Of a DNA stretch of 64,000 nt, positions 1 to 64,000 are shown piece by piece (within the stretch, counting starts at the first letter, position 1; every line of letters begins with the position of its first letter). The notes beneath the pieces were generated by a model. It was not told the origin of the DNA, did not search any database, and saw nothing but the letters and a program-made list of their open reading frames with translations. This DNA is from Polytrichum commune (taxonomy: Eukaryota; Streptophyta; Polytrichopsida; Polytrichales; Polytrichaceae), in NCBI GenBank assembly GCA_950295325.1, contig OX485806.1, positions 33,604,001 through 33,668,000 of the forward strand, read 5' to 3'. The position numbers and the translations under genes were made by a program.

Positions 1-94
1 GAAGATACTAAGATACTATTGTTTCCAAGTGGCAAGTGCACCAATCACATGCTGACATCTTTCGGGTTATCTTTATCGATTTGTTTTTTCCTTT

Positions 95-208
95 AACCTT
101 TTCATGGACGGGTTGGTTTAGAAATTACCGGTTTTGGGACGGGTTGTTTTTTCTTCAACCTTTCCATGGACGGGTTGGTTTTGAAATTACTGGTTTTGGG
201 ACGGGTTG
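95..208. repeat. Two-copy direct repeat of about 62 bp in the gag tail
   Basis: Two near-identical stretches, about 95-146 and 157-208, each running from CATGGACGGGTTGG to GGTTTTGGGACGGGTTG. On the minus strand each encodes QPVPKPVISKPTRP, but the second copy runs into stops. Confidence 0.7.
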
Positions 209-369
209 CAAATTTTTTTGCCTTTCAATTCGAGGTTTTGGGACGTGGACGGGTAAAAACTTTGTGAAAAAACAGCCCTGCGCACGACTCTTGTTCAAAT
301 TCCAACACTCCTTGCCAAAATGATTCCCTCCGCAAAAGGTGCATTTAATTCGGATTCGTTTTGGGGTTG
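155..369 (-). pseudogene. Retrotransposon gag, C-terminal part with second zinc knuckle
   Basis: Minus-strand frame reading PKRIRIKC, then a knuckle CTFCGGNHFGKECW (C-X2-C-X3-H-X4-C), then a basic and proline-rich tail that stops at 155. It is the downstream half of a gag frame whose upstream half lies at 36268-36559, on the other side of the CACTA element. Deleting 370-36270 (element plus one TTG) joins the two halves in frame, giving two adjacent zinc knuckles, the first ending NEFP and the second beginning after TPKR. Gag knuckles bind retroelement RNA. The pol region would lie beyond the left edge of the window. A 62-bp tandem duplication breaks the frame beyond 155. Confidence 0.72.
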
Positions 370-1300
370 CACTATAAGAAAATCCTGTTTTTTGTGACGT
401 CAAAAAAAACGGGAGTGCGCGTTCACTTTGACATGGAGGTTCTTCTCTTGGACGTCACCTAAAATCCGTCATGTCAGACAGGAGAAAAACGCGTCGTGGA
501 CATGCGAAAACATGGGGAATTTCAGCACGTTTTTATGTGACGTCACATAAAACATGGTGTTCCATAGTGTCCACGTGAAGACACGTGGATGCCACCGGCA
601 TGCCACGCAAGCATGTTTTTTGCGGGCAGTGCCACGTCGGCACGCTTTTTTTTCCGCCCCCTCGGTGACGTGGATGGCCTCGTGGACCCTCTTGAGATGA
701 CGTGGAATGCGATTAAAAACTGACGTGGCATTCGCTGTTGCTGACGTGGACATTGCATTACGTGGCGATGTGTGCTGTTACCGACGTCCTTTGCGACACG
801 AAAATGTCACATGAGACATTTTCCTCGACGTATGCATGTATTTTTTGGGTGTTTTCGGGGTGACTTTTAGTTTTCTTGGACATCCTTTTTGACAGTGGGA
901 TGTTATGTGTGACATCAAATGGGGCATTACAAATTATGGGGATGTCCTCTAGCCAAAACCACAGCTTGTTTGGGAGTGATGATGCCGTTTTCAAGCTTAG
1001 CCCGCCTTGACGTGGCTGATTGCCTCAAATTCTCAAACACATTATTGACATCAAGTTGTTTGGCTATTAGCAGGACCAAATGTCAGATGCACGTCACTTA
1101 TGCCATCTACGAGAATAAACACCGACGTCAACTATTCCACCAGACAGTCGGAACAAACACAAAAAACGCGTGGAACAAATGTACACCAATGCTTTCCAAT
1201 TCCGTAAATGCAACGTTTTCATTGATACAACATATTGCAACCAAGAGGCTGCATTTACACATCAATCGCTAGTTGCCCAAAAACTTAAACATTGTCCATG
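370..1300. promoter_or_regulatory. Left subterminal region of the CACTA element with TGACGTGG-type repeats
   Basis: Within about 900 bp of the left end the motifs TGACGTGG, ACGTGGA, GTGACGTC and GACATCC recur many times on both strands (about 395, 455, 540, 570-590, 665, 700, 720, 745, 785, 820). The same motifs recur in 35200-36260 near the right end and in introns of the element genes. CACTA transposition proteins are known to bind short subterminal repeats, so these are candidate binding sites. No gene is seen between 404 and 1938. Confidence 0.55.
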
Positions 1301-1938
1301 ATCGAGGCATCCATGTCTATAGTCGCGAGTCTACACCTCCACGACTAAGTGGATAATTCATGAGCACTCGAATGGAGAGCCGCGTCGTTATTGAGAACGT
1401 CCACTCATTTCTTCTTTTGTGTCTGTGCCTTCGTACTAGTCCCCACCTGCCCCATTCCACCACCATTCACAAAACCGCATGAATTACATTAGTGGTCATC
1501 CGAACATGAAATGGACTCACATGAACGACGTGACTATATTCGAGTGCTCCACACTCCTCCTGCAATCATGCAAGCAATGTAGGCATGCAAACACTAGTTC
1601 CCTCACCTTCGCAAGATTTTGGGGAGGTTTAGGCAAACCAACCGCTTTTGGTGCACCGAGTTTGGCCATTGAGGATTTCGCTTGTGCGCTTCTACCCACA
1701 CGGCGGGGTCGGCCACCTGATTCCTCCGGTACGGGCACCTCATCCTGTAATAGCATTCCGCATTAGTACTCGGAGGTTTCAAATTATGGTCGTTCTGTTC
1801 TGCGATAATTCAAACTGTCAAGGCAAACGTTCAGCCTAATGTACATGTTGACATCCTCAATGACACCACGAAGAACATGCCAGACAAATACATGAAGGTA
1901 TAATTTTTTAAACGACAATGAGAGGGTTTTCAGTATGT
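1301..1938. other. CACTA internal sequence without recognised gene
   Basis: Mixed sequence downstream of the accessory gene's last exon on the minus strand. It contains a few short open frames on both strands but none with recognisable domains or supporting splice sites. Probably 3' untranslated and subterminal sequence of the CACTA element. Confidence 0.4.
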
Positions 1939-2193
1939 CTAATATGGGTGGGTGTTACTTGATGTTACCTGATCCAGAGATGCAATCTCTTCAGGCACGT
2001 CCGCATTACCGGATATCTCAGGGTGTCCTTCCTCGACGTCCTCCATAGCTTGCACTGGCACTTCCTCGTTGGTGGGTTCTACAGGGTCATCAATTACAGG
2101 TGTCTGTGTCGTTTTTTTCGGTACTTCGAGAATGTCCTCAATTATAGACGCGATAATGGTTTCAGAGCTGGGAGGCACTGCGGGAAACTCAAG
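1939..2193 (-). pseudogene. CACTA accessory protein, 3' part of last exon, severed
   Basis: Minus-strand open frame of 84 codons plus stop, acidic and proline/threonine-rich (for example EDILEVPKKTTQTP). It carries no start of its own: it continues the frame of the exon at 26915-26427, which ends in codons for SRTT. Removing 2194-26422 plus one copy of CAAG joins ...SRTT to LEFPAVPPSS with no stop or frame change. The 24-kb element therefore landed in the last exon of this gene. See the entry at 26427-30313 for the upstream exons. Confidence 0.75.
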
Positions 2194-2214
2194 TATGTGA
2201 GCGTAGAGCGGAGA
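2194..2214 (+). repeat. Left terminal inverted repeat of the 24-kb element
   Basis: TATGTGAGCG followed by T and AGAGCGGAGA. Pairs with 26402-26422 on the opposite strand with one mismatch. Confidence 0.85.
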
Positions 2215-2846
2215 ATGAAGAGCGGAAAATTTTAGATTTGTTGGATAATTTTAGGGGAAGGGTTGCCTATTTCCGTGGATTTTAGGGATAGTATGTCTTC
2301 AACTTTTTTGAAAGACACCCCATTCCCGTGGAGATATTAACCAAACCTTGTTCGAGGAACAAACGGAATCTATAGGCGTGGAAGATTGCATTTGTTATCA
2401 AACTTCTTATAGTCTAGGTTTCAAATACATTCATATTAAATTAGGGCTTACGTCATCAATTGAATACCAACATAATCATATGATGAACATATGAGTTAAC
2501 CTTAACACACACATTCAAGCATCTTGAAATGTGGTCGAGAGCCTAACCTTACCAACAACATTCAAGGTTCGGCAATGGGGCCAATAATTTAACCTTAACA
2601 CAAACATTGAAACCATTGTAACCATTCAAAGACACTCACATCCTTAGGTTGTTTCAAGTACAACTAAACTAGACAACCTCCAAAGTATATTCAACCCGTC
2701 CACCCGAACCTATCTAGAGAATTGAAATCAAACACCAACCAACTTCAATAAGGGAATGAATGACGTTTGCAATGGCCACTTAAAAATTCAAGAAATAAAC
2801 TTATAAAGTAAAATCAATACAAACAAAATCGAGGTCCGAGACGTAG
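2215..2846. other. Subterminal region and 3' flank of the methyltransferase-like gene
   Basis: Contains the shared subterminal motif CCTATTTCCGTGG at 2266-2278. The rest is AT-rich with no open frame of note. It should include the 3' untranslated region of the minus-strand gene that stops at 2847. Confidence 0.4.
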
Positions 2847-3126
2847 TCAACAACTAGGACTACCTTGTCTGTCACTATCCTCGCCCTCCTCCGCCTCTAT
2901 GTCTACATAAACCTCTACTAGTTTGTTGAAAGGTCGGATGCGACTAGGAGGTGGAGTCGGAGCTTCCGCTAAAAGATTGGCAAGCCCGGCCGCATAGCAA
3001 GGGAGCTCGAACGTCGTGGAAGGCGTTGAGAACATGTCCGTGGTAAGGACGCGATTAGAAAGTGGGGACTTGGCCTTAGGACTCGAAAACATGCGTCGAC
3101 AAAGGATTGCGTTCTCCGTGGGGTCT
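2847..3126 (-). CDS. Exon 13: C-terminal tail of the methyltransferase-like protein
   Basis: Acceptor TTCAG at 3127. Coding begins DPTENAILCRRM and ends in an acidic tail EAEEGEDSDRQGSPSC before the TGA. It lies beyond the methyltransferase core and looks like a low-complexity extension. One base completes a codon left open by exon 12. Confidence 0.6.
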
Positions 3127-6100
3127 CTGAACACCAAAGCAAAAATATTAGAAACAATATGACAAAGGAGGAAGGGTAAATGACATCAAGGCATACACGC
3201 AAAAACAAAAAAAATCGAACTTACGCACAAAGGAACCCGAATGCCCTTTTGGTCTTCTTCTGAGGCGGATCAAACATAGATGTAGACGGTGGTGGAACTG
3301 ATCGAGTAGTTAGAGCAGGCTGGGGATCGCGCATAGGGAGTAGGAGTGCATTGAAAATGATGGGGTCACTCTCAAGAGCCACAATATGCCGCTCAAGGGA
3401 GCGACATGCTACAATCGAACCACCTAAAACAAAGACATGTAGGAGGTTAGTATGGTAACTTGGGTAAAAAAAATCAAGGAAAATTCAATGTAAGGACGAT
3501 GCGGAAAGATAATGCTTACCTACACCACACTGCCAGTCCATAATAATATCGTTCTTGTCGGTGAGAATAGCGAAAAGGATAGAAAAAAAAACGTGATGCT
3601 TTTCGCGAGCACCCCTCCAAGGTACTCCATCACTGCGCATGGCCTGGCACTTCTCATCGGTGAAGGTATTCAACCAGCCATCACGTTGGAGGTGGTAATC
3701 ATACTCCTGGGCGGCCTTCGGTCGCACTTTCAGAACGGAGTTAACACGAACAAGAACTTTGATATTGAATTTCCGAGTCTGAAAAAATGAATACGATTTC
3801 ATAAGACTGAATTCGTGAAATGAAAAGCAAAACAAATGCGGGTTGGAAGATAAAGAGTTGCTTACCACTCCAGAGGGGACCACGGGGTTTTGGAGGTCCA
3901 AATCAGCCATCCCGAACCAATCTTCGGCCACGTAGAAGTCGTAAGTGTGAGCCCAATCGAAAATAAGCCTAGAAACACTTGCACTCGCACAATGGGCAAG
4001 CACAACGACACCATGATCATATAGGTTAGATTTTGCAAATGCAAAAAGACATTCATAGTATGACTCGTGGAGCTTGTTCCAAACAGGAACTTCGGTGGAG
4101 ATGTTGGGCACCGGCAAATTCTCGGGAATGTCCGCGAAAATCAAATCGAGCCCGTTGTGAATATTCGAGGAGGTGTTCACACGGGAACGACCTGCCCCAG
4201 CCTGCAAGGAAAAATTAATGAGAAAAAATGAAGAAAAAAAAAATCAATCCAAATGGAAAGGAGTATGATCAATTCCAAAGGAAAACATACAAACCTTCGC
4301 AATGAACTCTTGGATGCGCGTATATGCCGGGAGGGGACTTCCTGCAATGTCGGAATCCAGCATGAGTTGCACCATGTCCACATTTTCGATGAGGGCAAGC
4401 GTGGTAGGCGACTCCGAAGAGGTGGCACTTGTATCCAAAAGGGCGGCCTTCCTCTTGCGAGGCAAAGAGAGAAGAGAAGTGCCACTGTGAGAAGGAGTAG
4501 CATTAGATTGTGGACGAAAGGCCGAGGGACTACCGGAGGGGACAACCGATGGAGGAACCGAGGGAGCGAGAGATGGACTGTGTGGAAGGGTGGGTGGCTC
4601 AAATGGAGGCTTTGAACCACTCCGAATGACAACTTGGGAAGAGGCTTGAGTGGCAGTCTTCTTTGCTCTACCCTTTCCCCTTGGTACCTTAGGCGGAGGA
4701 GGGGGAATTTCAACGATGTCGGGCTCCTCAAAGGTGACAATGTTGTCCTCGGGAGCACTACTAACAAGGCTATCAAATAGAGGCTTCTCTTCCACTGGGA
4801 CAAATCCTGCGGAACAATCCAAGTACCATCCCGCAGCCTGCAAATGGGACTCGGGAAACTTGTTTGTTTGTTTGGTCGTGTACACGCAAAGGCTAGAAAG
4901 TACGTTCACCCAGTCCGAGAGGTAGGCGGGCAAGGAAGATAATGCCAATGCATTCTTTACAACCAACTCTCTCAGGATATAACTACAACACAAAACAAGA
5001 GAGTAAGAAAATCATGGGTTGGAGCAAGAACCGTGAAGAGGGAGAAGTGCAAAAGAGGAGGATAGATGCATTACCGATATGTAACGCGCTTGATAGCGAG
5101 AGCCCCCTCCTCGAACTCCGCGAGGTTCTCACCTTTGGCAAAGGCGATGTCCGGGTTATCGCCGAGATAAGGCTTGAAGGCTCTATCCCAAAGGACAATC
5201 CGCCAATGATCAACATACTCACGAGGGCGCAAGATAGTCTCGGATGCATCCCAATCAATGTCGACGCCGAGGTTATCTTGAAAGGTATCAATTTCAATGG
5301 AGACCTCCGTCTCTAACTGCACAGAGTGTGATGATTAGATACGAAACAAACGGAATAAAAAAAGTGAAAGAAAATGAGGTGGAGGGGGTGTATGAACCTG
5401 AGCCCAAAATGACGCCTTATGAAGCCAGTCGTTCAGAATTTTCTCCCTCAAGGACTTATCGATGGGGAACTTGTTGTCCGACCTCTCTTGAAGAGGTACG
5501 TTCCACCAATGAAGCCACTTGGCTTTTAATGAAGATTCAACAGGACACGTGACAATCTTTTGTAACTTCTCAATTGTCATGTCCGGCGAGTGAAACTCAT
5601 TAAAGTGTCGGTCAATCTTGAAACAACCAAAAGAATGAAATGACTAACTCTCGAAGAGTTGGCTAATGAAAAAATACGAAGAGCACTAGGAACACGAAAA
5701 AAATGATACCTCGTGAAAGAAGTCATCCCCATTGTCAGGGTGAGCAACGGAGATGTATTTCTCAAAGGTGCGTGACCGAATGTTCTTGATCATCCTCTCT
5801 TGGGCCTTGGTCATGACATTCCAAATATCAGTGGCATTCCTCTCTGCAATGGGTGTGGTTTCACGATATTGCATGACAGCGAGGTCTGCTTGAGCCGAAA
5901 TGTCTCTCTGCAATGGAAGACATTGTAAGCAAAAACAATCGGAATGGAAATTGAGAAGGTTGGAAGACGGGGAAGAGGGAATGCATTAGAATACCTTGTA
6001 GAGGAATTTCACGAAGACATCCGCGGTGAGGTTGTACCAAGTAGGGCGAATCTCCTTCGATTTCTCGCAAGCTTTGTAATCAGCCGGGGAAATGAGATCT

Positions 6101-9100
6101 TTGAATGTCGACAAGTCCAACCTCCCAAACGTACGAATTCGGAGGAGCTTGGCAGGAATGCTTGCCTTGACGTGGTCATTGTCGAGGTCACCTTCAAACC
6201 CTCAGCAAACTTAGACGGTGTAACCCGCTGCTGACCGGTTTACATGGAAGTTACTCCCACCAAAATTAGACCTTCATTAGGTTTCCCATTTCTGGTGAAG
6301 GTGTTTGCACTCATATAATCTTAATTTTGTGATACATAATCTTAATGCTCTTTTGAATCCTCAAGGACAAATTGACCTAAGTTTTCAAGTTTATGTCCCC
6401 CGAAATCTAATGTCAAGGTTAGGTGTTCCTAAACCTTTATTAGATTTCGCATCTTATATGGATTTAGTAACATAATCCTTTTTCTAATCAAGAGCCCTTT
6501 ATAAATCACTAAGGATAAAGTGTCCAAGTCTTTAAGTTTATATTCCCCGAAACCCTAATGTCAAGGTTAAGTGTTTTAGGGAGAACATCGTTCATACATA
6601 CAATATCTTTCATGGTATGAATGGTCGTAAAAGATTCTTATTCCATTCAAGAACATGCATTTATGAAAAGGTTACAACTCTTTTGAAAGTCAAATCATAC
6701 TCCCTCACTAAAGTTTCATCTCAAGATTTCATTCCATATCCAAGTTCTAGTATCCACATAATTTCTCATAAAGTGCTTTCATCTAATGTTTGTTCCGTAT
6801 TCAAGTAATATTCCTCATGATTTTTAGAGTTTTCTTTAAATCTTCGAGATAGAGTTTTTAACGAGTTGAAATCCTAAACTTGAGTTGATATGTTGACGGG
6901 GTCCAATTTGCCGGCCGCATTCCGATGCATCAAGTTGAAATGATTCCGTGGTTGATACTCTCCACGTCGCGTCCAACTCGTTCTCTAAGTCATGATTCTA
7001 CTTCACCACTTTAACTCAAACTATCCCTAATCAATCTCAAGTGGCTTTAGATGTCCCTTTCGGCCTTGCCTCATGTTAATCCTTTGATTATTTCCAAATT
7101 GGCCTTCAAACTAAATAATTTCCATGTTTCACCAATGTTTCAAAGTCCTTCCGAGTATTGAATTTCCAAAAATCCTAAATACATATGGATCTTTTGATCC
7201 TCTCTGTGTTGAAGAGACACTATGATTATCTATTCTTCAAGTCCGAAATCTTTCTAAGGATTTTCAATTCCTTTAAGCCTTTGAGTTCCGGGGATAATAT
7301 TTCAATCCCTAATCCCGTTGTGCCTTCAAATGCGAGGATTACAATCCTTTAAGTTTCCGAACGTGAGGATATGTTTGATCCTTTAAGTCTTCGAGAGCTA
7401 GGATATGTTTGATCCTTTAGGTCTTCAAGCTCGTCGTCCTCCACCTCAGATAGTTCGCTTTATAATGAGGTGCTTTAGGGGCCATATGTGGCCCCTTTAT
7501 ATAGGCTTGGAAATCAAAGGATTTAAAGATGTGGCGGTTAAGCCTCTAAATGTCTGTATTTACTAATTTTAGCCCTGTATATCCTCTCAGTCTAAATACA
7601 TCCCTGACAGATCTATAATTAGACTGTCACGTGCTTAAAATAGATCTACCCAAGAAGTACATACGAGCATGTCTCATCCGCTTAGATGTGTCAATTGGTA
7701 GTTATACCCCTTTCATCCATTCATCCTAAAGTTTCTTCCTCATTCATTTACGGTTAGCTATAGTCATCCAAAATTGGTCATCCATGATGTCCTTTCATCT
7801 GCCCTTCGGGTTCATGCTCTCCCGACCCCTTACTAATCCTACTCACGGTCCCACTAAGTAGTATAATGCCCTCGGCCACCTCACCTACTAGTGGCCTCCC
7901 TTCTACTAATAGTCCTTCCTTTCACTAATAGCCTATCTCTCTCACTAATGGCTAAGCTTAGCTGGAGGCCCATGTATAAAGTTACTGTTTCCACCTTCTC
8001 ACTCAAAGCCGAGCTGGCTCCTTCTCTCGGGCTGGCAGCTCCTCCCTCCACGTGGCACGTCCGACCAGCTCCTCTCCTCGCTCGGCTCCCGGTCACCTCC
8101 TTGCGTCCGCCGGCCTCCAGTCTCGTCGCTCCAACTGCTCTCCTGTTTTCGCTGTCTGTTTGGTCGAATTACTCCTTCTCCTCAGATCTCAGTCCTCCCT
8201 TTGCTCCTGTTGCAGCTTCAATGGCGAGTTCTGTGACCCTACAGTCATGCTCAGTTGACCTGGAAAAATAGATGTGTTGGAAGTCGAATAACAAGATCGA
8301 GAAAAATAAAAAAGCGAATGAAAAATGCTTACTAATTAATGTCGCTCATGACATTGAGGAAGACACCCGTGCATCCCCTGGGGTCGACCACAATACAATC
8401 CACGGATATATGCCAACTCTTCTCATTGGCATGGTTGTTGTTGATGTGCCTCCACCATGCTGAGAGTCGATGGTTTCCTTCCCATACAAAGAACATCTTG
8501 CCAGATAGATGTGCAAGATCTGGGTCATCTCTGAGTTTGACCTCGAACTCAGCATTGGCCTCTTGCCATAGAGGGCTCCAAGAGGACACAATATCAGGGG
8601 AGACCAGCATGTCCACAGAAACGTCATTGAACGACGACACATACAGTACACGATCTCCCTCACGGTACCTCATCACAAATTCACATTCTAGACGCTGCAC
8701 CTCCACCTCACTGATTGGACGGACAAGAGGTAGGCATCGCAAGCGGCATAAAGGAATAGAAAAGCGGGACTTTACAATGGGTTTAATCCGGAGGCGTTGG
8801 ATTACACCATTAGAATCCTCCTTTTGTGTTTTGCGAAGCTCGAGCTCACTAACAACCGGATCCGTGTCGGCAACTGCGATGACCGTATCTTGGCCAAGTG
8901 AAGAAGCCTTAAAAAAACACAAAAACCAAAGAGGTTTAGAACGTAAGAAATCATAATATATTGATCCAATGGGGGATTGCTAAACATGTAGACAATTGCA
9001 AAAAGCGTAAATAGTATAATCACCTCTCCTAGAACAACTTGGGCAGCATCCACATTAGCCGCGGGAGAAGCCAGTGGAACGACCTCTTCGGAATTTTGTT

Positions 9101-12100
9101 GGGACTGCCCAACTAGAGAGAAGTCGAAATCCTACCAACATGAAAGCATATTAGCAAGGCCAATACACTCCCAACCAAAAATAAATGATTTGAATTCAAA
9201 ATGATGAATTCAAATTAATGATTCGAATTCACCCGAACCCAACCTCATCCCACCAAGTCAAGCAAAAATATGAAATCTAAGTATCATGGCCGTGAGGCCT
9301 CGGATCCGAGGGCTCCTCCCTCTAGGGCCGAAACCACCTCATTTTGCCACCCTGGAATCACATGAACTGAACAAAATCCCACAAAGTCAAGAAAAATCTG
9401 AAATCAAAGTATCATGGCCATGAGGCCTCGGATCCGAGGGCTCCTCCCTCTAGGGCCGAAACCACCTAATATGGCCACCCTGGAATCACCCGAACCCAAC
9501 CTCATTCCACAAAGTCAAGCAAAATCTGATATCCTAGTGTCATGGCCATGAGGCCTCGGATCCGAGGGCTCCTCCCTCTAGGGCCGAAACCACCTCATTT
9601 CGCCACCCTGGAATCACATGAACTTAACAAAATCCCACCAAGTCAAGCAAAAATCTGAAATCTAAGTATCATGGCCGTGAGGCCTCGGATCCGAGGGCTC
9701 CTCCCTCTAGGGCCGAAACCACCTCATTTGGCCACCCTGGAATCACCCGAACCCAACCTCATCCCACAAAGTCAAGCAAAATCTGAAATCTAAGTATCAT
9801 GGCCGTGAGGCCTCGGATCCGAGGGCTCCTCCCTCTAGGGCCGAAACCACCTAATATGGCCACCCTGGAATCACCCGAACCCAACCTCATCCCACAAAGT
9901 CAAGCAAAATCTGAAATCTAAGTATCATGGCCGTGAGGCCTCGGATCCGAGGGCTCCTCCCTCTAGGGCCGAAACCACCTCATTTGGCCACCCTGGAATC
10001 ACCCGAACCCAACCTCATCCCACAAAGTCAAGCAAAATCTGAAATCCTAGTGTCATGGCCATGAGGCCTCGGATCCGAGGGGTCCTCCCTCTAGACCCGA
10101 AACCACCTCATTTGGCGACCCTGTAATCACATGAACTTAACAAAATCCCACAAAGTCAAGCAAAAATCTGAAATCTAAGTATCATGGCCGTGAGGCCTCC
10201 GATCCGAGGGCTCCTCCCTCTAGGGCCGAAACCACCTCATTTGGCCACCCTGTAATCACCCGAACCCAACCTCATCCCACAAAGTCAAGCAAAAATCTGA
10301 AATTTGAGTATCATGGCCGTGAGGCCTCGGATCCGAGGGCTCCTCCCTCTAGGGCCGAAACCACTTCATTTGTCCACCCTGGAATCACCCGAACCCAACC
10401 TCATCCCACCAAGTCAAGCAAAATCTGAAATCCTAGTGTCATGGCCATGAGGCCTCGGATCCGAGGGCTCCTCCCTCTAGGGCCGAAACCACCTCATTTG
10501 GCCACCCTGGAATCAAATGACCTTAACAAAATCCCACCAAGTCAAGCAAAAATCTGAAATCTAAGTATCATGGCCGTGAGGCCTCGGATCCGAGGGCTCC
10601 TCCCTCTAGGGCCGAAACCACCTAATATGGCCACCCTGGAATCACCCGAACCCAACCTCATCCCACAAAGTCAAGCAAAATCTGAAATCCTAGTGTCATG
10701 GCCATGAGGCCTCGGATCCGAGGGCTCCTCCCTCTAGGGCCGAAACCACCTCATTTGGCCACCCTGTAATCACATGAACTTAACAAAATCCTATAAAGTC
10801 AAGCAAAATTCTGAAATCTAAGTATCATGGCCGTGGGGCCTCGGATCCGAGGGGTCCTCCCTCTAGAGCCGAAACCACCTCATTTGGCCACCCTGTAATC
10901 ACCCGAACTCAACCTCATCCCACAAAGTCAACCAAAAATCTGAAATTTGAGTATCATGGCCGTGAGGCCTCGGATCCGAGAGCTCCTCCCTCTAGGGCCG
11001 AAACCACCTCATTCGGCCACCCTGGAATCACCCGAACCCAACCTCATCCCACCAAGTCAAGCAAAATCTGAAATCCTAGTGTCATGGCCAGGAGGCCTCG
11101 GATCCGAGGGCTCCTCCCTCTAGGGCCGAAACCACCTCATTTGGCCACCCTGTAATCACATGAACTTAACAAAATCCCACCAAGTGAAGCAAAAATCTGA
11201 AATCTAAGTATCATGGCGGTGAGGCCCCGGATTAGAGGGCTCCTCTCTCTAGGGCCGAAACCACCTCATTTGGCCACCCTGGAATCACATGAACTTAACA
11301 AAATCCCACCAAGGCAAGCAAAAATCTGAAATCTAAGTATCATGGCCGTGAGGCCTCGGATCCGAGGGCTCCTCCCTCTAGAGCTGAAACCACCTCATTT
11401 GGCCACCCTGGAATCACCCGAACCCAACCTCATCCCACCAAGTCAAGCAAAATCTGAAATCTAAGCATGATGGCCGAGAGGCCTTGGATCCGAGGGCTCC
11501 TCCCTCTAGGGCCGAAACCACCTCATTTGGCCACCCTGTAATCACATGAACTTAACAAAATCCCACAAAGTCAAGCAAAATCTGAAATCAAAGTATCATG
11601 ACCATGAGGTCTCGGATCCGAGGGCTCCTCCCTCTAGGGCCGAAACCACCTAATATGGCCACCCTGGAATCACCCGAACCCAACCTCATCCCACAAAGTC
11701 AAGCAAAATCTGAAATCCTAGTGTCATGGCCATGAGGCCTAGGATCCGAGGGCTCCTCCCTCTAGGGCCGAAACCACCTCATTTGGCCACCCTGTAATCA
11801 CATGAACTTAAAAAAATCCCACCAAGTCAAGCAAAATCTGAAATCTAAGTATCATGGCCGTGAGGCCTCGGATCCGAGGGCTCCTCCCTCTAGGGCCGAA
11901 ACCACCTAATATGGCCACCCTGGAATCACCCGAACCCAACCTCATCCCACAAAGTCAAGCAAAATCTGAAATCCTAGTGTCATGGCCATGAGGCCTCGGA
12001 TCCGAGGGCTCCTCCCTCTAGGGCCGAAACCACCTCATTTGGCCACCCTTAATCACATGAACTTAACAAAATCCTATAAAGTCAAGCAAAATTCTGAAAT

Positions 12101-15100
12101 CTAAGTATCATGGCCGTGGGGCCTCGGATCCGAGGGATCCTCCCTCTAGAGCCGAAACCACCTCATTTGGCCACCCTGTAATCACCCGAACTCAACCTCA
12201 TCCCACAAAGTCAACCAAAAATCTGAAATTTGAGTATGATGGCCGTGAGGCCTCGGATCCGAGGGCTCCTCCCTCTAGGGCCGAAACCACCTCATTCGGC
12301 CACCCTGGAATCACCCGAACCCAACCTCATCCCACCAAGTCAAGCAAAATCTGAAATCCTAGTGTCATGGCCAGGAGGCCTCGGATCCGAGGGCTCCTCC
12401 CTCTAGGGCCGAAACCACCTCATTTGGCCACCCTGTAATCACATGAACTTAACAAAATCCCACCAAGTGAAGCAAAAATCTGAAATCTAAGTATCATGGC
12501 GGTGAGGCCCCGGATCCGAGGGCTCCTCTCTCTAGGGCCGAAACCACCTCATTTGGCCACCCTGGAATCACATGAACTTAACAAAATCCCACCAAGGCAA
12601 GCAAAAATCTGAAATTTGAGTATCATGGCCGTGAGGCCTCGGATCCGAGGGCTCCTCCCTCTAGAGCCGAAACCACCTCATTTGGCCACCCTGGAATCAC
12701 CCGAACCCAACCTCATCCCACCAAGTCAAGCAAAATCTGAAATCTAAGCATGATGGCCGAGAGGCCTCGGATCCGAGGGCTCCTCCCTCTAGGGCCGAAA
12801 CCACCTCATTTGGCCACCCTGTAATCACATGAACTTAACAAAATCCCACAAAGTCAAGCAAAATCTGAAATCAAAGTATCATGACCATGAGGTCTCGGAT
12901 CCGAGGGCTCCTCCCTCTAGGGCCGAAACCACCTAATATGGCCACCCTGGAATCACCCGAACCCAACCTCATCCCACAAAGTCAAGCAAAATCTGAAATC
13001 CTAGTGTCATGGCCATGAGGCCTCGGATCCGAGGGCTCCTCCCTCTAGGGCCGAAACCATCTCATTTGGCCACCCTGTAATCACATGAACTTAAAAAAAT
13101 CCCACCAAGTCAAGCAAAATCTGAAATCTAAGTATCATGGCCATGAGGCCTCGGATCCGAGGGCTCCTCCCTCTAGGGCCGAAACCACCTAATATGGCCA
13201 CCCTGGAATCACCCGAACCCAACCTCATCCCACAAAGTCAAGCAAAATCTGAAATCCTAGTGTCATGGCCATGAGGCCTCGGATCCGAGGGCTCCTCCCT
13301 CTAGGGCTGAAACCACCTCATTTGGCCACCCTGGAATCACCCGAACCCAACCTCATCCCACAAAGTCAAGAAAAATCTGAAATCTAAGTATCATGGCCGT
13401 GAGGCCTCGGATCCGAGGTCTCCTCCCTCTAGGCCCGAAACCACCTAATATGGCCACCCTGTAATCACATGAACTTAACAAAATCCCACAAAGTCAAGTT
13501 AAATCTGAAATCTAAGTATCATGTCCGTGAGGCCTCGGATCCGAGGCCTCCTCCCTCTCTGCCGAGACCACCTCATTCGGCCACCCTGGAATCACCCGAA
13601 CCCAACCTCATCCCACAAAGTCAAGCAAAATCTGAAATCTAAGTATCATGGCTGTGAGGCCTCGGATCAGAGGGCTCGTCCCTCTAGGTCGAAACCACCT
13701 AATATGGCCACCCTGTAATCACATGAACTTAACAAAATCCCATAAAGTCAAGCAAAATCTGAAATCTAAGTATCGTGTCCGTGGGGCCTCGGATCCGAGG
13801 CCTCCTCCCTCTCTGCCGAAACCACCTCATTCGGCCACCCTGGAATCACCCGAACCCAACCTCATCCCACCAAGTCAAGCAAAATCAAAAATCTAAGCAT
13901 GATGGCCGAGAGGCCTCGGATCCGAGGCCTCCTCCCTCTCTGCCGAAACCACCTCATTCGGCCACCCTGGAATCACCCGAACCCAACCTCATCCCACAAA
14001 GTCAAGCAAAATCTGAAATCTAAGTATCATGGCCGTGAGGCCTCGGATCCGAGGGCTCCTCCCTCTAGGGCCTAAACCACCTAATATGGCCACCCTGGAA
14101 TCACATGAACTTAACAAAATCCCACCAAGTGAAGAAAAATCTGAAATCTAAGTATCATGGCCGTGAGGCCTCGGATCCGAGGGCTCCTCCCTCTAGGCCG
14201 AAACCACCTAATATGGCCACCCTGTAATCACATGAACTTAACAAAATCCCACAAAGTCAAGCAAAATCTGAAATCTAAGTATCATGTCCGTGAGGCCTCG
14301 GATCCGAGGCCTCCTCCCTCTCTGCCGAGACCACCTCATTCGGCCACCCTGGAATCACCCGAACCCAACCTCATCCCACCAAGTCAAGCAAAATCTGAAA
14401 TCTAAGCATGATGGCCGAGAGGCCTTGGATCCGAGGGCTCCTCCCTCTAGGGCCGAAACCACCTAATATGGCCACCCTGGAATCACATGAACTTAACAAA
14501 ATCCCACCAAGTGAAGCAAAATCTGAAATCTAAGTATCATGGCCGTGGGGCCTCGGATCCGAGGGCTCCTCCCTCTAGGCCGAAACCACCTAATATGGCC
14601 ACCATGGAATCACATGAACTTAACAAAATCCCACCAAGTGAAGCAAAATCTGAAATCTAAGTATCATGGCGGTGAGGCCCCGGATCCGAGGGCTCCTCTG
14701 TCTAGGGCCGAAACCACCTCATTTGGCCACCCTGGAATCACATGAACTTAACAAAATCCCACCAAGGCAAGCAAAAATCTGAAATTTGAGTATCATGGCC
14801 GTGAGGCCTCGGATCCGAGGGCTCCTCCCTCTAGAGCCGAAACCACCTCATTTGGCCACCCTGGAATCACCCGAACCCAACCTCATCCCACCAAGTCAAG
14901 CAAAATCTGAAATCTAAGCATGATGGCCGAGAGGCCTCGGATCCGAGGGCTCCTCCCTCTAGGGCCGAAACCACCTCATTTGGCCACCCTGTAATCACAT
15001 GAACTTAACAAAATCCCACAAAGTCAAGCAAAATCTGAAATCAAAGTATCATGACCATGAGGTCTCGGATCCGAGGGCTCCTCCCTCTAGGGCCGAAACC

Positions 15101-18100
15101 ACCTAATATGGCCACCCTGGAATCACCCGAACCCAACCTCATCCCACAAAGTCAAGCAAAATCTGAAATCCTAGTGTCATGGCCATGAGGCCTCGGATCC
15201 GAGGGCTCCTCCCTCTAGGGCCGAAACCACCTCATTTGGCCACCCTGTAATCACATGAACTTAAAAAAATCCCACCAAGTCAAGCAAAATCTGAAATCTA
15301 AGTATCATGGCCATGAGGCCTCGGATCCGAGGGCTCCTCCCTCTAGGGCCGAAACCACCTAATATGGCCACCCTGGAATCACCCGAACCCAACCTCATCC
15401 CACAAAGTCAAGCAAAATCTGAAATCCTAGTGTCATGGCCATGAGGCCTCGGATCCGAGGGCTCCTCCCTCTAGGGCTGAAACCACCTCATTTGGCCACC
15501 CTGGAATCACCCGAACCCAACCTCATCCCACAAAGTCAAGCAAAATCTGAAATCCTAGTGTCATGGCCATGAGGCCTCGGATCCGAGGGCTCCTCCCTCT
15601 AGGGCCGAAACCACCTCATTTGGCCACCCTGGAATGACCCGAACCCAACCTCATCCCACAAAGTCAAGCAAAATCTGAAATCCTAATGTCATGGCCATGA
15701 GGCCTCGGATCCGAGGGCTCCTCCCTCTAGGGCCGAAACCACCTCATTTGGCCACCCTGTAATCACATGAACTTAACAAAATCCTATAAAGTCAAGAAAA
15801 ATCTGAAATCTAAGTATCATGGCCGTGAGGCCTCGGATCCGAGGGCTCCTCCCTCTAGGCCCGAACCACCTAATATGGCCACCCTGTAATCACATGAACT
15901 TAACAAAATCCCACAAAGTCAAGTTAAATCTGAAATCTAAGTATCATGTCCGTGAGGCCTCGGATCCGAGGCCTCCTCCCTCTCTGCCGAGACCACCTCA
16001 TTCGGCCACCCTGGAATCACCCGAACCCAACCTCATCCCACAAAGTCAAGCAAAATCTGAAATCTAAGTATCATGGCTGTGAGGCCTCGGATCAGAGGGC
16101 TCGTCCCTCTAGGTCGAAACCACCTAATATGGCCACCCTGTAATCACATGAACTTAACAAAATCCCACAAAGTCAAGCAAAATCTGAAATCTAAGTATCG
16201 TGTCCGTGGGGCCTCGGATCCGAGGCCTCCTCCCTCTCTGCCGAAACCACCTCATTCGGCCACCCTGGAATCACCCGAACCCAACCTCATCCCACCAAGT
16301 CAAGCAAAATCAAAAATCTAAGCATGATGGCCGAGAGGCCTCGGATCCGAGGCCTCCTCCCTCTCTGCCGAAACCACCTCATTCGGCCACCCTGGAATCA
16401 CCCGAACCCAACCTCATCCCACAAAGTCAAGCAAAATCTGAAATCTAAGTATCATGGCCGTGAGGCCTCGGATCCGAGGGCTCCTCCCTCTAGGGCCTAA
16501 ACCACCTAATATGGCCACCCTGGAATCACATGAACTTAACAAAATCCCACCAAGTGAAGAAAAATCTGAAATCTAAGTATCATGGCCGTGAGGCCTCGGA
16601 TCCGAGGGCTCCTCCCTCTAGAGCCGAAACCACCTCATTTGGCCACCCAGGAATCACCCGAACCCAACCTCATCCCATCAAGTCAAGCAAAATCTGAAAT
16701 CCTAGTGTCATGGCCATGAGGCCTCGGATCCGAGGGCTCCACCCTCTAGGGCCGAAACCACCTAATATGGCCACCCTGGAATCACCCAAACCCAACCTCA
16801 TCCCACCAAGTCAAGCAAAATCTGAAATCTAAGTATCATGGCCGTGAGGCCTCGGATCCGAGGGCTCCTCCCTCTAGGGCCGAAACCACCTAATATGGCC
16901 ACCCTGGAATCACATGAACTTAACAAAATCCCACCAAGTGAAGCAAAATCTGAAATCTAAGCATGATGGCCGAGAGGCCTCGGATCCGAGGGCTCCTCCC
17001 TCTAGGGCCGAAACCACCTCATTTGCCCACCCTGTTATCACATGAACTTAACAAAATCCCACCAAGTCAAGCAAAAATCTGAAATCTAAGTATCATGGCC
17101 GTGAGGCCTCGGATCCGAGGGCTCCTCCCTCTAGAGCCGAAACCACCTCATTTGGCCACCCTGGAATCACCCGAACCCAACCTCATCCCACCAAGTCAAG
17201 CAAAATCTGAAATCTAAGCATGATGGCCGAGAGGCCTCGGATCCGAGGGCTCCTCCCTCTAGGGCCGAAACCACCTAATATGGCCACCCTGGAATCACAT
17301 GAACTTAAAAAAATCCCACCAAGTCAAGCAAAATCTGAAATCTAAGTATCATGGCCGTGAGGCCTCGGATCCGAGGGCTCCTCCCTCTAGGGCCGAAACC
17401 ACCTCATTTGTCCACCCTGGAATCACCCGAACCCAACCTCATCCCACCAAGTCAAGCAAAATCTGAAGTTTAAGCATGATGGCCGAGAGGCCTCGGATCC
17501 GAGGTCTCCTCCCTCTAGGGCCGAAACCACCTAATATGGCCACCCTGGAATCACATGAACTTAAAAAAATCCCACCAAGTCAAGAAAAATCTGAAATCTA
17601 AGTATCATGGCCGTGAGGCCTCGGATCCGAGGGCTCCTCCCTCTAGGGCCGAAACCACCTCATTTGTCCACCCTGGAATCACCCGAACCCAACCTCATCC
17701 CACCAAGTCAAGCAAAATCTGAAATCTAAGCATGATGGCCGAGAGGCCTCGGATCCGAGGGCTCCTCCCTCTAGGGCCGAAACCACCTCATTTGCCCACC
17801 CTGTTATCACATGAACTTAACAAAATCCCACCAAGTCAAGCAAAAATCTGAAATCTAAGTTTCATGGCCGTGAGGCCTCGGATCCGAGGGCTCCTCCCTC
17901 TAGAGCCGAAACCACCTCATTTGGCCACCCTGGAATCACCCGAACCCAACTTCATCCCACCAAGTCAAGCAAAATCTGAAATCTAAGCATGATGGCCGAG
18001 AGGCCTCGGATCCGAGGGCTCCTCCCTCTAGGGCCGAAACCACCTAATATGGCCACCCTGGAATCACATGAACTTAAAAAAATCCCACCAAGTCAAGCAA

Positions 18101-21100
18101 AATCTGAAATCTAAGTATCATGGCCGTGAGGCCTCGGATCCGAGGGCTCCTCCCTCTAGGGCCGAAACCACCTCATTTGTCCACCCTGGAATCACCCGAA
18201 CCCAACCTCATCCCACCAAGTCAAGCAAAATCTGAAATCTAAGCATGATGGCCGAGAGGCCTCGGATCCGAGGGCTCCTCCCTCTAGGGCCGAAACCACC
18301 TCATGTGCCCACCCTGTTATCACATGAACTTAACAAAATCCCACAAAGTCAAGAAAAATATGAAATCAAAGTATCATGGCCATTAGGCCTCGGATCCGAG
18401 GGCTCCTCCCTCTAGGGCCGAAACCACCTAATATGGCCACCCTGGAATCACCCGAACCCAACCTCATCCCACAAAGTCAAGCAAAATGTGAAATCCTAGT
18501 GTCATGGCCATGAGGCCTCGGATCCAAGGGCTCCTCCCTCTAGGGCCGAAACCACCTCATTTGGCCACCCTGCAATCACATGAACTTAAAAAAATCCCAT
18601 AAAGTCAAGAAAAATCTGAAATCTAAGTATCATGGCCGTGAGGCCTCGGATCCGAGGGCTCCTCCCTCGAGGCCCGAAACCACCTCATTTGGCCACCCTG
18701 TAATCACCCAAACCCAACCTCATCCCACAAAGTCAAGCAAAATCTGAAATCTAAGTATCATGTCCGTGATGCTTCGGATCCGAGGGCTCGTCCCTCTCGG
18801 CCGAGACCACCCACTATGGCCACCCTGGAATCGCCCTAAATTCAACCTCCTCCCACAAAGTCAAGCAAAATCTGAAATCCTAGTATCATAGACATGAGGC
18901 CTCGGATCCGAGGGATCCTCCCTCCACTACTAGAAAATCATGACCAAATCAACAAAAAATCAACAGATCTTTGTCGATCTGGGCACTGCAATGACCGATT
19001 TCACTGATTTTTGAATTTTTGTAAAAATCAACAGTTTACTGCCTACATTTTTGTTGATTAGAATAGTACAATGACCAAATCAACAAAATTTTAGTAAATG
19101 TGGAATCTTTTAGGATCTATTGGAATATTGTAAAATATTTTTAATTTTTTGCAATTTATGGTCTTGTAAATGTATGGGTATGGAAATAATTACGAATTCA
19201 AAGGTGTGTAAATATTATAAATATTATATTAGTTGATAGTTAATATTTTATATATATTAATATATTAATATTAATATGTATATAATATATGTAACATATA
19301 ATATATATATGTATGTATATAATATGTATGTATATAATGTGTATATATATATTATATGTAACATATATGTATATAATATATGTAACATATATGTATATAA
19401 TATATGTAACATATATGTATATAATATATGTAACATATATGTATATAATATATGTATACAATATATGTAACATGTATGTATATAATATATAATATATAAA
19501 TATGTATACATTTACAGTAATTATATATAGTATATATTTACTGTAATTATATACAGTATATATTTACTGTAATTATATACAGTGTATATTTACTGTAATT
19601 ATATACAGTATATAATTACAGTAAATATATACAGTATATAATTACAGTAAATATATACAGTATATATACAGTATATATTTACTGTAATTATATACAGTAT
19701 ATATTTACTGTAATTATATACTGTAATTATATACTGTATATATTTACTGTAATTATATACAGTATATATTTACTGTAATTATATACTGTAATTATATACT
19801 GTATATATTTACTGTAATTATATACATCAAGTAGGTAGTAAAGAGAAAATAGTGGCCTTATTCTAGAAAGGTTTAAAACACTCCACTTATATCTTGTGTG
19901 ATGTGATGACCTAGTGGTTAAGGCACATGTGTGGGTGTCACTAGGTGCATGGTTCAATTCCCGTGGCCGACACCTTTGGCCTTGGCCTTGCCACCTATGT
20001 GAGTTGTAGGTAGTCTAAATTTTGTATGTGAGGTATAGGTTGAGGGTTACTTGGGAGGGGTTAGGAATTGCAGATCTGACATTTATTCATTTTTTATTTT
20101 TTAATGTTATATATATATATATATATATAATAATTTTTTTTAAAAAAATATTTATGTGACCATATCAACAGAAAAAATCAACAAAATTGTGTTACATCAT
20201 GTCCAGGTCAACGCGTCCTAAGTGACAACCGCGACCAACGCCTTTCTGTTGATCCGGACGCAGAATTTTCTACTAGTGCTCTCGGCCGATACCACCATAT
20301 ATGGCCACCTGGAATCACCCGAATCCCATCCACAACCCACAAACTTCAAACAAAATCTGATTTTGAGTTCTCAAACCATACCAAAACTTGGTGGACGCCA
20401 TCACCACTAGCACCCGAGTTCCCCTCCTCCGTGGCCATGGCCTTCTCCAAAGTGCTCTTCTCCAACCTCTTTCCCTCCTTCCTAGCTTGCTTTCGCCCTC
20501 TCCCTCGGTTGGCGGCCCTTTGTGGTGTGGCCGCCTTACTTCGGAGAACCCTAGATGTAGTACCTCCGACCTCCCCATTTAGGGTTTCGGCCTCACCATC
20601 CCCTTCTCCCACGGAAAATGTTTTCCTTTCATCCTTGGCCGTTTTTCCCTTAGACTCCCTCATTTCTGATCTTCTTTGAACATGGAATTGTCCCGATGGA
20701 GTTGCTCCCTCCGTTCCTAGCTCTACTGACGCGTTTTGTGCTTGTTGTTCTAACTCCGCATCTTCTTCCTCGTCGGAGCTATTTCCACTCTCCCCACTCT
20801 TCCCAACCTCCTATATTCGAGATAAACCAATGTCCATAACAATTTTCACAAATCATACAAAACGACATTTTTGAATCACATGTCCTTGTGTTCTACTATT
20901 TTACTGCTCTTCTCAATTAACTGAATTCATGGGAATTTGAAGATTGCTTACAACACTTGTAGATTCCGTCTCTTGGGGTGTTTCCTCGTGTATGTGGTCA
21001 CTTCCCAACTCCTCATCGTCTGTCATTGTATGGGCGTTACTTCCGTCCGCCTGTTCCAAAATCGGTGATAAATGAAATGGCGGAATCTCACAATCTAACC

Positions 21101-21329
21101 TCAAAGCTGGTCTACGCCTAGTCTTGATGTTCTTCCTTAAATCCTCGGGTGTCCCTCGGCCTTTGATTGGTGCCTTTGGTGTCTGTATCTTTTGTGTCCT
21201 CACCGTCTTCCTCTTCCTATCAGTGTAATGTGTAGATGTTCGCCTCCTCTTCTTCTTCTGTGATGGTTCCGCTGTCGAAGGTTGTGAATTTCCTATTTCC
21301 TTCATGTGTTCAACCCTCCCGCAATTCAC
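2847..21329 (-). CDS. Multi-exon ParB-like / N6_N4-type DNA methyltransferase-like protein (whole gene model)
   Basis: Thirteen exons on the minus strand: 21329-20952, 20810-20382, 9131-9024, 8907-8333, about 6200-5995, 5907-5710, 5616-5398, 5316-5075, 4982-4295, 4201-3866, 3778-3520, 3423-3225 and 3126-2847. All introns have GT..AG ends, and codon phase matches at every junction except exon 4 to exon 5. The product, about 1,370 residues, has a basic N-terminus with AT-hook-like RGRGRK, a ParB/sulfiredoxin-like segment in exon 4, a proline/serine-rich linker in exon 9, and in exons 10-12 a permuted beta-class amino-methyltransferase core. ParB-domain plus DNA-methylase fusions are known in bacteria and phages; finding one as a spliced gene in a plant transposon is unexpected. 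The exon 4-5 break and the altered catalytic motif mean this copy may be non-functional. Divergent from the transposase, sharing a 300-bp promoter region. Confidence 0.68.
3225..3866 (-). CDS. Exons 11-12: methyltransferase motif I region
   Basis: Exon 11 (3778-3520) ends DIIMDWQCGVG and exon 12 (3423-3225) continues GSIVACRSLERH, IVALESDP. Together this fits the SAM-binding motif I of beta-class DNA methylases, normally a D-x-F-x-G-S-G-T core followed by a glycine/arginine step and an E-x-D-P acidic loop (motif II). A conserved H before the hydrophobic helix (EKHHVFFSILFAIL) fits motif X just upstream. Motif I lying C-terminal to motif IV is the circular permutation typical of N6_N4_Mtase enzymes. 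The first Asp and the C-G-x-G-G loop are present; the usual Phe-x-Gly-Ser is changed to Gln-Cys-Gly-Val. Coordinates include the short intron between exons 10 and 11. Confidence 0.62.
3866..4201 (-). CDS. Exon 10: methyltransferase motif IV (catalytic) region
   Basis: Acceptor CTTGCAG at 4202, donor GTAAGC at 3865. The sequence NGLDLIFADIPENLP sits where amino-methyltransferases have (D/N/S)-P-P-(Y/F/W). Here the motif reads D-I-P-E, so the first proline and the aromatic residue are missing. It is followed by a helix with WNKLHESYYECLFAFA and a strand GVVVLAHCA, which match the usual order after motif IV (helix, then the motif VI strand). The changed motif suggests weak or absent catalysis in this copy, or a different substrate. 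No intact DPPY is seen anywhere else in the gene. Confidence 0.6.
4295..4982 (-). CDS. Exon 9: linker with proline/serine-rich segment
   Basis: About 230 codons, bounded by acceptor TTGTAG and donor GTTTGT, phase-matched on both sides. It starts YILRELVVKNALALSSLPAYLSD, which may be the end of the preceding helical domain, followed by a long proline/serine-rich stretch (EIPPPPPKVPRGKGRAKK) and basic LPRKRK, and ends in a short helical part (LIENVDMVQLMLDSDI). I recognise no catalytic domain. RGKGRAKK and PRKRK could act as nuclear localisation signals. Confidence 0.6.
5075..5995 (-). CDS. Exons 6-8: helical middle region of unknown function
   Basis: Exon 6 (5907-5710), exon 7 (5616-5398) and exon 8 (5316-5075) have clean GT..AG borders and keep phase. 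They encode helical segments (DLAVMQYRETTPIAERNATD, EKLQKIVTCPVESSLKAKW, WDASETILRPREYVDHW). No motif identifies a known domain. The span includes the intervening introns. Position between the ParB-like part and the methyltransferase core suggests a target-recognition or dimerisation role, but that is inference. Confidence 0.55.
5995..6200 (-). CDS. Exon 5: end of the ParB-like region, 5' border uncertain
   Basis: Clear coding from EGDLDNDHVKASIPAKLLRI through PTWYNLTADVFVKFLYK, then donor GTATTC. The only in-frame acceptor is TGCTGAG at about 6201, which does not phase with the donor of exon 4. A second frame immediately upstream (QRVTPSKFAEGLK, 6235-6195) would fit if one G had been lost near 6196, so a one-base frameshift or a missing exon is likely here. 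Confidence 0.45.
6236..8332. other. 2.1-kb spacer between exons 4 and 5, possibly an inserted LTR or promoter-bearing sequence
   Basis: No exon could be placed. On + there is a TATA-like box (CCCTTTATATAGGC, about 7492-7505) and, just upstream at 7290-7430, repeats of GGATATGTTTGATCC with CTTTAAGTCTTC. CCTAATGTCAAGGTTA-like segments recur at 6400-6570. A solo LTR would explain a TATA box in this place, but I could not find TG..CA ends with a 5-bp duplication; TGACC occurs at both borders (6232 and 8261) without proper ends. A strong-looking acceptor, TATTTTTCCAG at about 8263-8273 on the minus strand, leads directly to a stop. Confidence 0.35.
8333..8907 (-). CDS. Exon 4: ParB/sulfiredoxin-like domain
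   Basis: About 191 codons between acceptor TTTTTTAAG and donor GTAAGC. The first 60 codons are acidic or polar, then RCLPLVRPISEVEVQRLECE, a variable middle, and a strongly patterned end: LSGKMFFVWEGNHRLSAWW. In ParB/sulfiredoxin nucleases a strand is followed by G-x-H/R-R-x-x-A and a helix, with the arginine binding nucleotide; G-N-H-R-L-S-A fits. It closes with ISVDCIVVDPRGCTGVFLNVMSDIN. A TAG would be read if the donor were not used. Assignment rests on one motif and strand order, so moderate confidence. Confidence 0.5.
9024..9131 (-). CDS. Exon 3: short linker exon
   Basis: Thirty-six codons, acceptor TTGGTAG and donor GTGATT, phase 0 on both sides. Encodes DFDFSLVGQSQQNSEEVVPL, then an alanine-rich end. 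It is the first exon after the giant satellite intron. Confidence 0.5.
9228..18924. repeat. 127-128-bp satellite array, about 76 units, with GGATCC palindromes
   Basis: Unit landmarks: GAGGCCTCGGATCCGAGG, then CTCCTCCCTCTAGGGCCG, ACCACCTCATTTGGCCACCC, and one of two tails (CACCCGAACCCAACCTCATC or CACATGAACTTAACAAAATC). The two tail types often alternate, giving a dimer pattern. GATCC spacing is 128, 128 and 129 in the first units. A block at 13.52-14.02 kb recurs almost unchanged at 15.95-16.45 kb (offset 2,425 bp, 19 units), and another recurs with offset about 1,280 bp (10 units, for example 10790 and 12072). Frames open through the array are by-products of the repeat. Confidence 0.95.
18922..18924. 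repeat. Target-site duplication CTC of the mini-CACTA, left copy
   Basis: CTC here and at 20279-20281. The satellite unit is contiguous across the two flanks once the element and one CTC are removed. Confidence 0.8.
19256..19500. repeat. AT-rich microsatellite, TAACATATATGTATATAATATATG units
   Basis: About eight head-to-tail units of ATGTATATAATATATGTAAC (about 24 bp period including variants). Frames open on either strand here are repeat artefacts. Confidence 0.85.
19510..19825. repeat. Palindromic minisatellite built from TTTACTGTAATTATATACAG
   Basis: Units TTTACTGTAATTATATACAG and their inverse CTGTATATAATTACAGTAAA alternate, so the block is full of short palindromes and can form cruciforms or hairpins. 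It lies inside the mini-CACTA. Confidence 0.85.
19895..20105 (+). mobile_element. tRNA-derived SINE inside the mini-CACTA
   Basis: The head shows an RNA polymerase III A box (GACCTAGTGGTTAAGGC, about 19908) and a B box (GGTTCAATTCC, about 19952) at tRNA spacing, followed by a tRNA-unrelated body with GGGTTACTTGGGAGGGG and a T-rich end. Plant SINEs have this plan. The fold has no complete acceptor stem, so it is not a working tRNA. Insertion borders and its duplication were not resolved. Confidence 0.6.
20101..20150. repeat. (TA)n and T/A-rich tract
   Basis: TATATATATATATATATA followed by T- and A-runs after the SINE end. Confidence 0.8.
20279..20375. repeat. Last, diverged satellite unit, split by the mini-CACTA
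   Basis: Continues the unit interrupted at 18924: CTCGGCCGATACCACC, ATATGGCCACC, TGGAATCACCCGAA, AAACAAAATCTGA. It ends next to the splice donor of exon 2, so this edge unit marks the exon-proximal border of the array. Confidence 0.8.
20382..20810 (-). CDS. Exon 2: acidic then basic region with AT-hook-like motif
   Basis: Acceptor ATATAG at 20811, donor GTATGG at 20381, 143 codons, phase 0 on both sides. Begins EVGKSGESGNSSDEEEDAEL (acidic) and then has basic RVLRSKAATPQRAANRGRGR followed by KQARKEGKR. RGRGRK resembles the core of an AT-hook, which binds the minor groove of AT-rich DNA. Supports a nuclear, DNA-associated product. The link to exon 1 is phase 0. Confidence 0.55.
20952..21329 (-). 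CDS. Exon 1: basic N-terminus of the methyltransferase-like protein
   Basis: 126 codons from ATG at 21329 to donor GTAAGC. MNCGRVEHMKEIGNSQ is followed by very basic SQKKKRRRTSTHYTDRKRK, a likely nuclear localisation signal, and later by an acidic patch. A second in-frame ATG lies eight codons in. A TATA box sits 80-90 bp upstream, leaving a short leader. No known domain is seen. Confidence 0.55.
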
Positions 21330-21625
21330 ACCAACTCGTTCTATTCCCTCTCCACAACCTCACCACATCAAACTCTCACATTGGAAAGACAATGACCACT
21401 CGTTTTCTTCTCTATATATAATTGCATGACCTCCCCTTGCGAGGCGCGCTTCACTGTCTGACAGCCGTCTTTTTCATTAATTAAGGGTATCATTTTTTAG
21501 GGGTCTGACAATTTTGTCTCTTCCAGATTATCATGGGTGTATTTTTATACCTTCATCGTCATCTCCTTTATCTTTCACATGGACATTTAAATCTTTGGTC
21601 CTTTTTGTTTGCGTCCTCTTCATTC
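21330..21625. promoter_or_regulatory. Divergent promoter between methyltransferase-like gene and transposase
   Basis: The two start codons are about 297 bp apart. On the minus strand AATTATATATAGAG (about 21410-21423) is a good TATA box for the gene starting at 21329. On + the clearest candidates are ATTAATTAAGG near 21477 and TTTTTATACC near 21543. A shared promoter would co-express transposase and cargo. Confidence 0.5.
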
Positions 21626-24600
21626 ATGGCTTCATCGTCAGTTCTTCCTCCCGTCTCTGAGATGGCCGAAATTCGTTCCCATGGCATCGGTGTCCCTATT
21701 CTCTTCCCCATTGATGCACAGGGTATTGCTGTAGTCTCGGAGCTTCATCTTTGCCTTAGGTTCTCTCTTCAACCTGATACAGTATGGGTAGACCGTGAGA
21801 TCTTCGATGATACTAGATTGCTCGTTCATTCCTTCCATGAGTCCTCCAAGCTAACTGACAATGGCAATGTGTGGGAGCTTCGCGCTGGAAAGTATAGTGT
21901 TGTTGGCTGGCCAGCTTCTCAGATGGAAGAGTCAACAGAACTCCTTGCTCCTCTTCGATCTTCCACTGCTGACTTTAGCACACCTCCGGTAATAAGTGTC
22001 AAGACCGAGCCTGACGTAGACAACGTTGTAGACTTGTCTGATTCTTCGACTGAAGATGTATATGTGAGGAAGGCTGATGTTCATGATTCCCCTCCTTTGT
22101 TTCCCTCTTCTTCCTATGTAACGCCTTCTCCTTCTCGCTCTGTGCCTTTATCTCCTTCCGTACCGTCTACGTCCAAACCTCCTCCACCTATTGTTCACTG
22201 TCTTCGTCGTCTTTGTTCTATACCCGGTAGTAAGAGCGTCCTCAAGAAACTAGATTACGATCAAATCAAAATCCTAGAGGTTAATCACCTCCCCCCTCGT
22301 TTCGATGGTACCCAGTTATTTGTCCTCCCTGCACCCGAAGTCTCATCATCTCAATCCAGGGCCAAGTCCATGGACGGCATGGACAAGCAATATGATGGCC
22401 ATGTTTGGACGAAGACTCAAACCACCAACATTACAAACGACGTTGGCCTTGCATTTCGTTCCTCTACCTGTGTTGGCCATCTACAATGCCAAAACCCGAG
22501 TTGTGATTACCTTCAACGCGCCCATCGTCTCTCTGAGGTCAACGACACGGAATTTGATGGTTTCACTAAAGAGCCTTTCCCTCTCTCTGGCATTGTGCCA
22601 TCCGGATCTACTCTGGTGTGCAGGATCTGCAAACAACCTCCCAAATGCATTGCACTATGCGATGCAAAAATCTTCTACGTCCATGGGAAGGAGTCCTCCC
22701 AAAGAGCCTGCATTCATATCGGTACTCATCAACATCCAGTCAAGGTTGGAGACTGCCGAGACAGTCGGAAGCGTATCAATGCACTTCTCGAGGAGCACGT
22801 TGAGCGTACGCCTCAGGCCACGCACAGCAAGATCGTCCTTGAAGCCAACAAGGACATTGTTGGTGAGTTCCTCCTTTCTGAAAATAGTGAGAAACACCGT
22901 CTCCTCTCCTTAACAGAGCTCGAACCTGTGTTTGAGAGCTGTAGAGAGTTGAATTCCCCAAACCTTCGATCTAAGGTTACCTCTTTCAAATTTTTGCGGA
23001 GGTTCAGTGTTATGGATGGCATCGCTAAGCTCAGAGGCGTTAGCAATTGGGCCTACGTCCAAAGGAACCAATTCCCAGGACAAGGTGACGATGCTGACAA
23101 GGTGTTCGTCTTCAAGATGTCCGAGGTTGGTCCTGGAAGTGGAGTGGATTTGGTTCGTCGGATGCAACCGGGTGGGGACCTCGAGAACGCGTGGATGATG
23201 TCCGATCACGTCAAGCGGGTCAAAGGGTGGACCACCATGGCCGCTCATGTCTACGATGGGACTTATCAACGGGTTATGACCATTTCATGTTGTGATTTCC
23301 AATCGGAGGATAAGGATGCGCAAGTGCTCTTCTGGCAGAACCTCAACCACGTCATGGCCCGCCACGATATCCCACATCCAAACTTTATAGGCTTCATGGC
23401 CGACAATGCCCAAGCCAATTGGAACGCTGTTCGCATTGTGTATGGTTCAGGGGATCCCAAAGTTCCAATGGAGGGTCGTGAGCGCACTTGTTTTTTTCAT
23501 TGGAAACAGTCGCTCGAGAAACATACGAAATCGTACATAAAGCATGAGTTACAAGACCAACATAGACACCTTTGCCTTCAATATCGTAATGCTTCTTCTA
23601 TGCAAGAGGCGGAGACTAGGTACCTAGCTATCAAGGCTTGGTGGGCGTCATCGAATTGTACGAGTGAGGACGGTCTCAAGCATCTTCAGCTCTGGCTTGC
23701 TTTCTGGCACTTCCGCTACCTTCAATGGGGTGGTTTCATGGAACTGGTACATCTCCTTCATGATTCATTGTTGGTTTTTCATGGTTTCAGTTTCCTCTCT
23801 CTGTACCTATCCTAACACTTGATTTCTCCAAGCAGGAAAAGGTTTTAACCCAAGGCCAGTTGGCCGAGATGCCGTCGTGCAATCTTGCGGAGTCCGTCCA
23901 CAACAAGTGGCTTCAAGCCTCCGGCAACAAGGGTGGAGATCTATACGTGGCTACGGTGGACGACTACATTCGGGCCTTCTTACAAGTTGTTGCATACTAC
24001 CAGTTCCTTAAAGGTGGAATTGGCGGAGATGGTCCAAGCAAAGAAGAACTAAAGCTCAGGGGTGCTCAACGTCGAGCTCAGCGTACTGGCGACCCCACGG
24101 TGTTGCAGAAGGTCTTGCTTGATATGCCCGGTGGGGAAGAGTTTTGCACTCGCGATCCCCACCTTGAGGGCGCCGAGGTGTTTGGATCGCAGAAGCGAAG
24201 ACCAGACACTCTAATTGGTGATGATGGCGAGACCCACCGTCCCGATACCGTGAACTTCTCTCGCCCTCCCCCCGGTAAGCGAGTCACTCGCTCTCAACCT
24301 GAAACACTGCCTACTATCATTGAGGAGTCTTCCCCCTCTGTACAAGAGGTTCAAGTGCCTTCACCTGCAGGACTTGGTTTCCAGCGTGTCACCGCCGTGC
24401 AAGAAACCAAAGTAGATGTCTCTCTTTGGCATATTGCCTGCATACCCTATACCTCTGGGAAGTCCTGTTGGGCTAATCATGCGGGCACGAAAAAAAAATG
24501 CACCGCAAGAATCGTCACCAATAACAAGAGCGTCCCTGCGCCCACCTACACCGGTATATGGCATCATTACAAACTCCAATCTATGAAGCGCACAGACTTT

Positions 24601-25293
24601 GTCTTTTGCCCAGATGACATCGAGCGTTGCGTCAAAGGCCCTCGTCGGAAATGAGTCATGCCGTTCTCTACTGATGAGCAGAAGCCACCTATTCCCCCAA
24701 TCTGGCCCGTGAAGATTGGTACCAACCTCACCCGCTCGGAGATCTTCGCGCTTGAGAACGCAGGTTTTCAACTCCCACCAAAGGAGCGCATCACACCGTC
24801 TCGACTCTTCACCAACTCTGCGACCCCGCTGGATATGTCTCGAATCCGTGTTCCAGAAAACCCCGACTTTATCCCTACCACAAGATTGTCCAAGCTTGTT
24901 CGGCGATCCAGAAGCGCACCTTCGGCAAAGCAGAGGCAGATGGTGGCCTCTGCTGAAGCTATGCATGCAACTGTTATGAAGTTAACTATGATCCCTCAAC
25001 CGGGATTTGGTTGCATTATCACACTGCAGTCCAAATCAGAACCCCAACCATCCATCTACCAAGTGACAGTGAGTTCTCTTCCAGAGTGCAACTGCGCCTA
25101 CTTCTTGGATATGATTTCCAAGTTCGGCCGCAAACGAAATTCTTATATGAATTGTAAGCATTTGTATTACATCTTCGTCAAGGTTTCTAATTTGGATGCG
25201 GAAGTGAATTTGTTCATACACGTCCCGACATTTAGTTTCAATGAGGTCAAACTCATCATGGAGGGAGGTCTCTTGACTCAATCTACTTCCTAG
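21626..25293 (+). pseudogene. MULE-like DDE transposase with SWIM zinc finger, one in-frame stop
   Basis: Exon 1 to 23746, intron 23747-23835 (GTACAT..AGCAG), exon 2 from 23836. The start is taken at 21626 (MASSSVLPPVSE); an upstream in-frame ATG at 21533 adds 31 hydrophobic residues. A zinc-binding region has CQNPSC and VCRICKQPPKC (about 22487-22660). The catalytic triad fits Asp in YDGTY (about 23255), Asp in MADNAQ (about 23402) and Glu in CNLAESVHNKW (about 23890), with C-x2-H-W after the second Asp, as in Mutator-like transposases. After a TGA at 24652-24654 the same frame runs 211 more codons with a SWIM finger C-x-C-x19-C-x-H (25087-25161). The stop separates catalysis from SWIM; a C-to-T change of an arginine codon would explain it. 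Confidence 0.75.
24652..24654 (+). other. In-frame TGA inside the transposase gene
   Basis: Codons GGA-AA before and GTC-ATG after are in the same frame as both halves. CGA to TGA by deamination of a methylated CpG is the simplest origin. Alternatives are a short unrecognised intron or a truncated but functional product. Confidence 0.7.
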
Positions 25294-25454
25294 AATTCCT
25301 CTCAACCTAGCACTACATTGGGATATGATATATGTGTCAATTTCTGGACCTCTTGTGAAGCAATAATTGATTGATATAATAAAGATATAATCTCAATGAT
25401 TATGTTTATTCCATTCAAAGTATCGTATTACAATGTATCATTTGTCTATCAACT
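25294..25454. other. Shared 3' region of convergent genes
   Basis: AT-rich, with AATAATTG and ATAATAAAG on +, usable as polyadenylation signals for the transposase. It separates the transposase stop from the stop of the minus-strand small gene by about 160 bp. Confidence 0.45.
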
Positions 25455-25922
25455 CTATTTTCGTTTTGCATACTTCTTGGATGAATCCGAGGGAGGTGGA
25501 CCCGGTCGAAGCAAATCCATATAAGAAATTGTCTTATCTCTCTTTCGATCCTTCAACGGAAGATGATGCGGCGGCAAGGCTCTCATCCGTTTACGAAATG
25601 AAATAGACTTCGAAGATTCCCCTTCCACCTTCACCTCCTCCTCCGTTTCGTTCGATTTGTCTTCATCCAAATCAGCGTCATTCTCGGGCACATCTTCCTG
25701 CCTCTTTTCTTTTTTCTCACGTTGTTTTTGTTCCTCCCGCATCCTCCACCTCCATGCTTGTGTAGACTGCGAAAATGGAGTTAGGTCGTAGTCATCACTA
25801 CTTCGATTTCCAGTAGCAAACGAAAATTCCGGCGATAAATTAACCGGAATATGAGGATCTGCTAGACTTCTAATTTCCTTATCCCATCCTAATCCAGCAA
25901 ACATGTCTTTTTCATCACCCAT
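25455..25922 (-). CDS. Small charged protein, third gene of the 24-kb element
   Basis: Single-exon frame of 155 codons from MGDEKDMFAGLGWDKEIRSL. An upstream in-frame ATG at 25964 overlaps the TATA box and is unlikely. The middle is very charged and probably coiled-coil (RMREEQKQREKKEKRQED, NETEEEVKVEGESS), and the C-terminus is basic with proline (RDKTISYMDLLRPGPPPSD, KKYAKRK). I recognise no domain. It sits between the transposase (convergent, about 160 bp) and the right end. Small second proteins of MULEs (such as MURB) assist or regulate transposition, so an accessory role is possible but unproven. Confidence 0.55.
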   Translation of the reverse strand: MGDEKDMFAGLGWDKEIRSLADPHIPVNLSPEFSFATGNRSSDDYDLTPFSQSTQAWRWRMREEQKQREKKEKRQEDVPENDADLDEDKSNETEEEVKVEGESSKSISFRKRMRALPPHHLPLKDRKRDKTISYMDLLRPGPPPSDSSKKYAKRK

Positions 25923-25962
25923 TGTATGCAAGTGTATATACAATGATGTTGGGTATGAGTCC

Positions 25963-25973
25963 AATATATAATC
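25963..25973 (-). promoter_or_regulatory. TATA box of the small charged-protein gene
   Basis: Minus strand AGATTATATATTGG, about 45 bp upstream of ATG 25922. A second TATATACAC lies closer, at 25933-25940. Confidence 0.5.
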
Positions 25974-25974
25974 T

Positions 25975-26401
25975 ATTCGGCCACAAACGATAATTGCTAA
26001 AGTCCAAGCTATAGAGTAGACTCACATATAAGACAAAGAGAAAAGTGATGAATAAAAACGAAGGAAGTTGATTATTTTGATTCCTTTGTATTTTGATTGA
26101 TTCATTCTTCAATTATACCAATCTCAGAAAATCCATTTTCATTGATTTTTTCTTGTAATCATCCATGATTTTAACAATTCAACCACCTCGCGGTCTCCAA
26201 ACTTAGTGAGACCATTTCAATTTCAGGGCATTTTTGTTTATTTTATGACCTATAATTCCCACGGAAATAGGTCCAATTTTTTTACTAAGTTTGGCAGATT
26301 CTGGAATATTCCAGGCATATTCTTGTCTGTTTTTGAAACATTCCTATTTTTATCGGGAAGGTTTGCTATTTTTATTTCATCTACGCTCTCTGCTCTCCAA
26401 A
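25975..26401. other. Right subterminal region of the 24-kb element
   Basis: AT-rich, no convincing gene. Contains the inverted copy of the subterminal motif (CCACGGAAATAGG, 26259-26271). A minus-strand frame runs through here only because it reads in from the interrupted CACTA exon. Confidence 0.5.
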
Positions 26402-26422
26402 TCTCCGCTCTCCGCTCACATA
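26402..26422 (-). repeat. Right terminal inverted repeat of the 24-kb element
   Basis: Minus strand TATGTGAGCG, G, AGAGCGGAGA. Followed outward by CAAG (26423-26426), matching CAAG at 2190-2193. Confidence 0.85.
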
Positions 26423-27739
26423 CAAGTGTCGTCCGAGACACTGCTTCTACGTCTGTGACTGCATCAATCGCAGCATCCTCGGAGACGTCGCTCGGGACAG
26501 GAATCGCGGACGCCACACGCATGTCCGCACCGCCCACCGCGCTGATAACTGGGGTGGGAGCTTGTTTCTGTGCCACCATCACCAGATCCTCCATCGTTGA
26601 CGTCAATGCCGAAATATCGAGCATCTTCGCAGACGATGAAGGCTCCGTCATGCTATCAATGTTAGTCGGATGTTTCTGACTCTGATTCTGAAGAATCATT
26701 CGCATCATGTCCTCCATGCGCTTGTTTGAGGCTGCCACATTCTCTCCAAGGCGTGTGACGCTGCCCTCCAAATCCGTCACTCGAGTGCGCATCGACTCCA
26801 TTTCCGAGCCATGATGGGGACGCGCTCGGCGCTTTTCCTCCTGTATGCGTTGGTACTCTTTGGCAACCTCGGCGTCAATCTCCGCATCGTACGGTGCCTT
26901 GTTCTTCAACATCGCCTGCATGGCACATTAAAGTCATTACGGATGAAAGGGGACGTCGACAACAATGCGTTCCAACAGGTGCAGGTCGCACACTTTGTCA
27001 CAATGCCCGCACATCTCCCAGTCTGCATGCCGGACACACACGTCAATGCCATCACATTCACTTCACAAGCGACCAACACTGGGTGCCCACACTACACCCA
27101 CGTTAGAAAGGGTACAAACCAGTATGTTACCACAAGAGAGAAAATTGATATCATCGACGTCCATATGGACGTCGATAGCGATTGTCGAGCGTTTCAGTAC
27201 ACATGTCCACAAAAACGCACGGACGTCCTGTTCGGCTCCACTCACAGATTGTCAGCATGACACTCTGTGCTAAATACATGTCCACCCTGACGTCAGCGAG
27301 AATGTCATGCCTGCCTACATAGACATACACCCTGTTGCTCATGTCCAGAATGATGTTTGGTTGCGCTTAAAATGTCAGATTCGGGTTTCACATCGCAAAT
27401 TAACGCGACACATGCATGCCAAAAAATTGATGTGCAAACCTTACCTGTGTATAGGCGTTTGAATAATCGCTTCCTCTCGTGCCGTGGCTGGCCTTCCCAT
27501 CCCGTCGTGGGATCCAGGTCCTTTGCATACTTCTTGATGTCGGCGCACAGGACAGCCTTCATGGCGCCAAAAGGCTGCCCTTGCGCATCCAGCTCCACAC
27601 GTTTCTTCAAGGCAGTGCTCCCCCCTCCCTTACGTGTTGGTAGTGGATGTGATGTTTCAATCCCATCACTGTTCTCCTGATCGCCGTCTGATTCCGTGCC
27701 CGAGTTGGTTGCGTATCCTCGGCTACAACAACCACATTC

Positions 27740-28133
27740 CACAATCAAGGAATCTCCAGGTGCACACATATGCGACTACCCACTGAGCTTGAGCAGCCAC
27801 ATTGCAACCAGTTACTGCCCCTATGAATCATACACGCAGTCAAGAGCATGGACGAGCAACTTCAGAGTTCAGGAAGATTACCAATCACGATGTTCAAGCT
27901 GTAGCTGAAGAGTACCCATCATAGATGACCTGGTTGTCCAAGAGGGTATATCCATTCGATAGGTTTAGGGTCCAGGAAGATTACCCATAGACATGAACTG
28001 GTTGAGTTTAAGAGATAACCAATTCACTGCTGAGAGGTCAAAAGCGACCAATTACATTGACCCGTGTGAAGGATCAACCCTAATGTCGGCTCCATCAACT
28101 AATTGGGGGTTGTGCGCCATACGAGCTAAGCCA
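27740..28133. other. Intron sequence with repeated ACCAATTCA/AACTGGTTGA phrases
   Basis: No gene. Phrases such as CAGGAAGATTACC and TGAACTGGTTGAG recur and resemble phrases at 37009-37090 and 50440-50670, suggesting fragments of one dispersed repeat. Confidence 0.4.
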
Positions 28134-28149
28134 TAAGAGCATCCCCACT

Positions 28150-28395
28150 AGACCGGGCACCGCCCCGGGCATAATTGCACCGGTGGCACCCCGGGCATAG
28201 TGTGGGTTTACCCGACATATTGTTGGAGCCCACTAGCTCGGGTACATGCCCCTCTTCGAGGCCGGCCCCCGCCCGGTATTACCCCCTTGCCCGATTCCAT
28301 TAGCCTTGCCCGATGCCTTGCCCGGATACCGATCCCGTGCCCGATGTGTTGCCCGATTCCCTACCCGATCCCTTTCGGTTCTCCGCCCGGAAATA
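28150..28395. repeat. GCCCGA/GCCCGG-rich degenerate repeat
   Basis: About twenty copies of GCCCGG or GCCCGA-type words (TGCCCGATTCC, TTGCCCGATGCC, GTGCCCGATGTG). GC content is far above the neighbouring sequence. Confidence 0.7.
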
Positions 28396-28599
28396 TACTA
28401 AAATCCCTTGTTAACTAATTCACTAATTAACTAATTCACTAATCATACTAGATTTTCATCAATCACGAAATAAAACATTACACTAATATCACTATATGAG
28501 TTAATTTGAGACTTTCTATTGTCACCCATTAATATATGGACCACAACAACATGGTCTAATGTTTGAGTCGTCCTACCTAAACCATCTTGAAATGGGTTC

Positions 28600-28771
28600 T
28601 TAAAGACTGCAGATTTGTTTTCTTGGTTTTCCAGCTGCAATTTCAAGACATTGGGGGCATGTTATATACCGCTGGAAAGATATTTTCAATACCTTTCCAA
28701 CGGTATATAACATGCCCCCAAATTCTTAAAATTTCAGCTGTAAAACCCACAAAACAAATCTGCAGTCTTTT
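28600..28771. repeat. Long near-perfect palindrome (foldback)
   Basis: Left arm AAAGACTGCAGATTTGTTTT ... GGGGGCATGTTATATACCG, then loop ATATTTTCAATAC, then the inverse arm ending CAAATCTGCAGTCTTT. Arms are about 80 bp with few mismatches. A transcript would form a long hairpin. Confidence 0.85.
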
Positions 28772-28888
28772 AGTGACTGCAGATCAGGGTGGTCAAAAGC
28801 TCATGGTCCCATAACCGTCGTCAAAACCCCAAGTTGCAGGTATAAAAGAAAAAATTCATGGAGCTCCAGGGAGCTGGAGCGTGGCGTG

Positions 28889-28982
28889 GTTTGTGTCTGT
28901 GTCTGTGTCTGTGTCTGTGTCTGTGTCTGTGTCTGTGTCTGTGTCTGTGTCTGTGTCTGTGTCTGTGTCTGTGTCTGTGTCT
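28889..28982. repeat. (TGTCTG)n microsatellite
   Basis: About fifteen perfect copies of GTGTCT. The long His/Arg and Val/Ser frames over it are repeat artefacts. Confidence 0.95.
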
Positions 28983-30459
28983 AGCATAGTGCGTTGCTAC
29001 ATTGATCCAAAATTGTGCATTCTTCTGCCCTATCCCTCTCCTGGCATCCGACTGGTGGACGTTAGAACTTGGCGTCCTGGGCACCGGATTTCCAGTAGTG
29101 CCGTTCAACTGACTTATACCTCTGCTGGTGGGGACGCTCTAAGGACCTGCTAGAGACAACTACAGGTGACGTCTAGTAATTGCGCAGACTGCAATACCGA
29201 TTATGCCCACGCCCCGACTCTGATTCCAGCAGAGATCGAAATGTCACTTTTCAAATTGGATGTCCACTTGGACAACCAGATGTCTAACCGACATCCACTG
29301 TGACACATGGGCCTAGACGCGGCTCAATTGAACTGGTCGAACAGGCGCGGACATCGCGACGATGAAGACTGGTTGTGCTTTACGCTAGCATCAACACCAG
29401 GAAGAGGTCAGGAAAGGAGGAGAAAGACCCACTTACCTCCAGGATTGCTCCGGCACGTCCTCAGCCGCATCCTCCTCCGATGATGATACCTCGATTATGC
29501 GGCGGCGTCTTGCCGGGGGTGAGCCACGCCTCCCAGCCACATGCCGCGGGTCCTCTCTGGCCTTGGATCGCCGCTCTCCAGCTGCGCGCCTGTGTTCTAC
29601 CAATGTTGCTGGAGACATCTCCTTGCGCTTCCCAGTGCGATCCCGTGTTCGCAGCATCTTGGACACCCAAAAGCAACACAAGGGCGTGGGAAGGCAGCGC
29701 AGCGCCGTAGGGAAAGCAACACATCGGCGTTGCAGCAGACACCACAATGGAGACTAGCGGACGTAGGTAAGAGGATCTATGCACCTCGGCATCGGAGAAG
29801 ACCTATGGCCGACTGTGACCCTATGCCCAACCCACTGGAGGCCGTACAGGCACCTAAAACCGGGGGCTGCCACGTGTCCGCATGCGGGCTTCCCAGTGCC
29901 ATTGTCGGAGTTCGGCTTCCAGTGGCCGAGAGCGGCGAAAAATTTCGCCGCACAACAAAATTTGAACTTGACCGTGACCTAAATTGTGATGCATGCATAT
30001 GAGATGGAAGATTTACCTGTTTTGGAACTGGGTTGATAGCGATGCTCGATGACTCAGTGGGTGTTGTGAAATTTTCACTCCCAAAGAAGTTGAGCAAGCG
30101 TGAGCGGCGGTGACGGTGTGCACGTTGGGTTCTTTGAATTGTGTTGGGTTTTTGGGATGGCATCATTGCATTCTTCTCTTTGCATTCAAACACCAAAGTG
30201 GACAACACTGCAGCGGCCTCGGAGTCATCCGCATCCACCCTTTGCGGATGTTGTGATGTGTCTATAAAACGGACAACCCTACCAGGCTTTCGTGCTGAAC
30301 GCGACACCGCCATGCTGCTAAGGGATGTTCAAGCAATGAGTGTACAAAGGTGAAGCCGCAACACTTAGGGTTTAGAGAATGTCGGCGAGCCTTCTCAAGG
30401 TCCTCTGGGGCATCCACTGCCTGGAATACCCTCTGGGACACGTGGGAAAAGGTCAGTTA

Positions 30460-30920
30460 CATTGTTTTTTTACTGGCGTCGTAGATACCAGTGTTTTCTT
30501 GGACGTCATGTAAGACACCCAATGCGACATGTGCTTAATTCGAACACTGTGCGCTCCCCATTGTGTGCGGGAATGAAAGATCCAGGTCATCGACGTGATC
30601 ATTGTGGTTTCGATGTTCTGCAGCAGTCAAATCCCTCACGTGGGTGTGTATAGAACACACTGCCGTGTAGTGTGTGACCTTCATTTTGGTGTCCAAGAAG
30701 ATGTCACAATTGACGCCGACAGATCAACAGCAATGTCCCCATGGACATTCTCAGTGACATCCACCCTGGAAGAGACACTCCGCATAGTGTCAACGAATGG
30801 TATCCTCTGTTTATATCAATGCTCATGCGCAACACGACCACGCGGAGACCTTGCGGAAGCGCTGCAGGGTGTGTAACATCGGCCCAGTGAGGTAACATCT
30901 TCCAATTCGGGACACGCAAC
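30460..30920. promoter_or_regulatory. Divergent promoter region of the CACTA element
   Basis: Between the start codons at 30313 (-) and 30921 (+). Contains several GACGTC, GACATCCACC and GACATTC words like those of the subterminal regions, so transposition proteins could also act here. A TATA-like TTTATATCAATG lies at about 30809-30820. Confidence 0.45.
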
Positions 30921-33900
30921 ATGGGTTCGGCTGTGCGTCGTGGTGCAACCATTCGTTTGACGGACGATGGACGCACACTTCGTCACGTGCCAATAGGGGA
31001 TTTGATACTTCACACGGAGCTCCGCGTGGCGACAGAGAACAATGTGCACACATTTAGATGTCCTTGCAAAGACTGCAAGGGTGGACGCAGAAAAACCATA
31101 CAAGTTATACGGCAACACCACGCGGCAGTTGGCCGTGATCCATTTCTAACCAAGTCTTTACTAGGCAGTGACCCCGTCGATGGATACCTACCGTCTGGAA
31201 TGTGGGTGGAGGACGTCTGTTGTGACAACGACGTTGTAGAAGACATCCCTTCGAACACATTACCTGAACCCGTGGACGCCGACAACGGGGCACTTCCCCC
31301 ACCCCTCCTAGATGAATTCCATGAAGTTGAACGTCAGGTGCTGGAGGCACTGGGCAGAGGGGATGCACTCCACGAAGAGGCCGTAGCTGAAGGACGTTTG
31401 CATATGGAGAACGAGGAAGACGGCGACATCGAAGATGAATTGGATGGTTTGTATACGGAAGCCACGACTCCAGTGTACCCGGGTTCAAAAATGAGTGTTG
31501 TGTCCGCCACGATCATCATAATGAACATGTGCTCGGTGTTCCGTGTGAGCAATACATTTACCGATGAGTTGTTCCGATTTTTGTCTGGAGACTTGTTACC
31601 AATGCCCAACAAGTTGCCCAAAATTCATTATGCGGCTCGGAAGAGCATCCGTCGACTTGGATTGACCTACAACAATATCCATGCATGCCCCAATGGTTGT
31701 ATTCTATATGACAAAGAATATGCAAATCATGATTTATGTCCCAAGTGCATGGCGCGACGATGGTTGGATGGTAGCAGCAACATTCCCGCAAGAGTAATCC
31801 GTCACTTTCCCCTAATTCCTAGGTTGAAACGGATGTGGCGCTCATCTGAGATAGCGCGTCTATTGACAGGTCACACCAAACACGTCAGCAGTGATGACAT
31901 CATGCGTTCTGTGGTTGACAGCCCTGCATGGAAGCACATCAATAATGACGTCGCGTTTGGCAACTTTGGGCGTGACAATAGGAACATGAGACTGGCTCTC
32001 GCTTTGGACGGAGTGAATCCTTTTAAACTAAACAACACCAACTGGTCGACGTGGCCGGTATTGATTTTGATTTACAATTTCGAGCCATGGTTGGTGACCA
32101 AAAAGTTTTTTATCTCGTTGTGTATATTGATTTCCGGGAAGAAGTCGCCGTCCTCTTCAAACATTGATGTGTTTATACGACCGCTTTTGAAGAAGCTACA
32201 AGAGCTTTGGCATGGTGTTGAGGCTTTAGATTTCTCCCAACCACAAGGGAGTCGCACTTTCACTTTGCGTGCCATACTTATGTGGACCATTTCCGATTTT
32301 CCCGCTTTCGGCATCATTTCTGGTCTTACTTGTAAGGGCTACAAGGGGTGCCCTTGTTGTGGACCAAACACCGATGCGAGGATGGCAAAAACCGGAGACA
32401 TGCTTCCAAATCGGAGCATTAGGGGCACCAAAATTGTTTACGGCGGTATTCGTCGTTATTTACCCCGTCACCACCCGTATCGCCGGAATAGGAGATTCAA
32501 TGGGGAGGAAGAGGAACGTCCTAGGCCAAAACCGATGTCGGGGGATGATATCATTCGATACGCAGCTTGGCGCGATTCATACCTACAGATGGGCGGGAGA
32601 GAGAACGGACCCAACGATCCTGTGCATGTCACAGGCGTCAAAAAACTTAGTGCGTTGTTCGAGCTGGAATACTGGCAGGTGATTCCCGTATAACAATTAA
32701 TGTTTGCACATCCTGTCCACAGATGTTGAAGTGGACATCGCGACGTCCGTCTCAGTCACGTAGTTTGTAATGATGTCCACCAAGACATCTGACCTGACGC
32801 TTCAGGCCATGATGATTACCAGCTTTGCTCATACGGATAGATGAGGCATGCATGTGTCTATGAAAGTGCTGGCAATGTGTCTGAAATTGCCCATGTGTCT
32901 TGTGCAGCACCTGCTAGAGCGTCATATCCTTGATGTTATGCATTGTAAGAAGAATTTGTGCGAGAACTTGTTGAAGATATTGTTTGGAATGAATGATAGT
33001 CCTGGAAGCAGGGTCGACGCGGAGGACCTGGGAATACGCGAAGAGATATGGTTGCAACCCCCACGGCGGCCACAGGATGGGTACTATATGCCGCACGCTC
33101 CCTATGTTTTTAGGCCACATGAACGTGCGGAGTTTGTCGGAACCGTCTCCAATATTCGCACCCCCACAAACTACGTGGGTAGCATTCACAAGCGCCTAGC
33201 GGATGGGAAATTGCAGTACATGAAAACGCACGACTACCATGTTCTCATGCAACATGCAAGTCAAGAAGGACACCCTCGGGGATGTCAATGTTGTAATACA
33301 ATGTATCAATGTGTCATAGGAGTATAGGCACACACCGCATGATGTCTACTGAGACCTCATTCCAAACATGGTTGACGCGTCAACATCCTGGTGGACGTTA
33401 TCCTCAAACTGTTCTCGCACTCCATGTTCTTCATGACGCTCCTAGATGTTCTGTCTGATTCCAGGGGGGCGCGACACAATCGTTCTCTGACTTTCTAAAT
33501 ACATGTCTTCCAGATTCTTCCAGTGGCTATACGCAACCTATTGGATGAAAGCGTGCGCGTAGCTATTATCAAACTGAGTAGAGTGTTTCAGAGACTATGC
33601 GCCAAGGAGGTGAAGAGAGGCGACAAGTAGGGCACAATGTTGGATGTGGTGATGGCGACGTGCGTCATGGAGAAGGAGTTTCCTCCCACATTTATGAATG
33701 TCATGACGCATCTTCCCGTCCATTTGGTGGAGCAGTTGTACACGTGCGGTCCAGTGCATTGTCGATGGATGTATCCCATAGAACGGTACATGAAAATGTT
33801 GAAAGATTACGTTCGAACATTTGCACATCCGGAGGGTAGCATAGTGGAAGGTTATCAAATGGACGACACGCTTGGTTTTTGCACGGAGTACATGCATCAG

Positions 33901-35175
33901 TACAGAGGAATTACACATCGTGTATGGGACGCTGAAGAGGATGCAACCATGAACGATGAGATTCTCCGTTGCAACTCATAACAAAAGCGAAAGATGTCCG
34001 ACGAATTCCGCAACTATGCGCACGCTTTTGTTTTGGACAATGCGTCGTCATTGGAGCGTTGCAGAGAGTTAGTGGAACCCATACTTACTTTACTTCAAGT
34101 CTCGATGATATATACTGTCACCCAATGCAAAATACCTGTGCCATGTCAACTGTGACATGCAGCAGTGCATGAGGATGTGTTGGATATGATGTCCCAAATG
34201 ACATTCTTTCTGAGATATACGCGTCACATGTGATATTGCAGATGATGGCCATCACACTTTTGCATCACCTTTATATACATGCAAGGGCCATTTCTAACCA
34301 CAATTTAATGGCACACAACCTTGTGCAGGGAGTTTATGGCAGCTAGAGTTTCGCGTTGGAAAGAGAGGGAGGCCTTTCGGAAAATGTGTCGCCGCCGGCA
34401 TCCAACTTTGGCAGTGCGGTATCCGTTGGAACTACACGATCTTCCTCCCTTTGCAACATGGTTGACGTCGCGTCTGTCACGTCAGCGTTCCTCCGGCAAA
34501 GTTGTGGACGTCGATGTTGCGCAATACGCGCAACCTCCCGAGCGATATGCAATCTCACACCGGAAAATGTATGCGTTTGGCATGCACTTCCGAGTACGAG
34601 GTGCTGAGGGTGGCCTCGTCACACGTGATTCATGTGTGGTGGCCTCATTTACACGACAAATACCATGGGGCTTGAGAAATGGGCGACCCATAGAGACAAC
34701 CGAGGAGTATGTTGGCTACATCGAAGAGATCTTGGAGCTAGACTACCGAAATCATTGCACCACTGTGCTAGTGTGCGATTGGGTTTGCCCAAGTGCAGAT
34801 CCTCGACACCCTAACATCACACGGGATCAATATGGTTTCACCGTTGCGAACTTCAACCGCATGGATGGCAAAGTGCACTCAAACTCTTTTGCATTTCCAT
34901 TGCATTGTCAACAAGTTTTTTTCTCCAATGACCCGACGAGGCCAGGATGGAAGGTTGTATGTCGCACGGACGTGAGGGGTAGACGTGGGCAACTACAAAC
35001 CAACCAGACCTTACCGCGCATAATCGATGTCGGCCACGATGTTGACTTTGTGGGTTTACAACCACAAATGCAAGATGTAGAGCCCACTAGAGAGCCCGCA
35101 ACGGACGGCGGCATGCACATCCCAGCCTCGTTGGATGTTCGTGGGGAAGAAGAAAACGAAGGAACACAGTATTAG
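30921..35175 (+). pseudogene. CACTA tnp2-type transposase with DUF4218 and DUF4216 regions
   Basis: Exon 1 30921-32678 starts MGSAVRRGATIRLTDDGR with a cysteine-rich segment FRCPCKDCKGG, then the tnp2 signature HACPNGCILYDKEYANHDLC, LALALDGVNPF, SSNIDVFIRPLLKKLQELWH and GYKGCPCC. Exon 2 from 32908 has HILDVMHCKKNLCENLLK. Exon 3 from 33514 to about 34067 has EKEFPPTFMNVMTHLPVHLV and GPVHCRWMYPIERYM (DUF4218). Exon 4 34329-35175 carries DUF4216 (VCDWVCPSADPRHPN, FFSNDPTRPGWKVVCRTD). Splices YWQ/HLLER and CRE/EFMAAR fit the family. Stops TAG (33628) and TAA (33979) lie in frame in exon 3, and the exon 2 donor is unclear, so this copy is probably dead. Confidence 0.88.
33628..33630 (+). other. 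In-frame TAG in the CACTA transposase
   Basis: Between KEVKRGDK and GTMLDVVMATC, in the same frame as both. A second in-frame stop, TAA at 33979-33981, lies between ILRCNS and QKRKMSDEFRNY. Confidence 0.75.
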
Positions 35176-35199
35176 TGGTTACAACCCAAAGCACCTACA

Positions 35200-36267
35200 G
35201 CAACGTCACATCACACATGGCATGCAATGTATAAGGTTGCGTCACAAGGGACGCCTTGCTGGAGAGGAACCGACTGTCAAGGCTGATGTCTACTCGGGTG
35301 TCCGCGGAGACGTCCTTTGTGTTCAAACAGACGGATGGTCATAATTTTCTAGGCACTAAGATTTTCCAGTAGCAGTTGCTCGTCTATATGTGGAATGTGG
35401 CCACGAGATCCAACGTGGGCACTCCCACGTTTGGCGCATGTATTTTTGGAATTGTGAGAGCAATGAAGTGCCATATTTTGCTTGCAAAAGTCTTCCCTTG
35501 ATTTCCTCGTGTCTAAATGTACAAATATATAACCTTTGAAATCCTTTGAAATCAAAATCAACATATGACAAACTAAATTATAAACAAGTGAATGAGAAAA
35601 CATTCCTTTTGTAGCAAAACTTGAAATTCATAATTTTCTATTTTAATCCAAAGGGCATTTTTCCACTTTAATTAATTATTCGGCTAACATGTGTTGAACC
35701 AGCTATATATGAACCTACGGTATGCAATTGTGGTCCCGCATGTCTACCTTATGGCAATTAGAGAATGACTCAACCACCCCCGTGTTTTTTGGCTCATCCG
35801 CTACAAATATTTGAACGGAATTCGGGAGAATAACATGCATGCCAAGAACCATATTGATGCACCGTGAGAAATTTATGTGGCATTCCCTCAAATTTTTGGG
35901 AACAAGTTTGTCTTTTATAGCCAACCACACATAGTTGAACATTCTCCAACATTTTTTTCCCGGGCAGCACTTTAAGTCTGCCCGCCGCAACTTTATACAT
36001 GCCGTGGATAGACCTGTGGGGATGACGTGGCGTTAGCGGCCTTACAAACGGCCCGACGCAGGACGTCAGCATGTTTTAAATGACATCCACAAGAACATGG
36101 CTATCCTTCCTGACATCGCCATGTCCTGGCCCATGATCTGTCATGTTTCACGCAACGTCCAATAAAATCTGCAATTCTGTGGGCGTTTATTGCCGAACAT
36201 AGTGACATCTCGGAAGACATCACTCGTTTCCCCAAAACGACCCCAAAAACGCGGGTTTCTTATAGTG
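35200..36267. promoter_or_regulatory. Right subterminal region of the CACTA element
   Basis: GACGTC, GACATCC and GACATCTC words recur, mainly at 35290-35330 and 36060-36220. The part from 35350 to 36000 is AT-richer, without these words or a gene. Ends in the terminal repeat at 36256-36267. Confidence 0.5.
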
Positions 36268-37010
36268 TTGGAAACTCATTTGACAAGTGTCCGTGACCTT
36301 TACATATATTACACCATATGTTAGTTCTTTCTTTGGTCACTTGTGGTCGTTTGTTAGCACCCTTAGTGATTTTCGCTTTTAATTCGGCTAATTTCTTTGT
36401 GTGAAATCCATCAAAGCTAAATATTGTTGAGTGGTTTGAACAATTGGTTGTGGTTTCAATATAACCTTTGGTGAACAAAGAAATTGGCACTAGGAGATTG
36501 AATTGTGTGGCATCAATTGTTGGTTTACCTCCTGGGTACATCAATGACTGACCAAGCAATGTGGGATAATATTTTGATCATTATTTGGACGTTTGTAGAG
36601 GTTGTAATTATAATTCTAATAAATATACACTCTAAATTCTTCCCATGCTTTTGCAAGTGCAAATGCATCTTCTCTAGTAACCAGTATACATTCTCTCATG
36701 TAAATCTTCAACTCAAAGGGGTATAAACCTCCTATTAAAAAAGTTCTTAGTATATTATCGATAATGTAATGATTACCCATTCTCAACAATATATCGTCAT
36801 CCTTCCCCAATAACTATCAACACTTTCATTTATACCCATTCAAATAGTTACCAATTCTTTCATTGAATTGTTCTTAAGCCCCAAGGATCTAAAATATCAT
36901 AGGAATGCATTTTTGAGAGCATCCCAGTCAGCAAAAGGTGCACCATGAGAAAACCACAAAAACGTGTTTTCTTGCAAAGTAGCTATAAATAGAGAACATG
37001 GCCCAATGGA
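36268..37010 (-). pseudogene. Retrotransposon gag, upstream part, interrupted by the CACTA element
   Basis: Minus-strand fragments in order: NESVDSYWGRM (about 36840), NILRTFLIGGLYPFELK and REDAFALAKAWEE (36616-36800), then GKPTIDATQFNLLV and a zinc knuckle WCNICKGHGHLSNEF (36260-36559). In gag proteins F-I-x-G-L-x-P followed by the tL-x-E-A-x-x-x-A pattern is standard. The knuckle's last cysteine is Phe. Frameshifts and stops separate the pieces. The downstream half is at 369-155. A degraded primer-binding-like ATACCA occurs near 37192-37202, suggesting an LTR to the right in minus orientation, but no LTR ends were confirmed. Confidence 0.68.
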
Positions 37011-37330
37011 ACCGAAAGATGTCAACATGGAACTGGTTGGACTTGAAAACACTAGGATTTGGACCAATGATGTTCAAAAACCCCCTTAGACAGTGGATTG
37101 AACTCCCTATTGGTAGTTTTTACCTCTACAATCCAGTGCCTCCTTGTTCTTTGAGAACCCCTTCAAAGTGCCTCCTTGTGTGTTGGGTCACCCTAATACC
37201 AATTGAATCATTCTGTTTACATATGAAGAAATTAATGTTCATAACATTATTCAGATCCATAACAATGTTCTGTGGCTCTGATGTTCATAACGTGATGTTG
37301 GCTCCGTCGAATTGTTGAGCCTTGCCTTCT

Positions 37331-38217
37331 CCGCAAGGAAACCATCGGCAAGTGGTTCAGGACTTTTAGCTAATAATGTCACTATTAGTTAGCGCTTAGT
37401 GGGGAGAGAGCTTCAATGTAGTACGCAAACGGTACATGACATGACACCATAACGACCACAAATGCATTGTCTGAATGGTTGGGCACATGGACCAACTTTA
37501 TTGCTCTGAAACTGTTTTTAGCCGTTGGGGAGGCAGGGTAGCCAGGCGAGAGATTGTTGAACACAACAAAAAAATTGTTGCAGCCAAGGGAAACCACCAC
37601 ACAGATCGTAGAATACAATAAAAACACAAACTGCATTTCATCCCATCGTAATAAACACATCGCATGTGTTTTACCTAACGGTACCATTATTTTTCCCCCT
37701 TGAACTTTGATTTTTGTGTTCATAGTTGGTTTTTAAATTTTTTTAAAATTTTACAGTTGCGGCCCAAGTCTTGCAAGGACTGCCTAGGCATGCTGTGAAA
37801 GCCCAAGCCATGTGCCCAGCCCATGAGGGACTCATCACACAGACCACTTATGACATCAGTTGTTGACATCTCCGGCTGTAACAATATGAAAAGTGGTGGG
37901 CCAGGATCTATTTTTCATCATAATCCCCAGCATACCCCTTACCTAGGTACCACCCAACCAGTGCATGAAGGAGAAGGGTATCAGCCGGATATCGGTCCGT
38001 GACAACAACCATGGAAGCTTATTAGACTCGCATGAACTGTGACCTCAGCTTCTCAAAGTCTTGAGTAAAATAGGTACAATCGGGGAAAGGGAGAGAGCAG
38101 GAGTGGTTGCTGTTTGATTGTGTAAGTACTTCATGTGTGAAAGAGTGGCTGCAGTGATCTGAGGAACTCAAGAAGAAAAATCAATAGAAAGACGGTGGTG
38201 ATGCAAACTTTGAGGCT
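37331..38217. other. Intergenic, no gene recognised
   Basis: A minus-strand frame at 37385-37723 is open for 112 codons but has no recognisable motif or splice context. The last 200 bp are AG-rich and could be the leader of the candidate gene that starts at 38218. Confidence 0.3.
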
Positions 38218-41200
38218 ATGGCGGAGATAGTGGAATACAGATCACCTGCTCGATCTTCATCAAGACTCACTCCGAAGCAAAGTGAGTCAAAAGCCACTTA
38301 CTTGAGGTTTGTGGGTGTTATTCAGTTTGTTTTGCTCGTTCTTCAACTTCTACCGATTAGATCTACACAACTAAACTTGTGTTGCATTCGCAAATCTACG
38401 ATGGAGCATTAACAAAAATTGAATTGAAAGTCAAACCTTCCATGGTTCAGTTATGGTTATCTGAAGTGCACGTTTGGCCATTCCTTAACAGAATACACAG
38501 GCCCTCCGAAGTGTGTTCACTATTGAGTGTGGATAGTTAATAAAAATTGAAGGCGTAGTTCAATCTCTTTTAAACATGTGTCTTTGTGCTGTTTGTTCTT
38601 TTGATCCTAACCGAACCACACACCAATCTAATATAGGGGTGCAATTAAGAAAAGTAACCAACTAACACCTGCAGACCTTACACATGTGTTTCATTGTGAG
38701 AATCGCTAAGGTTTTGGTGATGCTGAGTCGCATCGTTGGGTTTTGCAGACATGGCCATCCAGTAGGAAGTGCAGTATATAAGTTACCTCATATTCAATTT
38801 GGAAGCTTAAATTCAAGAAAATTGCTAGTGTGATGAGAAACTGTTGCATAATTTTTGCCAGAGGTATGTCATGCAAGTTTCATTGCAAAAACCTCAGAAA
38901 ACGGTTGGTAATTGGCGTTTCAAAGGGGGTATTTGCAACACATGTAGAATGCCATATGAGCGTTTTGTTGAGCTGCTGCGTTTGCGATGGTTTTGTAACT
39001 TCTTTTGAGTGGGAGGACTACATGCTTGGTGTAATGGACCCATGTTGAGGAAAACATAACATCCTCAAAACGTTGGAAAAGCGTCACAAATGTGTTTATA
39101 ATCTGTTGCTATGAACCAAAAGTGTAGTAGTGCTAATACCTAGTTCAAAATTAAAGTTCGCGTTCATGCGTTTTGATTGGTCTTAGGCAAATGTTTCTAC
39201 CAAGGACAACTTTAATCCTCGGAAGCACATGTAAAGGGTTGGTGGATGCCCTGGACACTTTTATTCTGACATACAAACAGCAAATTCTGTGTTACTGACG
39301 CTCACATGAACTGTGATTATAGTGATTGCCTTCAATGTATTTGTGACCAAAATATTTTCTCTCACAGACGTGAGACTTTTTCTACAGGTAGGTCAGGTGG
39401 TTGAATCACTAGAAAGAACTCGATCTCCACATTTGGCTTCTGGCCAATCAAAGCTGGCATGTTGGCGGGAAGCAGTGACATTATTTCACACAAACTGAAG
39501 AAATTGCAGCCAAAACAATTATTACTGCTCATGGTAAGGGGTCAAATCTTCTGACTGTGGATGTGAATATCTGACCCTCAATTCTTGATGTGTGAGCACT
39601 GACTTCAATGCATATATGGTAGTTCATGCTTCACACATGTAGGCATTGAAGTGCAACTATGTTTTTAGGCCTGACCTTCTGAACTTGGCATCAAATTTGT
39701 GGAGTCGTTTCATACTACTGGATCCCTTAGGCTTCCTCAGGTTGTTAAGCAGATTTAGATCCAGAAATTAATATGTAATTACAAAAAAGATAAGTTTGTA
39801 CCATTGTCAATGGTATGGTTATAGACCAACTAAGTGTAATATGCTTTGTTGCAATGGCACAATGAAATATGTTGTCATGTTGGCTACACAAACATCAGAC
39901 AGAAAATGACTTGTGGAAATACACATCTGCAATTCAATTTCTGTTCCATGTGGCCATGTGTCCCGTCATCAGTTTGGTGACGGAGTTGACAATTGAAATT
40001 TTCGTTTCTGATTTAGGATAGTCATGGAGCATCTGTAAGGTGTTAGGTTAAAAGACATGATCCATTCACAATCTTTTGTAATATCATGTCAATGCCTCAT
40101 TACCGTTGATTTGCCAAACTTGTACTATTGTCTTAATTGTACATGGACTTCCAAACTTGCTTAATTTTTCCAGAAGATTTGTAGGGGTCATCCTGCCAAT
40201 GCCTCATTACCATTGATCTGCCAAACTACAATTCTTATGCTTGCAGCCCGTTGAAGACATTGTGCACCTGACCATCTGCATTTTAGAACCTCATTTTTGG
40301 GCTCGATTTGGTGATAGTTTTACCATGAGAAATTCCTCCCTGAACTTGACAATAGCTTGCAAAGATGGCTATTAATAGTCTGTTAAAATTGACTTTGTGT
40401 CTGCCAGGTTATGAACCTTGTAGCAGTACGAAGAGGTCTTCTTTTTTGGAGCCCAAATCTCCGGATCAGGTATGTCATATCTCCAGTGTAGTGCCATGCA
40501 GATTCTTGAGTTGGTTGAAGTCACTCATTTACACTTCATTCTCTCCTACAACTGGGCTTCAGCATCAAGGTCAATGATCTGAAGGTTACTCTTTGAAGTG
40601 ATTGTTATTTTTAATGTGCTATATATGAGGTCATAATGATCATATATGTCAATCAATAAATCTCAATGATCTGCATGTACAACCTTTTGGTGACAGTGTT
40701 ATGTCATTCTTGGGCCGTACAAGCCTTGTCAAAGATAGCCAGATGACAGGTAAGAAACAGCCTAAACATACGTTTGTGGTCTGTTTCAAGTTGTATTTCG
40801 ACCTGATGTGCTATTCCATATAGCAGATTGGTGCGCTCATATGGTAGTTCCATCTAAATGCCTCCTGAAAAGATTCAATTCGAATTTGGTATGGTGAAAT
40901 TGAAGCCATCAGGGTTTATGGACAATGGATGTGATCTTCATATTCCTCCTGATAATTCTAATATCAATCACTAAACGAGAATGCAAGATCTACCTTGCAA
41001 ATTGCAGATCCTGGTGGTCACGATAACCAGGTGATGTTTGATTCAACAACAAAAAAATCTATAGGAATCACCTGGAGCACAATAGATTGACAATTATGCA
41101 TAATTTAGTGTCATCAGAATATAATGGAAGTTCTTTGTATTTGGAATCGGAATAAAATGAAATTACATTGCTTCAATCGAGCAAACTCATTCAGAATATG

Positions 41201-41935
41201 TTCTGATGACAGCAGAATGAGGTTAGTCTAGCCTTGAGTCTTGCGACTTCCCTAACTTTGCCTCTTAGAGGCAAGGTTTCCACGGCCATGTTTCAATTGA
41301 GAAAGTCAACCTGATAAACTAGATTACTGTAAATGACATACGTAAAACTATGCTTTACTGGTGCTAAGCCTGATACCTATACTTCCTCATGTGGAAGTAA
41401 AGTTATTTAATCACAGCCATTAAATGATTGCATGTAACTTATCATGCTTGAACTTTGAATTGCTTCTGCTGTCTACAAGCAGGCAGGTATGTCAATACGC
41501 CCCCCAGGCCCAAACTCTTACTAGTCCAGCCTGTTGAACTAATAAAGGGTTTCTGAGGAGCCCTTTGAACTAATGTTCACAAATGAAGGGATCAAAACTG
41601 ATGGAATATGTGGTTGTTCTGAGGATTAATCTCCTCTGTTAGAACTCCAAGCAGAATTGCAGCTGGGAAAGGGTTCTGAAAATATTATTCACATGTCCAT
41701 AACTTCAAAGCCAGTCCTCCATCGACCTGGTTTGGACGGTGGTAGTATTGGGAGAATATAAGTCTAGCACCTGCAACAACCATCCCACACAAAATAAAAA
41801 ATAAAAAATCAGTCAAGGTCAACAATCATTGCACCAACTTCTATTTTGTTTTTCAGCTGAACTTCTAAGGAATTGCATCAAGGAGATTAATAGGAAATGC
41901 AATATTCACAATGCCCTAGTTCTGTTCCATTCCAG
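38218..41935 (+). pseudogene. Candidate multi-exon gene, unidentified, exon fragments on +
   Basis: Short coding-like pieces with good splice borders: 38218-38281 (MAEIVEYRSPARSSSRLTPK, donor GTGAGT), about 39392-39495 (VVESLERTRSPHLASGQSK, LACWREAVTLFHTN; acceptor after CTACAGGTAG), 40408-40469 (YEPCSSTKRSSFLEPKSPDQ, acceptor CTGCCAG, donor GTATGT), 41008-41030 and 41857-41935 (ELLRNCIKEINRKCNIHNAL, acceptor TTTTTCAG). Phase of the first two fits. The second piece ends in a TGA before its best donor, GTAAGG at 39531, so the gene is broken or my exon border is wrong. The protein family is not recognised. Introns of 0.6-1.1 kb show no other genes. Confidence 0.33.
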
Positions 41936-42149
41936 GTGTCATGAGCAAAGGGTCACTCTGAGATTTGGGCAGGCAAGTGCATCCAAGATTCAGCCCACTA
42001 TAACAATGTGATCCTACTTGAGTCTTGGTCACTCTAGTATTTGATTTTGTTTTTAAAATCAGGGGTGCTAGTAGCAGAGAAAATAACATCTCTTATTAGG
42101 TTGTCGGTTCATTGAACCATGTGAGCCACAGGGAAGAAACATTATGTGG

Positions 42150-42800
42150 AGGTGGATTTGAACAGACGTGTCCATGGCCATGAGTGGGGAAAATAATTCC
42201 CAATTAGGTTACTCACCACAACACCCAGAGGCTTTAGAAATGGAAGGCAGTTGTTCGTGTGCATGTATAGAAGAGAGTGACCTTCTTGAAGAGGACTTCT
42301 CCTTTGCACTAGTGCATTCACAAGTTTGCTCTTGAGCATCATGTGGCCAAGGAGTCTTCCACTTTCGTAATGATGTGGATCCGTTGTTTTTCTTCTCTTG
42401 CTAAATCTTTTGGCATCAAAGAGAGGTACTAGTACCAATGAAATGAGTTTTGATAGGGGAGCCAACAAACACGACCCCTAGCGAAATGTGATTCATTAGC
42501 ACTAGTACCCCTCTCATGCCAAAAACATTCAAATACAAGGAGAAGTAACAAGCGATCCACATCAACACAGAAGTGAAGCATTCCTTGGCAACATGGTTCA
42601 AGTGCAAACTTGTGTTTGCATTATAGTAGCGCAAAGGAGAACATTGCCTCTTCAAGAAGGTCGCTCTCTTCTATCATCCACACGCAGCCACCTTCCATTT
42701 CTCAAGCATCTCGATAGGGGTGGACAAAATGGCTTCAAAGCTTCCAAATCACTACCTAAATATTGTAAGCCTCCAGTGGTTGAATCCCACATATTGCACT
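42150..42800. repeat. Large foldback: inverted repeat with arms of about 240-320 bp
   Basis: The arm around 42225-42468 (GAAATGGAAGG ... AAGAGAGTGACCTTCTTGAA ... GATGTGGATCC ... GGCATCAAAGAGAGG ... GGGGAGCCAACAAACACGAC) is repeated inverted at about 42470-42710, where the minus strand reads GAGAAATGGAAGG, AAGAGAGCGACCTTCTTGAA, GATGTGGATCG, GGCATGAGAGGGGTACTAG. The centre is near 42470 with almost no loop. Similarity weakens outward to about 42150 and 42800. Open frames on both arms mirror each other and are not genes. Confidence 0.8.
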
Positions 42801-42899
42801 CCTAAGGATGGCGTTGGATCTGCTATGGAATGTTGTAATTTGAAGAGTCTAAGTTCGCTCAATCACCAAAAGGTCTCAAGTGATCGAATACATTCTAGA

Positions 42900-43200
42900 T
42901 GAGGAACTGAACGTTTAGAGTAGATGAACAACCAAGTGATTGGTGTTCTAGTCCCTTGACACAAAATATCAAGAAACTGCAGTTTTAATCTACATGTGTA
43001 CTAAATATTGTAGTCTTGCTGTAGCAAGACATCCTTGTGCTACTATTGAGTCGCAGGAGTGGCAAGATAGGTACACGAGGACATCTCGCTACAGCCTATA
43101 TCAAGACAACTCGTGTATTATATAGAATGTAATGCTCACTATGTCATGAGGACCGCTTATTACAACTTATATTCATCGTGCTCATGTCCAATGAAGACAT
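42900..43200. other. Spacer, nothing recognised
   Basis: Contains a short CTTGCTGTAGCAAGAC palindrome near 43016 and no open frame of note. Confidence 0.35.
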
Positions 43201-43205
43201 GTCAC

Positions 43206-44260
43206 ATCAGTGAGCTCTGAGATCTGACAGACTGCAATTAAAGAGGAGCCTTGAAACACACCACTTTGTGACATCAAAACCTAAAATGTGCTCTTCTACC
43301 TCCACTAAAATTTGAGCGACCTTTCCTACTGATTTTTCATTCACAAGATATTTAGCCCTGCAATCATGCATCCCCCATAGAAAGAGAAGCCTTGAAAAAA
43401 ATTGCAAACGAATTCCTTAGTGTTTCACTTCCTGGAGAGTTAGGATAGGTACATGTTTAGAATCAACAATGGTCGATCTAGCTATTCTTGGCCATGCATG
43501 TCTAATAGTCGTGTGCACTCTTTCTTTCTTTCTTTCTTTATTTCGTGGGTTCCAGTGAAACCTCCACATTTAGACATGCACTTTGTTGATGCTTAGCTTT
43601 TGATTATAAGACTGAACAGCATGACATTCTTCAACAAGATATACATGTTCACATCCTGGAGAATTAGGATAGGTATATATAATTAACACCTCATTACCTA
43701 TAACATGCTCCTTTACGTTGAGACATTAATATGTTATCAACCTCCCCCACTGACATTACATTGGCAGGATCAACCACCGACCATGCATCCCGGATAGCAA
43801 GAGAAGCCTCGAAACACATCACAACGTACCCCCGGTGTTCATAGATGTCATTTAATCTGCTCCTCTACCTCCGACATTATTATAATTTTTAACAACCAAC
43901 AGATTTTACATTGACAGGAGATTCAGCCCTGCGACCATGCATCCCCCATAGGAAGAGGGAAGCCTCGAAACACATCGCAACGTACCCCTTGGTGAGACAT
44001 CGTTACCTAAAATTTTCTCCTCTACCTCCGATATTATTAACATTTTAGCAGCCTCCCCCGATAATTCTATATTGACAGGAGATTCGGCCTTAAGATTAGG
44101 CATCCCCCGTAGAAAGAGAGAAGCCTTGAAACGCACCACAACGTACCCTTGTGTTCATCACAGAGATATCATTTCTAAGTATGATTTGCTCCTCTACCTC
44201 CGATATTAGCAATTTAATTAGCAATCTCCGCCACTAATTTCACATAGACAGGAGATTCAA
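43206..44260 (-). repeat. Tandem coding-like repeat, units about 150-168 bp
   Basis: Three tandem units (about 43745-43910, 43915-44080, 44085-44255) plus a diverged copy at 43206-43400. On the minus strand the common core reads GGAGATTC inverted (AATCTCCTGTC), GGAGGTAGAGGAG and ATGCATGGTCG-like words. Two units stay open and encode related peptides: FLWGMHDCRAKYLVNEK, VGKVAQILVEVEEHILGFDV, and FLRGMPNLKAESPVNIELSG, EAAKMLIISEVEEKILGNDV. They lie just downstream of a possible first exon (44627-44280), so they may be duplicated exons of that gene. Confidence 0.6.
43431..43680. repeat. Dispersed 250-bp repeat, copy A
   Basis: Shares TATTCTTGGCCATGCATGTC, AAACCTCCACATTTAGACA, ACTGAACAGCATGACATTC and TTCAACAAGATATACATGTT with the copies at 44812-45055 and 45056-45295. 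It lies between tandem units of the coding-like repeat. Confidence 0.75.
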
Positions 44261-44279
44261 CACTAGATATAACTTATAC

Positions 44280-44627
44280 CTTGGCCTGAAGGTGCCTCGG
44301 AGGATACTTCACGCTACTGGATCGACCCACATTGTTGCGGTAGTATTGATCCTCCTCCTCGGGATGATGATGCTCAAAGCTGCCAAACTCGACGGTATTG
44401 CGGGGAGCGTAGCAGGAAGATGGCAAACGCCGTAACTTGAATGCCCCTGCAATGAGTTTCTTGGCGACGGAGGTGAGTGATTTCGCCTTGCTCATTTTCT
44501 CCGCTCTTCTCTTGTCCTCGGCCTGCACTCGCTCCTCCACCGTCTGGCACCTCGAGACGGCCAGGAAACTGTACTCCTTTCCTGAACTCATCCTCCTTCC
44601 TCCTCCCTCCTCCACACCAGAATCCAC
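44280..44627 (-). CDS. Possible first exon of an unidentified minus-strand gene
   Basis: Frame of 116 codons with higher GC than its surroundings, ending in donor GTATAA after HLQAK. Starts MDSGVEEGGGRRMSSGKEYS, then a basic/acidic helical part (QTVEERVQAEDKRRAEKMSK, AKSLTSVAKKLIAGAFKLRR) and SSCYAPRNTVEFGSFEHHHP. I do not recognise the family. The downstream tandem units encode short related peptides that could be later exons, but acceptors were not assigned. Confidence 0.4.
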
Positions 44628-44811
44628 TTCAATCCTCTACAGGTCCAACAAAACCAAGATCATCCTCCAAGGTCACCCACTCGCGATCATTGACTCTCCT
44701 CATCATATGATTATCAAGCCAAGTTCAATGGAACAGTAAGCTGTACTTCGCAAGTTCGCATCTCCTCCGGCAGGCTGGCACATGATCTGCAACTTTCCTG
44801 CCGATGCCGAA

Positions 44812-45295
44812 GGCTTCTCCGTCCATCTATTCTCGGCCATGTTTGTCCAATTGTCATGTGCACTCCTTCTCTTGCTCTCTCTCTTTCGTCCTTTCCGTCC
44901 CAGAGTCCAGTAAAACCTCCACATTTGGACTGGATGCACTTTGTTTTTGTTGTCGTTGTTGTCGTTACGGTTTAATTTGTGTGAATTTTGATTTTGAGAC
45001 TGAACAACATGACATTCTTCAACAAGACATACATGTTCACTTCCCGGAGAGTTAAAATAGATCGATGCTAGAATCAACAAAGGTCGATCCATCTATTCTT
45101 GGCCATGCATGTCCAATTATCGTGTAGACTCTTTTTTTGCTTTCCTTCTTAGGTTTCAGTAAAACCTCCACATTTGGACACGCACTTTGTTGGTGTTTAA
45201 CTTTTGATTAAAAGACTGAACAACATGACATTCTTCACCAAGATATACATGTTCACTTCCTGGAGAATTAGGCTAGGTGTATGTTAGAATCAACA
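44812..45295. repeat. Dispersed 250-bp repeat, copies B and C in tandem
   Basis: Two head-to-tail copies, offset about 265 bp, each running from CCATCTATTC(T/C)(T/C)GGCCATG through AAAACCTCCACATTTGGAC to ACATGTTCACTTCC. A fragment with the same AAACCTCCACATTTGGA core lies at 46323-46345. Confidence 0.75.
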
Positions 45296-45314
45296 AAGGT
45301 AGATTCTAGAATCA

Positions 45315-45927
45315 GGTGCAAGCACGGTAAAGTGGACAACTCCTAATCCCTGCCTAGTGTTAAGTGAAAGTGATTCAATTTTATGTACTAACTTTGAATT
45401 TTGTGAAGAAATAAACCATAGACATTTTAAAAACATCTTGATCTACAAAGCCAAGCAATTTATGATGACAAAAAGAATTGCAAGAGAAGTCTACCTATTT
45501 TAGAAGACGGTGCAAGTGGCGTGCAAGTAGGTGATATTGAATAAGTGATTATCTAAAATTTATTTTAAATATGATAAAAATTACATTAAATTGATGGTTT
45601 TTTACAAAGTTTTGTGGTGATGCCCTCAAGTAGATAATGAATTCAAGGAATAATAAAAAAATTCTAACTTCAAAATAGTTAAGGTCATGAAATCTACATC
45701 CAAAACCAGACTCAACCATTTGTTTTTGAGCATCACTTTTGATGCTAAGTATTGAAGATCTCAACTTGATATTCTACATTTGAGTATTTAACACAACAAT
45801 AGAGGTCATCATAAAAAAAATTCCAATTTAAATAACTCTTTGCTACTACTTTTAGGCCTTTGACCAAAAAAATTATGATTTTAGTATACCAGAGCACTTT
45901 TTTGGTCCACTTTACCATGCTTGCACC
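45315..45927. mobile_element. TIR-bounded non-autonomous element, copy R1
   Basis: Left end GGTGCAAGCACGGTAAAGTG and right end, on the minus strand, GGTGCAAGCATGGTAAAGTG: terminal inverted repeats of about 23 bp with one mismatch. Length 613 bp, no coding capacity. A second, diverged copy lies at 63082-63679 in the same orientation. No clear target duplication was found. Confidence 0.7.
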
Positions 45928-46539
45928 CAATCTCGAAGACAATTTTGTCTGGAATCTCCCATTGAGGGAGGAGTTAGGCTGTCATGTCAATAAAAGAAAA
46001 TTACTGAGCATGGACATAACATTATTCCGTTGCTATGAGCCGTTCCATTCCAATATTATCAGTACATTGCTTCACCCGGAGTTTTTCAGCATGATATGCT
46101 AATGCAAATGCTTTGTTGGGAGAATAAACAGAGTATAATCTTGAATAGAATCTGGCTTACTCCCAATCCAACCCAACGTACAGACTCAGCTAGAGAATGT
46201 TATGAATAGGTTTATCACTGCCAAAGGGTAAAAATTACAACCACAACAACATCCCACCTTGAGTGTGGCTCAAAACGGGTTGTTCCAAGAAAGAAAGGGA
46301 AATCATGCAGGAGCCAGCTAGTAAAACCTCCACATTTGGATATGCACAATGCTTTGCTTTGTGGAATCACATTGTTCCTTGTGATGTGTTTCGTTCTACA
46401 AATGGAGACATCTTATTATATTTATTGAACCTAAAATTGCCTAAGGAGCACCCCCCAAGGTTTTTTGTTGGGCAAACATGACTTCCACCTTGAAGACAAT
46501 TTCAATTGTGTTTGCTCTCAACTACACCGCTTGTGATAT
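45928..46539. other. Intergenic, no gene recognised
   Basis: Short frames only. Includes a fragment of the 250-bp dispersed repeat near 46320. Confidence 0.3.
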
Positions 46540-46990
46540 TTGCAAAGAGCCTAAACTAGATGCCTAGAGGTCTCAAAGTGTCACGTCTATTAATTGTCAA
46601 TATGATACTATTCATCAACAAAAGTTACTCCTTAAAGTGAAATTGTATTTACATTATGACATTTATGTATCACATTGGGATACTTGAGATGATGATTTTG
46701 CGTTTTAGTTTGCAAGGGGGAAAATATTATTAAGCATATGAATGCCAAGCGTCATTTGTGTATACTTTAATGAACATGTAGACCATTGTGCAACATAGGC
46801 ATACACCTCATTACATACTCATGTCAAGTCATTAGTTAGCGTAGTTGAACATCAAGTGTCATGAGGTGACACCGATGATGAACTTGTTGGTTGTTAGTGT
46901 AACTTAGCATATGCCTCAAAATAGGGTAAGTGACATTATCACACATGTGACACTAAATACCATAAATGATGTAGTGATGAAATAAAAATT
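46540..46990. repeat. Dispersed repeat D, copy 1
   Basis: Shares ordered words with 62360-62760: GATGCCTAGA, TTAGTTTGC-AAG, AATGCCAAGCGTCAT, TAGCATATGCCTCA and a strongly conserved end TATCACACATGTGACACTAA. About 70 percent alike by eye. Confidence 0.55.
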
Positions 46991-49900
46991 CATGAGGTCC
47001 ACTTATTATTCCATTTTACATGTCTAAACAAGTTTAATACCATAGTTTGTTTAATTACATTTGCAAGCACTACAAGTCTAAGATTTCAAGTACATTACAT
47101 AAAATAATTTTTATTTTATTTTATTAATATAGCTCAATTTGATCTTCACATGGTATTTTAATTTTTTGATTTTTGATTCTAAGCTCTAGAATTATTACAT
47201 TTATTTATTTTTATCAAAATAAATAAATAAATATAGTCATGCGTGGATTGGAAATTAGTCACCTAAAAAATCCTATGTGGATATATATGTGTGGGATACC
47301 CCACCTCACATTGGGACCCTTTACTGGACACACTAGAAGAAGACATGGCCAGAAATAGAACCACGTATAAATAATGCATTATAAAAAGAAGAAAACCATA
47401 GAGTTTTACATTACATGACAATTGAGGAATTCAAATTTTCAATTCACAACATGTCTTAGAATGGAGGGGGGGGAGGGGGAAGATAAATAAATGTCTTCTA
47501 TTAGCCTCCTATAGATTTGTGGTTGATTCATTTTAATTCCTATTTGCTAGTCTAAATCATAGTCTCTAACCTTGATTTATGGGTTGATTTGGTTTAAAAC
47601 ATTGACCTCCCAGATCTACAACAATCATTTTCACCCTCACCTTAGTAGGTGTCACAAAAAAAATTCCATGTTTCAATGGCCCCCAACCAAAGCCGGTAAG
47701 AACTTGGTTATCAACTTATCAACTACATTGATTTGTGCACTCACGAGGTTGCCCCACGATTATTTAGCAACAATTCACATCATTTTGAATGTTTATCATC
47801 ATAGTAACAAACTTCCTGGTTTTTTGTATTGTGGTTGCTATATGGATGAATAAAGAAAGTTATGAATATTTGTAAAATGATTTTGATCCAAGGTAATTTG
47901 CAAATTTGATAAAGAGGCAACCTACTGTTCTCCCCCTTTAACATGACACACTTGGTTGCACAAGAAAGTGTCATATTATCCAAATGTCGTTATCTGCATA
48001 ATATGATATTTTGGCCTCAAATGCCATATTATTTAAGTTTTTAAAGAAATTGGCCTATATTAATGTTAAATGTCATTTTTTGTATATAAGAATGATATAT
48101 AAATATGAAAGAACACTTTTATTAAAGAAATATGCTCACAACGTCACACAATCTGGAGTTAAAAAAATATATAATCCCATTATGATGTCTTCACCATATG
48201 ACACAATACACAACAAGAATCGATTGTCTTCTAGTGATGTTTGTTGATGTTGGAAATTGACATCTTGTTCAGTTTATCCATCAAAGATTGCATGGTTATC
48301 ACATCTACAACTTAAAATTCTAAAGGATGTTCCATTGCAAAAATTATAGTAATGGGGCATATGGATAGGCTTGAAGAAGCTCGACTATTGTTATTGGTTG
48401 GTCATCCACATCATGCCCATCAATTGGCTCTTCATTCAAACATAAACCCAAATGAATATCTCTACCCCATGCTAAATCCACCAACTCGCCATGTTGTACT
48501 ATGCAACAACAATTTCCTCTCATGCCAGTTGGACATATTCTTCAATAGCCATTTCTTCACTTCCAAGATTCAAAGAGGAAATGAGACTTGCCATTTCATT
48601 TGCTACGTCATTCACTCTCAATTTCTCACATTCATCATATATGGCAAAAATCGGCACTCCAATCTATAGGTAAAATTTGGACATCCTCTAGTTGTTTTGT
48701 ATAATTTAGGGACTCATCTCTCTCAACACTTGAGAGCACCACATAATAGAATGCCTTACAGTTGGCATTCTTTTTTCTCAAGTCTTATTGAGTAATAGAA
48801 AATCAAACTGAGAGAGAACCCATTTTAAAAAGCTTCTTCTTATTTTGAACTTTGAGTAGAGCAATTGTTCCCCGATCCAAAGGTTGTACCGCACTTGTAA
48901 TATTAGGTGGTAATCAAACGATAGTAATATTACTCAACTACAAGGTTGAAAAACCAAATGATTCACCCCTACCAACATGCTTAAGGAAATGAGTAGCAAA
49001 ATTGTCCATATTTAAAAGTACCTTCTGCTTTTGAGATTTGAAATGTACATGGAGGCTCATCATTCAACTCTCAAATACATTTGATGTCCTCCAGGTTGTT
49101 CGTTTTGAGAACCACCACACATACTATGTTGGCAACCACCTTCTAAAGCATATTGGGTGTAGAGATTTATAAATAATCACAAGTTTCAACTTGTTAGTGC
49201 TTGTCGTGTTTACAACAAGAGCAAGAGTGAGATGATCCTTATGAAATTTTGCATCCATGAACTTTTCCTTGCGCTAGTGTCTTTTTGGTTGGGCACGATA
49301 AAGTAAACGGGTCTCATCCCTATCGTAAACATCTTCCTTTGCCATAACCAACGCGGAGGAGGTCGGTGCTTACCAAATGGTGTGCAAGTTGTGTTTATGT
49401 GCAAATGTGGTCATCAATACCAAAATTGTTGAAACTATAACCGAAATGAAAAGGACCAAAGATTCCAATCTAAAGGATGTGAGATTCAAATGTGAGGACA
49501 AATTTTCGAATCAAGAAGAGAAATCATCAACAACTTCAAAACTCTAGTCTACAAATCTAGAGATCCTTGAACCCTTCCACCTTCACCCAAACCCAAAGAC
49601 TGTAAATTGCAACATCCGTTTTGAAACCAAGGATTCAAACAGATAACTTAAGTCACCCCCACTTATGAACTCACCACGTACTCCCCCGATCCCAAGACAA
49701 ATCCCAACGAGTACATGCATTAACCACCTCTATTATACAACAAACTGTGCCTAAAAAATGTCATGTTACGAGCGTTGTCATCGTAATATCGGGGTAAATT
49801 AACACTAGAAAGTCCGGTCGACATGAAATGCGTCGTAATAGAGTCGAGTGCAGAAGAGATCGGGGAGATTTCTGGGCATAATCGGTCGATATCCTAGTGT

Positions 49901-50320
49901 TTGCAAGTCCAACCAGTTACATGTTGACCTCCTTCGGTTTTCCTTTATTAAAACTGGGGTATATTCTATAAATTCCTCTAAAACGATCGGTAATTTTCCA
50001 CCCCTCTTGAACTACTTCAACCGGTTAGTTCTCAAACTCAACCGCTTCATCTGTAACTAACTGCCGGTCCTCCCCGATCATAGGTCGAGTGTCGTATTCT
50101 CGGGGCGGGACTGTAACCCTAAATTGCACATATTAGAGTATTAATATGACGTCTGTGGGCGGGCCTGCTGCTGCAGTGCAGTGACTGGGAATACAACATT
50201 GGAATTGCATCTTGTTTATCCGGACATGCAGTTGTTCCTACAAAGTGGCCAGGTACATGGGAGGCAGACAAAGGGGCTGACTATAAACATAAGCAGCCAC
50301 AGCAAAAGTGCACCGACCGC
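46991..50320. other. AT-rich intergenic sequence
   Basis: No gene recognised. Contains a G-run at about 47465-47485, (AAAT)-type runs near 47195-47235, and from about 49840 a segment rich in CCGGT/ACCGGTT words (49870-50090) resembling phrases in 50440-50660. Confidence 0.35.
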
Positions 50321-50729
50321 ATCGTCCTCGCACTTAACTTATTAATCCCACCGTTTCCCCCACTTAACTTACTCGGCATGCACCTGCAAACTTGGATGCC
50401 AAATCCATCCTCATATCAAGTTGGGGGGGGGGGGGTGACCCTATGCCCGGGAAGAACCGGCGGTTGGTTGCACATGAACCGGTTGAGTTCAAGGAATAAC
50501 CGGTTGAAGTTGGAGACTTGAGAGGAGAATTTACTGATTGTTTTTGAGGAATCTATAGAAGAATAGACCACCGATCTAATTAAGGAGAATCGAAAGATGT
50601 CAACATGTAACCGGTTGGATCTAGAATCACTAGGATCTTGACGGACTATATATGTTCAAAAACTTCCCGGGACCTGGGCTGTTCAACCTAGACGTTGGGC
50701 ATCGGGAGCGACGTCCGAGATGATCATGA

Positions 50730-50990
50730 ACTGCCGGGTGGTAGTGGAGAGGTACCCATTTCCGAATGGAGTGGGTTGGCGGTTCGATTCCCGTTGTGAA
50801 ATCTTCTCTCTACTTGATGGGGGGGGGGGGGGGAAAGGAGTTAGGTAGGTAGGAAGCCAAGAGCCCACCCATCACAAGGTAGGCAGTAAACCCCACCGTG
50901 CACCAAGAGGATTCTTGAGCATGGTAGGGCCAACATGCACAAATTCACATCGGATTACTTGACGTTGGTTTTTTATTTATTGGGTGTTGG
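50730..50990 (+). mobile_element. tRNA-derived SINE, copy 1
   Basis: Pol III A and B boxes at tRNA spacing, then a body with GGTAGGCAGTAAACCCCACC and a T-rich end near 50970. A G-run (50819-50834) interrupts it. Confidence 0.5.
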
Positions 50991-51194
50991 GAGCCTGGAA
51001 TGTAAGTTATAGTTACTCACGAAATTGAGTGGGTGTTTGTATGGTTTTCAGTAAATAACTTAAATCTACCTTTTTCCCGCTTAAGTTGCTCTGCATGCAC
51101 ATGCAAACTTGGATGCTAAATCCATCCTCATATCAAGTTGGGCTAATCAACCTAGAAGTTGGGCATTGGGAGCAAGGTCCAAGATGACCCTAAA

Positions 51195-51445
51195 CTACCG
51201 GGTGATAGTGGAGAGGTACCCATTTCCGCTTGGAGTTGGTTGGCGGTTCGATTCCTGCTGTGAAATCTTCCCTCTACTTGACGGGGGGAAAAAATTAGGT
51301 AGGTAGGAAGCCAATAGGCCACCCATCGCAAGGTAGGCAGTAAACCCCACCGTGCACCAAGAGGATTCTTGAGCAGGGTAGGACCAACGGGCTCAAATTC
51401 ACATTAGATTGCCCAACGTTAGTTATTTATTTATTTATTCATTTA
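51195..51445 (+). mobile_element. tRNA-derived SINE, copy 2
   Basis: About 90 percent alike to copy 1 by eye, same A and B boxes and body, with a (TTTA)n end. Confidence 0.5.
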
Positions 51446-51700
51446 ATGGGTGTCGGGAGCCTAGAATGTAAGTTACAGTGACTCACAAAATTGAATGGGT
51501 GTTCGTATGATTTTCGGTAAATAACTTAACCCTACCGTTTTCCCGCTTAAGTTACTCTGCATGCACATGCAAACTTGGATGCCAAATCCATCAAGTTGGC
51601 TGATCAACCTAGAAGTTGGGAGTCGGGAGCCTGGAATGTAAGTTAACGGTGACTCACAAAATCGAGTCGGTGTTTGTATAGGTTTTCGATACACAAGCAA

Positions 51701-51869
51701 TGCCCGCATATGGAGTGAATGAATAGTTAAACAAACAGAAAGTTATTTTAGAAAGTAGAAGTTTTATTGATTATTCACATGGTAATTGAAAACAAAATAC
51801 GACTGTTATGCAGAAGCACTCAAAGTTGGAAATCAGGCTTTTCACTGACTCAGTTTTGAATACATTAAA
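51701..51869. other. AT-rich spacer
   Basis: Nothing recognised. Could hold the end of the Tc1-type element that lies to the right. Confidence 0.3.
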
Positions 51870-53430
51870 AAATTGGTTCACTTGCCATTTGCATAGATAG
51901 TTATTGGCATTCTTCGTGGTATGTTCTCATAGACCTCCTCACACTCTATGGAAGTGATAGAATGGAAAGTCTCAAACACTCGCTCTCATGATAGTTCTAG
52001 AAGAGTCTTTGGAGGTGTTGGATAATGATTGATGTTTTAGTGTTGCCCATAGGTGCTTTAAAGGGTTTAAGGAAGGTGATTGAGCGGATCACTTTAGAGC
52101 ATTCAAAGGTTGTTTAGATAACCACTCTTTCATTGTTTTTGTTGTATGTTAGGATCATTGTCATGTTGAAAAATGATTCTAGATGCCTTTATGTCATACC
52201 TTGGAAAAGTGCCATAGAGATCAACCTCCAATATCTCACAATAGACATTGATTCATTCTACCTTCTATCTTGCAAATCAAACCAAGTCCGATTGCACTCA
52301 TGCAATCCCAAACCATTACTCAACCTTCTCTGTGTTTTAGGGTCTTCCTCATTGTTCGATCTTATAAGACCCTCATCGTCTCAAGCCCAACACCAATGAT
52401 GACCATGTGAGGAAAAAATGATTGAGCTAAATCTCATAGAGAAAGACCACGTGCTTTCAATCCACAACAATCCAATTCTCATGAGATTTGGCAAAATTCA
52501 AACAAGCTTGATTATTCTTCTATGAAAGAAGAGGCTTTTTCTTCTTCACACGAGCCTCCAAATTTCGTTGCATTGTATGAACACTAATCTCATTGGCAAA
52601 TTCTTGCCTAACTAATTTGTAGGCCTCCGTGGCAATACTAACCTCTCCAATTGCCACTGCTCTCAGCACAGGTAGGTCACTCTAAGGCATTTTTGTGCAC
52701 CACGTGCAGCTGGGGGTTTTTTGTTTTGGGGCTATTTACCTTCAAGGGCTGAATTAAAGCCTCCCTATAATTACTTAAATTTCAAAAATGGCCCATTTGT
52801 TTGCACCCTTCCATTACTTATATTGTCCAAGTCACTGCAATTTTTTGTACTCTATATTCCTTTTAAGTAATAAAAGCTAATCTACTTCCTAACGCATTGA
52901 CGAGTGTTAAGGGAAACCATGGAAACAAAGAAGGGTGCAAACATTAATATCATTGCAAACAAAGTTATGAAGAAAACACATAGGAGACCATAGAAAATAT
53001 ACTAAACATACCTTCTAGGATCCTTATCTTCAGTCCCTATATTAATTTTACAAAAAAATAATGGCCCACATTTTATGTCCATCTAACTTACTTATAATGG
53101 GATTGTCTACATTTAATGGCCCCTTCATTATTTGGAATTCCTTTATAATTTTTATTTCAAATGATTTTAATCCTCTCTATATTATGCCGCACGTCGTTTT
53201 GAAAATGCACTAAGTGACCTACCCGTGGCTCTCAGACAAGCGCTCTTCAAGTTGTTTGAAAACACTTTTGGTCTTCCTCCTACATAAAGTTTAGCACCAT
53301 GAAGATGTTTCTTTTGGATTCTCTCAACACTAGAATGACTAATAATAAGTCATTTGGCTACTTTCCATTTGCTCCATCCATTTTGTAGTCGTTATACTAC
53401 AATATTATGCTTTTCATAAGACAATGGCCT
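51870..53430 (-). pseudogene. Tc1/mariner-type transposase, decayed, split by a hAT insertion
   Basis: Minus-strand fragments in the order of a Tc1-type transposase: HLHGAKLYVGGRPKVFSNN (GRP helix-turn-helix signature), EVSIATEAYKLVRQEFANE, VHTMQRNLEARVKKKKPLLS, LNFAKSHENWIVVDWKHVVF (R-x-F-A-x-x-h-x-x-W pattern), FQHDNDP (second catalytic Asp) and SAQSPSLNPLKHLWATLK (Tc1 normally has S-P-D-L-N-P-I-E, so the last acidic residue is Lys here). Stops and frameshifts are frequent. The frame ACLRA/VAIGE is restored exactly when the hAT insert is removed. Tc1-type (rather than plant mariner) transposases are rare in plants. Confidence 0.68.
52667..53227. mobile_element. Small non-autonomous hAT element inside the Tc1-type gene
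   Basis: Left end CACAGGTAGGTCACTC and right end, on the minus strand, CACGGGTAGGTCACTT. The 8-bp sequence GCTCTCAG is present on both sides (52659-52666 and 53228-53235), the size expected of hAT elements. Length 561 bp, no transposase. Confidence 0.82.
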
Positions 53431-54879
53431 TGTCATAGCATGGAACAACTAAACATGCAATATACCACTTGAGAAAGAGAAGAGACACTATTGCTTACTT
53501 ACAACACTCACTATGGAACTAAAATGCTCTACTGCATTTCAAAATATGGAAGAAATGGAGGTGTAGACATGCAAGACCAAAAGTGAGTTAGTGAGGAGAC
53601 TCTCTTTTTACAATGAAATATCTCAACCACCTTTGCAAATTTTTCATTGAAACTTCCATGCTTTAGTAGACATTTGAATACCTATCATGTACTCTTGATG
53701 ACACCTCTAAATTCTACCGATTGCAGAAATTTGTTCATATTATATTAAGCATGAGCAAACACTAACTTAGTTTTGTGAGTCATTGTATAAGCTTAGGATT
53801 TGAGTTCCCTCATCAAGGTAGACGTTAACCCTTCCCCTACAAGTTTTTTTTTTTTTTTTTTTCCTCCTCCTTCTTCTTCTTCTTCTTCTTTTGGGGGGGG
53901 GGTCCTCTTGATAGTATAAAGGCTAGGGCCCACAACCCGCAACCCTCATGCAAACCCCCAAAAATGAACTTGGTTGAAAAACATTGTCTATCCCACCTGA
54001 CTTCGAAAAAAAGTTGCCCTTGCATCTTTGAAGGATGCCTTGTCCTAAAATCCATATTGAGTTCATCTCACCTTGACAGCGCAAATCCAAAATATATTTT
54101 CATTTCCACTTGGTAAATAAGCAATTGATTGGGATCTCACTTTTAAAGTGAAGGCGTCAATAAAGCATAAAATTAATGAAGAAGCCAAAAATATAAAAAC
54201 TTCCTCATTAGCATTGAGGTTATACTTTCTATGACTTACCATTTGAAAGGGCCTTTGTCATTTAAAAATAGACCATAAAATACTATCCTCACTTTAGCTA
54301 ATTTTTTTTGTAATATTTTGATTAAAGCTCTCTCATTTCACAAATATTCATATACATTCAGACTACTTAAGCATAATCAAGGGCAATGCATAAGCATAAT
54401 TTGGTGCTTGCTAATGAAGGGTATCTTTCTTCATGTTCTTAACTTCCAAATCAAGGACATTCTTTATTGACAATTTTACCTCGGGATGAAATCTCAGTCA
54501 ATTGCTTATTTACAAAGTGGGAGTGGAAATACACATTGGATTTTGGGCCTTGAAGGATAAGTGTGCCCAATATGGATTTTGTGGACAAGGCAACCTCCAA
54601 GAATGATGGAAGGGAAATTTCTTTTTTGAAGTTGGAAGGGGTAAGACAATGTTTTTTGGTCAAGTTCAAACTTTTTGTTCGAGGACTGCCCGATGGTTGT
54701 AGGTTGTGACCCTGGCCCTTATCCTATCATGAAACCCCTTCCCTTAAAAGCTTGCGGGGGAAGAGTTAGCATCCACCCTCTCATTGGGGTTTTCCAAATC
54801 CCATGTGTCTACATGAATATGGTAGGCATAGATATTTAGCAGATCGAACTAAAAACAATACTTCATCGTGAAATTATAC
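53431..54879. other. AT-rich intergenic sequence with T-run and TTC repeat
   Basis: T-run about 53845-53862, then (CTT)n to 53890 and a G-run to 53900. No gene recognised elsewhere in the span. Confidence 0.4.
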
Positions 54880-55627
54880 TGTTGAGATGTTGCACAATGT
54901 AGTGCTAAAAGACCTCGTTGAGTAAGAATTAGCCTAGCGTACTAAGCTCGTGGTAGTTGTTTAAGTTACCAAGGTTAAGGCATCCTAAGGACTGTGGATA
55001 TGTGTTGCCTTTTCCATGGCTAAGATCATTTGGGTGACATACGAGTAACATCATGCACGCTAGGTGAATGTGAGTATGTTATGGTTAAATTTGTTGATCT
55101 CTAGCATTGTGAAGATTTACTTAGGATTAGAAAGTAGGTAATTTGCTAGGAATTGTGGTAAGTTCAAGAAGATATTGGTCAAGTGGCCATTACTTGCTAA
55201 TGCCAAGTCGATAGAACGGTGACAAGGCCTACACCTTATCAAATTGACAGGGTACGAATTTCTATATTAGTAAAATCTATGTTATTATAGATTTAGGTGT
55301 CATATCTACGAGTAAGTAGATTTAGGATACTCCTAGTGAAACATCCTGATTCGTAGTATAAAAAGGCTCTCGCCGAAGAGTCCGACACCTTCTTCTAGTG
55401 CTTATGGGAGTGATAGTGTGAGGTTGGATAGACTTGAGTGTTAAAATTAGGAATGAGTGATAGTGTGATATAAAAGAGACTTGAGTGTTAGAATTATGAC
55501 TATTGTTTGTATTAAGGCCTCGGCCTTAAGGGTTTAACAAAGGTGGGAGTTACATTTGTTTACAAAATTTCTAAGTTGCAATTTTCACTTTCTTTATGCC
55601 ATTTGCCTCTGTCTAAAGGGTCCAACA
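54880..55627 (+). repeat. Ty3/gypsy LTR (5' copy)
   Basis: Starts TGTTGAGATG and ends GGTCCAACA, so the ends TGTTG/CAACA are inverted. A promoter-like GTATAAAAAGGC lies at about 55358. Directly after the end, TTGGTTTTGTTGCCAGGACC occupies the primer-binding-site position; it resembles the TTGGCGCCGTTGCCGGGG type after C-to-T and G-to-A changes. Confidence 0.62.
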
Positions 55628-58600
55628 TTTTTGGTTTTGTTGCCAGGACCTGAGTTGACGACTACTTGAGAGCTATTGCTTGAAAGGGTCTTTTTAGTAG
55701 TCAGTATTGAAAGGGGCATAACTTTTAGTCAAAAAATGAGGATGAGTTGAAATTTTAGGAGGTGGTTTATAATTATTTTTTCTAATCATTCTTAAAATTT
55801 GAAGAAAATTGGAATAATTCAGAAGAAGTTATGATATTCTAAAGTTTTCTTACATTTGCACACTCAAAGGGACATAATTTTTAGACAAAAAATAAGTTTG
55901 CATTGAAATTTTGGGAGCTAGTTTGTAATTTGTTTTTCTAATCACCATCAAAATGTGATGACATATGGAGTGAATCACAGAGAATTATGCTATTCTGAAG
56001 TTCTTTTAGATTTGCACAATATTATTTTTTATGGATGTTTTTGAGGGGCCTCAAGCAAATATTCATACAACACATATTCAAGAAGGGATAATTTGAAGAA
56101 CATTAGATGTTAAGGGCTCGTGAAATGACTTACCTGATGGAGAAATTGTAATAAATACATATAGTTATCCGTCTTTTTGAGTTTTTGAGAGGTGATGAGG
56201 CGTTCGATTGAATTTTAAAATTTGTAAGAGTTTGAAGGTTGGGGTATAAAAACAGGGGTTATAATGACGATTCCAATAGTTAAAGGGGTAAAAGATGAAG
56301 ATCCAGAGTCGTTTTTAAGAAATTACAAAAGGGCATGCATAAGTACATGGAGTAGAACAACGGAACAATGAATCACATTTTTACTAGATTTTCTTGAAGG
56401 AAGAGTTTGTCAATAGTATGAGAGACAACTGGAGTCTAGCAAAGTATCTTTGGAACGTTTAAATATAGGGTTGATCACAAAGTTTGGTAAAAAAAATTTA
56501 CGAGACCCTTATTTGTGAGTTAAGTCAAGTCAAATAAAGAATATTAGAAAAGGTGAAAGATTACACTGATAAAGTATAAGAGTTATCCATTTGGATTACT
56601 TGGAGCTTACGGGCTCAAGGACAAAGTGTCAAAAATTCAATTTTCGAAGAAATTAAGGCGTTGGTAGTGAAACATTTCATGATTGGGTTGCTACCCGAGT
56701 TACTCCAATAAGTGAAGTATAAGGACGTAGATACTTTAGGAGATGTTATCTGCATTGCAGAGAAGAATGAAGCAAGTTTAGAGTAACACCCATTATATTT
56801 CCGGGAGATAGGACATAAATTAATGCTACTTCACTGGAGGCTTCATCTTCGACAAGATCGCTTAAGCCACCCAACACGCCTTCGAGAATAGAGGTGGTGA
56901 TAGAATATTTTTTGTCACAAATGACGCAACTAAGCATTCATCTTCTTCAACCGCGAACTTTCCGTAGTACGGAATGAGATTCAAACAATGTGTAATATTA
57001 TACTTGCAATGAAATGGGCCATATTTCGAGATATTGTCCAAATCGTGATGCAACGAGAGGCCCTTCATCAAGACATGTACTTTTATGGATGACATAAGTA
57101 GGGATCATGTGAATCTTTTCCAGATTCAAGATCAAACTCGGGAGAATATGATTGCAGATTTTGAACAATCTTTGCACAATGAGGTCGATGTAAAACGAAT
57201 ACAAGAAGAATTACAACCACATAGTGTGAAGTGGATGAAGGTGATGGTGATGGACAAAAGATTAGAAAAATCTCGATGGAGGCCGTTAGGTTTTCATGAT
57301 TTTTTATTTTAAAAAAATCAAGAGACGTACTTGATTCTAAAAAGATGTGGGAATTAAGAAAGTGGACATCACAATTAGACAACTCGTAGCAATGGTTCCA
57401 TTAGTTCGCAAAAAATTGAAGAAAAGTTTATCTGCACATAAGGTTTCATTCATTCTTCAATCTCTAAATATAATTGCAGTTCAACAAAATATTATCCAAT
57501 CATAGATATTGGATGTAATGACTCTAAATTGAAGGGTAATCATAGAGCGGGTGTCAACGTGATGATTATTCCAACAATAAGGTATATAGGTTTGAAATCG
57601 ATAAATTATTGTCAATTACCATGAAAATTATCAACAAAAGGATTATTAAATCTCAAGGTATGATATTCAATATGCATATCAAAGTTTTAAGAAATTTCGT
57701 GGCAGTGGATTTTTATATGATGTTAAAAGATAATGAATCGTACCCAATAATTTTAGGTCGGCCATAGCTGATAAAAGCTTACGTTCAAAATTATTAGGAC
57801 AAATGATACATGACAATCGGGAAGGTGCCACAATGACAAAAAATTCCGTTTGTCCTACTAGGAGGAACATTAGCATCAGATGAATTCGACTCCGATATAC
57901 TAGAGGTTGATAGCTCGAAATCAGAAGAAAATTATACTGATAATTTTTCGGATGATGAAGTTGGACTGTATACAATTGAAGCAGTTTCGAAGGCACAAGT
58001 TCCCCTTTATAAACAAATTTCAGCAAAACAAACAAATGAGAAGTCAGTTTTGTTAGATGAAGAGATTGCATGGAAGGTAAATCAAATGAGGTTGGGGAGA
58101 TGATTATTTCCTTAAGAACGAGAACATTTTCACAAAACGCTTGTGTAAGTTTATTCATCTTTTTGCCTTCGATTACAAATATTTGCATGAAGTTTCGTTA
58201 GAGACGCACAAGATTGAGTTTGTGCCAAATGCCAAGGCTGTAAGCCAAAAACCTTATCAAATGAATCTCAAGTACGTTGAAATAGTAAATATAGAATTGA
58301 AAAAATTGCTAAAAGTAGGATTCATCCAACCGGTAGATAATATAAAATAGGTATATCCAATTACCTTGGCTCCAAAGAAAAATGATAAATCGAGGATTTT
58401 GCATGAATTGCAAGAAACTCAATGACGTTACCAATAATTACCAATATTTTATTATATTTTACGATGAAGTTATTGAAGTGGTAAGAAGACCTTAATATGA
58501 TTTTTTACGGATGGATATAGTGAATATTATTAAATAAAGATTGTGTCTGATGATCAATTAAAAATAACATTTACTTCACTGTGGGTATATTTTGTTATGA

Positions 58601-59330
58601 GGTAATGTCATTCAGACTTTGCAATGTTCCGGCTACTTTTTAAAGGCTAATAAATAAAGTCTTGGAACCATACTTATGACACTTTGTAAAAGTTTTTATG
58701 AAAGACTTTGGAGTCTATGGGGATCAGACCTCACAATTAGAGAAGTTGAAAAGAATTTTTGAACATTTAGATGAGTCGGGAATGACACTAAGCGCAAAAA
58801 AATTTAATAATTTAATAAATATATAAAAATTATTTGAACGTTTTGTTGGTTACATCGTTTTGAAAGAAGAAATTGATAACGATTGGGAGAAGGTAGAAGC
58901 AATTGTAAGAGCCCTATTTCCTACTATCAAATATGTGGTATGAGTATTTTTGAGGTTACGAGTTATTATCGTTGATTTATTTAGAAGTATGTCATAATAG
59001 CTAAACCTTTAACTAGGTTTTTGAAGGATGGTGCCTCTCATCTGAAAACTACACCGGATGCATTAAAAACCTTCAAAAAACTAAAGGAGGCATTACAATC
59101 GGCACCAATTTTACGCATTCCAAATTGGGAAAAACCACTCTTAGTGTTTACAGATGCATCGGGGAAAAAATAGGTGCAACGTTAGCGCAATTGGATGAGG
59201 AAGAATATGACCAACCTATCTACTATGTTAATATACAACTCACGTTGGCAGAGATGAATTACACGGTTACGGAGCGAGGAGAGCTGGGAGTCATTTTTGC
59301 GTTGAAGAAATTTTGACACTACTCAAGAAC
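55628..59330 (+). pseudogene. Decayed Ty3/gypsy retrotransposon internal region (gag, protease, RT, RNase H)
   Basis: Fragments appear in the expected order: gag-like DEDPESFLRNYKRACIST and YERQLE (56290-56430), protease-like GVNVMIIPTIRYIGLKS and VDFYMMLKDNESYPIILGRP (57550-57770), RT start HKIEFVPNAKAVSQKPYQMN and YPITLAPKKNDKSRI (58210-58400), RNase H LLVFTDASGKKIGATLAQLD, with YTVTERGELGVIFALKKF (59140-59315). The many stops and loss of CG dinucleotides indicate age. The remainder of RNase H, integrase and the 3' LTR were not found; the element is truncated or interrupted after 59315. Confidence 0.68.
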
Positions 59331-62300
59331 GAAAGCAACTTAGGAGTGAGTTGCGTCAAGCTTTTAAAGTTAGTTGTCGTTCCCATATGAAACACTTTGA
59401 AAAAAATTAGTTATTATCCATCGACTAAGAACGATGAGAGTTAGATGCAATTGACTCATGGACATTAATGAGGTAAAAAAACCAATCAATTATAAAAACG
59501 AATAAATATTTAAAAGAATAACACCAATGATGTCATACCAAGGGCAAAGTAAGCTACATTGATAACATGGAAAGTGTAACAAGGACATGATAATAAGGAA
59601 AAAAATAACATTTGGCTATGAACAAGGACCGCCAGAGCGTGCACCAGGTGTCGAACGATTTAAAATGTTTGAGGGTCATGGATGTTGAATATCTTGCATA
59701 AATGAAAGAAAATATATTTTTAGGAGAAATCAATTATCAAGTTGCAAATGAGTAAAAAATAATAATTTTAAATAGTTACTTGATAATCTTGTGAAAAATT
59801 AAGGAGTTTCATATATATGAGTGATTATTTATTAGAGTTGAAAGACTTGAAGGTGAAAAAATGATCGAAATATCAAGGCAATTGTTGATTGAAGAAGTGA
59901 TAACTCAAGAATGCTAGAAAAAAATTGTGATAGGGAGAGGTAGTATTATTGGTGAAAGCTTATATGCAAGGCCAAATGATAATTGAGTGCAATTATTTCT
60001 ATATTTCTAGAGTGACTTTATTATAAATCAAATATATAATTGCTCAACAATATCAATCATAATTGACTCATTGTGTATCTAAGTTATTTTACTATCATTT
60101 GTCCTTCTGTAATGATCATTAAACCTACAAAGGCACAAAAATTAGTTGATTGCCTATGCATTGGAAAGTTGATAATAATGAGAATATAAAATAAACCATG
60201 ATGAGCCTTTTTTCAATATCAATATGATTATGTTACATGATTGTATTGCCATAAGTATTGATGATACTATATATATATGCTTAAAATAGACTATAGCTCA
60301 TATTATTGTGATTCCCAACTGATATTATATTATGTTATCATGAGAAGGAAACTACATTATAAAGAAAGGTTGAGGATTGAGAAAAAGTGATGAGAAAACA
60401 TGATGAGGGAAAAACTATTATTTAAATATTGTAGAGAATTGAAGAAATTGACAACTTGAGAACTTGGTAACTTGAGTTCTTGGTAACTTGGTAACTTGGT
60501 AACTTGAGAACTTGGATACTCAAGAATGTGAGAATATGGACACATGCAAACTCGAGAATTGGGACATTCATAAAATTGAGAACTTGAATACATAAGGGAA
60601 GTTGGAAATTGAGATACTATGAGACTCGTGAAATTTGCACATGTCTTTAGAAGTTGTGTTATACAAGAAACTTTAAAATAAATATGAGGCATTTTGAGGC
60701 ACTTAAGGACACATTAAAATCATATAGAACTTAAGATTTGAAGACCATGCAAGATCTTGGAAAGCAAAGCAAGAAAAGAATTCAAATTTGTTACCTATGT
60801 TGTACATGTGTAAGAAGAAATTGGCTGGAAAAGTACTTGACGAGTAATTGATCACCCGGATTGGTTTTAAAAAAGAGTACTTAGAAACTTCAAAAAGGAA
60901 GATTGATCACTCGGATCACTTAAAAAATATTTCATAAGAAGCTCATCAATAGGGTTAAATTATAGGGAATTTCTTGAAGAATTAATCAAGTGCATTAATT
61001 AAGATAAAGAAAAAGTTTCTTGTTCAATTAAGTAATTACAAGACATGATCCACAGAGGGTTTTGAGTTCGAGTCTTGACTATAGAATTACTTGAGGTTTG
61101 AGGTCACGAGATTCGATGTTGTAATCGATTATCGAGGTATGTGGTACCCCCACATATGGAATTGAAAAGACAAGATCAAAATAATTGCCAAAATCCTAAG
61201 ACACTCGATTTTGAATACACGTCGACAAGAAAATGACTTGAGGGGTCGAATCGGCATGGGCGGAGTTTATCATGTGAAAGGAGGTTGAAGGTCTAGTCAT
61301 GTGGGAGGCCGTCAAGTAAGCAATTTTTCGTGTCTTATCGTACTCAAGTTCTCTACCTAAGATTTCACCTCATGTATGACCACATCCTAATCAAGGGTAA
61401 TCGGGTACAAATAATTAAGAAGATATATCATCAATCATGTCAGGATCATGTTTAATTAAGAAAATCTTGAATGAATCAATTCAAGAATATTAAAATCATG
61501 GAAGTAGTCATAATGGTTAATTAAAAACCAAACGTTTGGGGACAGAAATTTTAATTTCACCAAATAAAACAAAACAAACAGAGGATTTTGATGAATACTG
61601 TAGACCTTGGATAACTAACTATGTGGGTAGCTATTTAGCTAGATAAAAGCTCTGACAAGCTAAAGTTATGCAAAAATTCGGTGCCTCAAAAGAATAGCTA
61701 GCTAAAACTAAGTGCCATAATCCGGGCGAGGAAAGGTAGCTAGCTGAAGTTAGCTAATTACTAGCTAAAATTTGAATGTGATTTTGGTGGAATGAATGAT
61801 GTCATTGGACCCAAACAATCATCTCTCAAACCCGGACTCGTTAAAGCGGCTATGTTTTTAAAACTAAACATGAGCATGATTCTTAACAATCCACCAAACC
61901 TCACATAATCTCCGATTTGGAACACCTTGATTCCATCTCAACTTGAATTGCCAGATGATATTGACGATTCTAATGATAATGAAAATGAAGAAGATGATGA
62001 TATATGGCTACAATATATATGGCTACAAACCATGAGCGTCGCCCATCCATAGCCATGTACTATGTGGGCCATAGTAGCATCAATTTATTATACAATGAAC
62101 AACGTGGTGGTGGCACTGACCATCACTTTGTAGCTCTTCACCATACTCCACCGTTCTAGAGAGGTGGGGGACCACGTTAAAGTGATGCATCATATACATG
62201 AGAGCAAAGAGCCAAGCCCGTACTAGTGACAACTATGAGCGAAGGTGGAATCAGTTAGGCTTTTGTAACATGATAACCTGTCACATGACAATGCGGATCT

Positions 62301-62350
62301 ATTACAAGTAAATTCTACCATACCTTTTATAGTATTTAGTGTCACATACT
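59331..62350. other. AT-rich sequence without recognised gene
   Basis: Contains a minisatellite at 60446-60530 and a cluster of TAGCTAGCTAAA-like words at 61620-61780. Nothing else supported. Part may be further decayed retroelement. Confidence 0.3.
60446..60530. repeat. Minisatellite of GGTAACTTGAGAACTT-type words
   Basis: Repeated AACTTGGTAACTTG and AACTTGAGAACTTG units, about 10-11 bp period, roughly eight copies. Confidence 0.75.
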
Positions 62351-62359
62351 CTATTCGCA

Positions 62360-62760
62360 AACAATTTAAACTGGATGCCTAGATGCCTAGTAGTGTCATG
62401 TTCACTAATTATCAACATGACTATTCTAGTATGCATAGGCAAACTTTTTGAAGTGTGACACATTGGAGTGCTTTAGATGATGGTTCTACGTTTAGTTGCG
62501 AGAGGAAAAAATAATTCAACATACTATTGCCAAGTGTCATGTGTTCACAATGAAGGTTAACTTGTTGACCATTTGTAACCTAAACATAAATCTTAGCTTA
62601 ATACTGAGGATATTAATGCCAAGATATCAATAAGCATATTATTGCCAAGTATCATGAGATTGTTGATAGTTAAGATGTCGGCCATGAATGTAACCTCGCA
62701 TACGTTTCATAATTGGGTATGCGACACTATCACACATGTGACACCAAATATCATAGACGG
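62360..62760. repeat. Dispersed repeat D, copy 2
   Basis: Counterpart of 46540-46990: GATGCCTAGATGCCTAG, AGTTGCGAGAGG, TTGCCAAGTGTCATG and the conserved end TATCACACATGTGACACCAA. Confidence 0.55.
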
Positions 62761-63081
62761 TTTAGACCAATTTAAGGCCTCCAAGGTCTTTTCAAAGTCA
62801 AAATACATACAAATAGAACAAATTATACTACATAATTGTTCGCATATTACACCTTCCTAATGACTGCCAACCTGCTATTATTAAGGCCCACTACTATAGC
62901 TGGCTATTCTAAAGGAAGGATACACTAAATATTGCATTTAGTGTCACTTACTATTTGGAGTTGAAAAATGTTGTATCCTTTAACTATTAATGTAAATTTT
63001 TACCAAGTAAAGATGTTAAAGTTCTACAATGTCCAAGCAACCAATTTGATCTTTATTGGTAAAAAATGAGATATACAATAG

Positions 63082-63594
63082 CTTGCAAGCACAATAAAGT
63101 GGACAACTCTTGATCCTTGCATAAGTTTAGGTGAAAATGATTCAAAACAATGTACTAACTTTGAAGTTTGTGAAACAAAAAAAACCATAAATATTTTTCA
63201 ACCATATTGATCTACGAAGCCAAGCAGATTATGTTGACAAAACAATCTCAAAAGAAGTCTACATATTTTAGAAGACAATGCAAGTGGGTGTGCAAGTAAT
63301 GAAATTGAACAAGTTAATTGACAAAAAAAAATTAAAATATGATAAATTTACATTGAATTGATGACTTCCTATACATATATCTGATGATAACCTCAAGTGT
63401 ATAATAAATTCAAGGAACATGAAAAAGAAATCAAATTCAAAATAGTTAAGGTCGTGAAACTCACATCCACAACCAAATCTAGCCATTTGCTTTTGAGCAT
63501 TACTTTAAATGAAAAGTTTTGGAGATCTCATCTTGGTATTCTACATGTGAGTACTTAACACAACAATAAAGGTCAACATGAAAAATCCTCAATT

Positions 63595-63630
<36 letters not shown>

Positions 63631-63679
63631 TAATTTTCAATTCCAAAGCACTTTTTGGTCCACTTGCCTATGCTTGCAC
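63082..63679. mobile_element. TIR-bounded non-autonomous element, copy R2
   Basis: Ends CTTGCAAGCACAATAAAGTG and, on the minus strand, GTGCAAGCATAGGCAAGTGG. Colinear with R1 (45315-45927) throughout, for example CCAAGCAGATTATG, GAAGTCTACATATTTTAGAA and TCAAGGAACATGAA. Diverged, so both copies are old. Confidence 0.62.
63597..63631. repeat. (AAC)n microsatellite
   Basis: About eleven copies of AAC within R2. Confidence 0.9.
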
Positions 63680-63731
63680 TTATAACATAGTTATAGCATT
63701 GTGTAATTCCAAATAGTAAGTGACACTAAAT

Positions 63732-64000
63732 ACAATAATTTGTGTAATATTCTCAATGGGTCGACCCATCAAGTCTATTGGATTTTTTTATTTTTATTTT
63801 ATCACCCATGTGTCGTTCAACACAACTAGCTAATTTTTTCCCGATCATCGGGAACATCCGCCATGTCCTTTACAATTGAAAGTAAAGTTGAATGTCGCGT
63901 TTATTATGACAACCCTATAATGAACAACGTGCACTCAACATGTAGGGGACTTGTTTTCACTAAAGTGCCTTCCACAATGGACGGGTTTACATCACCATCA
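63732..64000. other. Window end, nothing recognised
   Basis: AT-rich with a T-run (63783-63800). No open frame or repeat identified. Confidence 0.3.

Follow-up and report, generated by a model that had tools for sequence, protein, structure and literature searches.

What does a large plant transposon gain from a gene, set beside its transposase, that joins a ParB-like domain to a methyltransferase-like one? The question arises from a stretch of 64,000 nucleotides of Polytrichum commune (the window), in which a sequence-only reading had placed a 24-kb DNA transposon at 2194..26422. The element is real, but its ends had been misread. Comparison of the ends across seven copies gives a full element of 24,253 bp, at 2182-26434 (Table 1). 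In 7/7 copies read, the left end has GGGAAACTCAAG immediately ahead of TATGTGAGCG, and the right end has CAAGTGTCGTCC after CGCTCACATA; the boundaries are therefore drawn outside these sequences. CAAG, formerly taken for the target-site duplication, is part of the element. The terminal inverted repeats agree at 26/34 positions overall, and their inner part (2194-2214 against 26402-26422) agrees at 20/21, as had been read, with 0 matches in 100 shuffles. Judged by eye, the target duplication is 10 bp long, perfect in four of the seven copies, with one mismatch in two (the window included) and absent in one. Mutator-like elements have target-site duplications of 8-11 bp, according to the available text of PMC6446971. 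By the 10-bp duplication in 6/7 copies and the terminal inverted repeats, the element is Mutator-like. The termini of the elements also carry a separate motif family, GAGCGGA heptads. Removal of the element restores the reading frame of the interrupted gene, as proposed earlier, and the frame is open with the true boundaries too (241 codons). The interrupted "host gene" itself sits inside a CACTA-type element (PF02992; DUF4216 is weak and below its cut-off).

Table 1. Positions of the features in the window.
Feature	Position	Strand	Remarks
Whole element	2182..26434		24,253 bp; GGGAAACTCAAG...CAAGTGTCGTCC ends present in 7/7 copies read
10-bp target-site duplication, left copy	2172..2181		GAGGCACTGC
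10-bp target-site duplication, right copy	26435..26444		GAGACACTGC, 1 mismatch against left
Left terminal repeat	2182..2215	+	26/34 positions match the right end
Right terminal repeat	26401..26434	-	pairs with left terminal repeat
ParB-MTase exon 1	20952..21305	-	gene model
ParB-MTase exon 2	20382..20810	-	gene model
Tandem array, intron between exons 2 and 3	9229..18924		128-bp unit, 76 copies; one GAGGCCTCGGATCCGAGG-type palindrome per unit
ParB-MTase exon 3	9024..9131	-	gene model
ParB-MTase exon 4	8333..8907	-	predicted ParB/Srx-fold domain, EGNHRLSAW motif
ParB-MTase exon 5, first 16 bp	8244..8259	-	separated from remainder by insertion
Insertion within exon 5	6180..8243		2,064 bp; TG...CA ends; ATGAC repeat at borders; solo-LTR-like
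ParB-MTase exon 5, remainder	5995..6179	-	beyond insertion
ParB-MTase exons 6-9	5710-5907, 5398-5616, 5075-5316, 4295-4982 (span 4295..5907)	-	gene model
ParB-MTase exons 10-12	3866-4201, 3520-3778, 3225-3423 (span 3225..4201)	-	beta-class methyltransferase-like domain; motif IV altered (FADIPENL); AdoMet motif MDWQCGVGGS
ParB-MTase exon 13 and stop	2847..3126	-	gene model
Transposase exon 1	21626..23746	+	start codon uncertain
Transposase exon 2	23836..24651	+	in-frame stop 24652-24654 ends exon in window copy
Transposase frame continued	24655..25293	+	SWIM-like CxC...CxH, by eye
Third small gene	25455..25922	-	charged protein, start inferred; 87-93% identity in 6 other complete copies

Transposase loci in the genome number at least 58 (62 rows were found, four being second pieces of loci already counted), and seven complete copies were read; the multi-copy family with common ends and genes is thereby confirmed. 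The ParB/methylase gene lies divergently upstream of the transposase at 45 of the 58 listed loci, the other 13 not having been read, so that copies do not consistently lack it. This pairing is kept even in a family with a 54% identical transposase. The pairing analysis used 132 listed rows; 18 were dropped as second pieces of listed loci, among which C2:24040483 may be a separate locus, and the random control used estimated sizes of contigs C5-C7.

Both the divergent transposase and the spliced gene described earlier are present inside the element, and the third small gene is likewise real, being matched in 7/7 complete copies read. A Pfam search with the transposase gave no matches, the MULE DDE profile included; candidate D, D, CxxH and E motifs, the usual set of such transposases, were read by eye. 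At the position of the in-frame stop, the frame is open in 6/6 other complete copies. The 13-exon structure assigned to the ParB-methyltransferase (ParB-MTase) gene is valid for the family; in the window copy exon 5 is split. An odd splice in the intron-4 region was considered and rejected, as sibling copies reveal the insertion in exon 5. The window copy of the element is thus broken, by this insertion and by the transposase stop. In the family, dN/dS of the ParB-MTase gene is 0.10-0.18 between subfamilies and 0.19-1.18 in close copy pairs, some of the latter values resting on few changes; the comparison between subfamilies indicates purifying selection on the gene. A protein search with the whole gene model gave no matches, viral-contig scans found no relatives, and a Pfam scan of single exons gave nothing useful. 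Alignment-based protein queries, with E values of up to 10 admitted, returned 174 proteins in one case and 269 in the other; from the 120 listed for each, 72 ParB and 23 MTase homologues were used.

The assignment of exon 4 to the ParB/Srx families holds at the level of predicted fold, which resembles ParB/sulfiredoxin and matches solved members. Prediction worked with an alignment of 73 rows, while the single sequence gave a pLDDT of 35.8. In Foldseek against the PDB the model had no match reaching E 0.001. Sixth among its viral matches is a "DNA methylase" from a Mycobacterium phage. No significant sequence profile match for the ParB domain was obtained in Pfam, PHROGs or the PDB; the profile search on the 73 rows gave chance-level matches only, for instance DUF6551 (3 rows, best 0.048) and DUF1015 (1 row, 0.04).

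About 500 residues separate this domain from the methyltransferase-like one in the gene model. Beta-class amino-methyltransferases carry the catalytic motif [DNS]PP[YFW], and DpnA, one of them, is a GATC-type adenine methylase. The beta-class C-terminus suggested before stands for the AdoMet motif region, to which the match is confined (DpnA in the PDB, E 2e-4). As in DpnA and CcrM, AdoMet motif I lies at the C-terminal position. Pfam PF01555 reaches only 0.11, below cutoff, and a PDB search with the intron-containing MTase alignment gave chance matches only. Unlike DpnA and CcrM, the element protein has no DPPY: rows that include motif IV read D-[IVA]-P-[EKS] there, except for DVSK (C4_49.2), NVPE (P0008) and DIFR (P0120), and DPPY occurs in no row. 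Active methylation is therefore doubtful. Rather than an ordinary DNA amino-methylase, the domain is more probably a binder of AdoMet or DNA, or else an enzyme of atypical kind.

The intron upstream of the ParB exon contains arrays of a palindrome with the core CTCGGATCCGAG, 22-24 bp overall. These arrays were absent from the sequence-only reading. Exact cores number 17-65 per element in seven elements and 0 in 124 kb outside them; in the window array the 14-bp core is exact in 61/76 units. Because of concerted evolution, palindromes of the same array do not count as independent. Different subfamilies have repeats with unrelated backbones, and the outer arms of the palindrome vary symmetrically among them; in the comparison of sites with flanks, similarity was the criterion for choosing sites, a bias in favour of the site against its flanks. 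The palindrome centre is GGATCC in most arrays. GATC as a common target of all subfamilies was rejected, because subfamily C4_9.2 has the centre GGAACC. At one of 13 suitable loci (L034) the 6 kb that were read are free of the array; this locus lacks matches to exons 3-5 as well. At L033 and L035 the array is present in a piece without the ParB exon and is linked to the gene by coordinates only; L032 was left out of the array count. In the distant family at locus L009 there is only a weak inverted repeat, its consensus being reached by 43 of 200 shuffles. From these patterns the palindrome looks like a putative binding site of the ParB-MTase protein, changing along with the gene.

Building on the family, its gene pairing, the predicted ParB fold, the AdoMet-motif match, purifying selection and the co-diverging palindromes, we consider it on balance probable that this Mutator-like family carries its own self-recognition system, made of the ParB-MTase protein and palindromic sites, for VANC-like anti-silencing. 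Family-specific motif arrays in non-coding DNA vary with the protein, as VANC-like systems require. One gene would yield a protein in which a predicted ParB fold is joined to a methyltransferase-like domain that binds AdoMet; a dimer of it would bind the palindromes in copies of its own family, and perhaps load there and spread, as ParB does from parS; and the bound protein would keep the element expressible despite host silencing, as VANC does for VANDAL elements. Binding, spreading and anti-silencing by the protein are inferred, as was the earlier proposal that the element marks its own DNA or counters silencing. More tentatively, the system may be a ParB/parS-like self-labelling with a repurposed methyltransferase domain, whose protein loads at subfamily-specific arrays and spreads to defeat silencing or to organise copies, protein and site co-evolving.

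Alternatively, the fused protein could be an active amino-methylase, guided by its ParB domain to the palindromes to mark element DNA with m6A or m4C. An active methylase is also suggested for the algal proteins in the available text of PMC12477816. The kept AdoMet motif I, DpnA as best PDB match and the GGATCC centre of most arrays agree with such an enzyme, but the altered motif IV in the rows read and the GATC-free centre of C4_9.2 leave the marking by active methylation proposed earlier unsupported, and we hold it distinctly unlikely. The palindromes might instead serve the transposase or a host factor, or be structural (cruciform, recombination, replication), with the ParB-MTase protein acting elsewhere. 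Arrays expand readily, palindromes form hairpins, and protein binding is only a deduction; yet the termini, where a transposase is expected to bind, hold the GAGCGGA heptads instead, and the arrays lie inside the ParB-MTase gene's own intron with arms that differ between subfamilies along with the gene, which makes this explanation rather unlikely. Captured genes are frequent in Mutator-like elements (available text of PMC6446971), so the gene could be a passenger of Pack-MULE-like capture; its divergent pairing at 45/58 listed loci and beside the 54% identical transposase, and its low dN/dS between subfamilies, render this highly improbable.

The self-recognition reading has partial precedents. 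Multiple palindromic parS sites lie near the parB gene in bacteria, and bacterial ParB proteins carry the motif GERR. The moss element similarly has a predicted ParB fold and, near the gene that encodes it, many palindromic sites, but GNHR replaces GERR, the C-terminus is methyltransferase-like, and no ParA gene, which was not searched for, was noticed in the element. Phage ParB-N6_N4 methyltransferase fusions join two equivalent kinds of domain, as far as the available text of PMC12704722 describes them, whereas here the gene is eukaryotic and spliced, the domains lie far apart and the catalytic motif is degenerate. VANDAL elements of Arabidopsis are also of Mutator type with an accessory protein, VANC, but its motifs, in the accessible part of PMC5735166, are 8-9 bp and non-palindromic, as against 22-24-bp palindromes and a ParB/methyltransferase-like protein here; Pfam scans, in which VANC itself was not among the compared sequences, gave no kinship to it. 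The closest precedent found is the Ectocarpus paper (PMC12477816), whose available text describes Sola1-1_Ec32, a 21.5-kb DNA transposon with a 1104-aa ParB-like and N4/N6 DNA methyltransferase accessory protein opposite the transposase, and cites earlier reports of transposon-borne ParB-methylases in green and red algae. The Polytrichum element shares the large size and the opposite strands of the two genes, and fits this transposon-borne accessory class by domain make-up and gene orientation. Unlike Sola1-1_Ec32, of the Sola1 type, it is Mutator-like and has a 10-bp duplication, a catalytic motif that is altered, and palindrome arrays that diverge along with the gene.

Neither "palindrom" nor "binding site" occurs in the main text of PMC12477816, and target sites of the algal proteins are not named in its available text. 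The open-access literature yielded no report of palindrome arrays beside ParB-methylase genes, which is weak evidence of absence. What is new here is that a putative target is visible in the DNA and differs between subfamilies. If the self-recognition reading is true, the moss family would be a second, independent case of sequence-specific self-recognition by a transposable element beside VANC, and a ParB-type DNA clamp would be working in a eukaryotic nucleus.

The Mutator-like element belongs to a mobile family in the Polytrichum commune genome, with a conserved gene pair, an AdoMet-like motif, coding constraint, and palindromes that lie within one gene of the pair and diverge along with its protein. 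Its 21-bp inverted repeats match at 20 of 21 positions, as first described, and no match arose in 100 shuffles. Six further transposase loci of the same genome are whole enough to read, giving seven copies with that of the window. In all seven, the left repeat is preceded by GGGAAACTCAAG and the right one followed by CAAGTGTCGTCC, while the flanks differ beyond; CAAG, which the sequence-only reading took for the target duplication, is therefore part of the element, and the bounds become 2182-26434 (24,253 bp). The duplication is instead 10 bp long: read by eye, it is perfect in four of the seven copies, has one mismatch in two (window, c2_54.2), and is absent outside the ends of c1_28.0. With these bounds, removing the element and one duplication does restore a host frame, of 241 codons, which spans the site. 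The interrupted gene is part of a CACTA-type element, whose tnp2 is on the other strand, so that one transposon is nested in another. The CACTA-type genes match PF02992 (E 2.8e-63) and, under its cut-off, DUF4216 (E 5.6e-6), types suggestive of a plant host. GAGCGGA-type heptads, 2-7 units per end across the seven copies, are distinct from the internal palindrome and are possible transposase sites.

Features of the window copy and of related loci (window positions unless a locus is named)
Feature	Position	Description
Transposase	21626-25293	58 or more genomic loci
ParB-MTase gene		minus strand; 13 exons in the gene model
Insertion in exon 5	6180-8243	2,064 bp; TG...CA ends; 5-bp repeat ATGAC
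Tandem array	intron between exons 2 and 3	128-bp unit repeated 76 times
AT-rich short tandem repeats	19274-19830	strongly self-complementary; same intron as the array, this copy
GAGCGGA-type heptads	2199-2213; 26381-26417	both ends
Perfect 10-bp duplications, four copies		ACTCACTCCC, CCCACCCGAG, TCAAATGAAC, TGGCCAGTTG; by eye
CACTA-type genes	30891-35175	tnp2 (PF02992); weak DUF4216
CACTATAAGAAAAT	370-383	end-like sequence
Second palindrome array	L031, 6822-8161	another ParB-MTase intron, between exon 8 and exon 9 matches
TCTCAAC heptad	L009, 7770-8002	repeated 34-fold, between ParB- and MTase-matching parts; distant family

From 2,445 first-look candidates in the genome (408 Mb, 64 contigs), 58 transposase loci were scored. 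Among the matches listed, 44 of them have a methyltransferase-exon match upstream on the opposite strand within 45 kb, 38 of these within 20.5 kb; random placement averaged 0.455 pairs and peaked at 4 over 1,000 trials. A 45th locus with the ParB-MTase gene, C1:28027168, was seen on reading the sequence. The methyltransferase-like gene is not consistently lacking from other copies, at least 45 of the 58 scored loci carrying it, and the seven copies read share ends, transposase, ParB-MTase gene and the small third gene that had been claimed (matched in 7/7). Conversely, 86 of 132 methyltransferase loci have no neighbour among the listed transposase loci, which says little given that the scored ones number just 58. 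A distant family (L009), adjoining one copy, has the same divergent pair, its transposase 54% and 78% identical over two matched stretches and its ParB-MTase 34% and 30%. The Mutator affinity of transposase and element is drawn from how long the duplication is and from motifs picked out by eye; no Pfam family matched the transposase, and the proposed MULE-like identity is kept to that extent.

The window transposase is split by an in-frame stop, at a codon that is not a stop in the six other complete copies. The 13-exon structure holds as a gene model, with exon 5 broken in the window copy by the insertion, possibly a solo LTR. Two of the seven elements (c4_30.6, c1_34.5) are free of stops throughout their matched exon stretches, and the other five, the window copy included, have at least one lesion each; in c1_12.9 exon 2 is unmatched and exon 1 matched in part only. 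Between the window copy and c3_8.7, dN/dS is 0.101 in exon 4, 0.098 in exons 5-8 and 0.182 in exons 10-12 of ParB-MTase, and 0.267 and 0.058 in the transposase exons. The same pair has a dS of about 1.0 across exons 4-8 (including ParB), as against 0.40 for exons 10-12 and 0.2 for the transposase, an inequality that hints at module exchange between subfamilies; dS is saturated in several distant pairs. Closer pairs give higher dN/dS: 0.37-1.08 for window and c1_12.9, 0.19-0.58 in the L029-L031 group, and 0.35-1.18, on very few changes, for c4_30.6 and c1_28.0.

The C-terminus, to which exons 10-12 belong, had been read as showing the permuted motif order of beta-class DNA amino-methyltransferases. 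DpnA is matched at E 0.0023 by a single sequence and at 2e-4 by a six-row profile, NCBIfam CcrM at best E 0.0023 and PF01555 only at 0.11, the latter two each in 2/6 rows. The match extends over some 50 residues around the AdoMet motif, which sits C-terminally as it should in the beta class, and the domain may bind AdoMet. The motif-IV site reads FADIPENL, FADVPENL, IVDAPEDL, IADAPSNL and similar (exceptions include DVSK, NVPE and DIFR), with DPPY in no row read. Because DPPY is absent and the match is confined to the AdoMet region, we would not class this part as a DNA amino-methyltransferase.

Of the 76 units in the window array, 61 contain an exact CCTCGGATCCGAGG; this 14-bp stretch has a mean conservation of 98.4% against 92.4% for the whole unit, a value exceeded by just 1 of 115 stretches. 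In each of the other six complete elements it occurs 17-47 times. The array of c1_12.9 is of the window's 128-bp type; other unit lengths (127, 307, 96 and 487 bp among others, partly inter-related) occur in the remaining five, which also carry the longer GAGGCCTCGGATCCGAGGCCTC. Exact core copies number 247 within the seven elements (123,339 bp) and 0 in 123,662 bp outside them.

Arrays are present in 12 of 13 suitable loci. L029, L030 and L031 have 138-139-bp units with GACCCTCTCGGATCCGAGAGGGTC, and proteins 36-65% identical to the window's per matched stretch. L035 has the palindrome GACCCTCTCGG-AA-CCGAGAGGGTC and L033 a 22-bp form; no ParB exon matched in these 6-kb pieces, so the arrays are tied to the methyltransferase matches by coordinates. 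The piece read at L034 contains no array, and exons 3-5 are also unmatched there. Aligned on sites chosen by similarity, which raises site conservation, three unit groups share a 12-bp core; their flanks are unrelated (18/90, 25/90 and 21/90 matches; about 22 by chance). The outer arms of the GAGGC and GACCC groups match at 0-1 of 10 positions, yet are palindromic in each. The 127-bp repeat of L009 contains GACCCCTGCG-TTGG-CGCAGGGGTC in one copy, and its consensus is no better than chance (reached by 43/200 shuffles).

Exon-4 homologues in the protein database (P0181-P0199), 59-65% identical and on contigs of 123-727 kb, indicate that the family probably extends beyond this genome. ParB-methyltransferase proteins on transposons are already known from algae: according to PMC12477816, an Ectocarpus Sola1 transposon encodes a 1104-aa ParB-like and N4/N6 methyltransferase protein opposite its transposase, and similar transposon-borne proteins in green and red algae are cited there. 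The present element shares this arrangement; what sets it apart is that it is of another type, with changes at the catalytic site and with arrays of palindromes. The nearest working model would be VANC, the anti-silencing protein of VANDAL elements, whose 8-9-bp motifs, according to PMC5735166, accumulate as tandem repeats and evolve along with the protein. The ParB-MTase protein, for which a ParB fold is predicted, would bind the palindromes as a dimer and may protect or activate its own element family.
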